From assembly GCA_021812825.1 (NCBI GenBank), contig JAKAMO010000013.1:1-38570 (forward strand): a stretch of DNA of 38,570 nucleotides, in the 5' to 3' direction. The position numbers and the translations under genes were made by a program. Below are positions 1-38,570 of this stretch, in pieces. The notes under the pieces are model-generated. The model saw nothing but the letters and a program-made list of their open reading frames with translations, did not search any database and had not been told where the DNA came from. Numbering within the stretch: the first letter of the stretch is position 1; each line of letters begins with the position of its first letter. This DNA is from a bacterium. Lineage in GTDB: Bacteria; Elusimicrobiota; Elusimicrobia; Elusimicrobiales; UBA9959.

Positions 1-36
1 GTCCTTCCTTGAAAGTTCGACAAGACTAACTTTATC

Positions 37-70
37 AAAAAAAAAGACGCGGCGCAAGAGGCGCGCCGCG
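37..70 (-). terminator. Rho-independent terminator of the 1722-82 operon
   Basis: Read on the minus strand, an 8-bp perfect stem (CGCGGCGC / GCGCCGCG, plus-strand 48-55 and 63-70) with a 7-nt loop is followed, after TC, by nine consecutive T (plus-strand A-run 37-45). This is a classic intrinsic terminator. It lies 11 nt past the stop of the small membrane protein gene and closes the minus-strand operon. Positions 1-36 hold nothing I can recognise. Confidence 0.9.
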
Positions 71-81
71 CTTTCCTCCGG

Positions 82-261
82 TCAGTAGCCGCGGCAGGAG
101 CCGGTAAGGCAGGGGATGTAGGCGGGGAAACGGGTTATGACCAGGTACAGTCCTCCCGCGCAGGTGGCGAGGGTAATGAGGCCCAGTACCACGGCGAGGA
201 AACGGTGCCGGCGGGTGAAATCCCAGCTGGCGGCTATCAGTGAGGCCAGGGCTTTGCGCAT
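82..261 (-). CDS. Small membrane protein, 59 aa, unknown function
   Basis: A short gene encoding 59 residues that begins MRKALASLIAASWDF and ends SCRGY. A basic segment (residues 17-20, RRHR) is followed by one hydrophobic stretch (about 21-43, FLAVVLGLITLATC...), so a single-pass inner-membrane protein with a short tail is likely. Three cysteines are present (C34, C51, C56). The ATG at 261 is preceded by a good ribosome site (AAGGAG, spacing 5). The gene starts 13 nt after the stop of the dehydrogenase gene and is followed directly by a strong terminator, so it looks like the last cistron of a real operon. I do not recognise a family and propose no function. Confidence 0.75.
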   Translation of the reverse strand: MRKALASLIAASWDFTRRHRFLAVVLGLITLATCAGGLYLVITRFPAYIPCLTGSCRGY

Positions 262-274
262 ATCGTCTCCTTAA

Positions 275-1162
275 CTAGGACAGGCGCTCCAGCAGGTTCT
301 CGAAGACCACGCTGAGGTCCTTGTCCCCGTAGCCGCTATTATAGGATTTAGCCAGCAGTTTTTCCACGGCCGCGGTCACCGGCAGCTCTAGGCCGCGCTT
401 CGAGGCTTCCTTAAGGATAAAGCGCGAGTCCTTCAGCATGTGCCTGAGCGGGAAGGCGGGGGGATACCGGCGGGAGAGGAGGTTCTCCTTCTTGAGCCGG
501 AAGAAGCCGCAGTTCAGCGCCGGGTTGTGACCCAGGGCCTCGAATAACAGGCCCGCGTCCAGCCCCTGGGCCTTGGCTAGCGCGGCCGCCTCCGACAGGG
601 CGGTGTTCAGCTGTCCCAGGACCAGGTTCACGCAGAGCTTGAGGGCCGAGCCGGCGGGCGGAGGGCCCGCATGGACTATCTCCCGGGACATGGTCCTCAG
701 CAGCGGACCGAACTTCTCCAGGTCCTCTTTGGACGCGCCGGCGAGTATCACCAGCTCCCCGTTCTCCGCCGCCTGCCGCGAGCCGGAGACGGGACAGTCC
801 AGGAACCTGACGCCGGCGGTGAAGCAGCGCTTGGCGAGCGCCTCCGTGTAATCGGGAGGGAGCGTGGCCATGTTTATCAGTGAGTTCCCGCCGGAGAAGG
901 CCGAGGCCACGCCTTCCGGTCCTTCCATCACGGCGTCCATGGCCGGTACGTCGGCGACCATGGTTATGACGGTGTCGGACATCTTGGCCAGCGCCCTCGG
1001 CGTGGAAGCGACCTCGCAGCCCATGTCCGAGAACTGCGCCGTGCTTATGCGGGTGCGGTTGTAGACGCAGACCTTGTAGCCCGAGTTGACCAGCCTGGCC
1101 GCCATCGGCGTGCCCATTATCCCCAGTCCGATGAAACCTATCCTTGGCGGTACGCTCATCAT
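275..1162 (-). CDS. NAD(P)-dependent beta-hydroxyacid dehydrogenase (3-hydroxyisobutyrate dehydrogenase family)
   Basis: Cytosolic oxidoreductase of the 6-phosphogluconate dehydrogenase-like superfamily, 295 aa, the usual length. An N-terminal Rossmann domain starts with IGFIGLGIMGTPMA (glycine motif G12-x-G14-x-x-G17). The substrate-binding motif DCPVSGSRQAAENG lies at about 122-135, and the helical domain carries the catalytic lysine in GSALKLCVN (K175, N179). KDLSVVFENL near the C-terminus matches the family. Members reduce or oxidise 3-hydroxyisobutyrate, tartronate semialdehyde, glyoxylate or succinic semialdehyde; the substrate cannot be chosen here. The start at 1162 is set by a 4-nt ATGA overlap with the stop of the upstream pseudouridine synthase, with AGAGGA before it; a second ATG follows immediately at 1159. 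A much longer reading upstream in this frame only runs through the neighbouring gene. Confidence 0.93.
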   Translation of the reverse strand: MMSVPPRIGFIGLGIMGTPMAARLVNSGYKVCVYNRTRISTAQFSDMGCEVASTPRALAKMSDTVITMVADVPAMDAVMEGPEGVASAFSGGNSLINMATLPPDYTEALAKRCFTAGVRFLDCPVSGSRQAAENGELVILAGASKEDLEKFGPLLRTMSREIVHAGPPPAGSALKLCVNLVLGQLNTALSEAAALAKAQGLDAGLLFEALGHNPALNCGFFRLKKENLLSRRYPPAFPLRHMLKDSRFILKEASKRGLELPVTAAVEKLLAKSYNSGYGDKDLSVVFENLLERLS

Positions 1163-1722
1163 TTTCCTCTCAATGCCGAGATTTCGGAATCGTCCAGCTG
1201 CCGCCAGGCTCCAGGCGGCAGGTCCCCGGAGTTGAGCGGCCCTATGGCCCGGCGCAGCAGCCTGAGCACCGGGAAGCCCACCGAGGCCAGCATGCGCCTG
1301 ACCTGCCTGTTGCGGCCCTCGCGCAGGACCAGCTCCACCCACGAGGTGGGGACGGTCTTGCGGAACCTGACCGGCGGGTCCCTGGGCGGCAGGCCGGGGT
1401 CCGCGATGGCCCTGGCGCCGCAAGGCAGGGTGGGCCCGTCGTTCAGCGTCACTCCGGCGCGCAACTTGGCCAGCGCCTCCTCCGTTATGACCCTCTCCAC
1501 CTGCGCCCAGTAGACCTTCGCCATCTTGTGCCTGGGGTCCGCTATGCGCGCCTGCAGACCGCCGTCGGAGGTCAGCAGCAGCAGGCCCTCGCTGTCCAGG
1601 TCCAGCCTGCCGGCGGGGTAGACCCCGGAGGGCAGGCCGAACCCGGCGAGCGAGCGGTGCCCGCTCTCCGGGGTGAACTGCGACAGCACGCCGTAGGGCT
1701 TGTTGAATATTATCGTGGTCAT
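1159..1722 (-). CDS. RsuA/RluE-family 23S rRNA pseudouridine synthase
   Basis: Isomerises a specific uridine in ribosomal RNA to pseudouridine. The 187-aa protein begins MTTIIFNKPYGVLSQF and carries the family motif GRLDLDSEGLLLLT (39-52), whose D41 is the expected catalytic aspartate; REGRNRQVRRML further on is also typical. It lacks the N-terminal S4 domain found in RsuA, RluB and RluF. That, and its length, make it closest to RluE (23S U2457 in E. coli), but the exact target is inferred. First gene of the minus-strand operon with the dehydrogenase and the 59-aa protein; its stop TGA overlaps the next ATG. A -10-like TATAAT (minus strand, 1764-1759) would give a leader of about 33 nt. No strong ribosome site is visible (GGGCAG just before ATG). 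Confidence 0.92.
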   Translation of the reverse strand: MTTIIFNKPYGVLSQFTPESGHRSLAGFGLPSGVYPAGRLDLDSEGLLLLTSDGGLQARIADPRHKMAKVYWAQVERVITEEALAKLRAGVTLNDGPTLPCGARAIADPGLPPRDPPVRFRKTVPTSWVELVLREGRNRQVRRMLASVGFPVLRLLRRAIGPLNSGDLPPGAWRQLDDSEISALRGK

Positions 1723-1757
1723 TCTGCCCGCACTCCCAGAAGGAGCCCCCTAAATGT

Positions 1758-1771
1758 TATTATATTTTACC
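1758..1771. promoter_or_regulatory. Back-to-back -10 elements for rnd (+) and the RluE-type operon (-)
   Basis: The only AT-rich patch between the divergent genes holds TATATT on the plus strand (1761-1766, 5 nt before the ATG at 1772; the offset hexamer TATTAT at 1758-1763 lies 8 nt before it) and TATAAT on the minus strand (1764-1759). The hexamers overlap, so RNA polymerase could open only one at a time. No clear -35 box is visible for either. Called from sequence pattern only. Confidence 0.45.
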
Positions 1772-2926
1772 ATGAGTTATTCCTTCATCGATAAGCAGAA
1801 GGACTTCAACGACCTCTGCTCCAGCCTGGCCAAGCACGAATACATCTCCCTGGATACCGAGTCCAACAGCCTCTACGCCTACAAGGAGAAGCTCTGCCTC
1901 CTGCAGATCTCCTCGGACCGCATCAACGCCGTGGTGGACACGCTGGCCGTGGACCTGAAGCCGATACTGCCGATCTTCGCGGACCCCGCGGTGGAGAAGA
2001 TCTTCCATTCCGCCGACTCCGACATCCGTGTGTTCAAGGGCGCCGTCAAATGCACGTTCGTGAACATCTTCGACGTGATGGTGGCCGCCAAGTACCTGGG
2101 CATAATCAAGTGCGGCCTCGACAACATGGTCAAGGAGTTCTTCCAGGTGGAGCTCAATAAGAAGTTCCAGAAGGCCGACTGGGGCCGGCGCCCGCTCACG
2201 AAGGAGATGCTGGACTACGCCAGCTCCGATACCATCTACCTGAAGAAGCTGCGGGACCTGCTGGGCGCGCAGCTCGACGAGAAGGGCAGGCTGGAGGAAG
2301 CGCGGGGGCAGTTCGAGCATATCTGCCGCATCGAGCCCACTCCTATGCGTTTCGACGAGAGCGGTTTCCTGACGCTCAAGGGTGCGCGCCAGCTCAACGG
2401 CCGCGGCCTCGCCGTGCTGCGCGAGCTGTATATCGCCCGCGAGGTCGCGGCGATAAAGAAGGATAGCCCGCCCTTCAAGGTCATCAGCGAGGACCTGATG
2501 CTGCGCCTGTCCGTGGCTCCGCGAGAGGGCCTGCACAACCTCTCCATCTTCAAGGGCGTCAGCGGCTACGTGCTGGCCAACCACGGCCCGTGGATACGCG
2601 AGGCGCTGCAGAAGGGGCTGAACGCCCCGCCCTACCATGTCCCGCACCGGGAGATCTCCCGCGAGAAGCGGGCCTATTTCGAGACGGTGAAGAACCGCTT
2701 CAAGGCGCTGAAGCTCTGGCGCAAGGAGACCGCCGCCCGCCGCAACATGCTGCCGGAGGCCATCATGGGCAATGATATCCTGGAGCGGGTGGCCATGGCC
2801 CAGATCCGCAGCGTCGCGGACCTGCAGGTCATCCGGGGAATGGGGGCGGAAAAAGCCTCGCTATACGGCCCCGAGCTCATCGAGTTCCTGAAAAAACACC
2901 ACCAGCTGGGAAGGCCGGGAAAGTAG
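1772..2926 (+). CDS. rnd: Ribonuclease D
   Basis: 3'-5' exoribonuclease of the DEDD superfamily that trims tRNA and other stable RNA 3' ends in the cytosol. Exo I is DTES (D28, E30), Exo II is HSADSDI (D84), and Exo III is YASSD (Y150, D154), so the metal-binding set is complete and the protein is the DEDDy type. Two helical HRDC-like RNA-binding regions follow: about 205-255 (around ARQLNGRGLAVLRELY) and about 300-380 (around MLPEAIMGNDILERVA), as in E. coli RNase D. With the ATG at 1772 it is 384 aa. An ATG at 1754 would add six residues and has an AGGAG 8 nt upstream, but it sits upstream of the -10-like TATATT that ends 5 nt before 1772. I prefer 1772 as a leaderless start; the choice is uncertain. 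Confidence 0.95.
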   Translation: MSYSFIDKQKDFNDLCSSLAKHEYISLDTESNSLYAYKEKLCLLQISSDRINAVVDTLAVDLKPILPIFADPAVEKIFHSADSDIRVFKGAVKCTFVNIFDVMVAAKYLGIIKCGLDNMVKEFFQVELNKKFQKADWGRRPLTKEMLDYASSDTIYLKKLRDLLGAQLDEKGRLEEARGQFEHICRIEPTPMRFDESGFLTLKGARQLNGRGLAVLRELYIAREVAAIKKDSPPFKVISEDLMLRLSVAPREGLHNLSIFKGVSGYVLANHGPWIREALQKGLNAPPYHVPHREISREKRAYFETVKNRFKALKLWRKETAARRNMLPEAIMGNDILERVAMAQIRSVADLQVIRGMGAEKASLYGPELIEFLKKHHQLGRPGK

Positions 2927-2951
2927 GTCCGCTGCTCCACCTTATATTCAT

Positions 2952-2980
2952 GGAGGCCCTGTTCAGGGGCCTTCCGCATT
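2952..2980 (+). terminator. Possible terminator of rnd
   Basis: A GC-rich imperfect hairpin (GGAGGCCCTG / CAGGGGCCTTCC, with two single-base bulges) is followed by GCATTTTC. The T-tract is short, so termination may be weak. It lies 26 nt past the rnd stop and in front of the converging ygiQ end. Confidence 0.4.
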
Positions 2981-3011
2981 TTCTGACAGCGGGGTGCTGT
3001 TGCGTGCGGGG

Positions 3012-4784
3012 CTATCGTCCGAGCAGCTTCTTTATCAGGTCGGGGCGGTTTATGGCGCGCAGGGCTTTCAGCACCAGCGGGCGGTTCTCCGGTTTGTAGT
3101 ACTGGAGCAGCGCCCTCTGCTGGCGGCGCTCCTCTTCCTTCTTCGGCACGTAGACAGGCTCCAGCGTGAACGGGTCCAGCCCGGTGAAGTATATGGACGT
3201 GGCGTACTCCATAGGCGCGGGCAGGAAATCGTTTATCTGCTGCGGGCGTATGCCCCTCTCCTTCAGGAAGACCGCCAGCTCCGCCATGTCGGCGAGCGTG
3301 GAGCCGGGGTGCGCGGAGATGAAGTAGAGCACCAGGTACTGCTCCCTGCCGGCTTTCCTCGATTCGGCCAGGAACCTGTCGGCGAACTCCTTGAAGACCT
3401 CGACGGACGGCTTCTTCATCACCGACAGGACCCCGGGCGAGACATGCTCCGGCGCCACCTTGAGCTGACCGCCGGTGTGAAAACGTGCTATCTCGGAGAT
3501 GTACTCCCCGCATTTGAGCGCCAGGTCCATGCGGATGCCGCTCGCCACGAAGGCTTTTTTAAGGCCCTTGAGCGCGCGGACGCGGCGCATCAGCGCCAGC
3601 AGCGGCTTGTGGTCGGTGCTAAGGTTGGGGCAGATGACGGGGTGGACGCAGGAAAGTTTTTTGCAGGCTTTGCAGACCTCCATGTCGCGGCCGTGCATGC
3701 CGTACATGTTGGCCGACGGGGCTCCGAGGTCCGAGATGTTGCCAGGATGCCTGGGCATGTCCAGCAGCCGCCTCGCCTCCTTCTCTACCGAGCCCGGCGA
3801 GCGCTCCTGGATGAAGCGGCCCTGGTGCAGCGTCAGCGAGCAGAACGCGCAGCCGCCGAAGCAGCCGCGGTGTATCACGATGGAGTCTTTGATCATCTCC
3901 AGCGCCGGTATCGGCTCCTTGTACGACGGGTGGGCCCGCTTCGTGAAAGGCAGGCCGTAGACGAAGTCCATCTCCTCCGTGGTCAGCGGCAGCGCGGGGG
4001 GATTCTGCACTACGGCCTTGCCCTCGCTCCTCTGCACCAGAACGGCGGCGTTGTAGGGGTTCGAGTTCTCGTATATCAGGCGCGTCGCCGTAGAGAATTT
4101 CACCCGGTCGCCCGCCACCTCTCCCGCGGACGGCAGCTCTGCCGCGCCGGGTATGTTCAGGGCAGCCGTCTCTTTGGCGCCCAGCGGGTAGGCCGTGCCG
4201 CGTATGTCGCGCAGGTCGTGTATCTTCTCGCCGGCCTTCAGGCGGGCCGCAATCTCGCGCGCCTGGCGCTCGCCCATGCCGTAGACCAGCAGGTCGGCCT
4301 TGGAGTCCAGCAGCACGCTCTTGCGCACCTTGTCGGACCAGTAGTCGTAATGCGCGAAGCGGCGCATCGTGGCCTCTATGCCGCCGATCACGACGGGCGC
4401 GTCGGGATAGACCTCGCGGCAGCGCTGAGAGTAGATGATCGTAGCCCGGTCGGGGCGCAGGCCGGCGCGGCCGCCGGGGGAAAAATCGTCCGACGAACGC
4501 ACCTTCCGGTTGTGCGTGTACTTGTTGATCATCGAGTCCATGTTCCCGGCGGAGACGCCGAAGAACAGGCGCGGGCGGCCGAACTTCCTGAAGTCGGAGC
4601 AGTCGTCCCAGCGCGGCTGGGCGAGTATGGCAACGCGAAGACCCTCCGCCTCCAGCACGCGGCCGAGAAGGGCCATGGCGAAGGAGGGATGGTCCACGTA
4701 GGCGTCGCCGGTGACCAGGACTATGTCGACATAGTCCCAGCCAAGCGTCTTGAACTCCTGCGTCGTCACGGGGAGGAATCCCAT
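3012..4784 (-). CDS. ygiQ: YgiQ-family radical SAM protein
   Basis: Large UPF0313-type radical SAM enzyme, 590 aa, of unknown substrate. The cluster-binding motif is CFGGCAFC (C308, C312, C315: CxxxCxxC), preceded by a long N-terminal region with GGIEATMRRFAHYDYW and YGMGERQA that is typical of YgiQ. After the radical SAM core come the CKACKKLSC cysteine cluster and the C-terminal YYKPENRPLVLKAL segment, both expected in the family. The start is placed at ATG 4784 (MGFLPVTTQEFKTLGWD), the usual YgiQ N-terminus. A TTG 14 codons upstream (4826) would add MEPRARRPFCYHLC, which does not look conserved. There is no Shine-Dalgarno; TATCAT ends 6 nt before the ATG, suggesting a leaderless message. 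It is a single-gene unit between rnd and the barrel protein. Confidence 0.95.
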   Translation of the reverse strand: MGFLPVTTQEFKTLGWDYVDIVLVTGDAYVDHPSFAMALLGRVLEAEGLRVAILAQPRWDDCSDFRKFGRPRLFFGVSAGNMDSMINKYTHNRKVRSSDDFSPGGRAGLRPDRATIIYSQRCREVYPDAPVVIGGIEATMRRFAHYDYWSDKVRKSVLLDSKADLLVYGMGERQAREIAARLKAGEKIHDLRDIRGTAYPLGAKETAALNIPGAAELPSAGEVAGDRVKFSTATRLIYENSNPYNAAVLVQRSEGKAVVQNPPALPLTTEEMDFVYGLPFTKRAHPSYKEPIPALEMIKDSIVIHRGCFGGCAFCSLTLHQGRFIQERSPGSVEKEARRLLDMPRHPGNISDLGAPSANMYGMHGRDMEVCKACKKLSCVHPVICPNLSTDHKPLLALMRRVRALKGLKKAFVASGIRMDLALKCGEYISEIARFHTGGQLKVAPEHVSPGVLSVMKKPSVEVFKEFADRFLAESRKAGREQYLVLYFISAHPGSTLADMAELAVFLKERGIRPQQINDFLPAPMEYATSIYFTGLDPFTLEPVYVPKKEEERRQQRALLQYYKPENRPLVLKALRAINRPDLIKKLLGR

Positions 4785-4790
4785 GCATAG

Positions 4791-4796
4791 ATGATA
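4791..4796 (-). promoter_or_regulatory. -10-like TATCAT, 6 nt before the ygiQ ATG
   Basis: On the minus strand the order is TATCAT, CTATGC, ATG. With standard spacing transcription would begin at the A of the start codon. No -35 match is evident. Confidence 0.4.
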
Positions 4797-4843
4797 GCAA
4801 AAGGGGCGCCTTGCGCGGGGTTCCAAACCTAGCCTTTTTATGC

Positions 4844-4849
4844 GATAAT
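4844..4849 (+). promoter_or_regulatory. Candidate -10 (GATAAT) for the outer-membrane barrel gene
   Basis: GATAAT lies in an AT-rich island upstream of the gene at 4890 and would give a leader of about 35 nt that includes AGGAG. A second AT-rich stretch (TATATC, 4863-4868) is an alternative. No convincing -35 is seen. Confidence 0.25.
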
Positions 4850-4889
4850 ATTACGAACGCGTATATCTTTGCGAATTATAGGAGACCCC

Positions 4890-5627
4890 ATGAAGAAACT
4901 GATCCTTTCCGTCTGCCTGCTGCCTTTCCTGGCCGCCGGCGTCAAAGCCGATCCTTTCTCGGATTTTAAGACCCAGATAGCGGCCCAGGGCAAGGCTCTG
5001 CTGAAGCCCTTCGCGGCCGACCTGGGCGGCATAATAGGCGCTAACGACTTCAATTCCGGCCGCTCCCTCGGCTTCCCCGGCTTCGAGGCCGGCCTGGCGG
5101 CCACGATACAGGCCAAGCCCAGCAGCAATAACCGCGTGCTGCGCGACGCGGACGTGAAGGCTTTCGGCGCGGCGCTGCTGCACGCGGGGGCCGCCCTCCC
5201 TCTGGTGGGCGCGGACGTGATGGTACGCGGCGTGAGCTATTCCGGCTTCTCGATAGTCGGCGCCGGCCTGCGCTACGGCGTGCTGAAGAGCGGGACTCTG
5301 ACCAAGTTCATCCCGGACGTCTCGGTCTCGGCGTACTACGACGCTATCAACTACGACTACTTCAAGGGCAGCCACATCTCTCTGGACGCGGTGGCCTCCT
5401 TCGATATCCCGGTCATAAAGCCCTACGCCGGCGTCGGCCTGGACCGCACGAAGCTGGAGATCAAGGGCGTGAACGCGCTGCTCAACGGCGTCGACGCCTC
5501 CATCTCCAAGCCGCGCTACACACTGGGCGTGCGCCTGTCGCCGCTGCCGCTGCTCTACGTTTACGGCGCGTACAACATCCTGCACGGGCAGACCGGCTAT
5601 TCCGTAGGCGCGGGCGCAAAGTTCTGA
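4890..5627 (+). CDS. Probable outer-membrane beta-barrel protein
   Basis: A 245-aa exported protein. The signal peptide is MKKLILSVCLLPFLAAGVKA with cleavage expected before DPFSDF. The mature part is rich in Gly/Ala and alternates hydrophobic and polar residues (for example GLRYGVLKSGTL, VSVSAYYDAINYDYF, YAGVGLDRTKLEIKG, RYTLGVRLSPLPLLYVYGAYN), as in transmembrane beta strands. It ends GAGAKF with the C-terminal phenylalanine common in outer-membrane barrels recognised by BamA. The ATG at 4890 has an AGGAG 5 nt upstream; a TTG at 4869 in the same frame is less likely. Function is unknown. It stands alone between divergent ygiQ and co-directional rocD. Confidence 0.8.
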   Translation: MKKLILSVCLLPFLAAGVKADPFSDFKTQIAAQGKALLKPFAADLGGIIGANDFNSGRSLGFPGFEAGLAATIQAKPSSNNRVLRDADVKAFGAALLHAGAALPLVGADVMVRGVSYSGFSIVGAGLRYGVLKSGTLTKFIPDVSVSAYYDAINYDYFKGSHISLDAVASFDIPVIKPYAGVGLDRTKLEIKGVNALLNGVDASISKPRYTLGVRLSPLPLLYVYGAYNILHGQTGYSVGAGAKF

Positions 5628-5656
5628 GCAGTCGGGAGGCTGGCAGCCATAACACC

Positions 5657-5722
5657 GGTCCCCGCAAAGGCGGGGCCCTCTGGGGGAAGCTTAAAGGTTT
5701 CCCGGCTGTATCGCAGGGCCGC
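5657..5722 (+). other. GC-rich structured leader upstream of rocD
   Basis: The 118 bp between the barrel gene and rocD can fold into successive hairpins: CCCCGC-AAAG-GCGGGG (5660-5675), then GGGAA/TTCCC around AAGCTTAAAG, then GGC/GCC at about 5704-5720, ending 24 nt before the rocD ATG. The first hairpin has no T-tract, so it is not a normal terminator. It matches no riboswitch class I can recall. It may be a leader regulating rocD or simply GC-rich DNA. Confidence 0.3.
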
Positions 5723-5745
5723 TCCCTTCAACAAGGAGAACCGAC

Positions 5746-6957
5746 ATGGACACCAACGCAGAGAACACTGAAAGCCGCGGTCTGATAGAATCCGCGGAGC
5801 GGTACGGGGCAAATAACTACCATCCCCTTCCGATAGTCATCTCCACCGCCAAGGGCGTGTGGGTGAAGGACCCGGAAGGCAATAAGTACATGGACATGCT
5901 CAGCGCGTACTCTGCGCTGAACCACGGGCACCGGCACCAGCGGGTGCTCAAGGCGCTCGTGCAGCAGTCCAAGCTCGTGACGCTGACCTCGCGTGCCTTC
6001 AACAACGCCCAGCTCGGGCCGTTCCTGAAAGAGCTCTGCGAGTTCAGCGGCTACGAGATGGCGCTGCCGATGAACACCGGCGCCGAGGCCGTGGAGACGG
6101 CGCTGAAGGCCGTGCGCAAGTGGGGCTACAAGGTAAAGGGCGTGCCGGAGGGCAAGGCCGAGATCATCACCTGTTCCAACAACTTCCACGGCCGCACGAT
6201 AACCACCGTCTCGTTCTCGACCGAGCACCAGTACAAGGACGGCTTCGGCCCGTTCACGCCTGGCTTCAGGACCATCGAGTACGGCAATATCGAGCAGCTC
6301 AAAGCGGCCATCACTCCGAACACCGTCGCCTTCCTGCTGGAGCCCATACAGGGCGAGGCCGGCATAATAGTCCCGCCCGCCGGCTTCCTGAAGGCCGCCT
6401 ACGAGCTCTGCAGGGCCAACCGCGTGCTGTTCGTCGCCGACGAGATACAGACCGGCTTCGGCCGCACCGGCCGCAAGTTCGCCTGCGACTACGAGGGCGT
6501 CAGGCCCGACATGATAACGATGGGCAAGGCCCTCGGGGGCGGCGTGCTGCCGATCTCCGCGGTCGTCTCCTCGAAAGAGGTGCTCGGCGTCTTCAACCCC
6601 GGCGACCACGGCAGCACCTTCGGCGGCAACCCGCTGGCCTGCGCGGTGGCCCGCGAGGCCCTGAAGGTCCTGACGGAGGAGAAGCTGGTGGAGAACTCCA
6701 GCGAGACGGGTGAATACTTCATGGGCCTGCTCCGCACCATAAAGGGCAAGCATATCAAGGAAGTCCGCGGGAAAGGGCTGCTGATCGGAGTGGAACTCGA
6801 CTGCAAGGCCAGGCCCTACTGCGAGGAGCTGATGGGGCTGGGACTGCTCTGCAAAGAGACCCATGACCACGTGATACGTTTCGCGCCGCCGCTCGTGATC
6901 ACGCGCAAGGAGATAGACTGGGCCTTCCGCCGCATAAAGAAGGTGCTCAGGAAATAG
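5746..6957 (+). CDS. rocD: Ornithine aminotransferase
   Basis: PLP-dependent class-III aminotransferase that transfers the delta-amino group of ornithine to 2-oxoglutarate, giving glutamate semialdehyde (arginine/ornithine catabolism or proline synthesis); cytosolic. 403 aa, the normal length. Features in order: [18 protein letters not shown] (23-40) and the YSALNHGH segment near 55-62, typical of ornithine rather than acetylornithine aminotransferases; [14 protein letters not shown] (109-122); [28 protein letters not shown] (D232 contacts PLP); [14 protein letters not shown] with the Schiff-base lysine K261; and [14 protein letters not shown]. The start is supported by AAGGAG 7 nt upstream. 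Not obviously in an operon; a structured leader precedes it and a long palindrome follows. Confidence 0.95.
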
Positions 6958-6967
6958 CCAGCAGCGG

Positions 6968-6993
6968 CAGGCCGGCGCAGCTGCGCCGGCCTG
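6968..6993 (+). terminator. Perfect 26-bp palindrome after rocD, terminator-like
   Basis: A perfect inverted repeat with no spacer (two 13-nt arms, the left arm CAGGCCGGCGCAG) begins 11 nt after the rocD stop and is followed by AACGCTTTTC. It would fold into a very stable hairpin. The T-run is only four, so it may end rocD transcription partly or act as an mRNA-stabilising hairpin. The murB ATG lies 13 nt beyond it. Confidence 0.5.
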
Positions 6994-7006
6994 AACGCTT
7001 TTCAGG

Positions 7007-7927
7007 ATGCCGGATTTTTCCCAGCTGAAAGACAGGTTCGGTGACTGGTGCCTTTTCGGGGCGCCGGCCGCCGGCTTTACCACGTACCGCGCCGGAGGTC
7101 CCGCCGAGGTGCTGGTGAAGCCGGGGGGGCCGGACGAGCTTATCTGGCTTTCGGACTGGTGCCGCGCCGTCTCCGTCCCCCTGCATGTACTGGGAAGGGG
7201 TTCCAACGTGCTCGTCAGCGACAGGGGGCTCCCCGGAGTTACCGTCCTCTCGGAGCGGCTGGCCGGCATAAGGCTGGAAGGCAGGGTGCTGGAGGCCCAG
7301 GCGGGGGCTTCCTGGGACGAAGTGGCCCGCATCTCCGCTGGGGCCGGCCTGGCCGGGCTGGAAAAGACCTCCGGCATCCCAGGCTCCGTAGGCGGCGCCC
7401 TGCGCATGAACGCCGGCGCTTTCGGCCAGGAAGCGTTCGACCGTCTTTCCTCGGTGGAAGTTTTCCGGCCGGGCGCCGTCCCTTTCTCGCTGCGGAAGGC
7501 CGATATAGCCCACGGCTACCGCTCGGCCCCCGGCCTCGAAGGCCATATCATCCTGTCGGCGCGCTTCGAGTTCCCGGAGGGCGACCCCGCGGCGCTCGCG
7601 GCGGACAGGGACTGCGTGCTCGCCTCGCGCGCGGCGAAGCAGCCGCTCGACCTGCCTTCCGCCGGCAGCGTGTTCAAGCGCCCGCAGGGGGATTACGCCT
7701 CTCGCCTGATAGACGCCGCCGGCCTCAAGGGCCGCCGCGTAGGAGGCGCCGAGGTCTCCTCCAAGCACGCCGGATTCATCGTCAACGCCGGCGGCGCCAC
7801 GGCTTCCGATATCTATGCCCTGATCTGCGAGGTCAGGGCCGCGGTCAGGGAAAAGACCGGTGTTGAGCTTGAGCTGGAACAGATACTGCTCGGCGAATTC
7901 CGACGAGGTCCCGGAGGGGTAGAATGA
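7007..7927 (+). CDS. murB: UDP-N-acetylenolpyruvoylglucosamine reductase
   Basis: FAD enzyme that uses NADPH to reduce UDP-GlcNAc-enolpyruvate to UDP-MurNAc, the second committed step of peptidoglycan precursor synthesis in the cytosol. 306 aa. FAD-domain motifs are FTTYRAGGPAE (24-34), LGRGSNVLVSD (62-72) and SGIPGSVGGALRMNAGAFG (122-140). YRSA (171-174) precedes the substrate domain. The catalytic serine is in PSAGSVFKRP (S221) and the C-terminal ELELEQILLG holds a glutamate at the expected place (about E291). The length and compact C-terminus suit a type II MurB. The ribosome site is weak (CAGG next to ATG). Its stop overlaps the start of the alpha-2-macroglobulin gene (ATGA, 7924-7927). 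None of the usual mur/fts neighbours is present here. Confidence 0.95.
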   Translation: MPDFSQLKDRFGDWCLFGAPAAGFTTYRAGGPAEVLVKPGGPDELIWLSDWCRAVSVPLHVLGRGSNVLVSDRGLPGVTVLSERLAGIRLEGRVLEAQAGASWDEVARISAGAGLAGLEKTSGIPGSVGGALRMNAGAFGQEAFDRLSSVEVFRPGAVPFSLRKADIAHGYRSAPGLEGHIILSARFEFPEGDPAALAADRDCVLASRAAKQPLDLPSAGSVFKRPQGDYASRLIDAAGLKGRRVGGAEVSSKHAGFIVNAGGATASDIYALICEVRAAVREKTGVELELEQILLGEFRRGPGGVE

Positions 7928-10900
7928 AGAGCATCTTTCTCGCGCTGCTGCTGCCCTGCTGCGCATCCGCCGCCGCTCTTGAGAAGGCGGACCAGCTGTT
8001 CGCCAAGAGATCCTACCAGGAGGCACTGGCGGCCTACTCTCCGCTCATGAAGAAGGGCGGGGAGGAGGGGCTGCGGGCGCTCTACCGCTGCGTCGAGTGC
8101 GACGGCCTTCTCTTCAGGTACGGAGAGGCAGCCCAGTTGCTGTACGGCATCAAGATGCCCTCGGACCTGCTCTGGCAGGGCAGGCTGCTGCTGCTGCGCG
8201 CCGAGGCCGGCCGCAGGTTCCTGGCGCAGTACGGCTATTCGCTGCCGGCGGACGAGGAGAAGGGCGCCTCGGACGTTACCAAGCTGACAGGGAAGCAGTG
8301 GCGGCGAGCGATCTCCGGGGATTATGATTCCCTCTGGTACCTGCGCCGGGAGCTGCTGAAGCACCGGCTGGAAGGCCAGGACTATTTCGTGGACCTGAAG
8401 GGGGCCGAGCTCTCCTATACCCCCACTTTCTGGGATTTCGCCGTGCTGCGCTGGACCGGCTACCTGCTGGACGAGTCGGAAGAAGGGGGGAAGCTGCCGG
8501 ACGCCGCATCCTTCGTGGACCCGTCCTACCGCAAGGACTACAAGAAAACGGCACCGGCTGCGGCCAAGGCGGCGGCCCTCTTCGAGGACGCCGCCGGCAT
8601 CAGCTCCGCGGCGATGGATTTCGCGCGTGAGTACTGGAAGCTGGAGAGGCTGAACATCCCGTTCGCCTATCCCGGCCGCGTGGCGGCGTACGACGCGGCG
8701 GCTCTGCGCGCGAAAGCCCTCAAAACCCTGCGCGCCTGGGGCGATTCCTTCAAGACCCGGCAGGGGAAGGCCTGGGCGCTGTACCGCGCGGCGCTCCTCG
8801 AGTCGGACAACTCCGATTTCGAGGAGGTCGTAAGCCTCTGCAAGCGCGTGGAGTCGCTTTCGCCCGGCTCCAAGCCGGCGGCCTCGTGCGCCGGCATGAG
8901 GGCGGAGATAGAGGTCCCGCGGCTGGAGCTCTCGGCCGTTTCCAGGCCGCCTCCCGGGGACGGCGCTATCTCCGTCAACGCGCGCAATATCCCGCAGGTC
9001 TCTTTCCGCGCCTACCGGACCACCCCTTCCGGGCTGCGCGGCCTGTCCGGCAAGGACGGCGACGCACTGCAGAAGCTGCGCTACCTCCCTCCGGATCCCT
9101 TGAGGACGTTGCTGGCCCGCAAGCCGGACCTGGAATGGAGCCAGACCGTCACCTATCCCGGCAAGTACCGTTACGCGGACCAGCGCGTGGACACTCCTCC
9201 GTTCGAGAAGGGGCTGTACGTCGTCATCGCTTCCGGGGACGGGGAGTTCGATGACGGCTCTTCCCTGATAAAGGCCGCCATCCTCAACATAACCGACGTG
9301 TTCCTGCTCGGCACCACCGGCTTCGGCGGGGACCCGGAGAATTTCCTGTTCGATCCGGCCGCTCCGGGGCGCGGCGTCGCCGCGGACGCCCTGCGCCTCT
9401 ACGCCGTGAACGCTCTAGACGGCAAAGCGCTGGCCGGGGCCAGGATAGACGCGGCGTTCTCGCGCACCGGAGTTCCGGGCTGGCAGGTCCGGGAGCTCGC
9501 CACCGGAGATGACGGCGCCGCCGCTTTCTCCGATACCTTCCGGATCGAGGCAAGCCGGTACGATTATCTTTCGGTGGACCCTCTGCTCAGCTACGGCGGG
9601 GCATATGCCTACTGGGGCTCGCAGGCCGGCTCCTACCTGAACGTCCCTCCGCCGGTAGCGGTATTCGCCGAGACGGACCGACCGGCGTACCGTCCCGGGC
9701 AGGAGGTGAAGTTCAAGGCCACGGCCCTGCTCCGGCTGCCCGGCGGCTACAAGACCTACGACGGTAAGGCCAGGCTGAACGTGACGGCGCGCGACGCCAA
9801 CTGGCAGGAACTTTATTCCGCGGACCTTCCTATCACGGGCCTGGGCAGCGCGGCGGGCGCTTTCAAGGTCCCCGAAGGGCGCCTGCTCGGGAGCTACACG
9901 CTGACCGCCACCATAACCGACTTCGGACGCAGCTACTCCGGCTCCGTCAATTTCCAGGTGGAGGAATACAAGAGACCGGAGTTCGAAGTGACGTTGGCCG
10001 CCCCGGATAAGCCTTACCGCTACGGCCAGAAGGCCTCGGTGGGCGGCGAGGCGCGCTACTATTTCGGCTCTCCGGTGCCGGGGGCCGTGGTGAAGTACCG
10101 CGTCAAGCGCTCCCGCTACATACCTTCCTACTGCTGGTACTGGCGCTGGGCCTACGGCGGCGGCGCCGAATCCGAAGTGGCTTCCGGCCAGACCGTGACC
10201 GCGAACGACGGCAAATTCTCGTTCAGCTTCACCCCTGAGCCGGAGAGCGAGGCCTACGGGGGCTACCCGTCCTCTTACCGGGTGGAGGCCGAGGCGATGG
10301 ACGCCGGCGGCAGGACGATAACCGCCTCGCGCGAATACAGGGCGGGCTCCAAGGCCTATCTCTTCGACGTGGCCCCGCAGGCCGGCTTTTTCACTCCGGA
10401 CTCGCAGGCGGCCGTGGACGTGCGCCTGCTGGACCTGAACGACTCGCAGCAGGCGGCCGACGCCGAGTACCAGCTGTACAGGCTGGAAGGCGAGCCGGCG
10501 CAGCCGGATGCCGGCCGCTGGAGCTATCTGGGAAGGAATCCCTCGCTGGAGCAGGCCTTCAGCGCGGTCCCCGACGGCCCGCAGGCCGCCAAAGGCAGGG
10601 CGAACCTGGCCGCCAAGGGCGTCTCGACGGTCCCGCTGGGAAGGCTTCAGCCCGGAGCTTACCGGCTGAAGCTCAGCGTCAAGGACCCCTGGGGCGGCCG
10701 CTCCGAGTCCTCGGTCGTACTGGTCTCCGCCTCGCTGGAAGCCGGCCGGAACGAGCCGCTGCATCTGCCGCCCGTCACCATGTTCGAGCGCGATTCCTAC
10801 CAGCCGGGGGAGACGGCCAGGGTGCTGATCGGCGGGTCCAAGGTGCGGGGGGCCAAGTTCGCCGAGGTGCTGGCCGGGAACTTCGTGCTTTCCCGCGCCA

Positions 10901-13866
10901 CGGTAAAGGAGGGCGGTCTCTCCGTCTTCCGGCTCAAGGTGGACGCGGCCCACCGCGGAGGTTTCGGCCTCCGCTGGCTCGGCGCCGGGGACTTCCGCGT
11001 CTATTCCGGGATGGCGGACGCGCAGGTCCCGTTCTCCAACAAGAACGTCTCCCTCTCGCTGGACTACGACAAGGTGATGCTGCCGGGCCAGAAGGTCTCC
11101 TGGACGCTCCGGGCGCGGGACTCCGCCGGCCGGGCCGTCACCGGCGAGGCCAGGGTCAAGGTCTTCGACCGTTCGCTGGAGTATTATGCCGGCGACGGCG
11201 GGGCCTGGACTGACCAGCTCTACGCGCGGCGCTACTCCTCCGGAGAGGCCATGGGCTCGCTTTTCAGCCCGCAGGTGACGGACCTGCCGGTGCGCAAGGG
11301 GATCGTAAGGCGGATGCTCGACGCTTTCCGGGCCGCCGCCCGCGAGCAGAAGCTGGCTTCCCTGAGGATAGCCTCCTCGCAGATCTACGGGGGCAGGGGC
11401 GGGATGGCCTATGCCAAGAGCCTGGCCTTCGACGGGGGCGGCGCTCTCGGCGCGGTGCGCGGCGAGATAGCGGATGCCGACGGGCTGGCGCCGGAGGCGC
11501 AGTCGAATTCCATGGGGATGAAGCGGAAAGCCGCCCCGGCCCAGGCGCCGGGCGAGGCCGCCGCTCCGCCGCGGGAGCCCGCGGATGGCGCGGTGAAGGT
11601 CCGCTCGGATTTCTCCGAAACGGCCTATTATGAGCCGCAGCTGAAGGTGACAAAGGGAAAAGGCGATTTCTCCTTCTCGATACCGGAAAGGCTGACGTCC
11701 TGGAAGATCGGGTCGTACCTGATAACCCGGGACGTCAAACGCGGGGCTTTCTCCGCCGAGGCCGTAACGCGCAAGGACCTGATGGTCAGGCTGGACATCC
11801 CGCGTTTCTTCCGGGAAGGCGACCGCTCCAGGCTCGCCGCGCTCGTTACCAACGATACCGGGGGCACCCTGGCCGGAGAGGTGTCCATCCTGGTGACCCG
11901 CGACGGAGAGGATGCCGGCGGGGATTTCGGGATCAGGACGCCGTCGAAGGCATTCAGCGTGAAGGCCGGCGGCACCGAGGCCGTATACTGGGAGATGGCC
12001 GCGCCGCGCGGCACCAGCGCCTACAAGGTGCGGGCCGTGGCCCGCGCCGGCCGCCTGGCAGACGCCCAGGAGAACGACCTGCCGGTACTGCCTTCACGCG
12101 AGCGCCTGATCGCCTCGCAGGTGGCCGCGCTGGACGGCGATTCCTCGAAGACCTTCTCGCTGCCCGAGCTGATTGAGCCCGACCCTACGCGCCTGACGGA
12201 GTCCGTCCACCTCGAGGTGCAGCCGCAGCTGATCCTCACGGTCCTCAACAGCCTGCCTTTCCTGGTGCATTATCCCTACGAGTGCACCGAGCAGCTGCTC
12301 AACCGCTACGTGCCGCTGGCCATAACCAACAGCTTCTACGACAAGTACCCGCGCCTCCGCGAGGCGGCCGCGAAGCTGCCCCGCCGCACCACGCTCACCC
12401 CGGAGTGGGACAGGGACGACCCCGCGCGACTGATGGCGCTGATGGAGACGCCGTGGGAGACGGAATCCCGCGGCCGCAAGGCCTACTGGCCCGTGACGGA
12501 CATGCTGGACCCGGCGAAAGTGTCCGCCGAGAAGAGCGAGGCGTTCGAGAAGCTGAAGTCCTACCAGCTCTCCGACGGTTCCTTCCCGTGGTTCCCGGGA
12601 GGGAGGTCCAGCCTCTACATGACGCTGTACCTGCTGGAGGGGCTGGCGGAGGCCGCGCGCTACGGCGTGGACATCCCGGCGGAGATGGCGAAGCGGGCCC
12701 TCTCCTGGACCCTTTCCGAGATCCCAGGGCACATGAAGCCTACGCCGGAGGAGACCTCCGCCGCGCTTTACGCGGCCTACGTCGTCACGTCGTTCCCCGC
12801 GGACTGGGCCGAGAGCGCGACGGCCAGGAACTACGCCAAAGCCTGGGTGGATTACGCCGACCGGCATTCGTCCGCCATGACCCCGCTGGGCAAGGCCTAC
12901 GCCGCCTACGTCTACCTGCGGCTGGGGCAGAAGCAGAAGGCCGGCGCTTACCTGGACGGGGCGATGCAGGGCGCGCGTTCCGACGATATCTCCGGGGTGT
13001 ACTGGGCCCCCGAGAAGATCTCCTGGCTCTGGTACAACGACACCGTGGAGAAGCACGCGTTCATACTGCGCACGCTGCTGGCCGTGCGCCCGAAGGACGC
13101 CCGGATACCCGGCATGGTGCGCTGGCTGCTCTTCAACCGCAAGAACAACGAGTGGAAGTCCACCAAGGCTTCCGCCGCGGCCATATACTCGCTGCTGGAC
13201 GTGATGAAGACGAGGGGCGCGCTGGACAACGGGGATATCTTCACCGTGACCATGGGCTCGACCACCGAGAAGGTGGACCTGAAGCCGTTCGACTGGGTGG
13301 CGACGCCGCTGCGCTGGTCCAAGTACGGCGCCGAGATAGCCAGCGGCGACCTGACCCCGTCGGTAAAGAAGAAAGGGCCCGGCCTCGCCTTCGCCTCTTT
13401 CACGGGGATCTACACCACCGACAGGCAGGCGAAGGAATCCCCGGACGGGATGATGAACGTCTCGCGCCGGTATTTCCTCCGCCAGAAGGAGGGCTCCGAC
13501 TACTCCCTGAAGCCGCTTTCGGACGGGGACGCGGTACGGGTCGGGGACGAAGTGGAGGTGCACCTGACCGTCAGGACGCGTTCCCAGTTCGAATACGTGC
13601 ATATAAAGGACCCGAAGGCGGCCGGTTTCGAGGCCGAGCAGCTTACCAGCGGCTGGAAGTGGGAGCAGCTGGCCCGTTACGAGGAGCCAAGGGACTCGCT
13701 CACCAACTTCTTCGTCGAGTGGCTGCCGCACGGCGAGTACGTGCTGAAGTACCGGCTGCGGCCGACGGCGCCCGGCACCTTCAAGGCCGGAGCGGCGGTG
13801 ATACAGTCGATGTACGCGCCGGAGTTCGCGGCGCATTCGGCCGGGTTTACCTTGAACGTGAAGTAG
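7924..13866 (+). CDS. Secreted alpha-2-macroglobulin family protein, thioester type
   Basis: A 1980-aa periplasmic or surface protein likely to trap proteases covalently. The signal peptide MKSIFLALLLPCCASA is a Sec type; the cysteines lack a lipobox (P before C), so I do not call it a lipoprotein. The N-terminal ~300 residues are helical, TPR-like (LFAKRSYQEALAAYSPL). A chain of macroglobulin domains follows, including FAETDRPAYRPGQEVKFKA and FERDSYQPGETARVL. A low-complexity linker near 1170-1220 (APAQAPGEAAAPPREPA) precedes the SWKIGSYLITRDVKRG region of the A2M domain. The thioester motif is YECTEQLLNRY (C1454 with Q1457), followed by an alpha-helical toroid (FPWFPGGRSSLYMTLYLLEG) and a C-terminal receptor-like domain. 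Unlike E. coli yfhM it has no pbpC next to it; instead it overlaps murB by 4 nt, so translation is probably coupled. Confidence 0.95.
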   Translation: MKSIFLALLLPCCASAAALEKADQLFAKRSYQEALAAYSPLMKKGGEEGLRALYRCVECDGLLFRYGEAAQLLYGIKMPSDLLWQGRLLLLRAEAGRRFLAQYGYSLPADEEKGASDVTKLTGKQWRRAISGDYDSLWYLRRELLKHRLEGQDYFVDLKGAELSYTPTFWDFAVLRWTGYLLDESEEGGKLPDAASFVDPSYRKDYKKTAPAAAKAAALFEDAAGISSAAMDFAREYWKLERLNIPFAYPGRVAAYDAAALRAKALKTLRAWGDSFKTRQGKAWALYRAALLESDNSDFEEVVSLCKRVESLSPGSKPAASCAGMRAEIEVPRLELSAVSRPPPGDGAISVNARNIPQVSFRAYRTTPSGLRGLSGKDGDALQKLRYLPPDPLRTLLARKPDLEWSQTVTYPGKYRYADQRVDTPPFEKGLYVVIASGDGEFDDGSSLIKAAILNITDVFLLGTTGFGGDPENFLFDPAAPGRGVAADALRLYAVNALDGKALAGARIDAAFSRTGVPGWQVRELATGDDGAAAFSDTFRIEASRYDYLSVDPLLSYGGAYAYWGSQAGSYLNVPPPVAVFAETDRPAYRPGQEVKFKATALLRLPGGYKTYDGKARLNVTARDANWQELYSADLPITGLGSAAGAFKVPEGRLLGSYTLTATITDFGRSYSGSVNFQVEEYKRPEFEVTLAAPDKPYRYGQKASVGGEARYYFGSPVPGAVVKYRVKRSRYIPSYCWYWRWAYGGGAESEVASGQTVTANDGKFSFSFTPEPESEAYGGYPSSYRVEAEAMDAGGRTITASREYRAGSKAYLFDVAPQAGFFTPDSQAAVDVRLLDLNDSQQAADAEYQLYRLEGEPAQPDAGRWSYLGRNPSLEQAFSAVPDGPQAAKGRANLAAKGVSTVPLGRLQPGAYRLKLSVKDPWGGRSESSVVLVSASLEAGRNEPLHLPPVTMFERDSYQPGETARVLIGGSKVRGAKFAEVLAGNFVLSRATVKEGGLSVFRLKVDAAHRGGFGLRWLGAGDFRVYSGMADAQVPFSNKNVSLSLDYDKVMLPGQKVSWTLRARDSAGRAVTGEARVKVFDRSLEYYAGDGGAWTDQLYARRYSSGEAMGSLFSPQVTDLPVRKGIVRRMLDAFRAAAREQKLASLRIASSQIYGGRGGMAYAKSLAFDGGGALGAVRGEIADADGLAPEAQSNSMGMKRKAAPAQAPGEAAAPPREPADGAVKVRSDFSETAYYEPQLKVTKGKGDFSFSIPERLTSWKIGSYLITRDVKRGAFSAEAVTRKDLMVRLDIPRFFREGDRSRLAALVTNDTGGTLAGEVSILVTRDGEDAGGDFGIRTPSKAFSVKAGGTEAVYWEMAAPRGTSAYKVRAVARAGRLADAQENDLPVLPSRERLIASQVAALDGDSSKTFSLPELIEPDPTRLTESVHLEVQPQLILTVLNSLPFLVHYPYECTEQLLNRYVPLAITNSFYDKYPRLREAAAKLPRRTTLTPEWDRDDPARLMALMETPWETESRGRKAYWPVTDMLDPAKVSAEKSEAFEKLKSYQLSDGSFPWFPGGRSSLYMTLYLLEGLAEAARYGVDIPAEMAKRALSWTLSEIPGHMKPTPEETSAALYAAYVVTSFPADWAESATARNYAKAWVDYADRHSSAMTPLGKAYAAYVYLRLGQKQKAGAYLDGAMQGARSDDISGVYWAPEKISWLWYNDTVEKHAFILRTLLAVRPKDARIPGMVRWLLFNRKNNEWKSTKASAAAIYSLLDVMKTRGALDNGDIFTVTMGSTTEKVDLKPFDWVATPLRWSKYGAEIASGDLTPSVKKKGPGLAFASFTGIYTTDRQAKESPDGMMNVSRRYFLRQKEGSDYSLKPLSDGDAVRVGDEVEVHLTVRTRSQFEYVHIKDPKAAGFEAEQLTSGWKWEQLARYEEPRDSLTNFFVEWLPHGEYVLKYRLRPTAPGTFKAGAAVIQSMYAPEFAAHSAGFTLNVK

Positions 13867-13877
13867 CGTGGTCGGCG

Positions 13878-14072
13878 GATCCTGTCAGGTCCGGCGCGAG
13901 CGATTTTAGGGCGCAGGGCCCGTGCGGCCGGAGCGGACGGCCTATCATTAAGGCCGCGGCAAAGAATGTTTGAGCGAAGCACTGTGTGCTGAGCGAGTTC
14001 TTTGCCGGCGAAGGCCCAAGGGCCCTTTTCTGCCGCGCCCGCTTATGAGCGAACGATGGACCTGACAGGATC
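13878..14072. repeat. 195-bp nested palindromic intergenic element
   Basis: Nearly all of the 226-bp gap between convergent genes is one nested structure. The ends are a perfect 15-bp inverted repeat (GATCCTGTCAGGTCC at 13878-13892; its complement at 14058-14072). Inside are a perfect 10-bp inverted repeat (CGGCAAAGAA at 13957-13966; TTCTTTGCCG at 13998-14007), a 5-bp hairpin with 3-nt loop (AGCAC-TGT-GTGCT, 13978-13990) and the palindrome AAGGGCCCTT (14018-14027). The hexamer GAGCGA occurs four times in the same orientation (13898, 13972, 13991, 14047). No plausible gene lies within it. It could be a MITE-like element, a dispersed palindromic repeat, or a terminator complex for the convergent genes. 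Confidence 0.65.
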
Positions 14073-14092
14073 ATGTGATGAATCTCGCGAGG

Positions 14093-14413
14093 TTAAAAGC
14101 GGCGGAAGGTGAAGGAGTGTTTTGCGCCGGAACCGAGCAGCTTGAACAGCAGGTAGAAGGCGAAGGCGCCGGCCAGCATCAGCGGGATGCCCAGCAGGGC
14201 GCCTATCACGGTAGAGGTGAGCAGCGCCCCGGTCAGCAGCAGCGCGGCCCCAGCCAGCCCCAGTACCGCCGCTAGCGTCCCTTTGAGGCGCTCCAGCAGT
14301 CCAGGGGGGGAGGGAGGAGGTCCGGCAGGACGCTCCGGCCTCGGACCGGCCCCGGGGCCGAGCAGCTCCGGCTCGATGACCTCCTCGGAAACGGTAACGC
14401 GTCTGTCGTACAT
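14093..14413 (-). CDS. Small two-TM membrane protein, unknown function
   Basis: A 106-aa protein with an acidic, Pro-rich cytosol-like N-terminus (MYDRRVTVSEEVIEPELLG, then GPGAGPRPERPAGPPPSPPG) and two hydrophobic segments at about 46-66 and 68-91, ending in a basic tail (KHSFTFRRF). I recognise no family. The ATG at 14413 has no Shine-Dalgarno, but TAGAAT ends exactly 6 nt upstream, the leaderless pattern also seen at 20319 and 4784. It faces away from the fibronectin-like gene at 14507 across 93 bp. The coding potential is supported by the two tidy membrane segments and the promoter, yet the frame is short, so some doubt remains. Confidence 0.65.
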   Translation of the reverse strand: MYDRRVTVSEEVIEPELLGPGAGPRPERPAGPPPSPPGLLERLKGTLAAVLGLAGAALLLTGALLTSTVIGALLGIPLMLAGAFAFYLLFKLLGSGAKHSFTFRRF

Positions 14414-14419
14414 GTCTAA

Positions 14420-14425
14420 ATTCTA
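14420..14425 (-). promoter_or_regulatory. -10-like TAGAAT, 6 nt before the ATG at 14413
   Basis: On the minus strand the order is TAGAAT, TTAGAC, ATG. This predicts a transcript beginning at the start codon. The same hexamer and spacing recur before the glycosyltransferase at 20319. Confidence 0.45.
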
Positions 14426-14461
14426 CCAAAACGGCGCAATATTTTCGTCATAACCCGTTTA

Positions 14462-14467
14462 TATAAT
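14462..14467 (+). promoter_or_regulatory. Promoter -10 TATAAT for the 14507-19118 cassette
   Basis: An exact TATAAT lies in an AT-rich run. The expected transcript start (about 14474) is followed at once by the 12-bp palindrome TCTCGGCCGAGA (14475-14486), which would form a hairpin at the 5' end of the message, and then by GGAG before the ATG at 14507. The -35 region is unremarkable. Confidence 0.45.
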
Positions 14468-14506
14468 ATATACGTCTCGGCCGAGAGCCGTCAATGGAGA
14501 CTAACG

Positions 14507-15499
14507 ATGCTTAAAAGAGCCTTTATCCTGGCCGCGGCCCTGGCTGCGGCCTTCACCTTCGGGGAGCCGTGTCGGGCGGAGGAGCAGCCGGCCAACGCGC
14601 TTCTGGTGGTCCCCTCAGGTACCGCCTTCAACAAGGGCTTCCAGGATTTCCTGGACAAGAACGGAGCCAAACTGCTGCATTCCTACCCGCCCAGCGTGTT
14701 CATCGGCTACATCCCGCAGACGCTGGACGAGCGCCTCAGGTCAAAGTTCGGCGCCGAGGTCTACCGCGACAAGGTGGACGACTGGAGCTCGTTCGCCTCG
14801 TACGGAGAGAACGCCGTTTTCGCGGTCAACACCTGGAACAAGCGCTTCGTGGAGGATCCCCCGGAGGCTCCGCTGGTGGTGAGCGCCAGGGTGCAGAAGG
14901 TCGGCCGCAGGGGGGACGGCATAAAACTGGTCTGGAACGACGTTATGAAGGCCGCTTCCTACCGTCTGCAGATCAGCAGCGACCCGGGGTTCGGCTCGGT
15001 AGAGCTGGAGACCATTGTGGCGCGCAACCGTTTCGATATACAGCCGTCCTTCCTCGCCGACGGCATCTATTACTGGAGAGTCGCGGGCATCATGAAACTC
15101 AATACCGGGGAGACCTCGGAGGGGGCCTTTTCTAACGCTTATTCCTTCGCCGTCTCCAGGCCCTCCTCCGCCAAGGGCCCGCGCCCCGCGGCGCCGGCCA
15201 TAGAGAAGAAGATCAACGTCAAGGGCCGCCCTCTCAGCTGGCCCAATCCCTCGGCCGCCCGGTTCTACCGCATGCAGCTTTCCGACAAGCCGGATTTCGC
15301 TTCGCCGCTGCTGGACGTCTTCACGGACACCTGCGCCTACAAGACCTCCGGCCTGCCGCTGGAGAAAGGGCGCAAGTACTACATGCGCGTGATGGGCTCC
15401 GACGGCTCGGCGGCCGGAGACTGGTCGCAGACCTCCGAAGTGGTCATCGAGCGGCCAGGCCCCGTAAGCAACGACGCGCGCCGCCGCGAACGGAAATAA
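14507..15499 (+). CDS. Exported protein with two fibronectin-III-like domains
   Basis: A 330-aa protein with a Sec signal peptide (MLKRAFILAAALAAAFTFGEPCRA, cleavage near RA-EEQ). Residues about 30-110 form an unknown domain (LLVVPSGTAFNKGFQDFLDK ... PSVFIGYIPQTLDERL). Two Fn3-like repeats follow: one at about 125-220 (IKLVWNDVMKAASYRLQIS ... GIYYWRVAGI) and one at about 238-318 (RPLSWPNPSAARFYRMQLS ... KYYMRVMGSDGSAAGDWS). The paired 'YRLQIS ... YYWRV' and 'YRMQLS ... YYMRV' strands show the repeat. The tail is basic (RRRERK). It is the first gene of a tight cassette: the metalloprotease-like gene begins 3 nt after its stop. A surface or periplasmic adhesion or scaffold role is a guess. Confidence 0.8.
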   Translation: MLKRAFILAAALAAAFTFGEPCRAEEQPANALLVVPSGTAFNKGFQDFLDKNGAKLLHSYPPSVFIGYIPQTLDERLRSKFGAEVYRDKVDDWSSFASYGENAVFAVNTWNKRFVEDPPEAPLVVSARVQKVGRRGDGIKLVWNDVMKAASYRLQISSDPGFGSVELETIVARNRFDIQPSFLADGIYYWRVAGIMKLNTGETSEGAFSNAYSFAVSRPSSAKGPRPAAPAIEKKINVKGRPLSWPNPSAARFYRMQLSDKPDFASPLLDVFTDTCAYKTSGLPLEKGRKYYMRVMGSDGSAAGDWSQTSEVVIERPGPVSNDARRRERK

Positions 15500-15502
15500 T
15501 AG

Positions 15503-18076
15503 ATGAACAAGACCGCCGCCCTGCTGCTGCTCCTCGCCCTGCCCGCCGCGGCTTCCGCCGCGCCGTACGGCGCGGGCTTCTACGACACCTCCGAATACCT
15601 GATGGGCAAGGTGGCGGTCAACGTCGTTTTCGTGCAGTGCGCCAGCGGCGGGCCGGATACCTGCACCGAGACCAACGGCTGGACCCTGACAAAGAGGAAC
15701 CAGGTAATGAACGGCGTGCAGAACGCCATGGCCTGGTGGGCGGCCAGGAACTCCGCGGCGCACCTCAGCTTCGTCTACGACAATACTACGGTCACTACCG
15801 GGTATGAGCCGATCTCCCGTCCCAGTACCGACGAGGGGCTTTGGGTAACGCAGGTGATGGGCACGCTCGGTTATTCCGAGGCCGACTACTTCGACCGGGT
15901 CACCCACTACGACAACGACAAGCGCGACGCCGCCGGCGCCGACTGGTCCTTCACTGTCTTCATGGTGGACAGCGAGAACGACCTGGACGGCCAGTTCTCC
16001 GACAACGCCTTCGCCTACGCCTACATCGGCGGCCCGTTCATGATCATGACCTACGACAACGACGGTTACGGCATCGGCAAACTGGCGCCGGTCGCGGCGC
16101 ACGAGACCGGACACATCTTCTACGCGCTGGACGAATACGCCGCCTCCGCCTGCTTGACGACCGCGCATTCCGGCTACCTGAACGGCTACAATACCAACTG
16201 CGAGAACGGCGGCGGCGTGGAGAACTGCATCATGAGGGGGGACACTCCCCCTTATGACTTCCCCGCGGTCTGCGGCGCCACGCGGAAGATGCTGGGCTGG
16301 ACCGACGCTAATGCCAACGGCGCGATAGACATCCTCGATCTGCCGCCTAATACGGCCCTTACCTCCTATTCCCCGGACCCGACCAGCAACACCTCTCCGG
16401 CCTACAGCGGCCTGGCGGATTCCACCGCGGCCTACACCAACAGCAATACTTACGACTACTTCGGTCCCGGCCGCGCCGTGCACAATATCTCGATAAACAA
16501 GATCGCCGCCGTGGAGTACAATGTCGACTCCGCCGGCTGGCAGGCGGCCACTCCAGCCGACGGCGCTTTCAACGGGAACATAGAGCCGTTCACCTTCGCC
16601 GCCGCTTCGCTGGCCACCGGCGCACATACCGTACAGGCCAGGGCCCTCGATATCTTCGGCGCCTACGATCCCAGCCCGGCTTCCGACTCGCTCTACGTGG
16701 ACGGCGGGCAGGCGCAGGACATCCCCTATGTCTACGACGGGACCGGGGTGGACACGGACTATATCAGGGTTTCCGGGGCGGCGTCGGCCAACTGGGGCGC
16801 CTCTTCACACTCCAGCGGCATCAACCGCTACGAGTACGCCATCGGCACTTCTCCGGGGGCTTTCGATGTGGTCGGCTGGACCTCGACGGGGTCCAACCAG
16901 TACGTTACGAAGACGGGCCTCGGCCTTTCCGAAGGCGTGAACTACTACTTCTCGGTCCGCGCCTATCCCAATGCCGGGACCGTTTCCGGGACCAGTTCCT
17001 CCGACGGCTTCCAGGTGGACAAGACCAGCCCCACCGCCAAGGTGGCGCTCGTATCCGCTTCTCCCGCTCCGCTGGGCGCTTTTTCGGCCAGGCTGACCGT
17101 GACGGAGGCGAACGGCGTTTCCGGCACGCCGCGGCTGAGCTTCAGGACCTCGACGGGCCGGATAGTCCCGCTCACGCTGTCCTTCCTGGAGGGCTCCACC
17201 TGGACCGCGGCCGGCTACATAGAATCCTACTATTCCACCGGCACCGCCACGTTCCAGCTCTCGGTCTTCGACACGGCGGGCAACGAGGGCTCGGCGATAA
17301 CGGCCGGCGGCGCGTTCCAGATCAACGGCGCCATAGCCGGCGCCTCCGGCGGTTCCGCCGTCAACGACGACGGAATGGGCGCCGTGCTGCCCGCGGGCGC
17401 CCACTCGGGTACGTACTTCGTCACGGTGGACACCGTGCCCGCCTCGGATCTGTCCTCCGCGGATTCCGCCTCCCCGGATTCCCGCAAGATATACTCCAGG
17501 GACCTGGCCAGGCGGTTCACGGCCCGCGACACCTCGGGGAACCCCATCACCGTATTCTCTTCCACTGTCACGATAAGGATGACATACCCCGACGCGGACA
17601 ACGACGGCCGGATCGATACGGACCTGATCAGGGAATCCACGGCCTGGATCTACTACCTGGACCCGTCCGCCGGCAAGTGGACGCCGGTGGCCGCCGTGAC
17701 GCGGGACGCCGCGGCCAACCTGCTTACCGCCGTGGTGCCGCATTTCTCCGTCTATTCTGTGCGCGCCGCCGGCGGCACCTATCCGGATATAAGCGCGCTG
17801 AAGGCCTATCCTAACCCCTGCTATTTCCATTCCGCGCCGCTGCTGACGATAGAAGGCATCCCCGCCGACGCCGCCGGCGTCTCGGTGTACATATACAACG
17901 AGGCCGGGGAGCTGGTGCGCACCCTCACGCGGGGCGCCGGCATAGACGGCCTGAACGTCGCCTCCTGGGACGGCAAGGACTCCTCCGGAGGCAAGGCGGC
18001 CAGCGGACTTTATATTTACCTTGTGCGGACGTCGAACTACGGCAAAGGGACAGGGAAGGTGTTCACGATCTGGTGA
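15503..18076 (+). CDS. Secreted metzincin-like metalloprotease with FlgD-like C-terminal Ig domain
   Basis: An 857-aa protein with signal peptide MNKTAALLLLLALPAAASA. The zinc motif HETGHIFYALDEY (H200, E201, H204, D210) fits HExxHxxxxxD, as in metzincins with Asp as third ligand (snapalysin-like) or near the M64 IgA-peptidase motif. The usual metzincin glycine is replaced by tyrosine (Y207). ENCIMRG, 40 residues on (M244), suits a Met-turn. Middle domains include a bacterial Ig-like segment (about 345-400), a Fn3-like segment (about 420-505) and further Ig-like folds. The C-terminus (about 770-857) has YPNPCYF, VYIYNEAGELVRTL, WDGKDSSGGKAASGLYIYLV and ends GKVFTIW, matching the FlgD-Ig or type-IX-sorting-like fold. 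It sits between the Fn3 protein and a PorV/PorQ-type barrel (1-nt gap), suggesting export to the cell surface. Confidence 0.85.
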   Translation: MNKTAALLLLLALPAAASAAPYGAGFYDTSEYLMGKVAVNVVFVQCASGGPDTCTETNGWTLTKRNQVMNGVQNAMAWWAARNSAAHLSFVYDNTTVTTGYEPISRPSTDEGLWVTQVMGTLGYSEADYFDRVTHYDNDKRDAAGADWSFTVFMVDSENDLDGQFSDNAFAYAYIGGPFMIMTYDNDGYGIGKLAPVAAHETGHIFYALDEYAASACLTTAHSGYLNGYNTNCENGGGVENCIMRGDTPPYDFPAVCGATRKMLGWTDANANGAIDILDLPPNTALTSYSPDPTSNTSPAYSGLADSTAAYTNSNTYDYFGPGRAVHNISINKIAAVEYNVDSAGWQAATPADGAFNGNIEPFTFAAASLATGAHTVQARALDIFGAYDPSPASDSLYVDGGQAQDIPYVYDGTGVDTDYIRVSGAASANWGASSHSSGINRYEYAIGTSPGAFDVVGWTSTGSNQYVTKTGLGLSEGVNYYFSVRAYPNAGTVSGTSSSDGFQVDKTSPTAKVALVSASPAPLGAFSARLTVTEANGVSGTPRLSFRTSTGRIVPLTLSFLEGSTWTAAGYIESYYSTGTATFQLSVFDTAGNEGSAITAGGAFQINGAIAGASGGSAVNDDGMGAVLPAGAHSGTYFVTVDTVPASDLSSADSASPDSRKIYSRDLARRFTARDTSGNPITVFSSTVTIRMTYPDADNDGRIDTDLIRESTAWIYYLDPSAGKWTPVAAVTRDAAANLLTAVVPHFSVYSVRAAGGTYPDISALKAYPNPCYFHSAPLLTIEGIPADAAGVSVYIYNEAGELVRTLTRGAGIDGLNVASWDGKDSSGGKAASGLYIYLVRTSNYGKGTGKVFTIW

Positions 18077-18077
18077 T

Positions 18078-19118
18078 ATGAGACCAAGCGCTCTTGCGGC
18101 CATGCTCCTGCTGGTCCCCGCCGCGGTCTCCGCCGGCGGGGCGGGGGACGCTCTGCCCTTCCTGAAGATGGACGCCGGCTCGCGGGCCGCCGCCCTTTCC
18201 GGCGCCTATTCCGCCGCGGGCGACGACGCGCTCTGCGTCTTCTATAATCCGGCCGGCACCGCCCTGGTCCAGAAGAAGGAGGCGCTGCTTGGCCACAACG
18301 AGTGGCTGCAGGACATGCGCAACGAGATCCTGGCTTACGTCCATCCGCTGGGTCCCCGCTTCACCGCTTTCGCCGGCGCGAACCTGCTGCTCGGCGGCAA
18401 GATGGCCCGTTACGACGCTGCCGGAGCGCAGTCCGGCTCCTTCTCGCCTCTGGAAGGCGCCGTCTCGGCCGGCGGCTCCGCCCGGCTGGGCCGGGGCTGG
18501 TACTTCGGCGCCGCGCTCAAGACCCTGTCGCAGCAGGCCGCCGGGGAAAAGGCCTCGGCCTGGGCCGGGGACGCCGGTCTGCTGAAGAAAGCCGGTGACT
18601 GGCGCATAGGCCTTGCCGCGGACAACTTCGGTTCTTCCATCAAGCTGGGCAGGGACAGGTTCGACCTGCCGCTGATGCTGAGGGGCGGGATCTCTTATAC
18701 CTTCCTCGGCGACTATACGGCCGCCGCGGAATGGATACGCGCCGGGGGCTCCGACGACGCCGTCGCGGCGGGCGCGGAGGCGAGGCTGAAGACCGGACCG
18801 AAGGAGTATTTCTTCGTAAGGGCCGGCTACAAGAGCGGACGCAGCCGCAATGCCGGCCCCGGGTTCACGGCCGGCGCCGGCCTCGCGAACCGCGAGCTCC
18901 GTATAGACTACGCTTTCGTACCTTACGGGGACCTCGGCGACTCCCACAGGGTCACCGTGGCCTTCCGTTTCGGTGCCGCCCGTCCGGCGCCCTTCGACCG
19001 CGCCGCTTACTACGGCCTGCCGAAGCCTCGCAAGGTGGACGCCCCTCAGGAGAAGAAAGCCGGGAAGCAGGATACCGGGAAGGAAGGGAAGAAGGACGGG
19101 GGCTACTTCATGTGGTAG
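18078..19118 (+). CDS. PorV/PorQ-family outer-membrane protein
   Basis: A 346-aa outer-membrane barrel of the PorV/PorQ (UPF0164-like) family. After a signal peptide (MRPSALAAMLLLVPAAVSAGG) comes the family signature FLKMDAGSRAAALSGAYSA, then DDALCVFYNPAG, then alternating barrel strands up to HRVTVAFRFG near residue 300. A Lys-rich tail (KKAGKQDTGKEGKKDG) ends YFMW. In Bacteroidota, PorV is the shuttle that binds C-terminal sorting domains of type IX secretion cargo; here the gene directly follows a protein with an FlgD-like C-terminal domain, so a similar role is inferred. The ATG at 18078 is one base after the preceding stop; upstream in-frame codons belong to the protease gene. The 3' end overlaps the convergent glycosyltransferase by 11 nt. 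Confidence 0.9.
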   Translation: MRPSALAAMLLLVPAAVSAGGAGDALPFLKMDAGSRAAALSGAYSAAGDDALCVFYNPAGTALVQKKEALLGHNEWLQDMRNEILAYVHPLGPRFTAFAGANLLLGGKMARYDAAGAQSGSFSPLEGAVSAGGSARLGRGWYFGAALKTLSQQAAGEKASAWAGDAGLLKKAGDWRIGLAADNFGSSIKLGRDRFDLPLMLRGGISYTFLGDYTAAAEWIRAGGSDDAVAAGAEARLKTGPKEYFFVRAGYKSGRSRNAGPGFTAGAGLANRELRIDYAFVPYGDLGDSHRVTVAFRFGAARPAPFDRAAYYGLPKPRKVDAPQEKKAGKQDTGKEGKKDGGYFMW

Positions 19119-20319
19119 CGGCGAGCAGCTGCAGCCACTGCGCGGCAACTCTGGACAATTCGAAATCCGACGCCCGCCTGATGCCGTCCCCGGCGTAGAC
19201 ACGCAGGGCGGCGGGCGCCTGCAGCATCTCAGCCATTTTCCCCGACCAGACCAGTTCCTCGGGCTCGGCCGCGGCCTTGGCCGCTAGCCTGCGGCCCGAA
19301 AGCCTGGGCATCAGCACTCCAAACTCGGCGTTCTCCGGAGCGAGGGCTCTCGCGTCCGGCGCGGTGGACGGCGCCAGTATCTCGCGCGGTCCGGAGTCGC
19401 AGTCGGCGGATATCACCGGGGCTCCCGCGGCCATCGCCTCAAGCAGCGCGTTGGGGAAGCCCTCCCAGAGGGAGGTGAAGGCGAAGATCCTGGCACGGGC
19501 GGTGAAGGCGTGGGGATTCGGGCGGAAGCCGGCGAAATAGACGTCGGCGCCGGCGGGAGGCGCGCCGTGGCCCGCGAAACAGGAGAGGCCCAGGTCGCCG
19601 GCCAGGCCGATCAGGTACTTCTCCAGCTCTCCTTCCCCCAGGAACACCAGGGCGGCTCCTGGAACGGCCTTCCTGACCTCTCCGAAGATGCGCAGCAGAT
19701 GCCAGTGCCCCTTGGCGGCGGTCAGGCGGCCGCCTGTGATTATCACGGACCTGGCGAACACCGCGTCCCAGCCCTCCGGCAGCGCCGCCGCCGCCTGCGC
19801 GGCGATGCCGGCCGTGTCGCAGCCGTTGTTGATCACGCGGACCTTCTCCTGCGGCACTCCGAAGTTGGCGCAGAGGTCGCGGCTAACGCCGCGGGAGTTG
19901 GCTACCACGATGTCCGCTTTCGGGTAGTTGCGCCGTATCAGCGGCCTCATCAGCGCGCCGCGCAGGCCGGAGAACTCTCCCGACGGGCTGGTACGCTCGC
20001 AGATGACGGCCCTGTGGCCTGAGCGGGCCGCCGCCATCACGTTGACGATGTTCGCGCGTTCCATGAAGGAGAGCACTGTGTCGCCGGGGCCGGTCATGGC
20101 GGCCAGGCGCCTGGCGTACGACGGGATGGCCGCCGTCTTCATCAGCGGGGAGGTGGACTCCTTGTGCGCGGAAAGTATGACAGGGCGCTGCGGGACGGGC
20201 TGTGATACCTCGTCCTCGAGCAGCAGCAGCGAATCATGCGGGAGCAGCTTGGCCAGCGCGGCGAACTGTTTTTCGGCGCCGCCGCGGAAGAGGGAATTGA
20301 TCAGCAGCTTCAGTCCCAT
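19108..20319 (-). CDS. GT4-family glycosyltransferase
   Basis: A 403-aa cytosolic or membrane-associated GT-B enzyme that transfers a sugar from a nucleotide donor. N-terminal acceptor domain motifs are INSLFRGGAEKQFAALAKLL (7-26), ICERTSPS and VANSRGVSRDL; the C-terminal donor domain starts around INNGCD and GGRLTAAKGHWHLL. The GT4 E-x7-E region appears as SLWEGFPNALLEAMAAGAP followed by DSGPREIL. Acceptor and sugar cannot be inferred; close relatives act in lipopolysaccharide, glycan or amylovoran-type synthesis. There is no Shine-Dalgarno; TAGAAT ends 6 nt before the ATG. It stands alone, not in a polysaccharide cluster, with its 3' end overlapping the PorV-type gene. Confidence 0.92.
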   Translation of the reverse strand: MGLKLLINSLFRGGAEKQFAALAKLLPHDSLLLLEDEVSQPVPQRPVILSAHKESTSPLMKTAAIPSYARRLAAMTGPGDTVLSFMERANIVNVMAAARSGHRAVICERTSPSGEFSGLRGALMRPLIRRNYPKADIVVANSRGVSRDLCANFGVPQEKVRVINNGCDTAGIAAQAAAALPEGWDAVFARSVIITGGRLTAAKGHWHLLRIFGEVRKAVPGAALVFLGEGELEKYLIGLAGDLGLSCFAGHGAPPAGADVYFAGFRPNPHAFTARARIFAFTSLWEGFPNALLEAMAAGAPVISADCDSGPREILAPSTAPDARALAPENAEFGVLMPRLSGRRLAAKAAAEPEELVWSGKMAEMLQAPAALRVYAGDGIRRASDFELSRVAAQWLQLLAATT

Positions 20320-20325
20320 CAGGCA

Positions 20326-20331
20326 ATTCTA
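20326..20331 (-). promoter_or_regulatory. -10-like TAGAAT, 6 nt before the glycosyltransferase ATG
   Basis: On the minus strand the order is TAGAAT, TGCCTG, ATG, which predicts a leaderless message. Confidence 0.45.
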
Positions 20332-20362
20332 GAATATTTTCACTGCGGCGGGGGGAAAGAAG

Positions 20363-20386
20363 AAGGGCGGCGGAGCCGCCCTTTTT
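20363..20386. terminator. Bidirectional intrinsic terminator after nupC
   Basis: The stem AAGGGCGGC-TCC-GCCGCCCTT on the minus strand is followed by CTTCTTT; the plus-strand reading ends in TTTTT. It lies 16 nt past the nupC stop and insulates the glycosyltransferase gene from the operon upstream. Confidence 0.85.
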
Positions 20387-20402
20387 CGCGTCGCAGGCGC
20401 GC

Positions 20403-21647
20403 TCAGAGCAGCATGCCGGCTATAGCGGCCGTCATGAAGCAGGCCAGCGACCCCGCCAGCACGGCGTAGAGGCCGAGCTTGGCCAGGTCGTGGCGCCTTT
20501 CAGGGGCGATGCCGCCTATGCCGCCTATCTGGATGGCTATGGAGAGGAAGTTGGAGAAGCCGCACAGCGCGTAGGAGGCTATGACCACTGAGCGCTCGCT
20601 GAGGGCGCCCGGGTTGGCCTTCAGGTAGTTGGCCATGTTGAAGTAGGCGACGAACTCGTTGAGGACCGTTTTCTGGCCCATCCAGTTGGCGACTTGCGCG
20701 ACGTCGTGCGAGGGGACGCCCATGATCCAGGCCAGCGGCGCGAAGATCTTGCCGAAGATGAGTTCCAGCGTCAGCTGCGGGTAGTGGAAAAGGGCGCCTA
20801 CGTGGCCGGTGATGAAGTTCGCCAGCGACAGCAGTGCCATGAAGGCTACCAGGCAGGCGGCCACGTTTATCGCCAGCTGCATGCCGACCGTGGCGCCGTT
20901 GGCCGCCGCGTCTATAACGTTGGCGTCGGTGATCTCCAGTTGCAGCTTGACTATGCCCCTGGTCTCTGGTTCCTCGGTCTCCGGGACCAGCATCTTGGCC
21001 ATCACCAGCGCGGCCGGGGCCGACATGATAGAGGCGGCCAGCAGGTGGCCGGCTATGTTGGGCAGATACCCCATCAGAATACCGACATAAGCGGCCATCA
21101 CGCCGCCGGCTATCGTGGCCATGCCGCCGGTCATGACGGCCATCAGTTCCGACCGGGTCATGCTGGCCACGTAGGGCCTTACCACCAGCGGGGCCTCGGT
21201 CTGGCCGACGAAGATGTTAGCGCTGGCGGAAAGGGACTCTGCGCCGGAAGTTCCCATGAATTTGGCCATTATCTTGGCGAAGAACAGCACTATTTTCTGC
21301 ATGACGCCGAGGTAGTACATCACGGCCATCAGCGAGGAGAAGAAGACGATAGTGGGCAGCACCTGGAACGCGAACAAGAAGCCAAGGGACTGGTTGTTGA
21401 TCAGGCTGCCGAACAGGAACCTGGCGCCGTCGTCGGAGAAGGAGAGCAGCTTGATGATGACGTCGTTGAGGAACTGGAAGGCAATGCGGCCTGGAGGGAA
21501 TTTAAGTATCAGCAGCGCGAAGCCCACCTGCAGCAGCGTGCCGGTGAGGACGGTCTTGTAGTTTATGGCCTTGCGGTTCTTGCTGAAGAGCCAGGCTATG
21601 CCCAGCAGCACGAAGATCCCGAAGAAGCTGATTATGCGCGGTGACAT
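20403..21647 (-). CDS. nupC: NupC-type concentrative nucleoside transporter
   Basis: A 414-aa inner-membrane protein of the CNT family that imports nucleosides with H+ or Na+. Hydrophobic helices run throughout. The first hairpin and unwound helix carry ANIFVGQTEAPLV (G148-Q149-T150-E151, nucleoside-binding residues in known CNT structures), and the second half has KTVLNEFVAY (glutamate and asparagine ligands) and YALCGFSNFLSIAIQIGG. The N-terminus IISFFGIFVLLGIAWLFS is the standard first helix. The start has AAGGAG 6 nt upstream and its own exact TATAAT at 21688-21683, so it may be transcribed separately from lepB, which ends 47 nt upstream. It ends before a strong terminator. With the DeoB-like enzyme at 34907 it suggests nucleoside scavenging. 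Confidence 0.93.
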   Translation of the reverse strand: MSPRIISFFGIFVLLGIAWLFSKNRKAINYKTVLTGTLLQVGFALLILKFPPGRIAFQFLNDVIIKLLSFSDDGARFLFGSLINNQSLGFLFAFQVLPTIVFFSSLMAVMYYLGVMQKIVLFFAKIMAKFMGTSGAESLSASANIFVGQTEAPLVVRPYVASMTRSELMAVMTGGMATIAGGVMAAYVGILMGYLPNIAGHLLAASIMSAPAALVMAKMLVPETEEPETRGIVKLQLEITDANVIDAAANGATVGMQLAINVAACLVAFMALLSLANFITGHVGALFHYPQLTLELIFGKIFAPLAWIMGVPSHDVAQVANWMGQKTVLNEFVAYFNMANYLKANPGALSERSVVIASYALCGFSNFLSIAIQIGGIGGIAPERRHDLAKLGLYAVLAGSLACFMTAAIAGMLL

Positions 21648-21682
21648 GCTTTCTCCTTACAGATGTTCAGACGATTGGAACC

Positions 21683-21688
21683 ATTATA
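21683..21688 (-). promoter_or_regulatory. Promoter -10 TATAAT for nupC
   Basis: An exact TATAAT on the minus strand lies in the 47-nt gap between lepB and nupC, giving a leader of about 29 nt with AAGGAG. There is no good -35. Confidence 0.4.
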
Positions 21689-21694
21689 CATAAA

Positions 21695-22210
21695 TCAGTA
21701 GGCGCCCCTGACCTTGCCGGTGACGCCAGAAAGCGGGAGGAAGAGAGGCGGCCTGCCGGTAGCGGGGTCCTTCCAGGTGGCGGAGTCCCTGGACCTGTCT
21801 CGGTTGTCCCCGAGCAGGAACAGCGTGCCCTCCGGCACCTTCACCGGTCCCAGGTCGTCCCCGGCCAGCAGCTCGTCCGGGCGCTCGTAATGGGCGTAGC
21901 TTTCGTAGATATGCTCGCCGTTGACGTAGACAGCCTTTTCCCTTAGCTCGACGGTGTCGCCCCCGACAGCGATGACCCTCTTCACGGATTCGTGCTCCTC
22001 CCCGACAGGGGACCTGAACGAGATCACCTCGCCGCGGCGCGGCCCGCGGAAGCGATATGTGAGCCTGTCCACCACCAGGTGCTGTCCTTTGGAAAGGGTG
22101 GGGTACATCGAATCGCTCGCTATATAGATGGGCACGGCCACCCACTGCCGCACCGCCAGCATCGCGGCGGTGGTGATAACGACTATGATCGTGGTCCTCA
22201 GCGGCTTCAT
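21695..22210 (-). CDS. lepB: Signal peptidase I
   Basis: A 171-aa inner-membrane protease that removes signal peptides from Sec and Tat substrates on the outer face. One N-terminal TM segment (about 7-27, TIIVVITTAAMLAVRQWVAV) leads to the catalytic box ASDSMYPTL with nucleophile S34. The general-base lysine is in VKRVIAVGGD (K77), and LLGDNRDRSRDS is the conserved box E. It is short, like Gram-positive or minimal LepB forms, with no second TM and no large beta insertion. It follows the GH3 gene after a 3-nt gap and fits an envelope operon. Confidence 0.95.
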   Translation of the reverse strand: MKPLRTTIIVVITTAAMLAVRQWVAVPIYIASDSMYPTLSKGQHLVVDRLTYRFRGPRRGEVISFRSPVGEEHESVKRVIAVGGDTVELREKAVYVNGEHIYESYAHYERPDELLAGDDLGPVKVPEGTLFLLGDNRDRSRDSATWKDPATGRPPLFLPLSGVTGKVRGAY

Positions 22211-22213
22211 CTT

Positions 22214-23839
22214 TTACTTCGGCAGAGAGACCGGCATGCGGCCCTGGGGGGCGAGTTTGCCGGCCAGCGCCTCGCCCGCGGCGGCCATGGAGGGCGCCGT
22301 CATGCCGTAGAGGGCCAGCACCGCGTCCGCGCCGGGATAGGCCGGGATGTCGTACGGGTTCATCAGGCTGAGCAGGACCGAGGGCTTGCCGGAATTCAGC
22401 AGGATGTTCAGCGCGTCGCGCTGGCCGGCGTTCTGGTCGCCGGTCCACTGGAAGCTCCCCAGCACGAGCACGTCGGCCTTGGCCGCGGCGGCGGTGAGCT
22501 GGGACAGCTCTCCTGGCTTGAGGCCTATGCCGAAGAAGTACTGGCTGGCCTGGTAGCCGGCCGCCAGGAGCTCCCGGTAGAGGCTTATGGCGTTGGCGGC
22601 GAAGCGGGGAGGGGAGAAAATGATGATCGCTATCTTTTTGCCTCTGGGCAGCGGGACGAGGCCTCCGGCCCTCACCAGCGTGAGGGCTTTTCTCGAAAGG
22701 ACGCCGGTGATGTCCAGGTAGGCCTTGTCGAAGGGCGACAGGTCCTCCGCCGGGGAGAAGAGGCCGGCGGCTCTCTTGGTCTCAAGGACGCGGCGGTACG
22801 CGTCGTCCAGCCTGGCCTGCGGTATGAGGCCGCTCCGCACCTGCCGGGCTATCTCGTCCGCGGCGGCGCGGTAGCTGCCCTTGCCTATCAGCAGCAGGTC
22901 CGCCCCGGCCTTAAGGGCCGCTGCCGCGGCCCTGTTCTCAGGCATCAGCGACGTTATGGCCCGCATGTCCAAGCTGTCGGTGACCACCAGCCCCTGATAG
23001 CCTAGGTCCTTCCTGAGCAGGCCGTCCAGCACGGCCGGCGAGAGGGTGGCCGGCGCGGAATCCAGCGCCGGGTAGCGGATATGGGCCGTCATGATCGCGG
23101 GCGCTCCAAGGGCGATGGCGGCCTCGAAAGGCACAAGGTGCGAGGACCGCAGCTCGGCCGTGGAAAGGGAGATCTCGGGAAGGGTCTTGTGGGAGTCCTT
23201 GGCGGCGGCCCCGTGGCCGGGGAAGTGCTTCGCGACGGCTATGACGCCGGAAGCCTTGAAGCCGTTGATGATGGCGGAGCCCAGGCGGGAGGCAATGACG
23301 GGGTCCGATCCCAGGGAGCGGATGCCGATGATCGGGTTCTTCGGATTGGTATTGATGTCGAGGACGGGGCCGAAGGCCATGTTGATGCCGGCCCGCCGGA
23401 GCTCTTTGCCGGCCAGGTAGAAGAGGATGGCCGTATTGTTCTCATCGTCGGCCGCGCCGAGCATCATGTTGGTCGGCAGCTCAAGGAGGCCGAGCGTGGT
23501 GGGGACGTAGACGCTGCCGCCCTCGTAGTCGGCGGCTATGAAGAGCGGGGTGCCCGAAGCGGAGGATTTTGCCGCCTGCTGGAGGGCCGCGGTCACTCCC
23601 CGCGTCTCCTCGAGCGAGTAGGAGCCCCACTGCAGCTGTATGCCTCCTATGCCCGCCGCCGCCGCCTCCCTGGCGCCGGTTATATCCGAGGCGTCGGAGG
23701 CCACTATCATCAGCTGGGCGGCCTTCTGCTCCAGCGTGGGCCCCTGCGCGTCCGCGGCGGAGAGCGGCGGCGCGGCGCAGAGCAGGGCGCCCGCGGCGAG
23801 CAGGACCTGCAGCAGTTCCGGTCGGAGTTCGCGTTTCAC
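22214..23839 (-). CDS. Exported GH3 beta-N-acetylhexosaminidase (NagZ-like)
   Basis: A 541-aa periplasmic or exported glycosidase, probably cleaving GlcNAc from peptidoglycan fragments. After a signal peptide (cleavage near PPLSA-ADA) comes a GH3 TIM barrel with DYEGGSVYV, KHFPGHGAAAKDSHKTLP (acid/base dyad D215 and H217, the NagZ hallmark) and VVTDSLDMRAI (nucleophile D288). The C-terminal ~180 residues (GKKIAIIIFSPPRF ... MPVSLPK) form the second alpha/beta domain seen in two-domain NagZ of Firmicutes type. The start is GTG at 23839, set by a 4-nt GTGA overlap with the VWA gene stop; no other in-frame start precedes the signal peptide. It lies between the VWA gene and lepB. Confidence 0.92.
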   Translation of the reverse strand: MKRELRPELLQVLLAAGALLCAAPPLSAADAQGPTLEQKAAQLMIVASDASDITGAREAAAAGIGGIQLQWGSYSLEETRGVTAALQQAAKSSASGTPLFIAADYEGGSVYVPTTLGLLELPTNMMLGAADDENNTAILFYLAGKELRRAGINMAFGPVLDINTNPKNPIIGIRSLGSDPVIASRLGSAIINGFKASGVIAVAKHFPGHGAAAKDSHKTLPEISLSTAELRSSHLVPFEAAIALGAPAIMTAHIRYPALDSAPATLSPAVLDGLLRKDLGYQGLVVTDSLDMRAITSLMPENRAAAAALKAGADLLLIGKGSYRAAADEIARQVRSGLIPQARLDDAYRRVLETKRAAGLFSPAEDLSPFDKAYLDITGVLSRKALTLVRAGGLVPLPRGKKIAIIIFSPPRFAANAISLYRELLAAGYQASQYFFGIGLKPGELSQLTAAAAKADVLVLGSFQWTGDQNAGQRDALNILLNSGKPSVLLSLMNPYDIPAYPGADAVLALYGMTAPSMAAAGEALAGKLAPQGRMPVSLPK

Positions 23840-25437
23840 TGCTGGAACGAGTAGCCCCTCGCCTTGGCCTGTCTGCGGATGGAATCGATCATGGCCTTGT
23901 CGAGCGTATTGGAGGCGGAGGACTTCTTCTCCTCGGCGGCCAGGTAGGCGCGCCTTTCGGCCTGCAGCCGGTTTATCTCTTCCTTGATCTTGCGGCGCTC
24001 GGCCAGCTTGTCATCGATATACTTGGCGCGAGCCTTATCGTCCAGCTTGCGCAGTTCGGCGGGCAGCTTGTCAGCCTCCACCTCCTCCTTCTTCAGGGAG
24101 CCGCTTTCGATGGCCGAGACTACGTCCCAGGAGGCGTCAGCCCTGGCGGCGGAGGGCGCCGCGGCCTGGAAGGCCGCGCGCTCCGCCATCACCGCCTTGC
24201 CCGCGCCCCTGACCTCCGCCACGGCGGCTTTCTTGGACTCCAGCCGGTCCGCGCCCGAGGCCCCGTAGGCCACGTAGGTGTCGCTGAGCTGCGAGCTGAG
24301 CTGGGCTATCCTGTCGTCCTGCGGGGAGGCGATCTCGTAATTGACGGCGGACTGGTCTATATTGGTGTAGTCGCCGTCGGCTAGGTCCGCGCCGGTCTTC
24401 CACTGCTGGGCCAGTCCCTGCTGGCGGGAGCCGCAGTAGATGGTGTTGACGAAGATGCCCTTGGCCTTCGCCTCGGCCGCGGCTTCGGAGAAGCTGACGG
24501 GGCCCTGGGTGAAAGGCTCGTTGCCGGCTATGAAGATGGCCTTGTATACGTCGGTCTTGGGACTCCACTTGAGCCCCTCCACGGCGTCCTTGATCACCTG
24601 GCCGCAGTACTCCTCGCCGCCGTTGGTCCTGAGCGCGAACAGCGCGGAGGAGACCTTGTCGAGGTCCGCGGTGAACGGCGTTACCTGTCTGACCCAGCCG
24701 CTATCCCTGGAGAGCGTAGAATTGCCGTATTCGTACAGGGCTACCTCTATGGAAGGCCTTGAGCCGCTCTTCTCCGCAGTTACCAGCTCGTTGACTATCT
24801 TCCAGAGCTGGGTGCGGGCCTGGTTTATCAGCCCGTCCATGGAATTGGAGGTGTCCAGCAGCACCGCCACCTGCACCAGCGGCTTGGCGCCGAAATCCTT
24901 CGGCGGCGTGACGGGCGAGTCGCCCCAGGTGCGGCTGATGGCGGCGGATGCCGCCGCCAGTATCTTCCCGGTCTCGGTGTCGACGGCGCGCGCGTTGACC
25001 TCGGCGCGTCCGTCCTTGAGGTCGTTGAGGGTGCCCAGTACCAGCGCGTCGGCGCCCAGCGTCCTGCCGAGCTTCTTCACGGAATCGTCGTCGATGGCCC
25101 CGGAGGCCTGGAGCTTCAGTTCCGCCAGGACCTTGGTGAGGAGGGCCCGCTCTATAAGGGTCAGGTCCTTGTACTGCGCCAGCTCCGTGGTAAGGCGCTC
25201 CTGCACCACCGCCGGGCCCGCCGAGACCCCGCCTCCGCCGGCGTAAGGGAACTCGAGCACGGCCAGCTTCATGCCCTTGTTCTTCTTCAGCCCCTTGAAA
25301 AGGGATTTGGCCAGGCTCGACAGCTCCTCGGAGGGGGCCGACTTCAGGGCCGGGGCCTCCGCTCCAGCCGCCGGCGCCGCTGCCTGCGAAACGGCCGGCG
25401 ACAGCGCGAACGTTATGCTGAAAAATATCTGTTTCAT
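23836..25437 (-). CDS. Exported CsgG/FlgO-like domain fused to a VWA domain
   Basis: A 533-aa protein with signal peptide MKQIFFSITFALSPAVSQA. Residues about 55-165 look like the FlgO/CsgG-type fold (KLAVLEFPYAGGG, LTTELAQYKDLTLIERALLTKVLAELKLQ, LGADALVLGTLNDL, EVNARAVDTETGKILAA). A von Willebrand A domain follows at about 187-380: VAVLLDTSNSM has the MIDAS motif DxSxS starting at D195, with VALYEYGNST and AIFIAGNEPFTQG after it. The C-terminal ~150 residues are charged helices (KARAKYIDDKLAERRKIKEE), likely coiled coil. First gene of an operon with GH3 and lepB (GTGA overlap). A metal-dependent adhesion or assembly role at the envelope is inferred from the domains only. Confidence 0.85.
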   Translation of the reverse strand: MKQIFFSITFALSPAVSQAAAPAAGAEAPALKSAPSEELSSLAKSLFKGLKKNKGMKLAVLEFPYAGGGGVSAGPAVVQERLTTELAQYKDLTLIERALLTKVLAELKLQASGAIDDDSVKKLGRTLGADALVLGTLNDLKDGRAEVNARAVDTETGKILAAASAAISRTWGDSPVTPPKDFGAKPLVQVAVLLDTSNSMDGLINQARTQLWKIVNELVTAEKSGSRPSIEVALYEYGNSTLSRDSGWVRQVTPFTADLDKVSSALFALRTNGGEEYCGQVIKDAVEGLKWSPKTDVYKAIFIAGNEPFTQGPVSFSEAAAEAKAKGIFVNTIYCGSRQQGLAQQWKTGADLADGDYTNIDQSAVNYEIASPQDDRIAQLSSQLSDTYVAYGASGADRLESKKAAVAEVRGAGKAVMAERAAFQAAAPSAARADASWDVVSAIESGSLKKEEVEADKLPAELRKLDDKARAKYIDDKLAERRKIKEEINRLQAERRAYLAAEEKKSSASNTLDKAMIDSIRRQAKARGYSFQQ

Positions 25438-25459
25438 GGGGGTGCCCCTTTTACGCCTT

Positions 25460-25487
25460 GTTATCCTACGGCGATTCTAGAATACAA
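25460..25487 (-). promoter_or_regulatory. Candidate promoter of the VWA-GH3-lepB operon
   Basis: On the minus strand TTGTAT (25487-25482), a 16-nt spacer, then GATAAC (25465-25460) would give a leader of about 16-18 nt containing AGGGG before the ATG at 25437. This is the best -35/-10 pair I can see in the window, still imperfect. Confidence 0.35.
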
Positions 25488-25548
25488 AATAATTGCTCTC
25501 CGCGGAACCGCGCCTGGCGGTCTTATTGAAATGCACCGGCAAATAAGG

Positions 25549-25554
25549 TATTTT
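25549..25554 (+). promoter_or_regulatory. -10-like TATTTT, 7 nt before the apbE ATG
   Basis: TATTTT, TAGGGAT, ATG (plus strand). This predicts a message starting at or one base before the start codon. The AGGGA right next to the ATG is too close to act as a normal ribosome site. Confidence 0.4.
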
Positions 25555-25561
25555 TAGGGAT

Positions 25562-26593
25562 ATGACGGCGAATACCGCCCTGACGAGAGCCTTGCGCCTG
25601 TTCCTTCCCGCCGCGCTGATCCTGGCGGCCGCCGCCTGCGGAAAGCGGCCGGACGAGGTCTACCTTCAGAAGGCCTTCATCATGGGCGTCCCGGCCCAGG
25701 TGAAGGTGTACGGCGCCGACGAGGCTTCGGGCAAGGAGATCGCGGACTCCGTTTTCAAGGAATGGGAACGGATCTCCGGGGATTTCAGCTATACCGACCC
25801 ATACAGCATGACGTCGGTGGTGAACAAGAAGGCCTTCGGCGACTGGGTGAAGGTCAACTACGAGTTCCTGTCCCTGCTGCGCCTTTCGCTTGACTACTAT
25901 AAGCTGACCGACGGCGCTTTCGACATCACCTTCGCCCCGCTCTGGCCCATCTGGCAGCAGGCCGCCTCCACCAAGAAGATGCCCTCCAGGGAGGAGATCG
26001 CGAAGGCGCTGGCCAACATGGGCTCCGGCTACGTGCAGGTGGACGAGACCCGGAAAATGGTGCGCTTCTCCAGGCCGGTGCAGATAAACCTGGGGGGGAT
26101 ACTGCGCGGCTACTGTGTCGTCCGGGCGGCCAGGATGCTGCGGGAGATGAACCCTCCCTACCCGGTGGAGCTGTGGCTGGGCAGCAACATGCTGGCCTAC
26201 GGCAAGCGGGACTGGGAGTACCCGGTCACGGACCCGTTCGACGCGGACAAGACCTTCGGCAAGTTCAAGTTCAGCCAGGGGGTGATGCTCTCTTCTTCGG
26301 GGCGCGAGCATTTCGTGCAGATAGAGGGGAAGCTGTATTCCCACATCCTCGACCTCAAGACAGGCTATCCGCTGCCGGACTTCTCCAGCCTGGTGGTGTA
26401 TTTCCCGCGGCTGGAGAGCGAGAACTACATGTCCTCCGCCATGCTGGCCGTGATGGGCAGGCAGAAGGCCTTCTCGCTGCTCTCCAGGATGAAGGGTACC
26501 GCCGCGGTATGGATAGACGGCTCCGGGAAGGAGACCGTGCTGACCAACCCCGACAGCGGCGCGGTGTGGGAGAAGACCCGCAAGCTCTTCTGA
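25562..26593 (+). CDS. apbE: ApbE-family (FAD:protein FMN transferase-like) lipoprotein, atypical
   Basis: A 343-aa lipoprotein: the signal LFLPAALILAAAACGK has a lipobox with AAC. ApbE proteins use FAD to attach FMN to threonine in exported proteins (NqrB/C, RnfG). Family landmarks are present: GDFSYTDPYSMTSVVN, LTDGAFDITFAPL, VQINLGGILRGY, SSGREHFVQIEGKLYSHILD and DLKTGYPL. Several usual residues differ. The common DLGGIAKGY...D reads NLGGILRGYCVV (D to N, K to R, second D lost), and the C-terminal metal-binding ADAxxTA segment reads YMSSAMLAVMG (D to Y, T to A). It may be a divergent transferase or a non-catalytic FAD binder. No Nqr/Rnf gene is nearby. It ends at a shared strong terminator. 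Confidence 0.85.
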   Translation: MTANTALTRALRLFLPAALILAAAACGKRPDEVYLQKAFIMGVPAQVKVYGADEASGKEIADSVFKEWERISGDFSYTDPYSMTSVVNKKAFGDWVKVNYEFLSLLRLSLDYYKLTDGAFDITFAPLWPIWQQAASTKKMPSREEIAKALANMGSGYVQVDETRKMVRFSRPVQINLGGILRGYCVVRAARMLREMNPPYPVELWLGSNMLAYGKRDWEYPVTDPFDADKTFGKFKFSQGVMLSSSGREHFVQIEGKLYSHILDLKTGYPLPDFSSLVVYFPRLESENYMSSAMLAVMGRQKAFSLLSRMKGTAAVWIDGSGKETVLTNPDSGAVWEKTRKLF

Positions 26594-26610
26594 ACTTCCG
26601 CATCGGAACG

Positions 26611-26641
26611 AAAAAAGCCGGGGTTCTCCCCGGCTTTTTTT
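26611..26641. terminator. Bidirectional terminator between apbE and the asparaginase gene
   Basis: A perfect 7-bp GC stem (GCCGGGG / CCCCGGC) with loop TTCT, extended by A6 on one side and T7 on the other, works in both directions for these convergent genes. Confidence 0.95.
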
Positions 26642-26657
26642 CATGTCCTGACCCCGG

Positions 26658-27146
26658 CTAGCGCGCCTCTTCGAACTCGCCCTTGGCCCGGTTCTTTCTG
26701 ACGTTGTACCAGTTGAAATAACGCCCGTTCATCGCGATGTAGACCCCGTAAGGGAGGGTCTGCGCGAAGGAAAGGGCCGAGCCCAGGTTGAAGAGCCCGT
26801 CGGAAGAGCCGAACTTGTACGGGACCATCGCCCCGGTGAGGACCACGGTCTTGTTCTTTACCGCCGGGCCGAGGACAGCCGCCGTACGCGGCATCGTGTC
26901 GGTGCCGTGGGTGATGACGATGTGGTTCTCTTTCGCCGCGAGGCAGGCGGCCAGTATCCTGCGCCTGTGCGCGTCGGTCATGTTGAGGCTGTCTATCATC
27001 ATCAGCTCTTTCACCGCGACCTTCACGCGCGAGCGGCCAAGGGCCAGCATCTCGTGCAGGTGCGTCTTGCGGAAGAAGAGCTGCCCGTCGAGTTCGTTGT
27101 ATTCCTTGTCGAAAGTGCCGCCGGTAACGAGCAGTTTTATCGTCAT
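26658..27146 (-). CDS. Single-domain asparaginase-family protein
   Basis: A 162-aa protein matching only the N-terminal domain of L-asparaginase I/II (about 330 aa). Catalytic residues are all present: VTGGTFDKEY (T11, Y16), ITHGTDTM (T82, D83) and KTVVLTGAM (K99). The C-terminal domain, which completes the substrate pocket across the dimer in ordinary asparaginases, is absent. The protein ends cleanly after RKNRAKGEFEEAR, just before a strong terminator, so this is not an assembly cut. Similar short proteins exist in other bacteria as far as I recall; activity on asparagine is uncertain. It follows the M18 peptidase gene by 45 nt, and its start lies next to a stable hairpin with no Shine-Dalgarno. 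Confidence 0.88.
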   Translation of the reverse strand: MTIKLLVTGGTFDKEYNELDGQLFFRKTHLHEMLALGRSRVKVAVKELMMIDSLNMTDAHRRRILAACLAAKENHIVITHGTDTMPRTAAVLGPAVKNKTVVLTGAMVPYKFGSSDGLFNLGSALSFAQTLPYGVYIAMNGRYFNWYNVRKNRAKGEFEEAR

Positions 27147-27155
27147 GGTGGGGAC

Positions 27156-27183
27156 GGCGGCGCGTCCGCTGTGGCGCGCCGCC
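27156..27183 (-). other. Hairpin directly upstream of the asparaginase start
   Basis: A perfect 9-bp stem (GGCGGCGCG / CGCGCCGCC) with a 10-nt loop fills the gap between the M18 gene stop and the asparaginase ATG, ending 9 nt before the ATG. It has no T-tract. It may limit translation of the asparaginase gene, which lacks a ribosome site, or protect the upstream mRNA from exonucleases. Confidence 0.4.
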
Positions 27184-27191
27184 CCGGTTCC

Positions 27192-28634
27192 TTATTTCCT
27201 GGCGTCCTTCATGAAGGCCAGGTAGCCCTTGTAGGCCATGTAGATGTCCAGCTTGCCCGCCAGCTCCATCGGCGCGTGCATCGAGAAGAGGCCGACGCCG
27301 CAGTCCACGACCTGCATGCCGTAGCGCGCCATGAACTGCGCTATCGTGCCGCCGCCGCCCTGGTCCACCTTTCCCAGCTCGCCGGTCTGCCAGACCACGC
27401 CGTTGCGGTCGAAGATGCGGCGGATATGGGCCATGAACTCGGCGCTGGCGTCAGAGGAGCCGCTCTTGCCGCGCGAGCCGGTGAACTTGGTGACGCAGAC
27501 GCCGTGGTTGACGAACGCCGTGTTGCGGCGCTCGTTGACCGACGGGAACATCGGGTCGAACAGCCCGTTGACGTCGGCGGACAGCATCCAGGAGTTGTGC
27601 AGGGCCCGCTTGAGCGCGAGCTCGCTGTAGGAGTCGGAGGTCAGGTTCAGCAGCTCGGCCGAGGAGTTCTCGAAGAGGAACGAGGCCATGCCGGTGGCGC
27701 CGACGGAACCTATCTCCTCCTTGTCGCAGAGCAGCACGCAGGCGGTGTATTCCGGCACGCCCTTCAGGTCCAGCAGGGCCTTGAGCCCCGCGTAGGCGCA
27801 GACGCGGTCGTCGTGGCCGTAGGCCAGCACCATCGAGCGGTCGAGGCCCGCCTCGCGCGGCTTTGCGGCGGGGACTATCTCCAGCTCGGCCGAAAGGAAG
27901 TCCTCCTCGGTGATGCCGTACTTCTTGTTCAGGAGCGAGAGGATGTTATGCTTGATCTTCTCCTTCTTGTCCTTCTCGGAAGCGGGGATCGAGCCGGCCA
28001 CCACGTCCAGGTTCTCTCCGGGTATGGCCTCTCCGATGGTCTTCTTGTACTGGTCGGCCGCGAGGTGCGGCAGCAGGTCGGTGATGCAGAGCACCGGCTC
28101 GGAGGGGTCCTCGCCTATGCAGACCTTCACCTTCTTGCCGTCGGGCTTTACCACCACGCCGTGCAGCGCAAGGGGGATGGTGACCCACTGGTACTTCTTG
28201 ATGCCGCCGTAGTAATGAGTGTCCAGCAGGGCCAGCCCGTCCTTCTCGTAAAGGGGGTTCTGCTTGAGGTCTATGCGGGGGGAATCCGTGTGGCCGCCCA
28301 CGATGTGCATGCCGGCCTCGAGCGGCTTCTTGCCGACAACCACCGCCATCAGCGTCTTGCCCTCGCTGGAGCGGTAGACCCGGTCCCCGGGGACCAGGCG
28401 GGTGCCGTCCTTCTCGAGCTGCTTCATGTTCCTGAAGCCTGCGGCCTCGAGCAGCAGGACGGCCTCGTCGTGGGCCTCGCGTTCGGTCTTGGCCTTGGTG
28501 ATGAACTCGATATAGGCCCGGTTCACTTCCTCGCAATGCTTCAGCTCGGCCGGGGAGATCTTCTCGTAGCCGTTCTTCGGGGCGTAGGTGAGGTGGGAAG
28601 CCTTAGCGGCTGGTTTCCTGGCGGTTTTTTTCAT
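27192..28634 (-). CDS. M18-family aspartyl-type aminopeptidase
   Basis: A 480-aa cytosolic dizinc metallopeptidase that removes N-terminal residues from peptides. Metal and catalytic motifs in order are VGGHTDSPRIDLK (H115, catalytic D117), YGHDDRVC (bridging Asp), CDKEEIGSVGATG (Glu-Glu), LSADVNGLFDP (Asp) and FSMHAPMEL (final His), all expected for M18. PVSL-type signal sequences are absent. The start is ATG 28634 (MKKTARKPAAKASHL) with GGAGG 9 nt upstream; a longer frame to 28679 is less likely. First gene of a two-gene unit with the small asparaginase, consistent with peptide and amino acid salvage. It diverges from the MFS transporter. Confidence 0.95.
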   Translation of the reverse strand: MKKTARKPAAKASHLTYAPKNGYEKISPAELKHCEEVNRAYIEFITKAKTEREAHDEAVLLLEAAGFRNMKQLEKDGTRLVPGDRVYRSSEGKTLMAVVVGKKPLEAGMHIVGGHTDSPRIDLKQNPLYEKDGLALLDTHYYGGIKKYQWVTIPLALHGVVVKPDGKKVKVCIGEDPSEPVLCITDLLPHLAADQYKKTIGEAIPGENLDVVAGSIPASEKDKKEKIKHNILSLLNKKYGITEEDFLSAELEIVPAAKPREAGLDRSMVLAYGHDDRVCAYAGLKALLDLKGVPEYTACVLLCDKEEIGSVGATGMASFLFENSSAELLNLTSDSYSELALKRALHNSWMLSADVNGLFDPMFPSVNERRNTAFVNHGVCVTKFTGSRGKSGSSDASAEFMAHIRRIFDRNGVVWQTGELGKVDQGGGGTIAQFMARYGMQVVDCGVGLFSMHAPMELAGKLDIYMAYKGYLAFMKDARK

Positions 28635-28716
28635 TTTAGGGTCCTCCGGAAAATGGTCTGGGCGACCTGCGTCGGCCAATTACATATTACCATTTTGCTA
28701 TCATTTATACCCGGCC

Positions 28717-29925
28717 ATGAACGACGCGAAATACGCCCGCAGGGTATTGGTGCTGATCTTCGCCCTCAGCCTGTTCAACTATATCGACAGGCAGGTGCTG
28801 TACGCCGTCTTCCCGCTGATAAAGACCGACCTCCGCTTAAGCGACGCGCAGCTCGGCTTTCTGGCTTCGTCTTTCATGATAGTGTACATGTGCGTGGCCC
28901 CTTTCGTGGGCTACCTGGGCGACAGGCTTCGCCGCCCGGCCATCATAGGCCTCAGTGCCGTCTTCTGGAGCGTCTCCACCCTTTTCAGCGGCCTCGTGAA
29001 GAACTACGCCCAACTGGCCGTGACGCGCTCGGCCGTGGGCGTCGGCGAGGCCGGCTACGGTACCGTCTCCCCGTCCTTCCTGGCCGAATGGTTCCCGCCG
29101 GCCCGCAGGGCCAGGATCATGGCGCTGTACGCGCTGGCCATCCCGGCGGGCAGCGCGGTCGGCTATCTGCTGGGAGGATACCTCGGCCAGCGTTTCGGCT
29201 GGCGGGAGGCCTTCTACATCGTCGCCGTACCGGGCCTCCTGCTGGGGCTGGCCTCGCTGACGCTGAAGGAAACGCACGAAAAGACATCGCGGGCGGAGCA
29301 TGTCCCGCTTTCCGGCTATAAAGCGCTGTTCACCAACCGGACCTTCATGCTCGTCTGCCTGGCGCAGTCCATAGGCACGTTCACCGTGGGAGGCCTGGCC
29401 GCCTGGATGCCTTCCTACTTCGTGAGGACCTTCGGGGTCTCAGTGGCGAGGGCCGGGTTCCTGTTCGGGGCCGTGACCGTGGCGGCGGGCGTCGCCGGCA
29501 ATTTCGCCGGCGGCTGGGCCGCGGACTGGCTGCGCTCCCGTACCCGGCGCGCCTATTTCGTGGTCGGTTACGCCAGCTTTTTCCTGAGCGTGCCTTTCGG
29601 CGCGGCTTCCATACTTGCCGGGAACCTGAGCGCGTGCCTGGCGCTGATGTTCTTCGCCGAATTCTTCATCTTCGCCTATTCCGGCCCGTACCACGCCGCC
29701 ATCGTTGAGACGGTGCCGTCCGGCATGCGCTCTATGGCCTTTGCCGTGGACATTTTCATAATCCACGCGCTCGGCGACGCCGTGTCACCGTTCCTGCTGG
29801 GTCTGGTCTCGGACGCGGCCGGGCTGCCGTTCGCTATCTTCCTCGCCATACTTTATCTGATGCTGGGCGGCGTGGTCTCCATAGCCGCCGGCGAAGCTTA
29901 CAAAAAGGACTTCAACGACAAATGA
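28717..29925 (+). CDS. MFS transporter, Spinster-like
   Basis: A 402-aa inner-membrane secondary transporter with 12 predicted hydrophobic segments. The N-terminal NYIDRQVLYAVFPLIKTDL and LSDAQLGFLASSFMIVYM are typical of the Spinster-type MFS group; the loop 2-3 motif is GYLGDRLRRP, and AVGVGEAGYGTVSPSF and GWREAFYIVAVPGLLLG also match. Substrate is unknown (relatives move lipids, sugars or organic acids). The start is ATG 28717, since upstream in-frame codons overlap the divergent M18 gene. No Shine-Dalgarno is present; TATCAT ends 12 nt upstream, so the leader would be about 6 nt or absent. The stop overlaps the next gene by 4 nt (ATGA). Confidence 0.92.
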   Translation: MNDAKYARRVLVLIFALSLFNYIDRQVLYAVFPLIKTDLRLSDAQLGFLASSFMIVYMCVAPFVGYLGDRLRRPAIIGLSAVFWSVSTLFSGLVKNYAQLAVTRSAVGVGEAGYGTVSPSFLAEWFPPARRARIMALYALAIPAGSAVGYLLGGYLGQRFGWREAFYIVAVPGLLLGLASLTLKETHEKTSRAEHVPLSGYKALFTNRTFMLVCLAQSIGTFTVGGLAAWMPSYFVRTFGVSVARAGFLFGAVTVAAGVAGNFAGGWAADWLRSRTRRAYFVVGYASFFLSVPFGAASILAGNLSACLALMFFAEFFIFAYSGPYHAAIVETVPSGMRSMAFAVDIFIIHALGDAVSPFLLGLVSDAAGLPFAIFLAILYLMLGGVVSIAAGEAYKKDFNDK

Positions 29926-30572
29926 AACCAGAAGATATAGAGGTGCTGAAGGAGACCCCTGAGCTGCTGGTGGTGAACAAACCGTCAGGGGTGCTTACTA
30001 TGCCGGCCAGGGGCGACCTCGCCAGGGCCAAGCACCTTGTCGGCCTCCTGCACCAGCGCTTCGGCCGGGTCTACGTGACCCACCGGCTGGACAAGGACGC
30101 CAGCTGCCTTAGCATCTTCGCCCGTACCCCCGAGGCGCACAAGTACTACTCCGGCCTGTTCGAGACCAGGGCCGTGGAGAAGACTTACCTGGTCGCCGTG
30201 GAGGGCCAGGTGCGCGAGAAGAAGGGCGAGATAGACAAGCCGCTCAAGCAGCGCGGCTCCGGGCGCATGTCGGTCGCCTTCGACGGAAAAGCTTCCCTTA
30301 CCCGCTACTCGGTGCTCGAGAAGCACAAGAAGGCCACCGTGCTGGAAGTCTCCATCGTGACCGGGCGCCGGCACCAGATAAGGGCGCACCTCTACTCCAT
30401 CGGACATCCCGTGATCGGCGACTCCATGTACGGCGACGCCGCGAAGCAGGCGGCGTATCCAAGGCTGATGCTGCATTCCTGGAAGCTGAGGTTCAAGGAC
30501 ACCGAGGGCCGCCAGCTCTCCTTCGAGGCGGACCCGCCGGCGGATTTCCTGGGCGTGCTCAAGGTGCTATAA
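29922..30572 (+). CDS. RluA-family pseudouridine synthase
   Basis: Makes pseudouridine in rRNA or tRNA. 216 aa, without an S4 domain, so closer to RluA/TruC than to RluC/RluD. Motifs: LLVVNKPSGVLTMPARG (15-31), VTHRLDKDASCLSIFAR (52-68) with catalytic D57, and TGRRHQIRAHLYSIGHPVIGD. The usual HRLDxxTSG reads HRLDKDASC, a mild change. It starts within the MFS stop (ATGA), so translation is coupled to the transporter, an odd pairing. It is followed by a clear terminator. Confidence 0.93.
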   Translation: MKPEDIEVLKETPELLVVNKPSGVLTMPARGDLARAKHLVGLLHQRFGRVYVTHRLDKDASCLSIFARTPEAHKYYSGLFETRAVEKTYLVAVEGQVREKKGEIDKPLKQRGSGRMSVAFDGKASLTRYSVLEKHKKATVLEVSIVTGRRHQIRAHLYSIGHPVIGDSMYGDAAKQAAYPRLMLHSWKLRFKDTEGRQLSFEADPPADFLGVLKVL

Positions 30573-30600
30573 TAGCCCTGTAGCGGAGCTGCTTCCCTGT

Positions 30601-30630
30601 AAGGCATCCTGCAAGGATGCCTTTTGCTTT
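30601..30630 (+). terminator. Terminator of the MFS-RluA unit
   Basis: A perfect 10-bp stem (AAGGCATCCT / AGGATGCCTT) with loop GCA is followed by TTTGCTTT, 29 nt past the stop. Confidence 0.88.
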
Positions 30631-30699
30631 GGCGCCCGGCACGCTGAAACTTCGACCCGCCGGCCGCATCTAAATAGGAAGGGAAAAAGGAGAGACCAT

Positions 30700-31341
30700 A
30701 TGGGATTCATGGACCAGCAGACCGCGGACGAGGTGCGCAAGAGGCTTGCGGAGCTGGCGGGCGCGGTCAAGATAGTGTTCTTCAAGGAGAACCTGATGTG
30801 CCAGACCTGCGCTCCGGCCGAGGAGTTCTACAAGGAAGTATCCGGCCTTTCCGATAAGGTCGTATTCGAAGTCCATAACCGCGTCACCGACGCGGAGAAG
30901 GCCTCCGCCTACGGCGTGCAGCTGACGCCTGCCGCGGTAATAGAGGGCCCCGCCGGCGCGCGCGTGCGGTTCTACGGCATCCCGGCCGGCTATGAGTTCG
31001 TCTCGCTGCTGGAGGCTCTGAAGAACTCGGCGGCGGCCGCCCAGGACCTGCAGCCGGAGACGGTGGCCGCCCTGGGCGCGGTGGCCAAGCCCGTGAACAT
31101 CAAGGTTTTCGTGACGCCCAGCTGCCCGTACTGCCCTTCGGCCGTGGTGATGGCGCATAAGTTCGCGCTGGTCTCTCCGAGCATTACCGCGGAGATGGTG
31201 GAAGCCTCGGAGTTCCCTGACCTGGCGGACAAGTACGGGGTGTCCGGGGTGCCCCAGATCGTAGTGAACGACAAGATAAGCCTGGTCGGGGCACAGCCGG
31301 AGCCGGCCATGCTGAAGGCCGTGCTGGAAGCGGCGGCCTAG
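30700..31341 (+). CDS. Two-thioredoxin-fold protein disulfide oxidoreductase (PDO-like)
   Basis: A 213-aa cytosolic (no signal) redox protein made of two tandem thioredoxin folds, as in archaeal/thermophile PDO or the N-terminal half of AhpF. The N-terminal unit has LMCQTCAPAEEFY (C34-x-x-C37) with cis-proline P77 in QLTPAAVIEG; the C-terminal unit has TPSCPYCPSA (C142-x-x-C145, glutaredoxin-like CPYC) with cis-proline P185 in GVPQIVVND. Both active sites are intact. It lacks the flavoprotein part of AhpF or TrxB. The start has AAGGAG 8 nt upstream. It is followed after 8 nt by a DUF2892 membrane protein. Confidence 0.9.
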   Translation: MGFMDQQTADEVRKRLAELAGAVKIVFFKENLMCQTCAPAEEFYKEVSGLSDKVVFEVHNRVTDAEKASAYGVQLTPAAVIEGPAGARVRFYGIPAGYEFVSLLEALKNSAAAAQDLQPETVAALGAVAKPVNIKVFVTPSCPYCPSAVVMAHKFALVSPSITAEMVEASEFPDLADKYGVSGVPQIVVNDKISLVGAQPEPAMLKAVLEAAA

Positions 31342-31349
31342 GAGGGGTT

Positions 31350-31556
31350 ATGTTCACCAAGAACGTGGGAAAGCCCGACAGGGTGATAAGGATAATCGTC
31401 GGAATAGCGCTGGGAATAGCGGCTTATCTGACCGGCGGCACGGCCGGCCTGATAATGGGGATAGCCGCCGCGGTGGCCCTGCTCACCGGCATACTGAGCT
31501 GGTGCGGACTTTATTCCCTGCTCGGCATCAATACCTGCCGGATAGACAAGCCGTAG
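31350..31556 (+). CDS. DUF2892 (YgaP-like) small membrane protein
   Basis: A 68-aa membrane protein with the DUF2892 signature: NVGKPDRVIRIIVGIALG at the N-terminus, two TM segments (about 12-28 and 32-50), and the C-terminal SWCGLYSLLGINTC with C52 and C62. In YgaP this domain is the membrane anchor of a rhodanese; here it is free-standing beside a dithiol oxidoreductase, which suggests a sulfur or redox link. GGAGG precedes the ATG. Its stop is only 3 nt from the convergent protease gene, with no terminator between them. Confidence 0.88.
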   Translation: MFTKNVGKPDRVIRIIVGIALGIAAYLTGGTAGLIMGIAAAVALLTGILSWCGLYSLLGINTCRIDKP

Positions 31557-31559
31557 GGA

Positions 31560-34500
31560 CTAGCGGGCAGCCAGCTCTATTTCCGCCGAGCGCTCCGCTC
31601 CTTCGGAAAGATAGGTCACGGATACTTTCTGCCCGGGCGAGAGCTCTTTCAGCAGGACCGAATAGGCCCTGAGGTCCTCCACGGGCCTCCCCTCCAACTT
31701 CACGATAACGTCGCCGGCCCGCAGACCGGCCTTCTCCAGCGGGGAGCCGGGAGTTATCTCCTGGGCTCTCACGCCTTTGCCGGGGAACGCGAAGTCGGGG
31801 ACCAGTCCCGTTGAGACCTTCCTCTGTCCCGCCGGGCCGGCCGCCGCCGGCTTCCCGGAGGGGCGCGTCAGGAATTCGGAGTCCCCGGCCAGATAGTCTA
31901 TTATCTCCCTGGAGAACTCCGCTATCCTCACCATGCCCCGCGTATCCAGCTTGTCCGGGGTGTCGGACGGCTTGTGATAGTCCGGATCGGGACCGCTGAA
32001 CAGCTGGATGGCCGGTATCACGGCGGAGATGAAGCTGGTCTGGTCGCTGGAGTCCAGGTCCCCGGCGGGGGCGTTGTCGGCCCCCGTCACGAAGCCGGCA
32101 CCCCGGAGCACGTGCACCCACTTGTCGGAGGAGCCGGCGCCTATCGCGAGTATCTTGCCAGAGCCGAGCCTGCCCACCGTGTCGAAGTTCAGCGCGGCAT
32201 CGGTCCTTTCCTTTATGTCGCGGGGCAGCGAGGCTACGAAGGCCCTGGACCCGGCCAGGGCGGTCTCCTCCCCGTCGAAAGCGGCGAAGACGAGGGTGCG
32301 CGCCTGCGGATGGGCCGCGTAATACCGGGCCAGCTCCAGCAGCAGCGCGACTCCCGAGGCGTTGTCGTCGGCCCCGGGGTATACGGTACCGGCCTTCTCC
32401 GGGAGATGGTCGTAATGTGCGGTAAGGAAGACGTATTCCGCCGGGCGGGACGTCCCGCGCACCGCGCCGGAAACGTTGCGCTCTCCGGGCTTCGCTTCCG
32501 GGACGAACTTGTCGGCGGGGAAGGGCTTGAGGCCGGCTTTCCTGAAGGTGCCGGAGATCCGGGCCGCCGCCTTGTCGTGGCCTTTGGAGCCCGGGGCCCT
32601 GCCTCCCGGCAACTCTGCCAGGAAGTAGGCGTCCTCCTTCAGCCGGCTCTCCGAGAAGGCGGAAGGGAGCTCCGCCAGCGGGGCGCGCTGCGGGTACGGG
32701 CCTTCGCCCGGCGAGGGGTCCGCGAAGTCGACCGACAGGGGGGACTTGCGCACCGGCCAGATCCCGGTGGCCACGGAGTTCATGCCGGAGTCGAATACCA
32801 GCCAGGAGTATTTGCCGTAATGAGGGAGCTTGGAGGCCAGCAACTGCAGCTTGTCGCGGCTGTCGGAAAGTACCAGCGCGGCCGAACGCTCCGCGGAGGC
32901 GGGGTTGAAGGCGGCGAAGACGAAGGTGTTTCCGGCAAGCGGAAAGACGCGGTTGTCCAGCGTGACGGAATCGCCGGAGAAGACCGCCCCGTAACGGGCC
33001 AGCGATCTTTCGAAGTCGGGGGCGAAGCGGTTCTCGCCGCCGAACAGCCAGTAAGAGGCCGCCTCGGGAGGGGCGGGGAGTCCGGAATCCTCCGCGATAG
33101 CGGGAAGGTTGTTCCTGTCCTTGTTCCAGGCCACGGCCAGGTCCCGCCACCGCGCGCCATCCGCTCCGGCGGGGATCAGTATAGCCGGCTTCTCCGCTCC
33201 GAGGACGCGGGAAAGTGTAGGCGGGGTCTCCAGGGGGTCCAGACGGCGGAACACGTCGAACTCCGGGTCTATCTCCAGACGCAGCGGCATAACCGGGACC
33301 GAATAGTGGAAGGTGTCCTCGGGGCCGGAGACGGACAGCATCTTCATGCGCGGCGCCGGCTGGCCGGCAAGGTAGATGGCCGCCGGGACCTGCAGGGAAT
33401 AAGGCGGGCCGTCCTGGACCTGCGCCACGGTAAAGTCCAGATCGTAGCCTTCCGCCGTCCGCGTTACCCTGGCGTCGCGCAGCTGCAGGGCCGGGGCCCC
33501 GGCGCGCCGCGTCCACTGGTCGAAGAACGGCTTGAGGCGGCCGGGGCCGGTCACGGACTCGAAGGCAGCGCGCAGGTGATCGAAAGAGGTGGTCCGGAAG
33601 AGGTTGTCGGCGTAGAACTTCCGGAGACTCTTGCGGAAGGCGTCGTCCCCCAGCATGTTCCGGAGCATATGGTACATCATCAGGGCCTTGCCGTAGCCTA
33701 CGGCCTCGGAGGCGGAGGAATGCCTGGAGCGGAACTCCGTCAGCGGGAAGTCGGCGCCGCCGTTGACGTAGTCGGAATATTTCTGCAGCGTCGTCATCCG
33801 GTAGTCGCGGGCCTTTCCCCTGTTCTCGGCTATCAGGTAGTCGGCCAGGTACGACGTAAGCCCCTCGCACCAGTTGCCGGAGGGGTAGTCGACGAAGACG
33901 CCGTTGCCCCACCAGTTGTGCAGGATCTCGTGGGGATAGGAGGTGTTGATGATGAACGGCAGCCGTATCACCTTGCTGCCCAGCAGCGTGAAGGACGGCA
34001 TGCCGTAGCCCGTGTCCCAGAAATTCTCTATGAGCGCGAACTTGCGGTAGGGGTACGGCCCGATCAGGTCCGAATACATTCCGATGTAGCGGCCTGTGGC
34101 TTCAAGGTAGCGCTCCGCCAGCTCCCGGTCCGGCTGCAGCAGGAAAGCGTAATACTTGAGGCCGCGCTCCTCGCGGGAATACTCGGTATACCTGCCGCAG
34201 GTCATGATTATCTCGTCCTGGGGGGTGGAGGTCTCCCAGCGGGCGCGCGTGACTCCGCCCTTCGTTCCATGCTCCGTCCTGTCTCCTCCCGAGACGGTGT
34301 CGTACGGGGCGGGGATGACCGTGTTAAGGTCGAAGGTCACGAGGCCGTCCCCGAACGAGGGATACCACCCGGAAGCTCCGGAAAGGTAGCAGCCGTCGGC
34401 GGAGATTATCCCCGGCGTTTCGGAGAAGCTCCTGGCGTATTCCTGCGCCTTCTCGTCCGGCGGCTGGAAGATGCGGCCGGAGTATTTCAGCGTGAAGGAC

Positions 34501-34799
34501 GAGGCCGGCTTCGCGAAGGAGAGCTTGTAGCTGGTGAGTGGGGCCGCGCCGTCGGAATTTATCCCGTAGCGGGCGGCTGCCCCGGCCGGCAGCTCTTCCA
34601 GGGACCCGCCATTTACCGACGGAGACATCCCCTTGTGCAGGCTGAAGACCACCTCCCGCGACGGGGACCGGAGGGTCACCTTGTCGCTTACTTCTATCAG
34701 GGAATCCGCCGGGACTATCCTCGCGTCTATCGAGTGCCTCATGGACGAGGCGGAAGCGGCGGCGGGCAGTAGGGCCAGGAGAAGGGGGAGAGCGTTCAT
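31560..34799 (-). CDS. Secreted M1-type / M28-type peptidase fusion with C-terminal PDZ
   Basis: A 1079-aa exported protein with signal peptide MNALPLLLALLPAAASASS. Residues about 1-450 form an M1 gluzincin: TGYGMPSFTLLG in place of the GxMEN loop, HEILHNWWGN (H290, E291, H294) and NWCEGL (E312) as third zinc ligand. Residues about 455-735 are a linker with beta-rich parts. An M28 aminopeptidase follows: TAHYDHL (H795, D797), PGADDNASGVALLLEL, FDGEETALAGSR, NFDTVG and DYHKPSDTPDKLD, giving all five metal ligands and the catalytic Glu. The last ~85 residues are a PDZ domain (VRAQEITPGSPLEKAGLRAGDVIVKL, split across two strands). The ATG at 34799 has no Shine-Dalgarno; TAGTAT ends 6 nt upstream. 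It may degrade extracellular peptides for uptake. Confidence 0.92.
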   Translation of the reverse strand: MNALPLLLALLPAAASASSMRHSIDARIVPADSLIEVSDKVTLRSPSREVVFSLHKGMSPSVNGGSLEELPAGAAARYGINSDGAAPLTSYKLSFAKPASSFTLKYSGRIFQPPDEKAQEYARSFSETPGIISADGCYLSGASGWYPSFGDGLVTFDLNTVIPAPYDTVSGGDRTEHGTKGGVTRARWETSTPQDEIIMTCGRYTEYSREERGLKYYAFLLQPDRELAERYLEATGRYIGMYSDLIGPYPYRKFALIENFWDTGYGMPSFTLLGSKVIRLPFIINTSYPHEILHNWWGNGVFVDYPSGNWCEGLTSYLADYLIAENRGKARDYRMTTLQKYSDYVNGGADFPLTEFRSRHSSASEAVGYGKALMMYHMLRNMLGDDAFRKSLRKFYADNLFRTTSFDHLRAAFESVTGPGRLKPFFDQWTRRAGAPALQLRDARVTRTAEGYDLDFTVAQVQDGPPYSLQVPAAIYLAGQPAPRMKMLSVSGPEDTFHYSVPVMPLRLEIDPEFDVFRRLDPLETPPTLSRVLGAEKPAILIPAGADGARWRDLAVAWNKDRNNLPAIAEDSGLPAPPEAASYWLFGGENRFAPDFERSLARYGAVFSGDSVTLDNRVFPLAGNTFVFAAFNPASAERSAALVLSDSRDKLQLLASKLPHYGKYSWLVFDSGMNSVATGIWPVRKSPLSVDFADPSPGEGPYPQRAPLAELPSAFSESRLKEDAYFLAELPGGRAPGSKGHDKAAARISGTFRKAGLKPFPADKFVPEAKPGERNVSGAVRGTSRPAEYVFLTAHYDHLPEKAGTVYPGADDNASGVALLLELARYYAAHPQARTLVFAAFDGEETALAGSRAFVASLPRDIKERTDAALNFDTVGRLGSGKILAIGAGSSDKWVHVLRGAGFVTGADNAPAGDLDSSDQTSFISAVIPAIQLFSGPDPDYHKPSDTPDKLDTRGMVRIAEFSREIIDYLAGDSEFLTRPSGKPAAAGPAGQRKVSTGLVPDFAFPGKGVRAQEITPGSPLEKAGLRAGDVIVKLEGRPVEDLRAYSVLLKELSPGQKVSVTYLSEGAERSAEIELAAR

Positions 34800-34805
34800 A
34801 GGGAT

Positions 34806-34811
34806 ATACTA
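34806..34811 (-). promoter_or_regulatory. -10-like TAGTAT, 6 nt before the peptidase-fusion ATG
   Basis: On the minus strand the order is TAGTAT, ATCCCT, ATG; an overlapping TATAGT ends 8 nt before the ATG. Either predicts a leaderless or near-leaderless mRNA. Confidence 0.42.
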
Positions 34812-34884
34812 TAATTTTCCGGCACGGGCGAGGAACCGGCGGATCCGCCCGCCAGCGGCGGTAGTGCCCCTCCCGGGGATTTGG

Positions 34885-34890
34885 TAGAAT
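34885..34890 (+). promoter_or_regulatory. -10-like TAGAAT for the deoB-like gene, short leader
   Basis: TAGAAT lies 16 nt before the ATG at 34907. The predicted leader is about 10 nt and just includes GGAGGA (34898-34903), so here a ribosome site is present, unlike the leaderless cases with the same hexamer. Confidence 0.4.
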
Positions 34891-34906
34891 CTTGCACGGA
34901 GGAACC

Positions 34907-36133
34907 ATGAAACACGCACAGAGGACCGGACTGCTGATGGTGATAGACGCCGTCGGCCTTTCCACGCTGGAGTATCTTCTTTCGAAACATCCCGGCAAGG
35001 TAAAGCTGCCCAACCTGAGCCGCCTCGGCCTGGGAGAGATAGTCCTGCCGGAGTTCGGAAAGCGCCTCGGCAAGGCCTCCGGCAAAGCTTACGCGGCCCG
35101 CGTCAGCCAGGTCTCCGCCACGGCGGACAGCCTGGTGGGGCACCGCGAGATGATGGGCGTGGTGGACCACCGCACCTACGACCTGTTCCCCGACGGTTTC
35201 AGGAAGGACTACCTGGCGGAGCTGGAGCGCCGCATAGGCCGCGGGACCTTCTACAACAAGATGGCCGGCGGCATGGAGGCCATCGAGCTCAACGCCGAGG
35301 AGCACGAGCGCACCGGCAAGCCGATAGCCTACGCGAGCAAGTGCGACCCGCTGATCCAGCTGGCGATGAACGAGTCCGTCATCCCCGTGGCGGAGCAGCA
35401 CAAGATAGCCGAAACCGCCTTCGCTCTGGCGATGGAGATGAAGATCCCCATCACCCGCGCGATAGCGCGCGCCTACGTGAAGAACGAGCAGGGCGAGATC
35501 ATCCGCACCTCCAACCGCCACGACGCCGTGCTGCCGATAGGCCAGCGTACGCTGGTCGACGTGATGAACGCCGCCGCGGTCTGGACCGTCGCGGTGGGCA
35601 AGACCGCCGACCTGGTCAACACCGCTTACCGCGCCAAGATCAAACTGAACCACGAGGTCTACCTCGATCCTTCGCTGAAGCTGCGCTTCGTGCACCCGAA
35701 GAAGAAGGACACCAACCCGTTCTCCATACAGGGCACCATCAACGCGCTGGCCGCCGCGCACGGAGTGTACCGCCCGAAGGGCACGTTCATCTTCACGAAC
35801 CTCGTGGACACCGACAGCGTCTACGGCCACACCCGCGACGTGGAGGGGGCGCTGAAGTCGCTGGAGGAGATAGACCGCTGCCTGCCGCTGATAGAGGATA
35901 ACATGGCCAAGGGCGACCTGCTCGGGATCACCGCCGACCACGGCATGCTGCACCGCGAGGACTACGGCTATCACAACAACGAGCCGCTGCCGTTCATCGC
36001 TTACCGCAAGGGCTGCGACCGGAAGCTGGGCGGCCTGAAGACCGGCCTGATGCCGGGCCTCACCGACATCGGCAGCCTGTTCGCGCAATACTTCGGCCTC
36101 AGGTCCGAATACGCGGCCATAGTGAGGAGCTGA
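34907..36133 (+). CDS. deoB: Phosphopentomutase-like enzyme (DeoB, alkaline phosphatase superfamily)
   Basis: A 408-aa cytosolic enzyme expected to interconvert ribose/deoxyribose 1- and 5-phosphates in nucleoside breakdown. Metal-site motifs: MVIDAVGLSTLEYL (D14), ATADSLVGHREMMG with S75 at the phospho-acceptor position, NLVDTDSVYGHTRD, ITADHGMLHRED and YHNNEPLPFIAY. The cap domain has PIAYASKCDPLIQLAMNE and RTSNRHDAVLPI, both characteristic of DeoB rather than other superfamily members. Known bacterial DeoB has Thr at the acceptor position (DT...GHWE); Ser here is unusual. GGAGG precedes ATG 34907; an upstream in-frame ATG at 34892 (MHGGTM) overlaps that ribosome site and is unlikely. It is followed 2 nt later by a secreted lipocalin-like gene. 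Confidence 0.88.
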   Translation: MKHAQRTGLLMVIDAVGLSTLEYLLSKHPGKVKLPNLSRLGLGEIVLPEFGKRLGKASGKAYAARVSQVSATADSLVGHREMMGVVDHRTYDLFPDGFRKDYLAELERRIGRGTFYNKMAGGMEAIELNAEEHERTGKPIAYASKCDPLIQLAMNESVIPVAEQHKIAETAFALAMEMKIPITRAIARAYVKNEQGEIIRTSNRHDAVLPIGQRTLVDVMNAAAVWTVAVGKTADLVNTAYRAKIKLNHEVYLDPSLKLRFVHPKKKDTNPFSIQGTINALAAAHGVYRPKGTFIFTNLVDTDSVYGHTRDVEGALKSLEEIDRCLPLIEDNMAKGDLLGITADHGMLHREDYGYHNNEPLPFIAYRKGCDRKLGGLKTGLMPGLTDIGSLFAQYFGLRSEYAAIVRS

Positions 36134-36135
36134 CC

Positions 36136-37281
36136 ATGAGCATTCCCGCCGCCGCCGTCATCCTGCTGCTGGGCGCCCCGGCCTTCGCCGGGCCTGCGCT
36201 GGACGCCCTTCCGCCGGTTCAGGCGGTCCTTCAGGTCCCGCGCCCGCTGCCGCTGGGCGGCGCCGGCCGTCCCGGCCTGGCCCAGGCGGGCTATAACGCG
36301 CTGATCTGGGACGGTAGGCCCGGCGACTGGTACGAGTGGTGGTATTACAAGACCGTCCTTCCCGGGACTGGGCAGGCCTTCTACTTCTGCTACGGCGTCG
36401 TGAACCCCTGGGACCGCGGCCAGACCGCGCCGGCCTCCCGCTCGTATGTAAGCGCCGGCAATTTCGGCGGATCCGAGTCGGCCGAGCAGGCCTTCCCCGT
36501 AAGCGCGTTCTCCGCCTCGGCTTCTTCTACGTTCGTGAAGGTGGGCGGGAATTCTGCCACCGACAAGGCGCTCACGGGGAGCATCCTGCTGCCCGGCGGG
36601 GGGGAGGCCTCGTGGGACATTAAGGTCGAGAAGGACTGGGGCTTCAACGCGATGGGCTGGACGATGTATCCCCAGGGGCTTTCCAATATCTACTGGTACC
36701 CGGCGCAGGCCTCCGCCTACATGACGGGCAATGTCACCTGGCGCGGCAAGACCTACAGGCTGGACCGCGCCCCGGCCTACCAGGACCGCAACTGGGGCAA
36801 AAGCTTCCCGAAGTGGTGGACGTGGCTGGTCTCCAATCACTTCAAAGGCTCTCCCGGTACGGCGCTGGCCGCCGGCGGCGGGGAGCCCAAGGTGATAGGC
36901 GGCATAAACCTGCCTAACGCGATGGGCATAGGCCTGCGCTACAAGGGGCGCGAGTACGCGTTCCGCCTGGGCAGCGGGGACTATATCAAACTCGACGTGA
37001 ATTACGGCAAATGGGAAGTGCGCGCCGCGAACGGCGATGGCGAGCGCATAGAGATAACCGCCTACGCGCCCGAGGAGAAGTTTCTGCTGCTGAAGTTCAT
37101 GGCCCCGCAGGGGCGGGAGTTCTACGATTACGAGGCCCTGCTGGGGAATATAAAGGTGAAGCTCTATTCAGGGAGCAGGCTGATCGCCGATCTCGAATCG
37201 GACGAGAGCGGGATAGAGTTCGGTTCCGGGGCGCCGCAGGAGTTCCACCGCCTCTTCGGCACTAAGGTCCCGCTTCACTGA
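36136..37281 (+). CDS. Exported tocopherol-cyclase-like / lipocalin-type protein
   Basis: A 381-aa protein with signal peptide MSIPAAAVILLLGAPAFA. It resembles the tocopherol cyclase (VTE1) and AttH/CrtC-type lipocalin-like superfamily: DWYEWWYYK (64-72, compare FEGWYFK) and YQDRNWGKSFPKWWTW (215-230), followed by an asparagine (N234), fit the diagnostic NWG-x-x-FP-x-x-W pattern. The rest is beta-rich. Plant and cyanobacterial members cyclise phytylquinols; no other tocopherol or quinone gene is visible here and the protein is exported, so a different lipophilic ligand or reaction is more likely. It starts 2 nt after the deoB stop with GGAG inside the deoB end, so it is co-transcribed; it ends at a very strong terminator. 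Confidence 0.8.
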   Translation: MSIPAAAVILLLGAPAFAGPALDALPPVQAVLQVPRPLPLGGAGRPGLAQAGYNALIWDGRPGDWYEWWYYKTVLPGTGQAFYFCYGVVNPWDRGQTAPASRSYVSAGNFGGSESAEQAFPVSAFSASASSTFVKVGGNSATDKALTGSILLPGGGEASWDIKVEKDWGFNAMGWTMYPQGLSNIYWYPAQASAYMTGNVTWRGKTYRLDRAPAYQDRNWGKSFPKWWTWLVSNHFKGSPGTALAAGGGEPKVIGGINLPNAMGIGLRYKGREYAFRLGSGDYIKLDVNYGKWEVRAANGDGERIEITAYAPEEKFLLLKFMAPQGREFYDYEALLGNIKVKLYSGSRLIADLESDESGIEFGSGAPQEFHRLFGTKVPLH

Positions 37282-37290
37282 GCGGACTTG

Positions 37291-37326
37291 AAAGAAGAAC
37301 CCCGCCTCTCGGCGGGGTTCTTCTTT
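37291..37326. terminator. Bidirectional terminator with a perfect 16-bp stem
   Basis: The arms AAAGAAGAACCCCGCC and GGCGGGGTTCTTCTTT pair perfectly around TCTC. It lies between the convergent lipocalin-like and DUF4015 genes, 9 nt past the first stop and 12 nt from the second, and has T-rich tails in both directions. Confidence 0.92.
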
Positions 37327-37338
37327 GCGGCGTGCGGG

Positions 37339-38463
37339 CTACTTGTAGGCCGGGTCCACGAAGGCCCGGTAGGAATGCGGGGTGAGGGCGGACCAGGTGT
37401 ACTTGTTGGCCGGGTTCCAGAGCACCCAGCTCTCCAGCATGTTGCGGCGCGCGGCTATCAGCTGGGCGCGCACTTCCGGCGGTCCGTAATGCACTCCGAA
37501 GAGGGAGAAATCCTGCAGGTAGGGGCGGACCTTGGCGAAATCCATGCCGAGGCGGCCCATAGCGTCCTTGAGCCCGTGGTTTATCACCCTGTAGGGGCTG
37601 GCGTTGGGGTTCTTCAGCCCATAAATGCCGGGGCCGTAATGCGAGGGGTACATCATCGGGTAGATATAGTCCGCTCCTGAGGCCAGCGTCTTCAGGTCCT
37701 GGCCGATGCCCATGTCGTCCGTCGCGGACGTGGTCAGGCCGAACACGTCGGCCGATATCTTCACCTTGTACGGCGTGAGGCGCTTGCGGGCGTAGCCCAG
37801 GAAATCGCGCAGGTTCGTTATCGCGGTGTGCCGGTTGTGCGTCTTGGAATAGCGGCAGAGGCTGGTGTTCCCTTCCGACGGATAGCGGATATAGTCGAAC
37901 TGTATCTCGTCGAAGCCGAGCTGCGCGCAGCGTTCGGCTATGTCCAGTGTATAGGTCCAGACCTCGCGGTTATAGGGGTCCATCCAGGTGGCCTTGTTGC
38001 TGCTGCGCCAGAGGCCGCCTCCCGGCTCGCGCACGGCGAGGTCGGGGCGCTCCTTAGGGAGTATCTGGTCCTTGAAGACCACTATGCGGGCCACGGTGTA
38101 GAGGCCGGCCTGCTTGAAGTCGCGGAGCATCTCCTCGGGCCTGGTTATAGCTCCGGTGTAGGAGTGGAATTTCTCGGCCTTCTGGATGCCGGGGATGTAG
38201 ACCTTGCCGTCGGTCTCCTTGATAGCCACCACGACCGTGTTTATCACCGAGCCGGAGATCTTTTTTATAATATCCCTGCGGTTCTTCTCGGCGCCGGCGC
38301 CCCACGAGGTGAGATGTATCCCCCTTATGGCGGGGGAGGAGAGCACCAGGGAGCGGATCGCCGTGGTGGAGACCTCCACCTTGGCGGTCGTGGAGGAGAG
38401 TAACGCTGGGTCCGCGGCGCGCGAGGGAGAAGCCAGGAGCAAAAAAAGCGCTGTGAGGAGCAT
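37339..38463 (-). CDS. Exported putative glycoside hydrolase (DUF4015)
   Basis: A 374-aa protein with a signal peptide (MLLTALFLLLASPSRA, cleavage before ADPALL). The TIM-barrel-like DUF4015 domain fills most of it: AIRGIHLTSWGAG at the start of the barrel, NTVVVAIKETDGKVYI, GLYTVARIVVFKD, ATWMDPYNREVWTYTLDIAE, GFDEIQFDYIRYPSEG (acidic residues where GH13-like barrels hold catalytic acids), VKISADVFG, and DYIYPMMYPSHYG. Substrate is unknown; polysaccharide hydrolysis is inferred from the family. Two ATG codons are possible: 38469 (adds MP) and 38463. TAAAAT at 38477-38472 ends 2 nt before the first and 8 nt before the second, so I prefer 38463 as a near-leaderless start. Confidence 0.88.
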   Translation of the reverse strand: MLLTALFLLLASPSRAADPALLSSTTAKVEVSTTAIRSLVLSSPAIRGIHLTSWGAGAEKNRRDIIKKISGSVINTVVVAIKETDGKVYIPGIQKAEKFHSYTGAITRPEEMLRDFKQAGLYTVARIVVFKDQILPKERPDLAVREPGGGLWRSSNKATWMDPYNREVWTYTLDIAERCAQLGFDEIQFDYIRYPSEGNTSLCRYSKTHNRHTAITNLRDFLGYARKRLTPYKVKISADVFGLTTSATDDMGIGQDLKTLASGADYIYPMMYPSHYGPGIYGLKNPNASPYRVINHGLKDAMGRLGMDFAKVRPYLQDFSLFGVHYGPPEVRAQLIAARRNMLESWVLWNPANKYTWSALTPHSYRAFVDPAYK

Positions 38464-38471
38464 AGGCATAT

Positions 38472-38477
38472 ATTTTA
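38472..38477 (-). promoter_or_regulatory. -10-like TAAAAT for the DUF4015 gene
   Basis: TAAAAT on the minus strand ends 8 nt before the ATG at 38463, with no Shine-Dalgarno. The transcript would start within about two bases of that codon. Confidence 0.38.
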
Positions 38478-38510
38478 CAATTAAATGGAACGTTAAAGGG
38501 GAACCCCAAT

Positions 38511-38570
38511 ATGAAGCTTCTGCAACTCTTACTTATCGGAGCCGTTATCATGCCAAATCCGCTCTCAAGA
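38511..38570 (+). CDS. Start of an exported protein, cut by the window edge
   Basis: The first 20 codons (MKLLQLLLIGAVIMPNPLSR) look like a signal peptide: a basic residue, then a hydrophobic core. AGGGG lies about 12 nt before the ATG and the gene diverges from the DUF4015 gene. Codon use is less GC-rich than in neighbouring genes (CTT, TTA, ATC, CAA). Nothing can be said about the product. Confidence 0.55.
   Translation, partial: MKLLQLLLIGAVIMPNPLSR

What the first reader, a model, noticed from the sequence alone, without database searches (positions are those of the whole stretch)
1758..38477. Recurring leaderless-promoter pattern: TANNNT ending 5-8 nt before ATG
Seen directly: rnd (TATATT, 5 nt), ygiQ (TATCAT, 6 nt), the 14413 gene (TAGAAT, 6 nt), glycosyltransferase 20319 (TAGAAT, 6 nt), apbE (TATTTT, 7 nt), peptidase fusion 34799 (TAGTAT, 6 nt) and DUF4015 38463 (TAAAAT, 8 nt). 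All are heads of transcription units and, apart from an AGGAG that would serve the alternative rnd ATG at 1754, none has a usable Shine-Dalgarno; downstream genes in operons often do. In Deinococcus-Thermus and Actinobacteria this arrangement marks leaderless mRNAs. TANNNT is a loose motif, but in GC-rich DNA seven hits at nearly the same distance are unlikely by chance.
Basis: partly seen in the sequence, partly recalled or inferred. Interest (0 to 1): 0.8.

Follow-up and report, generated by a model that had tools for sequence, protein, structure and literature searches.

The report
Leaderless-gene promoters in an Elusimicrobiota genome
Several genes here seem to be switched on by a promoter box so close to the start codon that the messenger RNA begins at the coding sequence itself, with no ribosome-binding leader; this is a known arrangement, seen here in a poorly studied bacterial phylum.

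Summary
The window comes from a GC-rich Elusimicrobiota lineage. Seven of 20 head/mid starts have TANNNT 5-8 nt before the start, against a control mean of 1.63; 0 of 8 inner genes do. The window's own genome is not held. In relative G001 (748 kb, 638 genes, motif-blind starts) TANNNT peaks at exactly 6 nt: 35 of 241 heads, against 5.3 per control gap. It is the only strong outlier among 64 equivalent patterns. Genes with the box at 6-8 nt almost never carry a Shine-Dalgarno: 1 of 67, against 119 of 245 others. Relatives keep the box for rnd, ygiQ, the 14413 gene, the glycosyltransferase and DUF4015, but apbE and the peptidase fusion do not exceed controls. For rnd the conserved box is TGTTATTAT, 8 nt from ATG 1772, not TATATT at 5 nt. 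Best reading: sigma-70 -10 boxes, mostly without a clear -35, that start transcription at or about 2 nt before the start codon. This is a known kind of gene; my searches found no report of it for this phylum. Ten pooled low-GC genomes of the phylum showed no significant peak. No transcript start is mapped.

The parts
   Evidence: TANNNT at gap 6-8 in 21 of 22 relatives; Pfam; coordinates
4782..4799 (-). ygiQ-type radical SAM gene: TGC-TATCAT (box 4791-4796), gap 6, ATG 4784
   Evidence: gap 6-8 in 20 of 22 relatives; Pfam
14411..14425 (-). 106-aa protein without Pfam match: TAGAAT 14420-14425, gap 6, ATG 14413
   Evidence: gap 6-8 in 14 of 14 relatives with a placed start, of 21 loci
20317..20335 (-). 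glycosyltransferase: TAGAAT 20326-20331 inside ATTCTAGAAT, gap 6, ATG 20319
   Evidence: box at gap 6-8 in 11 of 18 relatives (two read by eye)
25549..25564 (+). ApbE-family gene: TATTTT, gap 7, ATG 25562; weak candidate
   Evidence: gap 6-8 in 8 of 22 relatives, control windows 0-8
34797..34811 (-). M1/M28/PDZ peptidase fusion: TAGTAT 34806-34811, gap 6, ATG 34799; AT element conserved, spacing not
   Evidence: gap 6-8 in 1 of 17 relatives, control windows 0-7
38461..38477 (-). DUF4015 (putative glycosyl hydrolase) gene: TAAAAT 38472-38477, gap 8, ATG 38463
   Evidence: gap 8 box in 16 of 21 placed starts of 22 relatives
34885..34909 (+). contrast case, metalloenzyme-superfamily gene 34907: TAGAAT 34885-34890 followed by GGAGG 34898-34902, i.e. 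a short leader with Shine-Dalgarno
28696..28719 (+). intermediate case, MFS gene 28717: TGC-TATCAT at gap 12, no Shine-Dalgarno core

Best explanation
In this GC-rich Elusimicrobiota clade a sizeable minority of transcription-unit heads use leaderless promoters. A -10 box (mostly TAnAAT, in a quarter of cases with an extended TGn) lies 6 nt, sometimes 7-8 nt, before the start codon. RNA polymerase with the primary sigma factor would then start at the first base of the codon or 1-2 nt before it, and ribosomes would start on a 5'-terminal AUG without Shine-Dalgarno pairing. Other heads and operon-internal genes often use Shine-Dalgarno leaders. Shown: motif, spacing, exclusion of Shine-Dalgarno, conservation. 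Inferred: the transcription start, the sigma factor and leaderless translation. Rough share in G001: excess (69 - 19) of 312 head/mid genes, about 16%, or about 8% of the 606 scored genes.
For: Peak at gap 6 in G001 heads, 35 against 5.27 per gap, SD 2.72, maximum 14 at gaps 21-80. TANNNT z 9.2, next of 64 patterns z 2.7. Shine-Dalgarno in 1 of 67 with the box, 119 of 245 without, 26 of 53 AT-matched controls; frequency rises with box distance. Extended TGn 17 of 67 against 34 of 385. Conservation for five genes. Depletion in a Bacillales pool, 2 against 17.5. RpoD of relative G123 aligns with solved SigA over regions 2-4.
Against: No transcript ends. apbE and peptidase boxes are not conserved beyond controls. 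A -35 is not clearly present. No significant peak in ten pooled low-GC genomes of the phylum. A-richness after the start and ATG use are not higher than in Shine-Dalgarno heads: A 0.33 against 0.42; ATG 58 of 67 against 114 of 119. Gap 8 (rnd, DUF4015) may leave a 1-2 nt leader.
Confidence: 0.88

Rival explanations
1. Ordinary -10 boxes of promoters with short leaders of varying length; the genes are translated from AU-rich leaders without Shine-Dalgarno and the distance to the codon has no special meaning.
For: Boxes also occur at gaps 9-14, 29 strict cases, only 5 with Shine-Dalgarno. For the peptidase the box is conserved and its distance is not.
Against: A narrow peak at gap 6, and near-constant spacing in ygiQ, the 14413 gene and DUF4015 across diverged relatives.
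Confidence: 0.08
2. The AT-rich stretch is a translation signal (unstructured or S1-binding region), not a promoter.
For: The sites lack a Shine-Dalgarno and lie in AT-rich sequence.
Against: Only TANNNT is enriched: other AT patterns such as TTNNNT (0 against 7.3) and ATNNNT (3 against 4.65) are not. It is restricted to heads, not inner genes.
Confidence: 0.02
3. Chance matches of a loose motif.
For: In the window alone one control position reaches 5 of 20. The apbE site may be such a case.
Against: Peak in independent sequence and conservation in relatives.
Confidence: 0.01

Closest known systems
TA-led (leaderless) bacterial genes of Zheng et al. 2011, PMC3160421 (abstract and passages seen)
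   Same: TANNNT resembling the -10 box about 12 bp upstream of the start counted from its first T, which equals gap 6 here; no Shine-Dalgarno; patchy distribution among groups.
   Different: Their list of groups in the text does not name Elusimicrobia ('Elusi' 0 times); an unnamed 'Other Bacteria' row (8 of 20 genomes) could include one.
-10 motif adjacent to ORFs in Deinococcus-Thermus, Zhong et al. 2025, PMC12340547 (abstract, passages and section 11 seen)
   Same: TANNNT a few bp before the ORF, classical -35 absent in most such genes, specific spacing, leaderless mRNA.
   Different: Experimentally tested there; about 30% of ORFs there against roughly 8% of genes estimated here. Their bacteria-wide figure S7 is not held, so its phyla could not be checked ('Elusimicrobi' 0 times in the text).
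Leaderless transcriptome of Mycobacterium tuberculosis, PMC3898074 (search listing and start of abstract only)
   Same: Genome-wide class of leaderless genes in a GC-rich bacterium.
   Different: Transcript starts were mapped there; not here.

Membership tests
Leaderless (TA-led) bacterial genes | TANNNT with first T about 12 bp upstream of the start | tested here: met
   G001 peak at gap 6; seven window sites at gaps 5-8
Leaderless (TA-led) bacterial genes | Positional aggregation over the genome, in the window's own genome | not testable with these tools
   Own genome not held; met in relative G001
Leaderless (TA-led) bacterial genes | No Shine-Dalgarno | tested here: met
   0 of 7 in the window, 1 of 67 in G001
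Leaderless (TA-led) bacterial genes | mRNA 5' end at or within a few nt of the start codon | not testable with these tools
   No transcript data
Leaderless (TA-led) bacterial genes | Translation without a leader | not testable with these tools
   Needs reporter or ribosome data
Sigma-70 -10 / extended -10 promoters | T1, A2, T6 with an A-rich centre; TGn in part | tested here: met
   Base table and hexamer counts; TGn 17 of 67 against 34 of 385
Sigma-70 -10 / extended -10 promoters | Primary sigma with conserved regions 2-4 | tested here: met
   RpoD of relative G123 against solved SigA; the window's own RpoD was not seen
Sigma-70 two-box promoters | TTGACA-like -35 at 15-19 nt | tested here: inconclusive
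   At least 4 of 6 matches in 18 of 67, 7-14 of 67 at four control spacings

The most novel reading that the evidence does not exclude
Leaderless initiation is a standing second mode of gene expression in one GC-rich branch of Elusimicrobiota, kept or gained there and much weaker in low-GC relatives. For particular genes (ygiQ, rnd, DUF4015) selection has held the box-to-codon spacing across wide divergence because their leaderless state is itself a regulatory property.
Probability: 0.25. Interest if true: 0.55.

Novelty: new member of a known kind. Interest (0 to 1): 0.38.

Why it matters
If true, it adds a mostly uncultured phylum to the groups with substantial leaderless expression. It gives a rule that improves start calls in these genomes (rnd ATG 1772; DUF4015 ATG 38463, which my motif-blind finder missed). 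The phylum also offers lineages with and without a detectable signal, useful for asking why leaderless genes are kept or lost.

Tried and rejected
Rejected: chance; mechanical exclusion of Shine-Dalgarno by any AT hexamer (26 of 53 AT-matched controls keep one); ATG 1754 as rnd start and the rnd box TATATT.

Led nowhere or inconclusive: ATTCTAGAAT as a common two-way box (1 copy in 748 kb of G001); a -35 element; the 16S 3' end (1 of 4 genomes had a 16S match and it stopped at model position 902 of 1533). Breadth (strict boxes at gap 6-8): G001 52 against 7.4 expected, G116 6 against 0.5, ten low-GC genomes pooled 11 against 7.4 (239 heads; gap 6 alone 6 against 2.5); G032 0 against 0.9, G114 1 against 0.2, G090 3 against 0.9, G102 1 against 0.1 and G092 0 against 0.1 have too few heads (11-29) to judge. 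Seventeen genomes were read in part, of 119 of the phylum given handles. The first gene finder missed many genes in low-GC DNA and was replaced; low-GC starts stay less certain.

Literature: 'leaderless' with 'Elusimicrobi' gave 2 papers. Passages of PMC10783764 were seen (Elusimicrobia and Endomicrobia stand in its table of antiSD classes); PMC7448276 was seen as a listing only. One search gave one paper, PMC10434106; its passage is a reference to Lomsadze et al. 2018, which I did not read. Searches gave one paper each and eight listed, all seen as listings. Most subscription papers are not in the library, and supplements could not be read.

Full report
Source. The aminotransferase-like protein at 5746-6957 has its 22 best loci in Elusimicrobia MAGs or untitled 'bacterium' MAGs at 72-94% identity. 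The nearest genome, G123 (isolate SKS1.bin104), is 83-90% identical in DNA in nine of the thirteen pieces aligned, counting repeats of the same stretch, with shorter pieces at 94-97%: a close relative, not the same strain. The window's own genome is not held. GWB2_63_22 (G001) was used for statistics, 22 genomes for orthologues, and 15 further genomes plus G027 for breadth.

Observation in the window. My gene finder chooses starts by codon usage and start-codon type and never looks at upstream motifs. Of 20 head/mid starts, 7 have TANNNT at gap 5-8, against a mean of 1.63 and a maximum of 5 in equally wide control windows; 0 of 8 inner genes do. None of the 7 has a Shine-Dalgarno core; 8 of the other 13 do. 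The window alone is suggestive, but the motif was noticed first, so independent sequence was needed.

Independent test. In 748 kb of G001 (40 stretches of a 3.1 Mb genome; 638 genes, 606 scorable), TANNNT counts in 241 heads are 4, 5, 35, 12, 12 and 7 at gaps 4-9, against a mean of 5.27 (SD 2.72, maximum 14) at gaps 21-80. Of 275 inner genes 5 have it at gap 6, as at other near gaps. Internal in-frame ATGs show 4 of 3651 at gap 6, the lowest of gaps 0-20 (range 4-26). Of all 64 XXNNNX patterns at gap 6 only TANNNT stands out strongly (40 of 312 head/mid, 6.5 expected, z 9.2; next z 2.7). A Bacillales pool of 455 head/mid starts shows 2 at gap 6 against 17.5 per control gap. A 6-nt gap is where a sigma-70 promoter would place its start on the first base of the codon (established knowledge; Zheng et al. 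give the same position).

Link with translation signals. 1 of 67 genes with a box at 6-8 nt has GGAG/AGGA/GAGG at -18..-4, against 119 of 245 others. The box might simply fill the place, but 26 of 53 genes with other AT hexamers at the same gaps keep a Shine-Dalgarno. With strict -10 boxes the Shine-Dalgarno count by gap is 1 of 52 (6-8), 5 of 29 (9-14), 10 of 23 (15-24), 28 of 51 (25-40) and 22 of 44 (41-60). The window shows both states side by side: 34799 (box at 6 nt, no Shine-Dalgarno) and the divergent 34907 (TAGAAT 16 nt upstream, GGAGG in between).

Relatives (22 genomes, related to each other, so counts are not independent). Box at gap 6-8: rnd 21 of 22; ygiQ 20 of 22; DUF4015 16 of 21 placed starts of 22; the 14413 gene 14 of 14 placed of 21 loci; apbE 8 of 22; peptidase 1 of 17. 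Glycosyltransferase 11 of 18 (9 by script, L377 and L383 by eye). Control 5-gap windows at 15-49 nt: rnd 0-4, ygiQ 0-5, DUF4015 0-2 except 12 at 15-19 (part of the same conserved tract), 14413 gene 0-2 except 9 at 45-49, peptidase 0-7, apbE 0-8. Five genes are well supported, two are not. For the peptidase the AT element is conserved while its distance to the start varies, and in G090, G118 and G132 a GGAGG lies between. In four relatives (L373, L374, L387, L388) the glycosyltransferase lacks the box and begins close behind, or overlapping, what reads as the end of the preceding gene (inferred).

Promoter type. Of 40 gap-6 boxes, TAGAAT 10, TATAAT 9, TAAAAT 7, TACAAT 3, TATCAT 3, eight others once each. 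TGn precedes 17 of 67, against 34 of 385 control hexamers (P 5e-4). A -35 is weak at best (18 of 67 with at least 4 of 6 matches; controls 7-14). RpoD of G123 aligns with solved SigA through regions 2-4, including RTIRIPVHM; that this stretch contacts an extended -10 is recalled, not tested. A-richness after the start (0.33 against 0.42 in Shine-Dalgarno heads) and ATG use (58 of 67 against 114 of 119) do not favour a special initiation class.

Breadth. The signal is strong in G001 and present in distant GC-rich G116; ten low-GC genomes pooled show 11 against 7.4 expected, and other GC-rich samples are too small. Single ygiQ starts in low-GC or distant loci look leaderless (L234, L294, L302, L310, L312, by eye), while many others in the same list do not. 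So it is established for this clade and open elsewhere.

Verdict. It is a known gene class in a phylum for which my searches found no report (limits in Tried and rejected). Mapped transcript ends would settle it.

Noticed in passing
window 34799-34907; L105, L106, L108, L267, L268: The region between the divergent peptidase and metalloenzyme genes holds, in these relatives, AT elements that read as -10-like boxes on both strands (AAAGTT...AACTTT arms in L267), which suggests a two-way promoter or a regulator site (by eye).
   Followed up: no
window 20326-20335 and 25474-25483: The palindrome ATTCTAGAAT, a -10 box on both strands, occurs twice in the window but once in 748 kb of G001.
   Followed up: partly
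G001 stretches L083-L102 and L314-L333, intergenic: The palindrome TTCACGTGAA occurs 4 times in 121 kb of intergenic DNA against 0.04 expected, perhaps a regulator site.
   Followed up: no
window 31560-34799: One ORF with Peptidase_M1, Peptidase_M28 and PDZ matches; at least 16 of 22 relatives give a match over more than half its length.
   Followed up: no
window 38511-38570, + strand: A probable gene start at the right edge (ATGAAGCTTCTGCAA, preceded by AAAGGGGAA), divergent from DUF4015.
   Followed up: no
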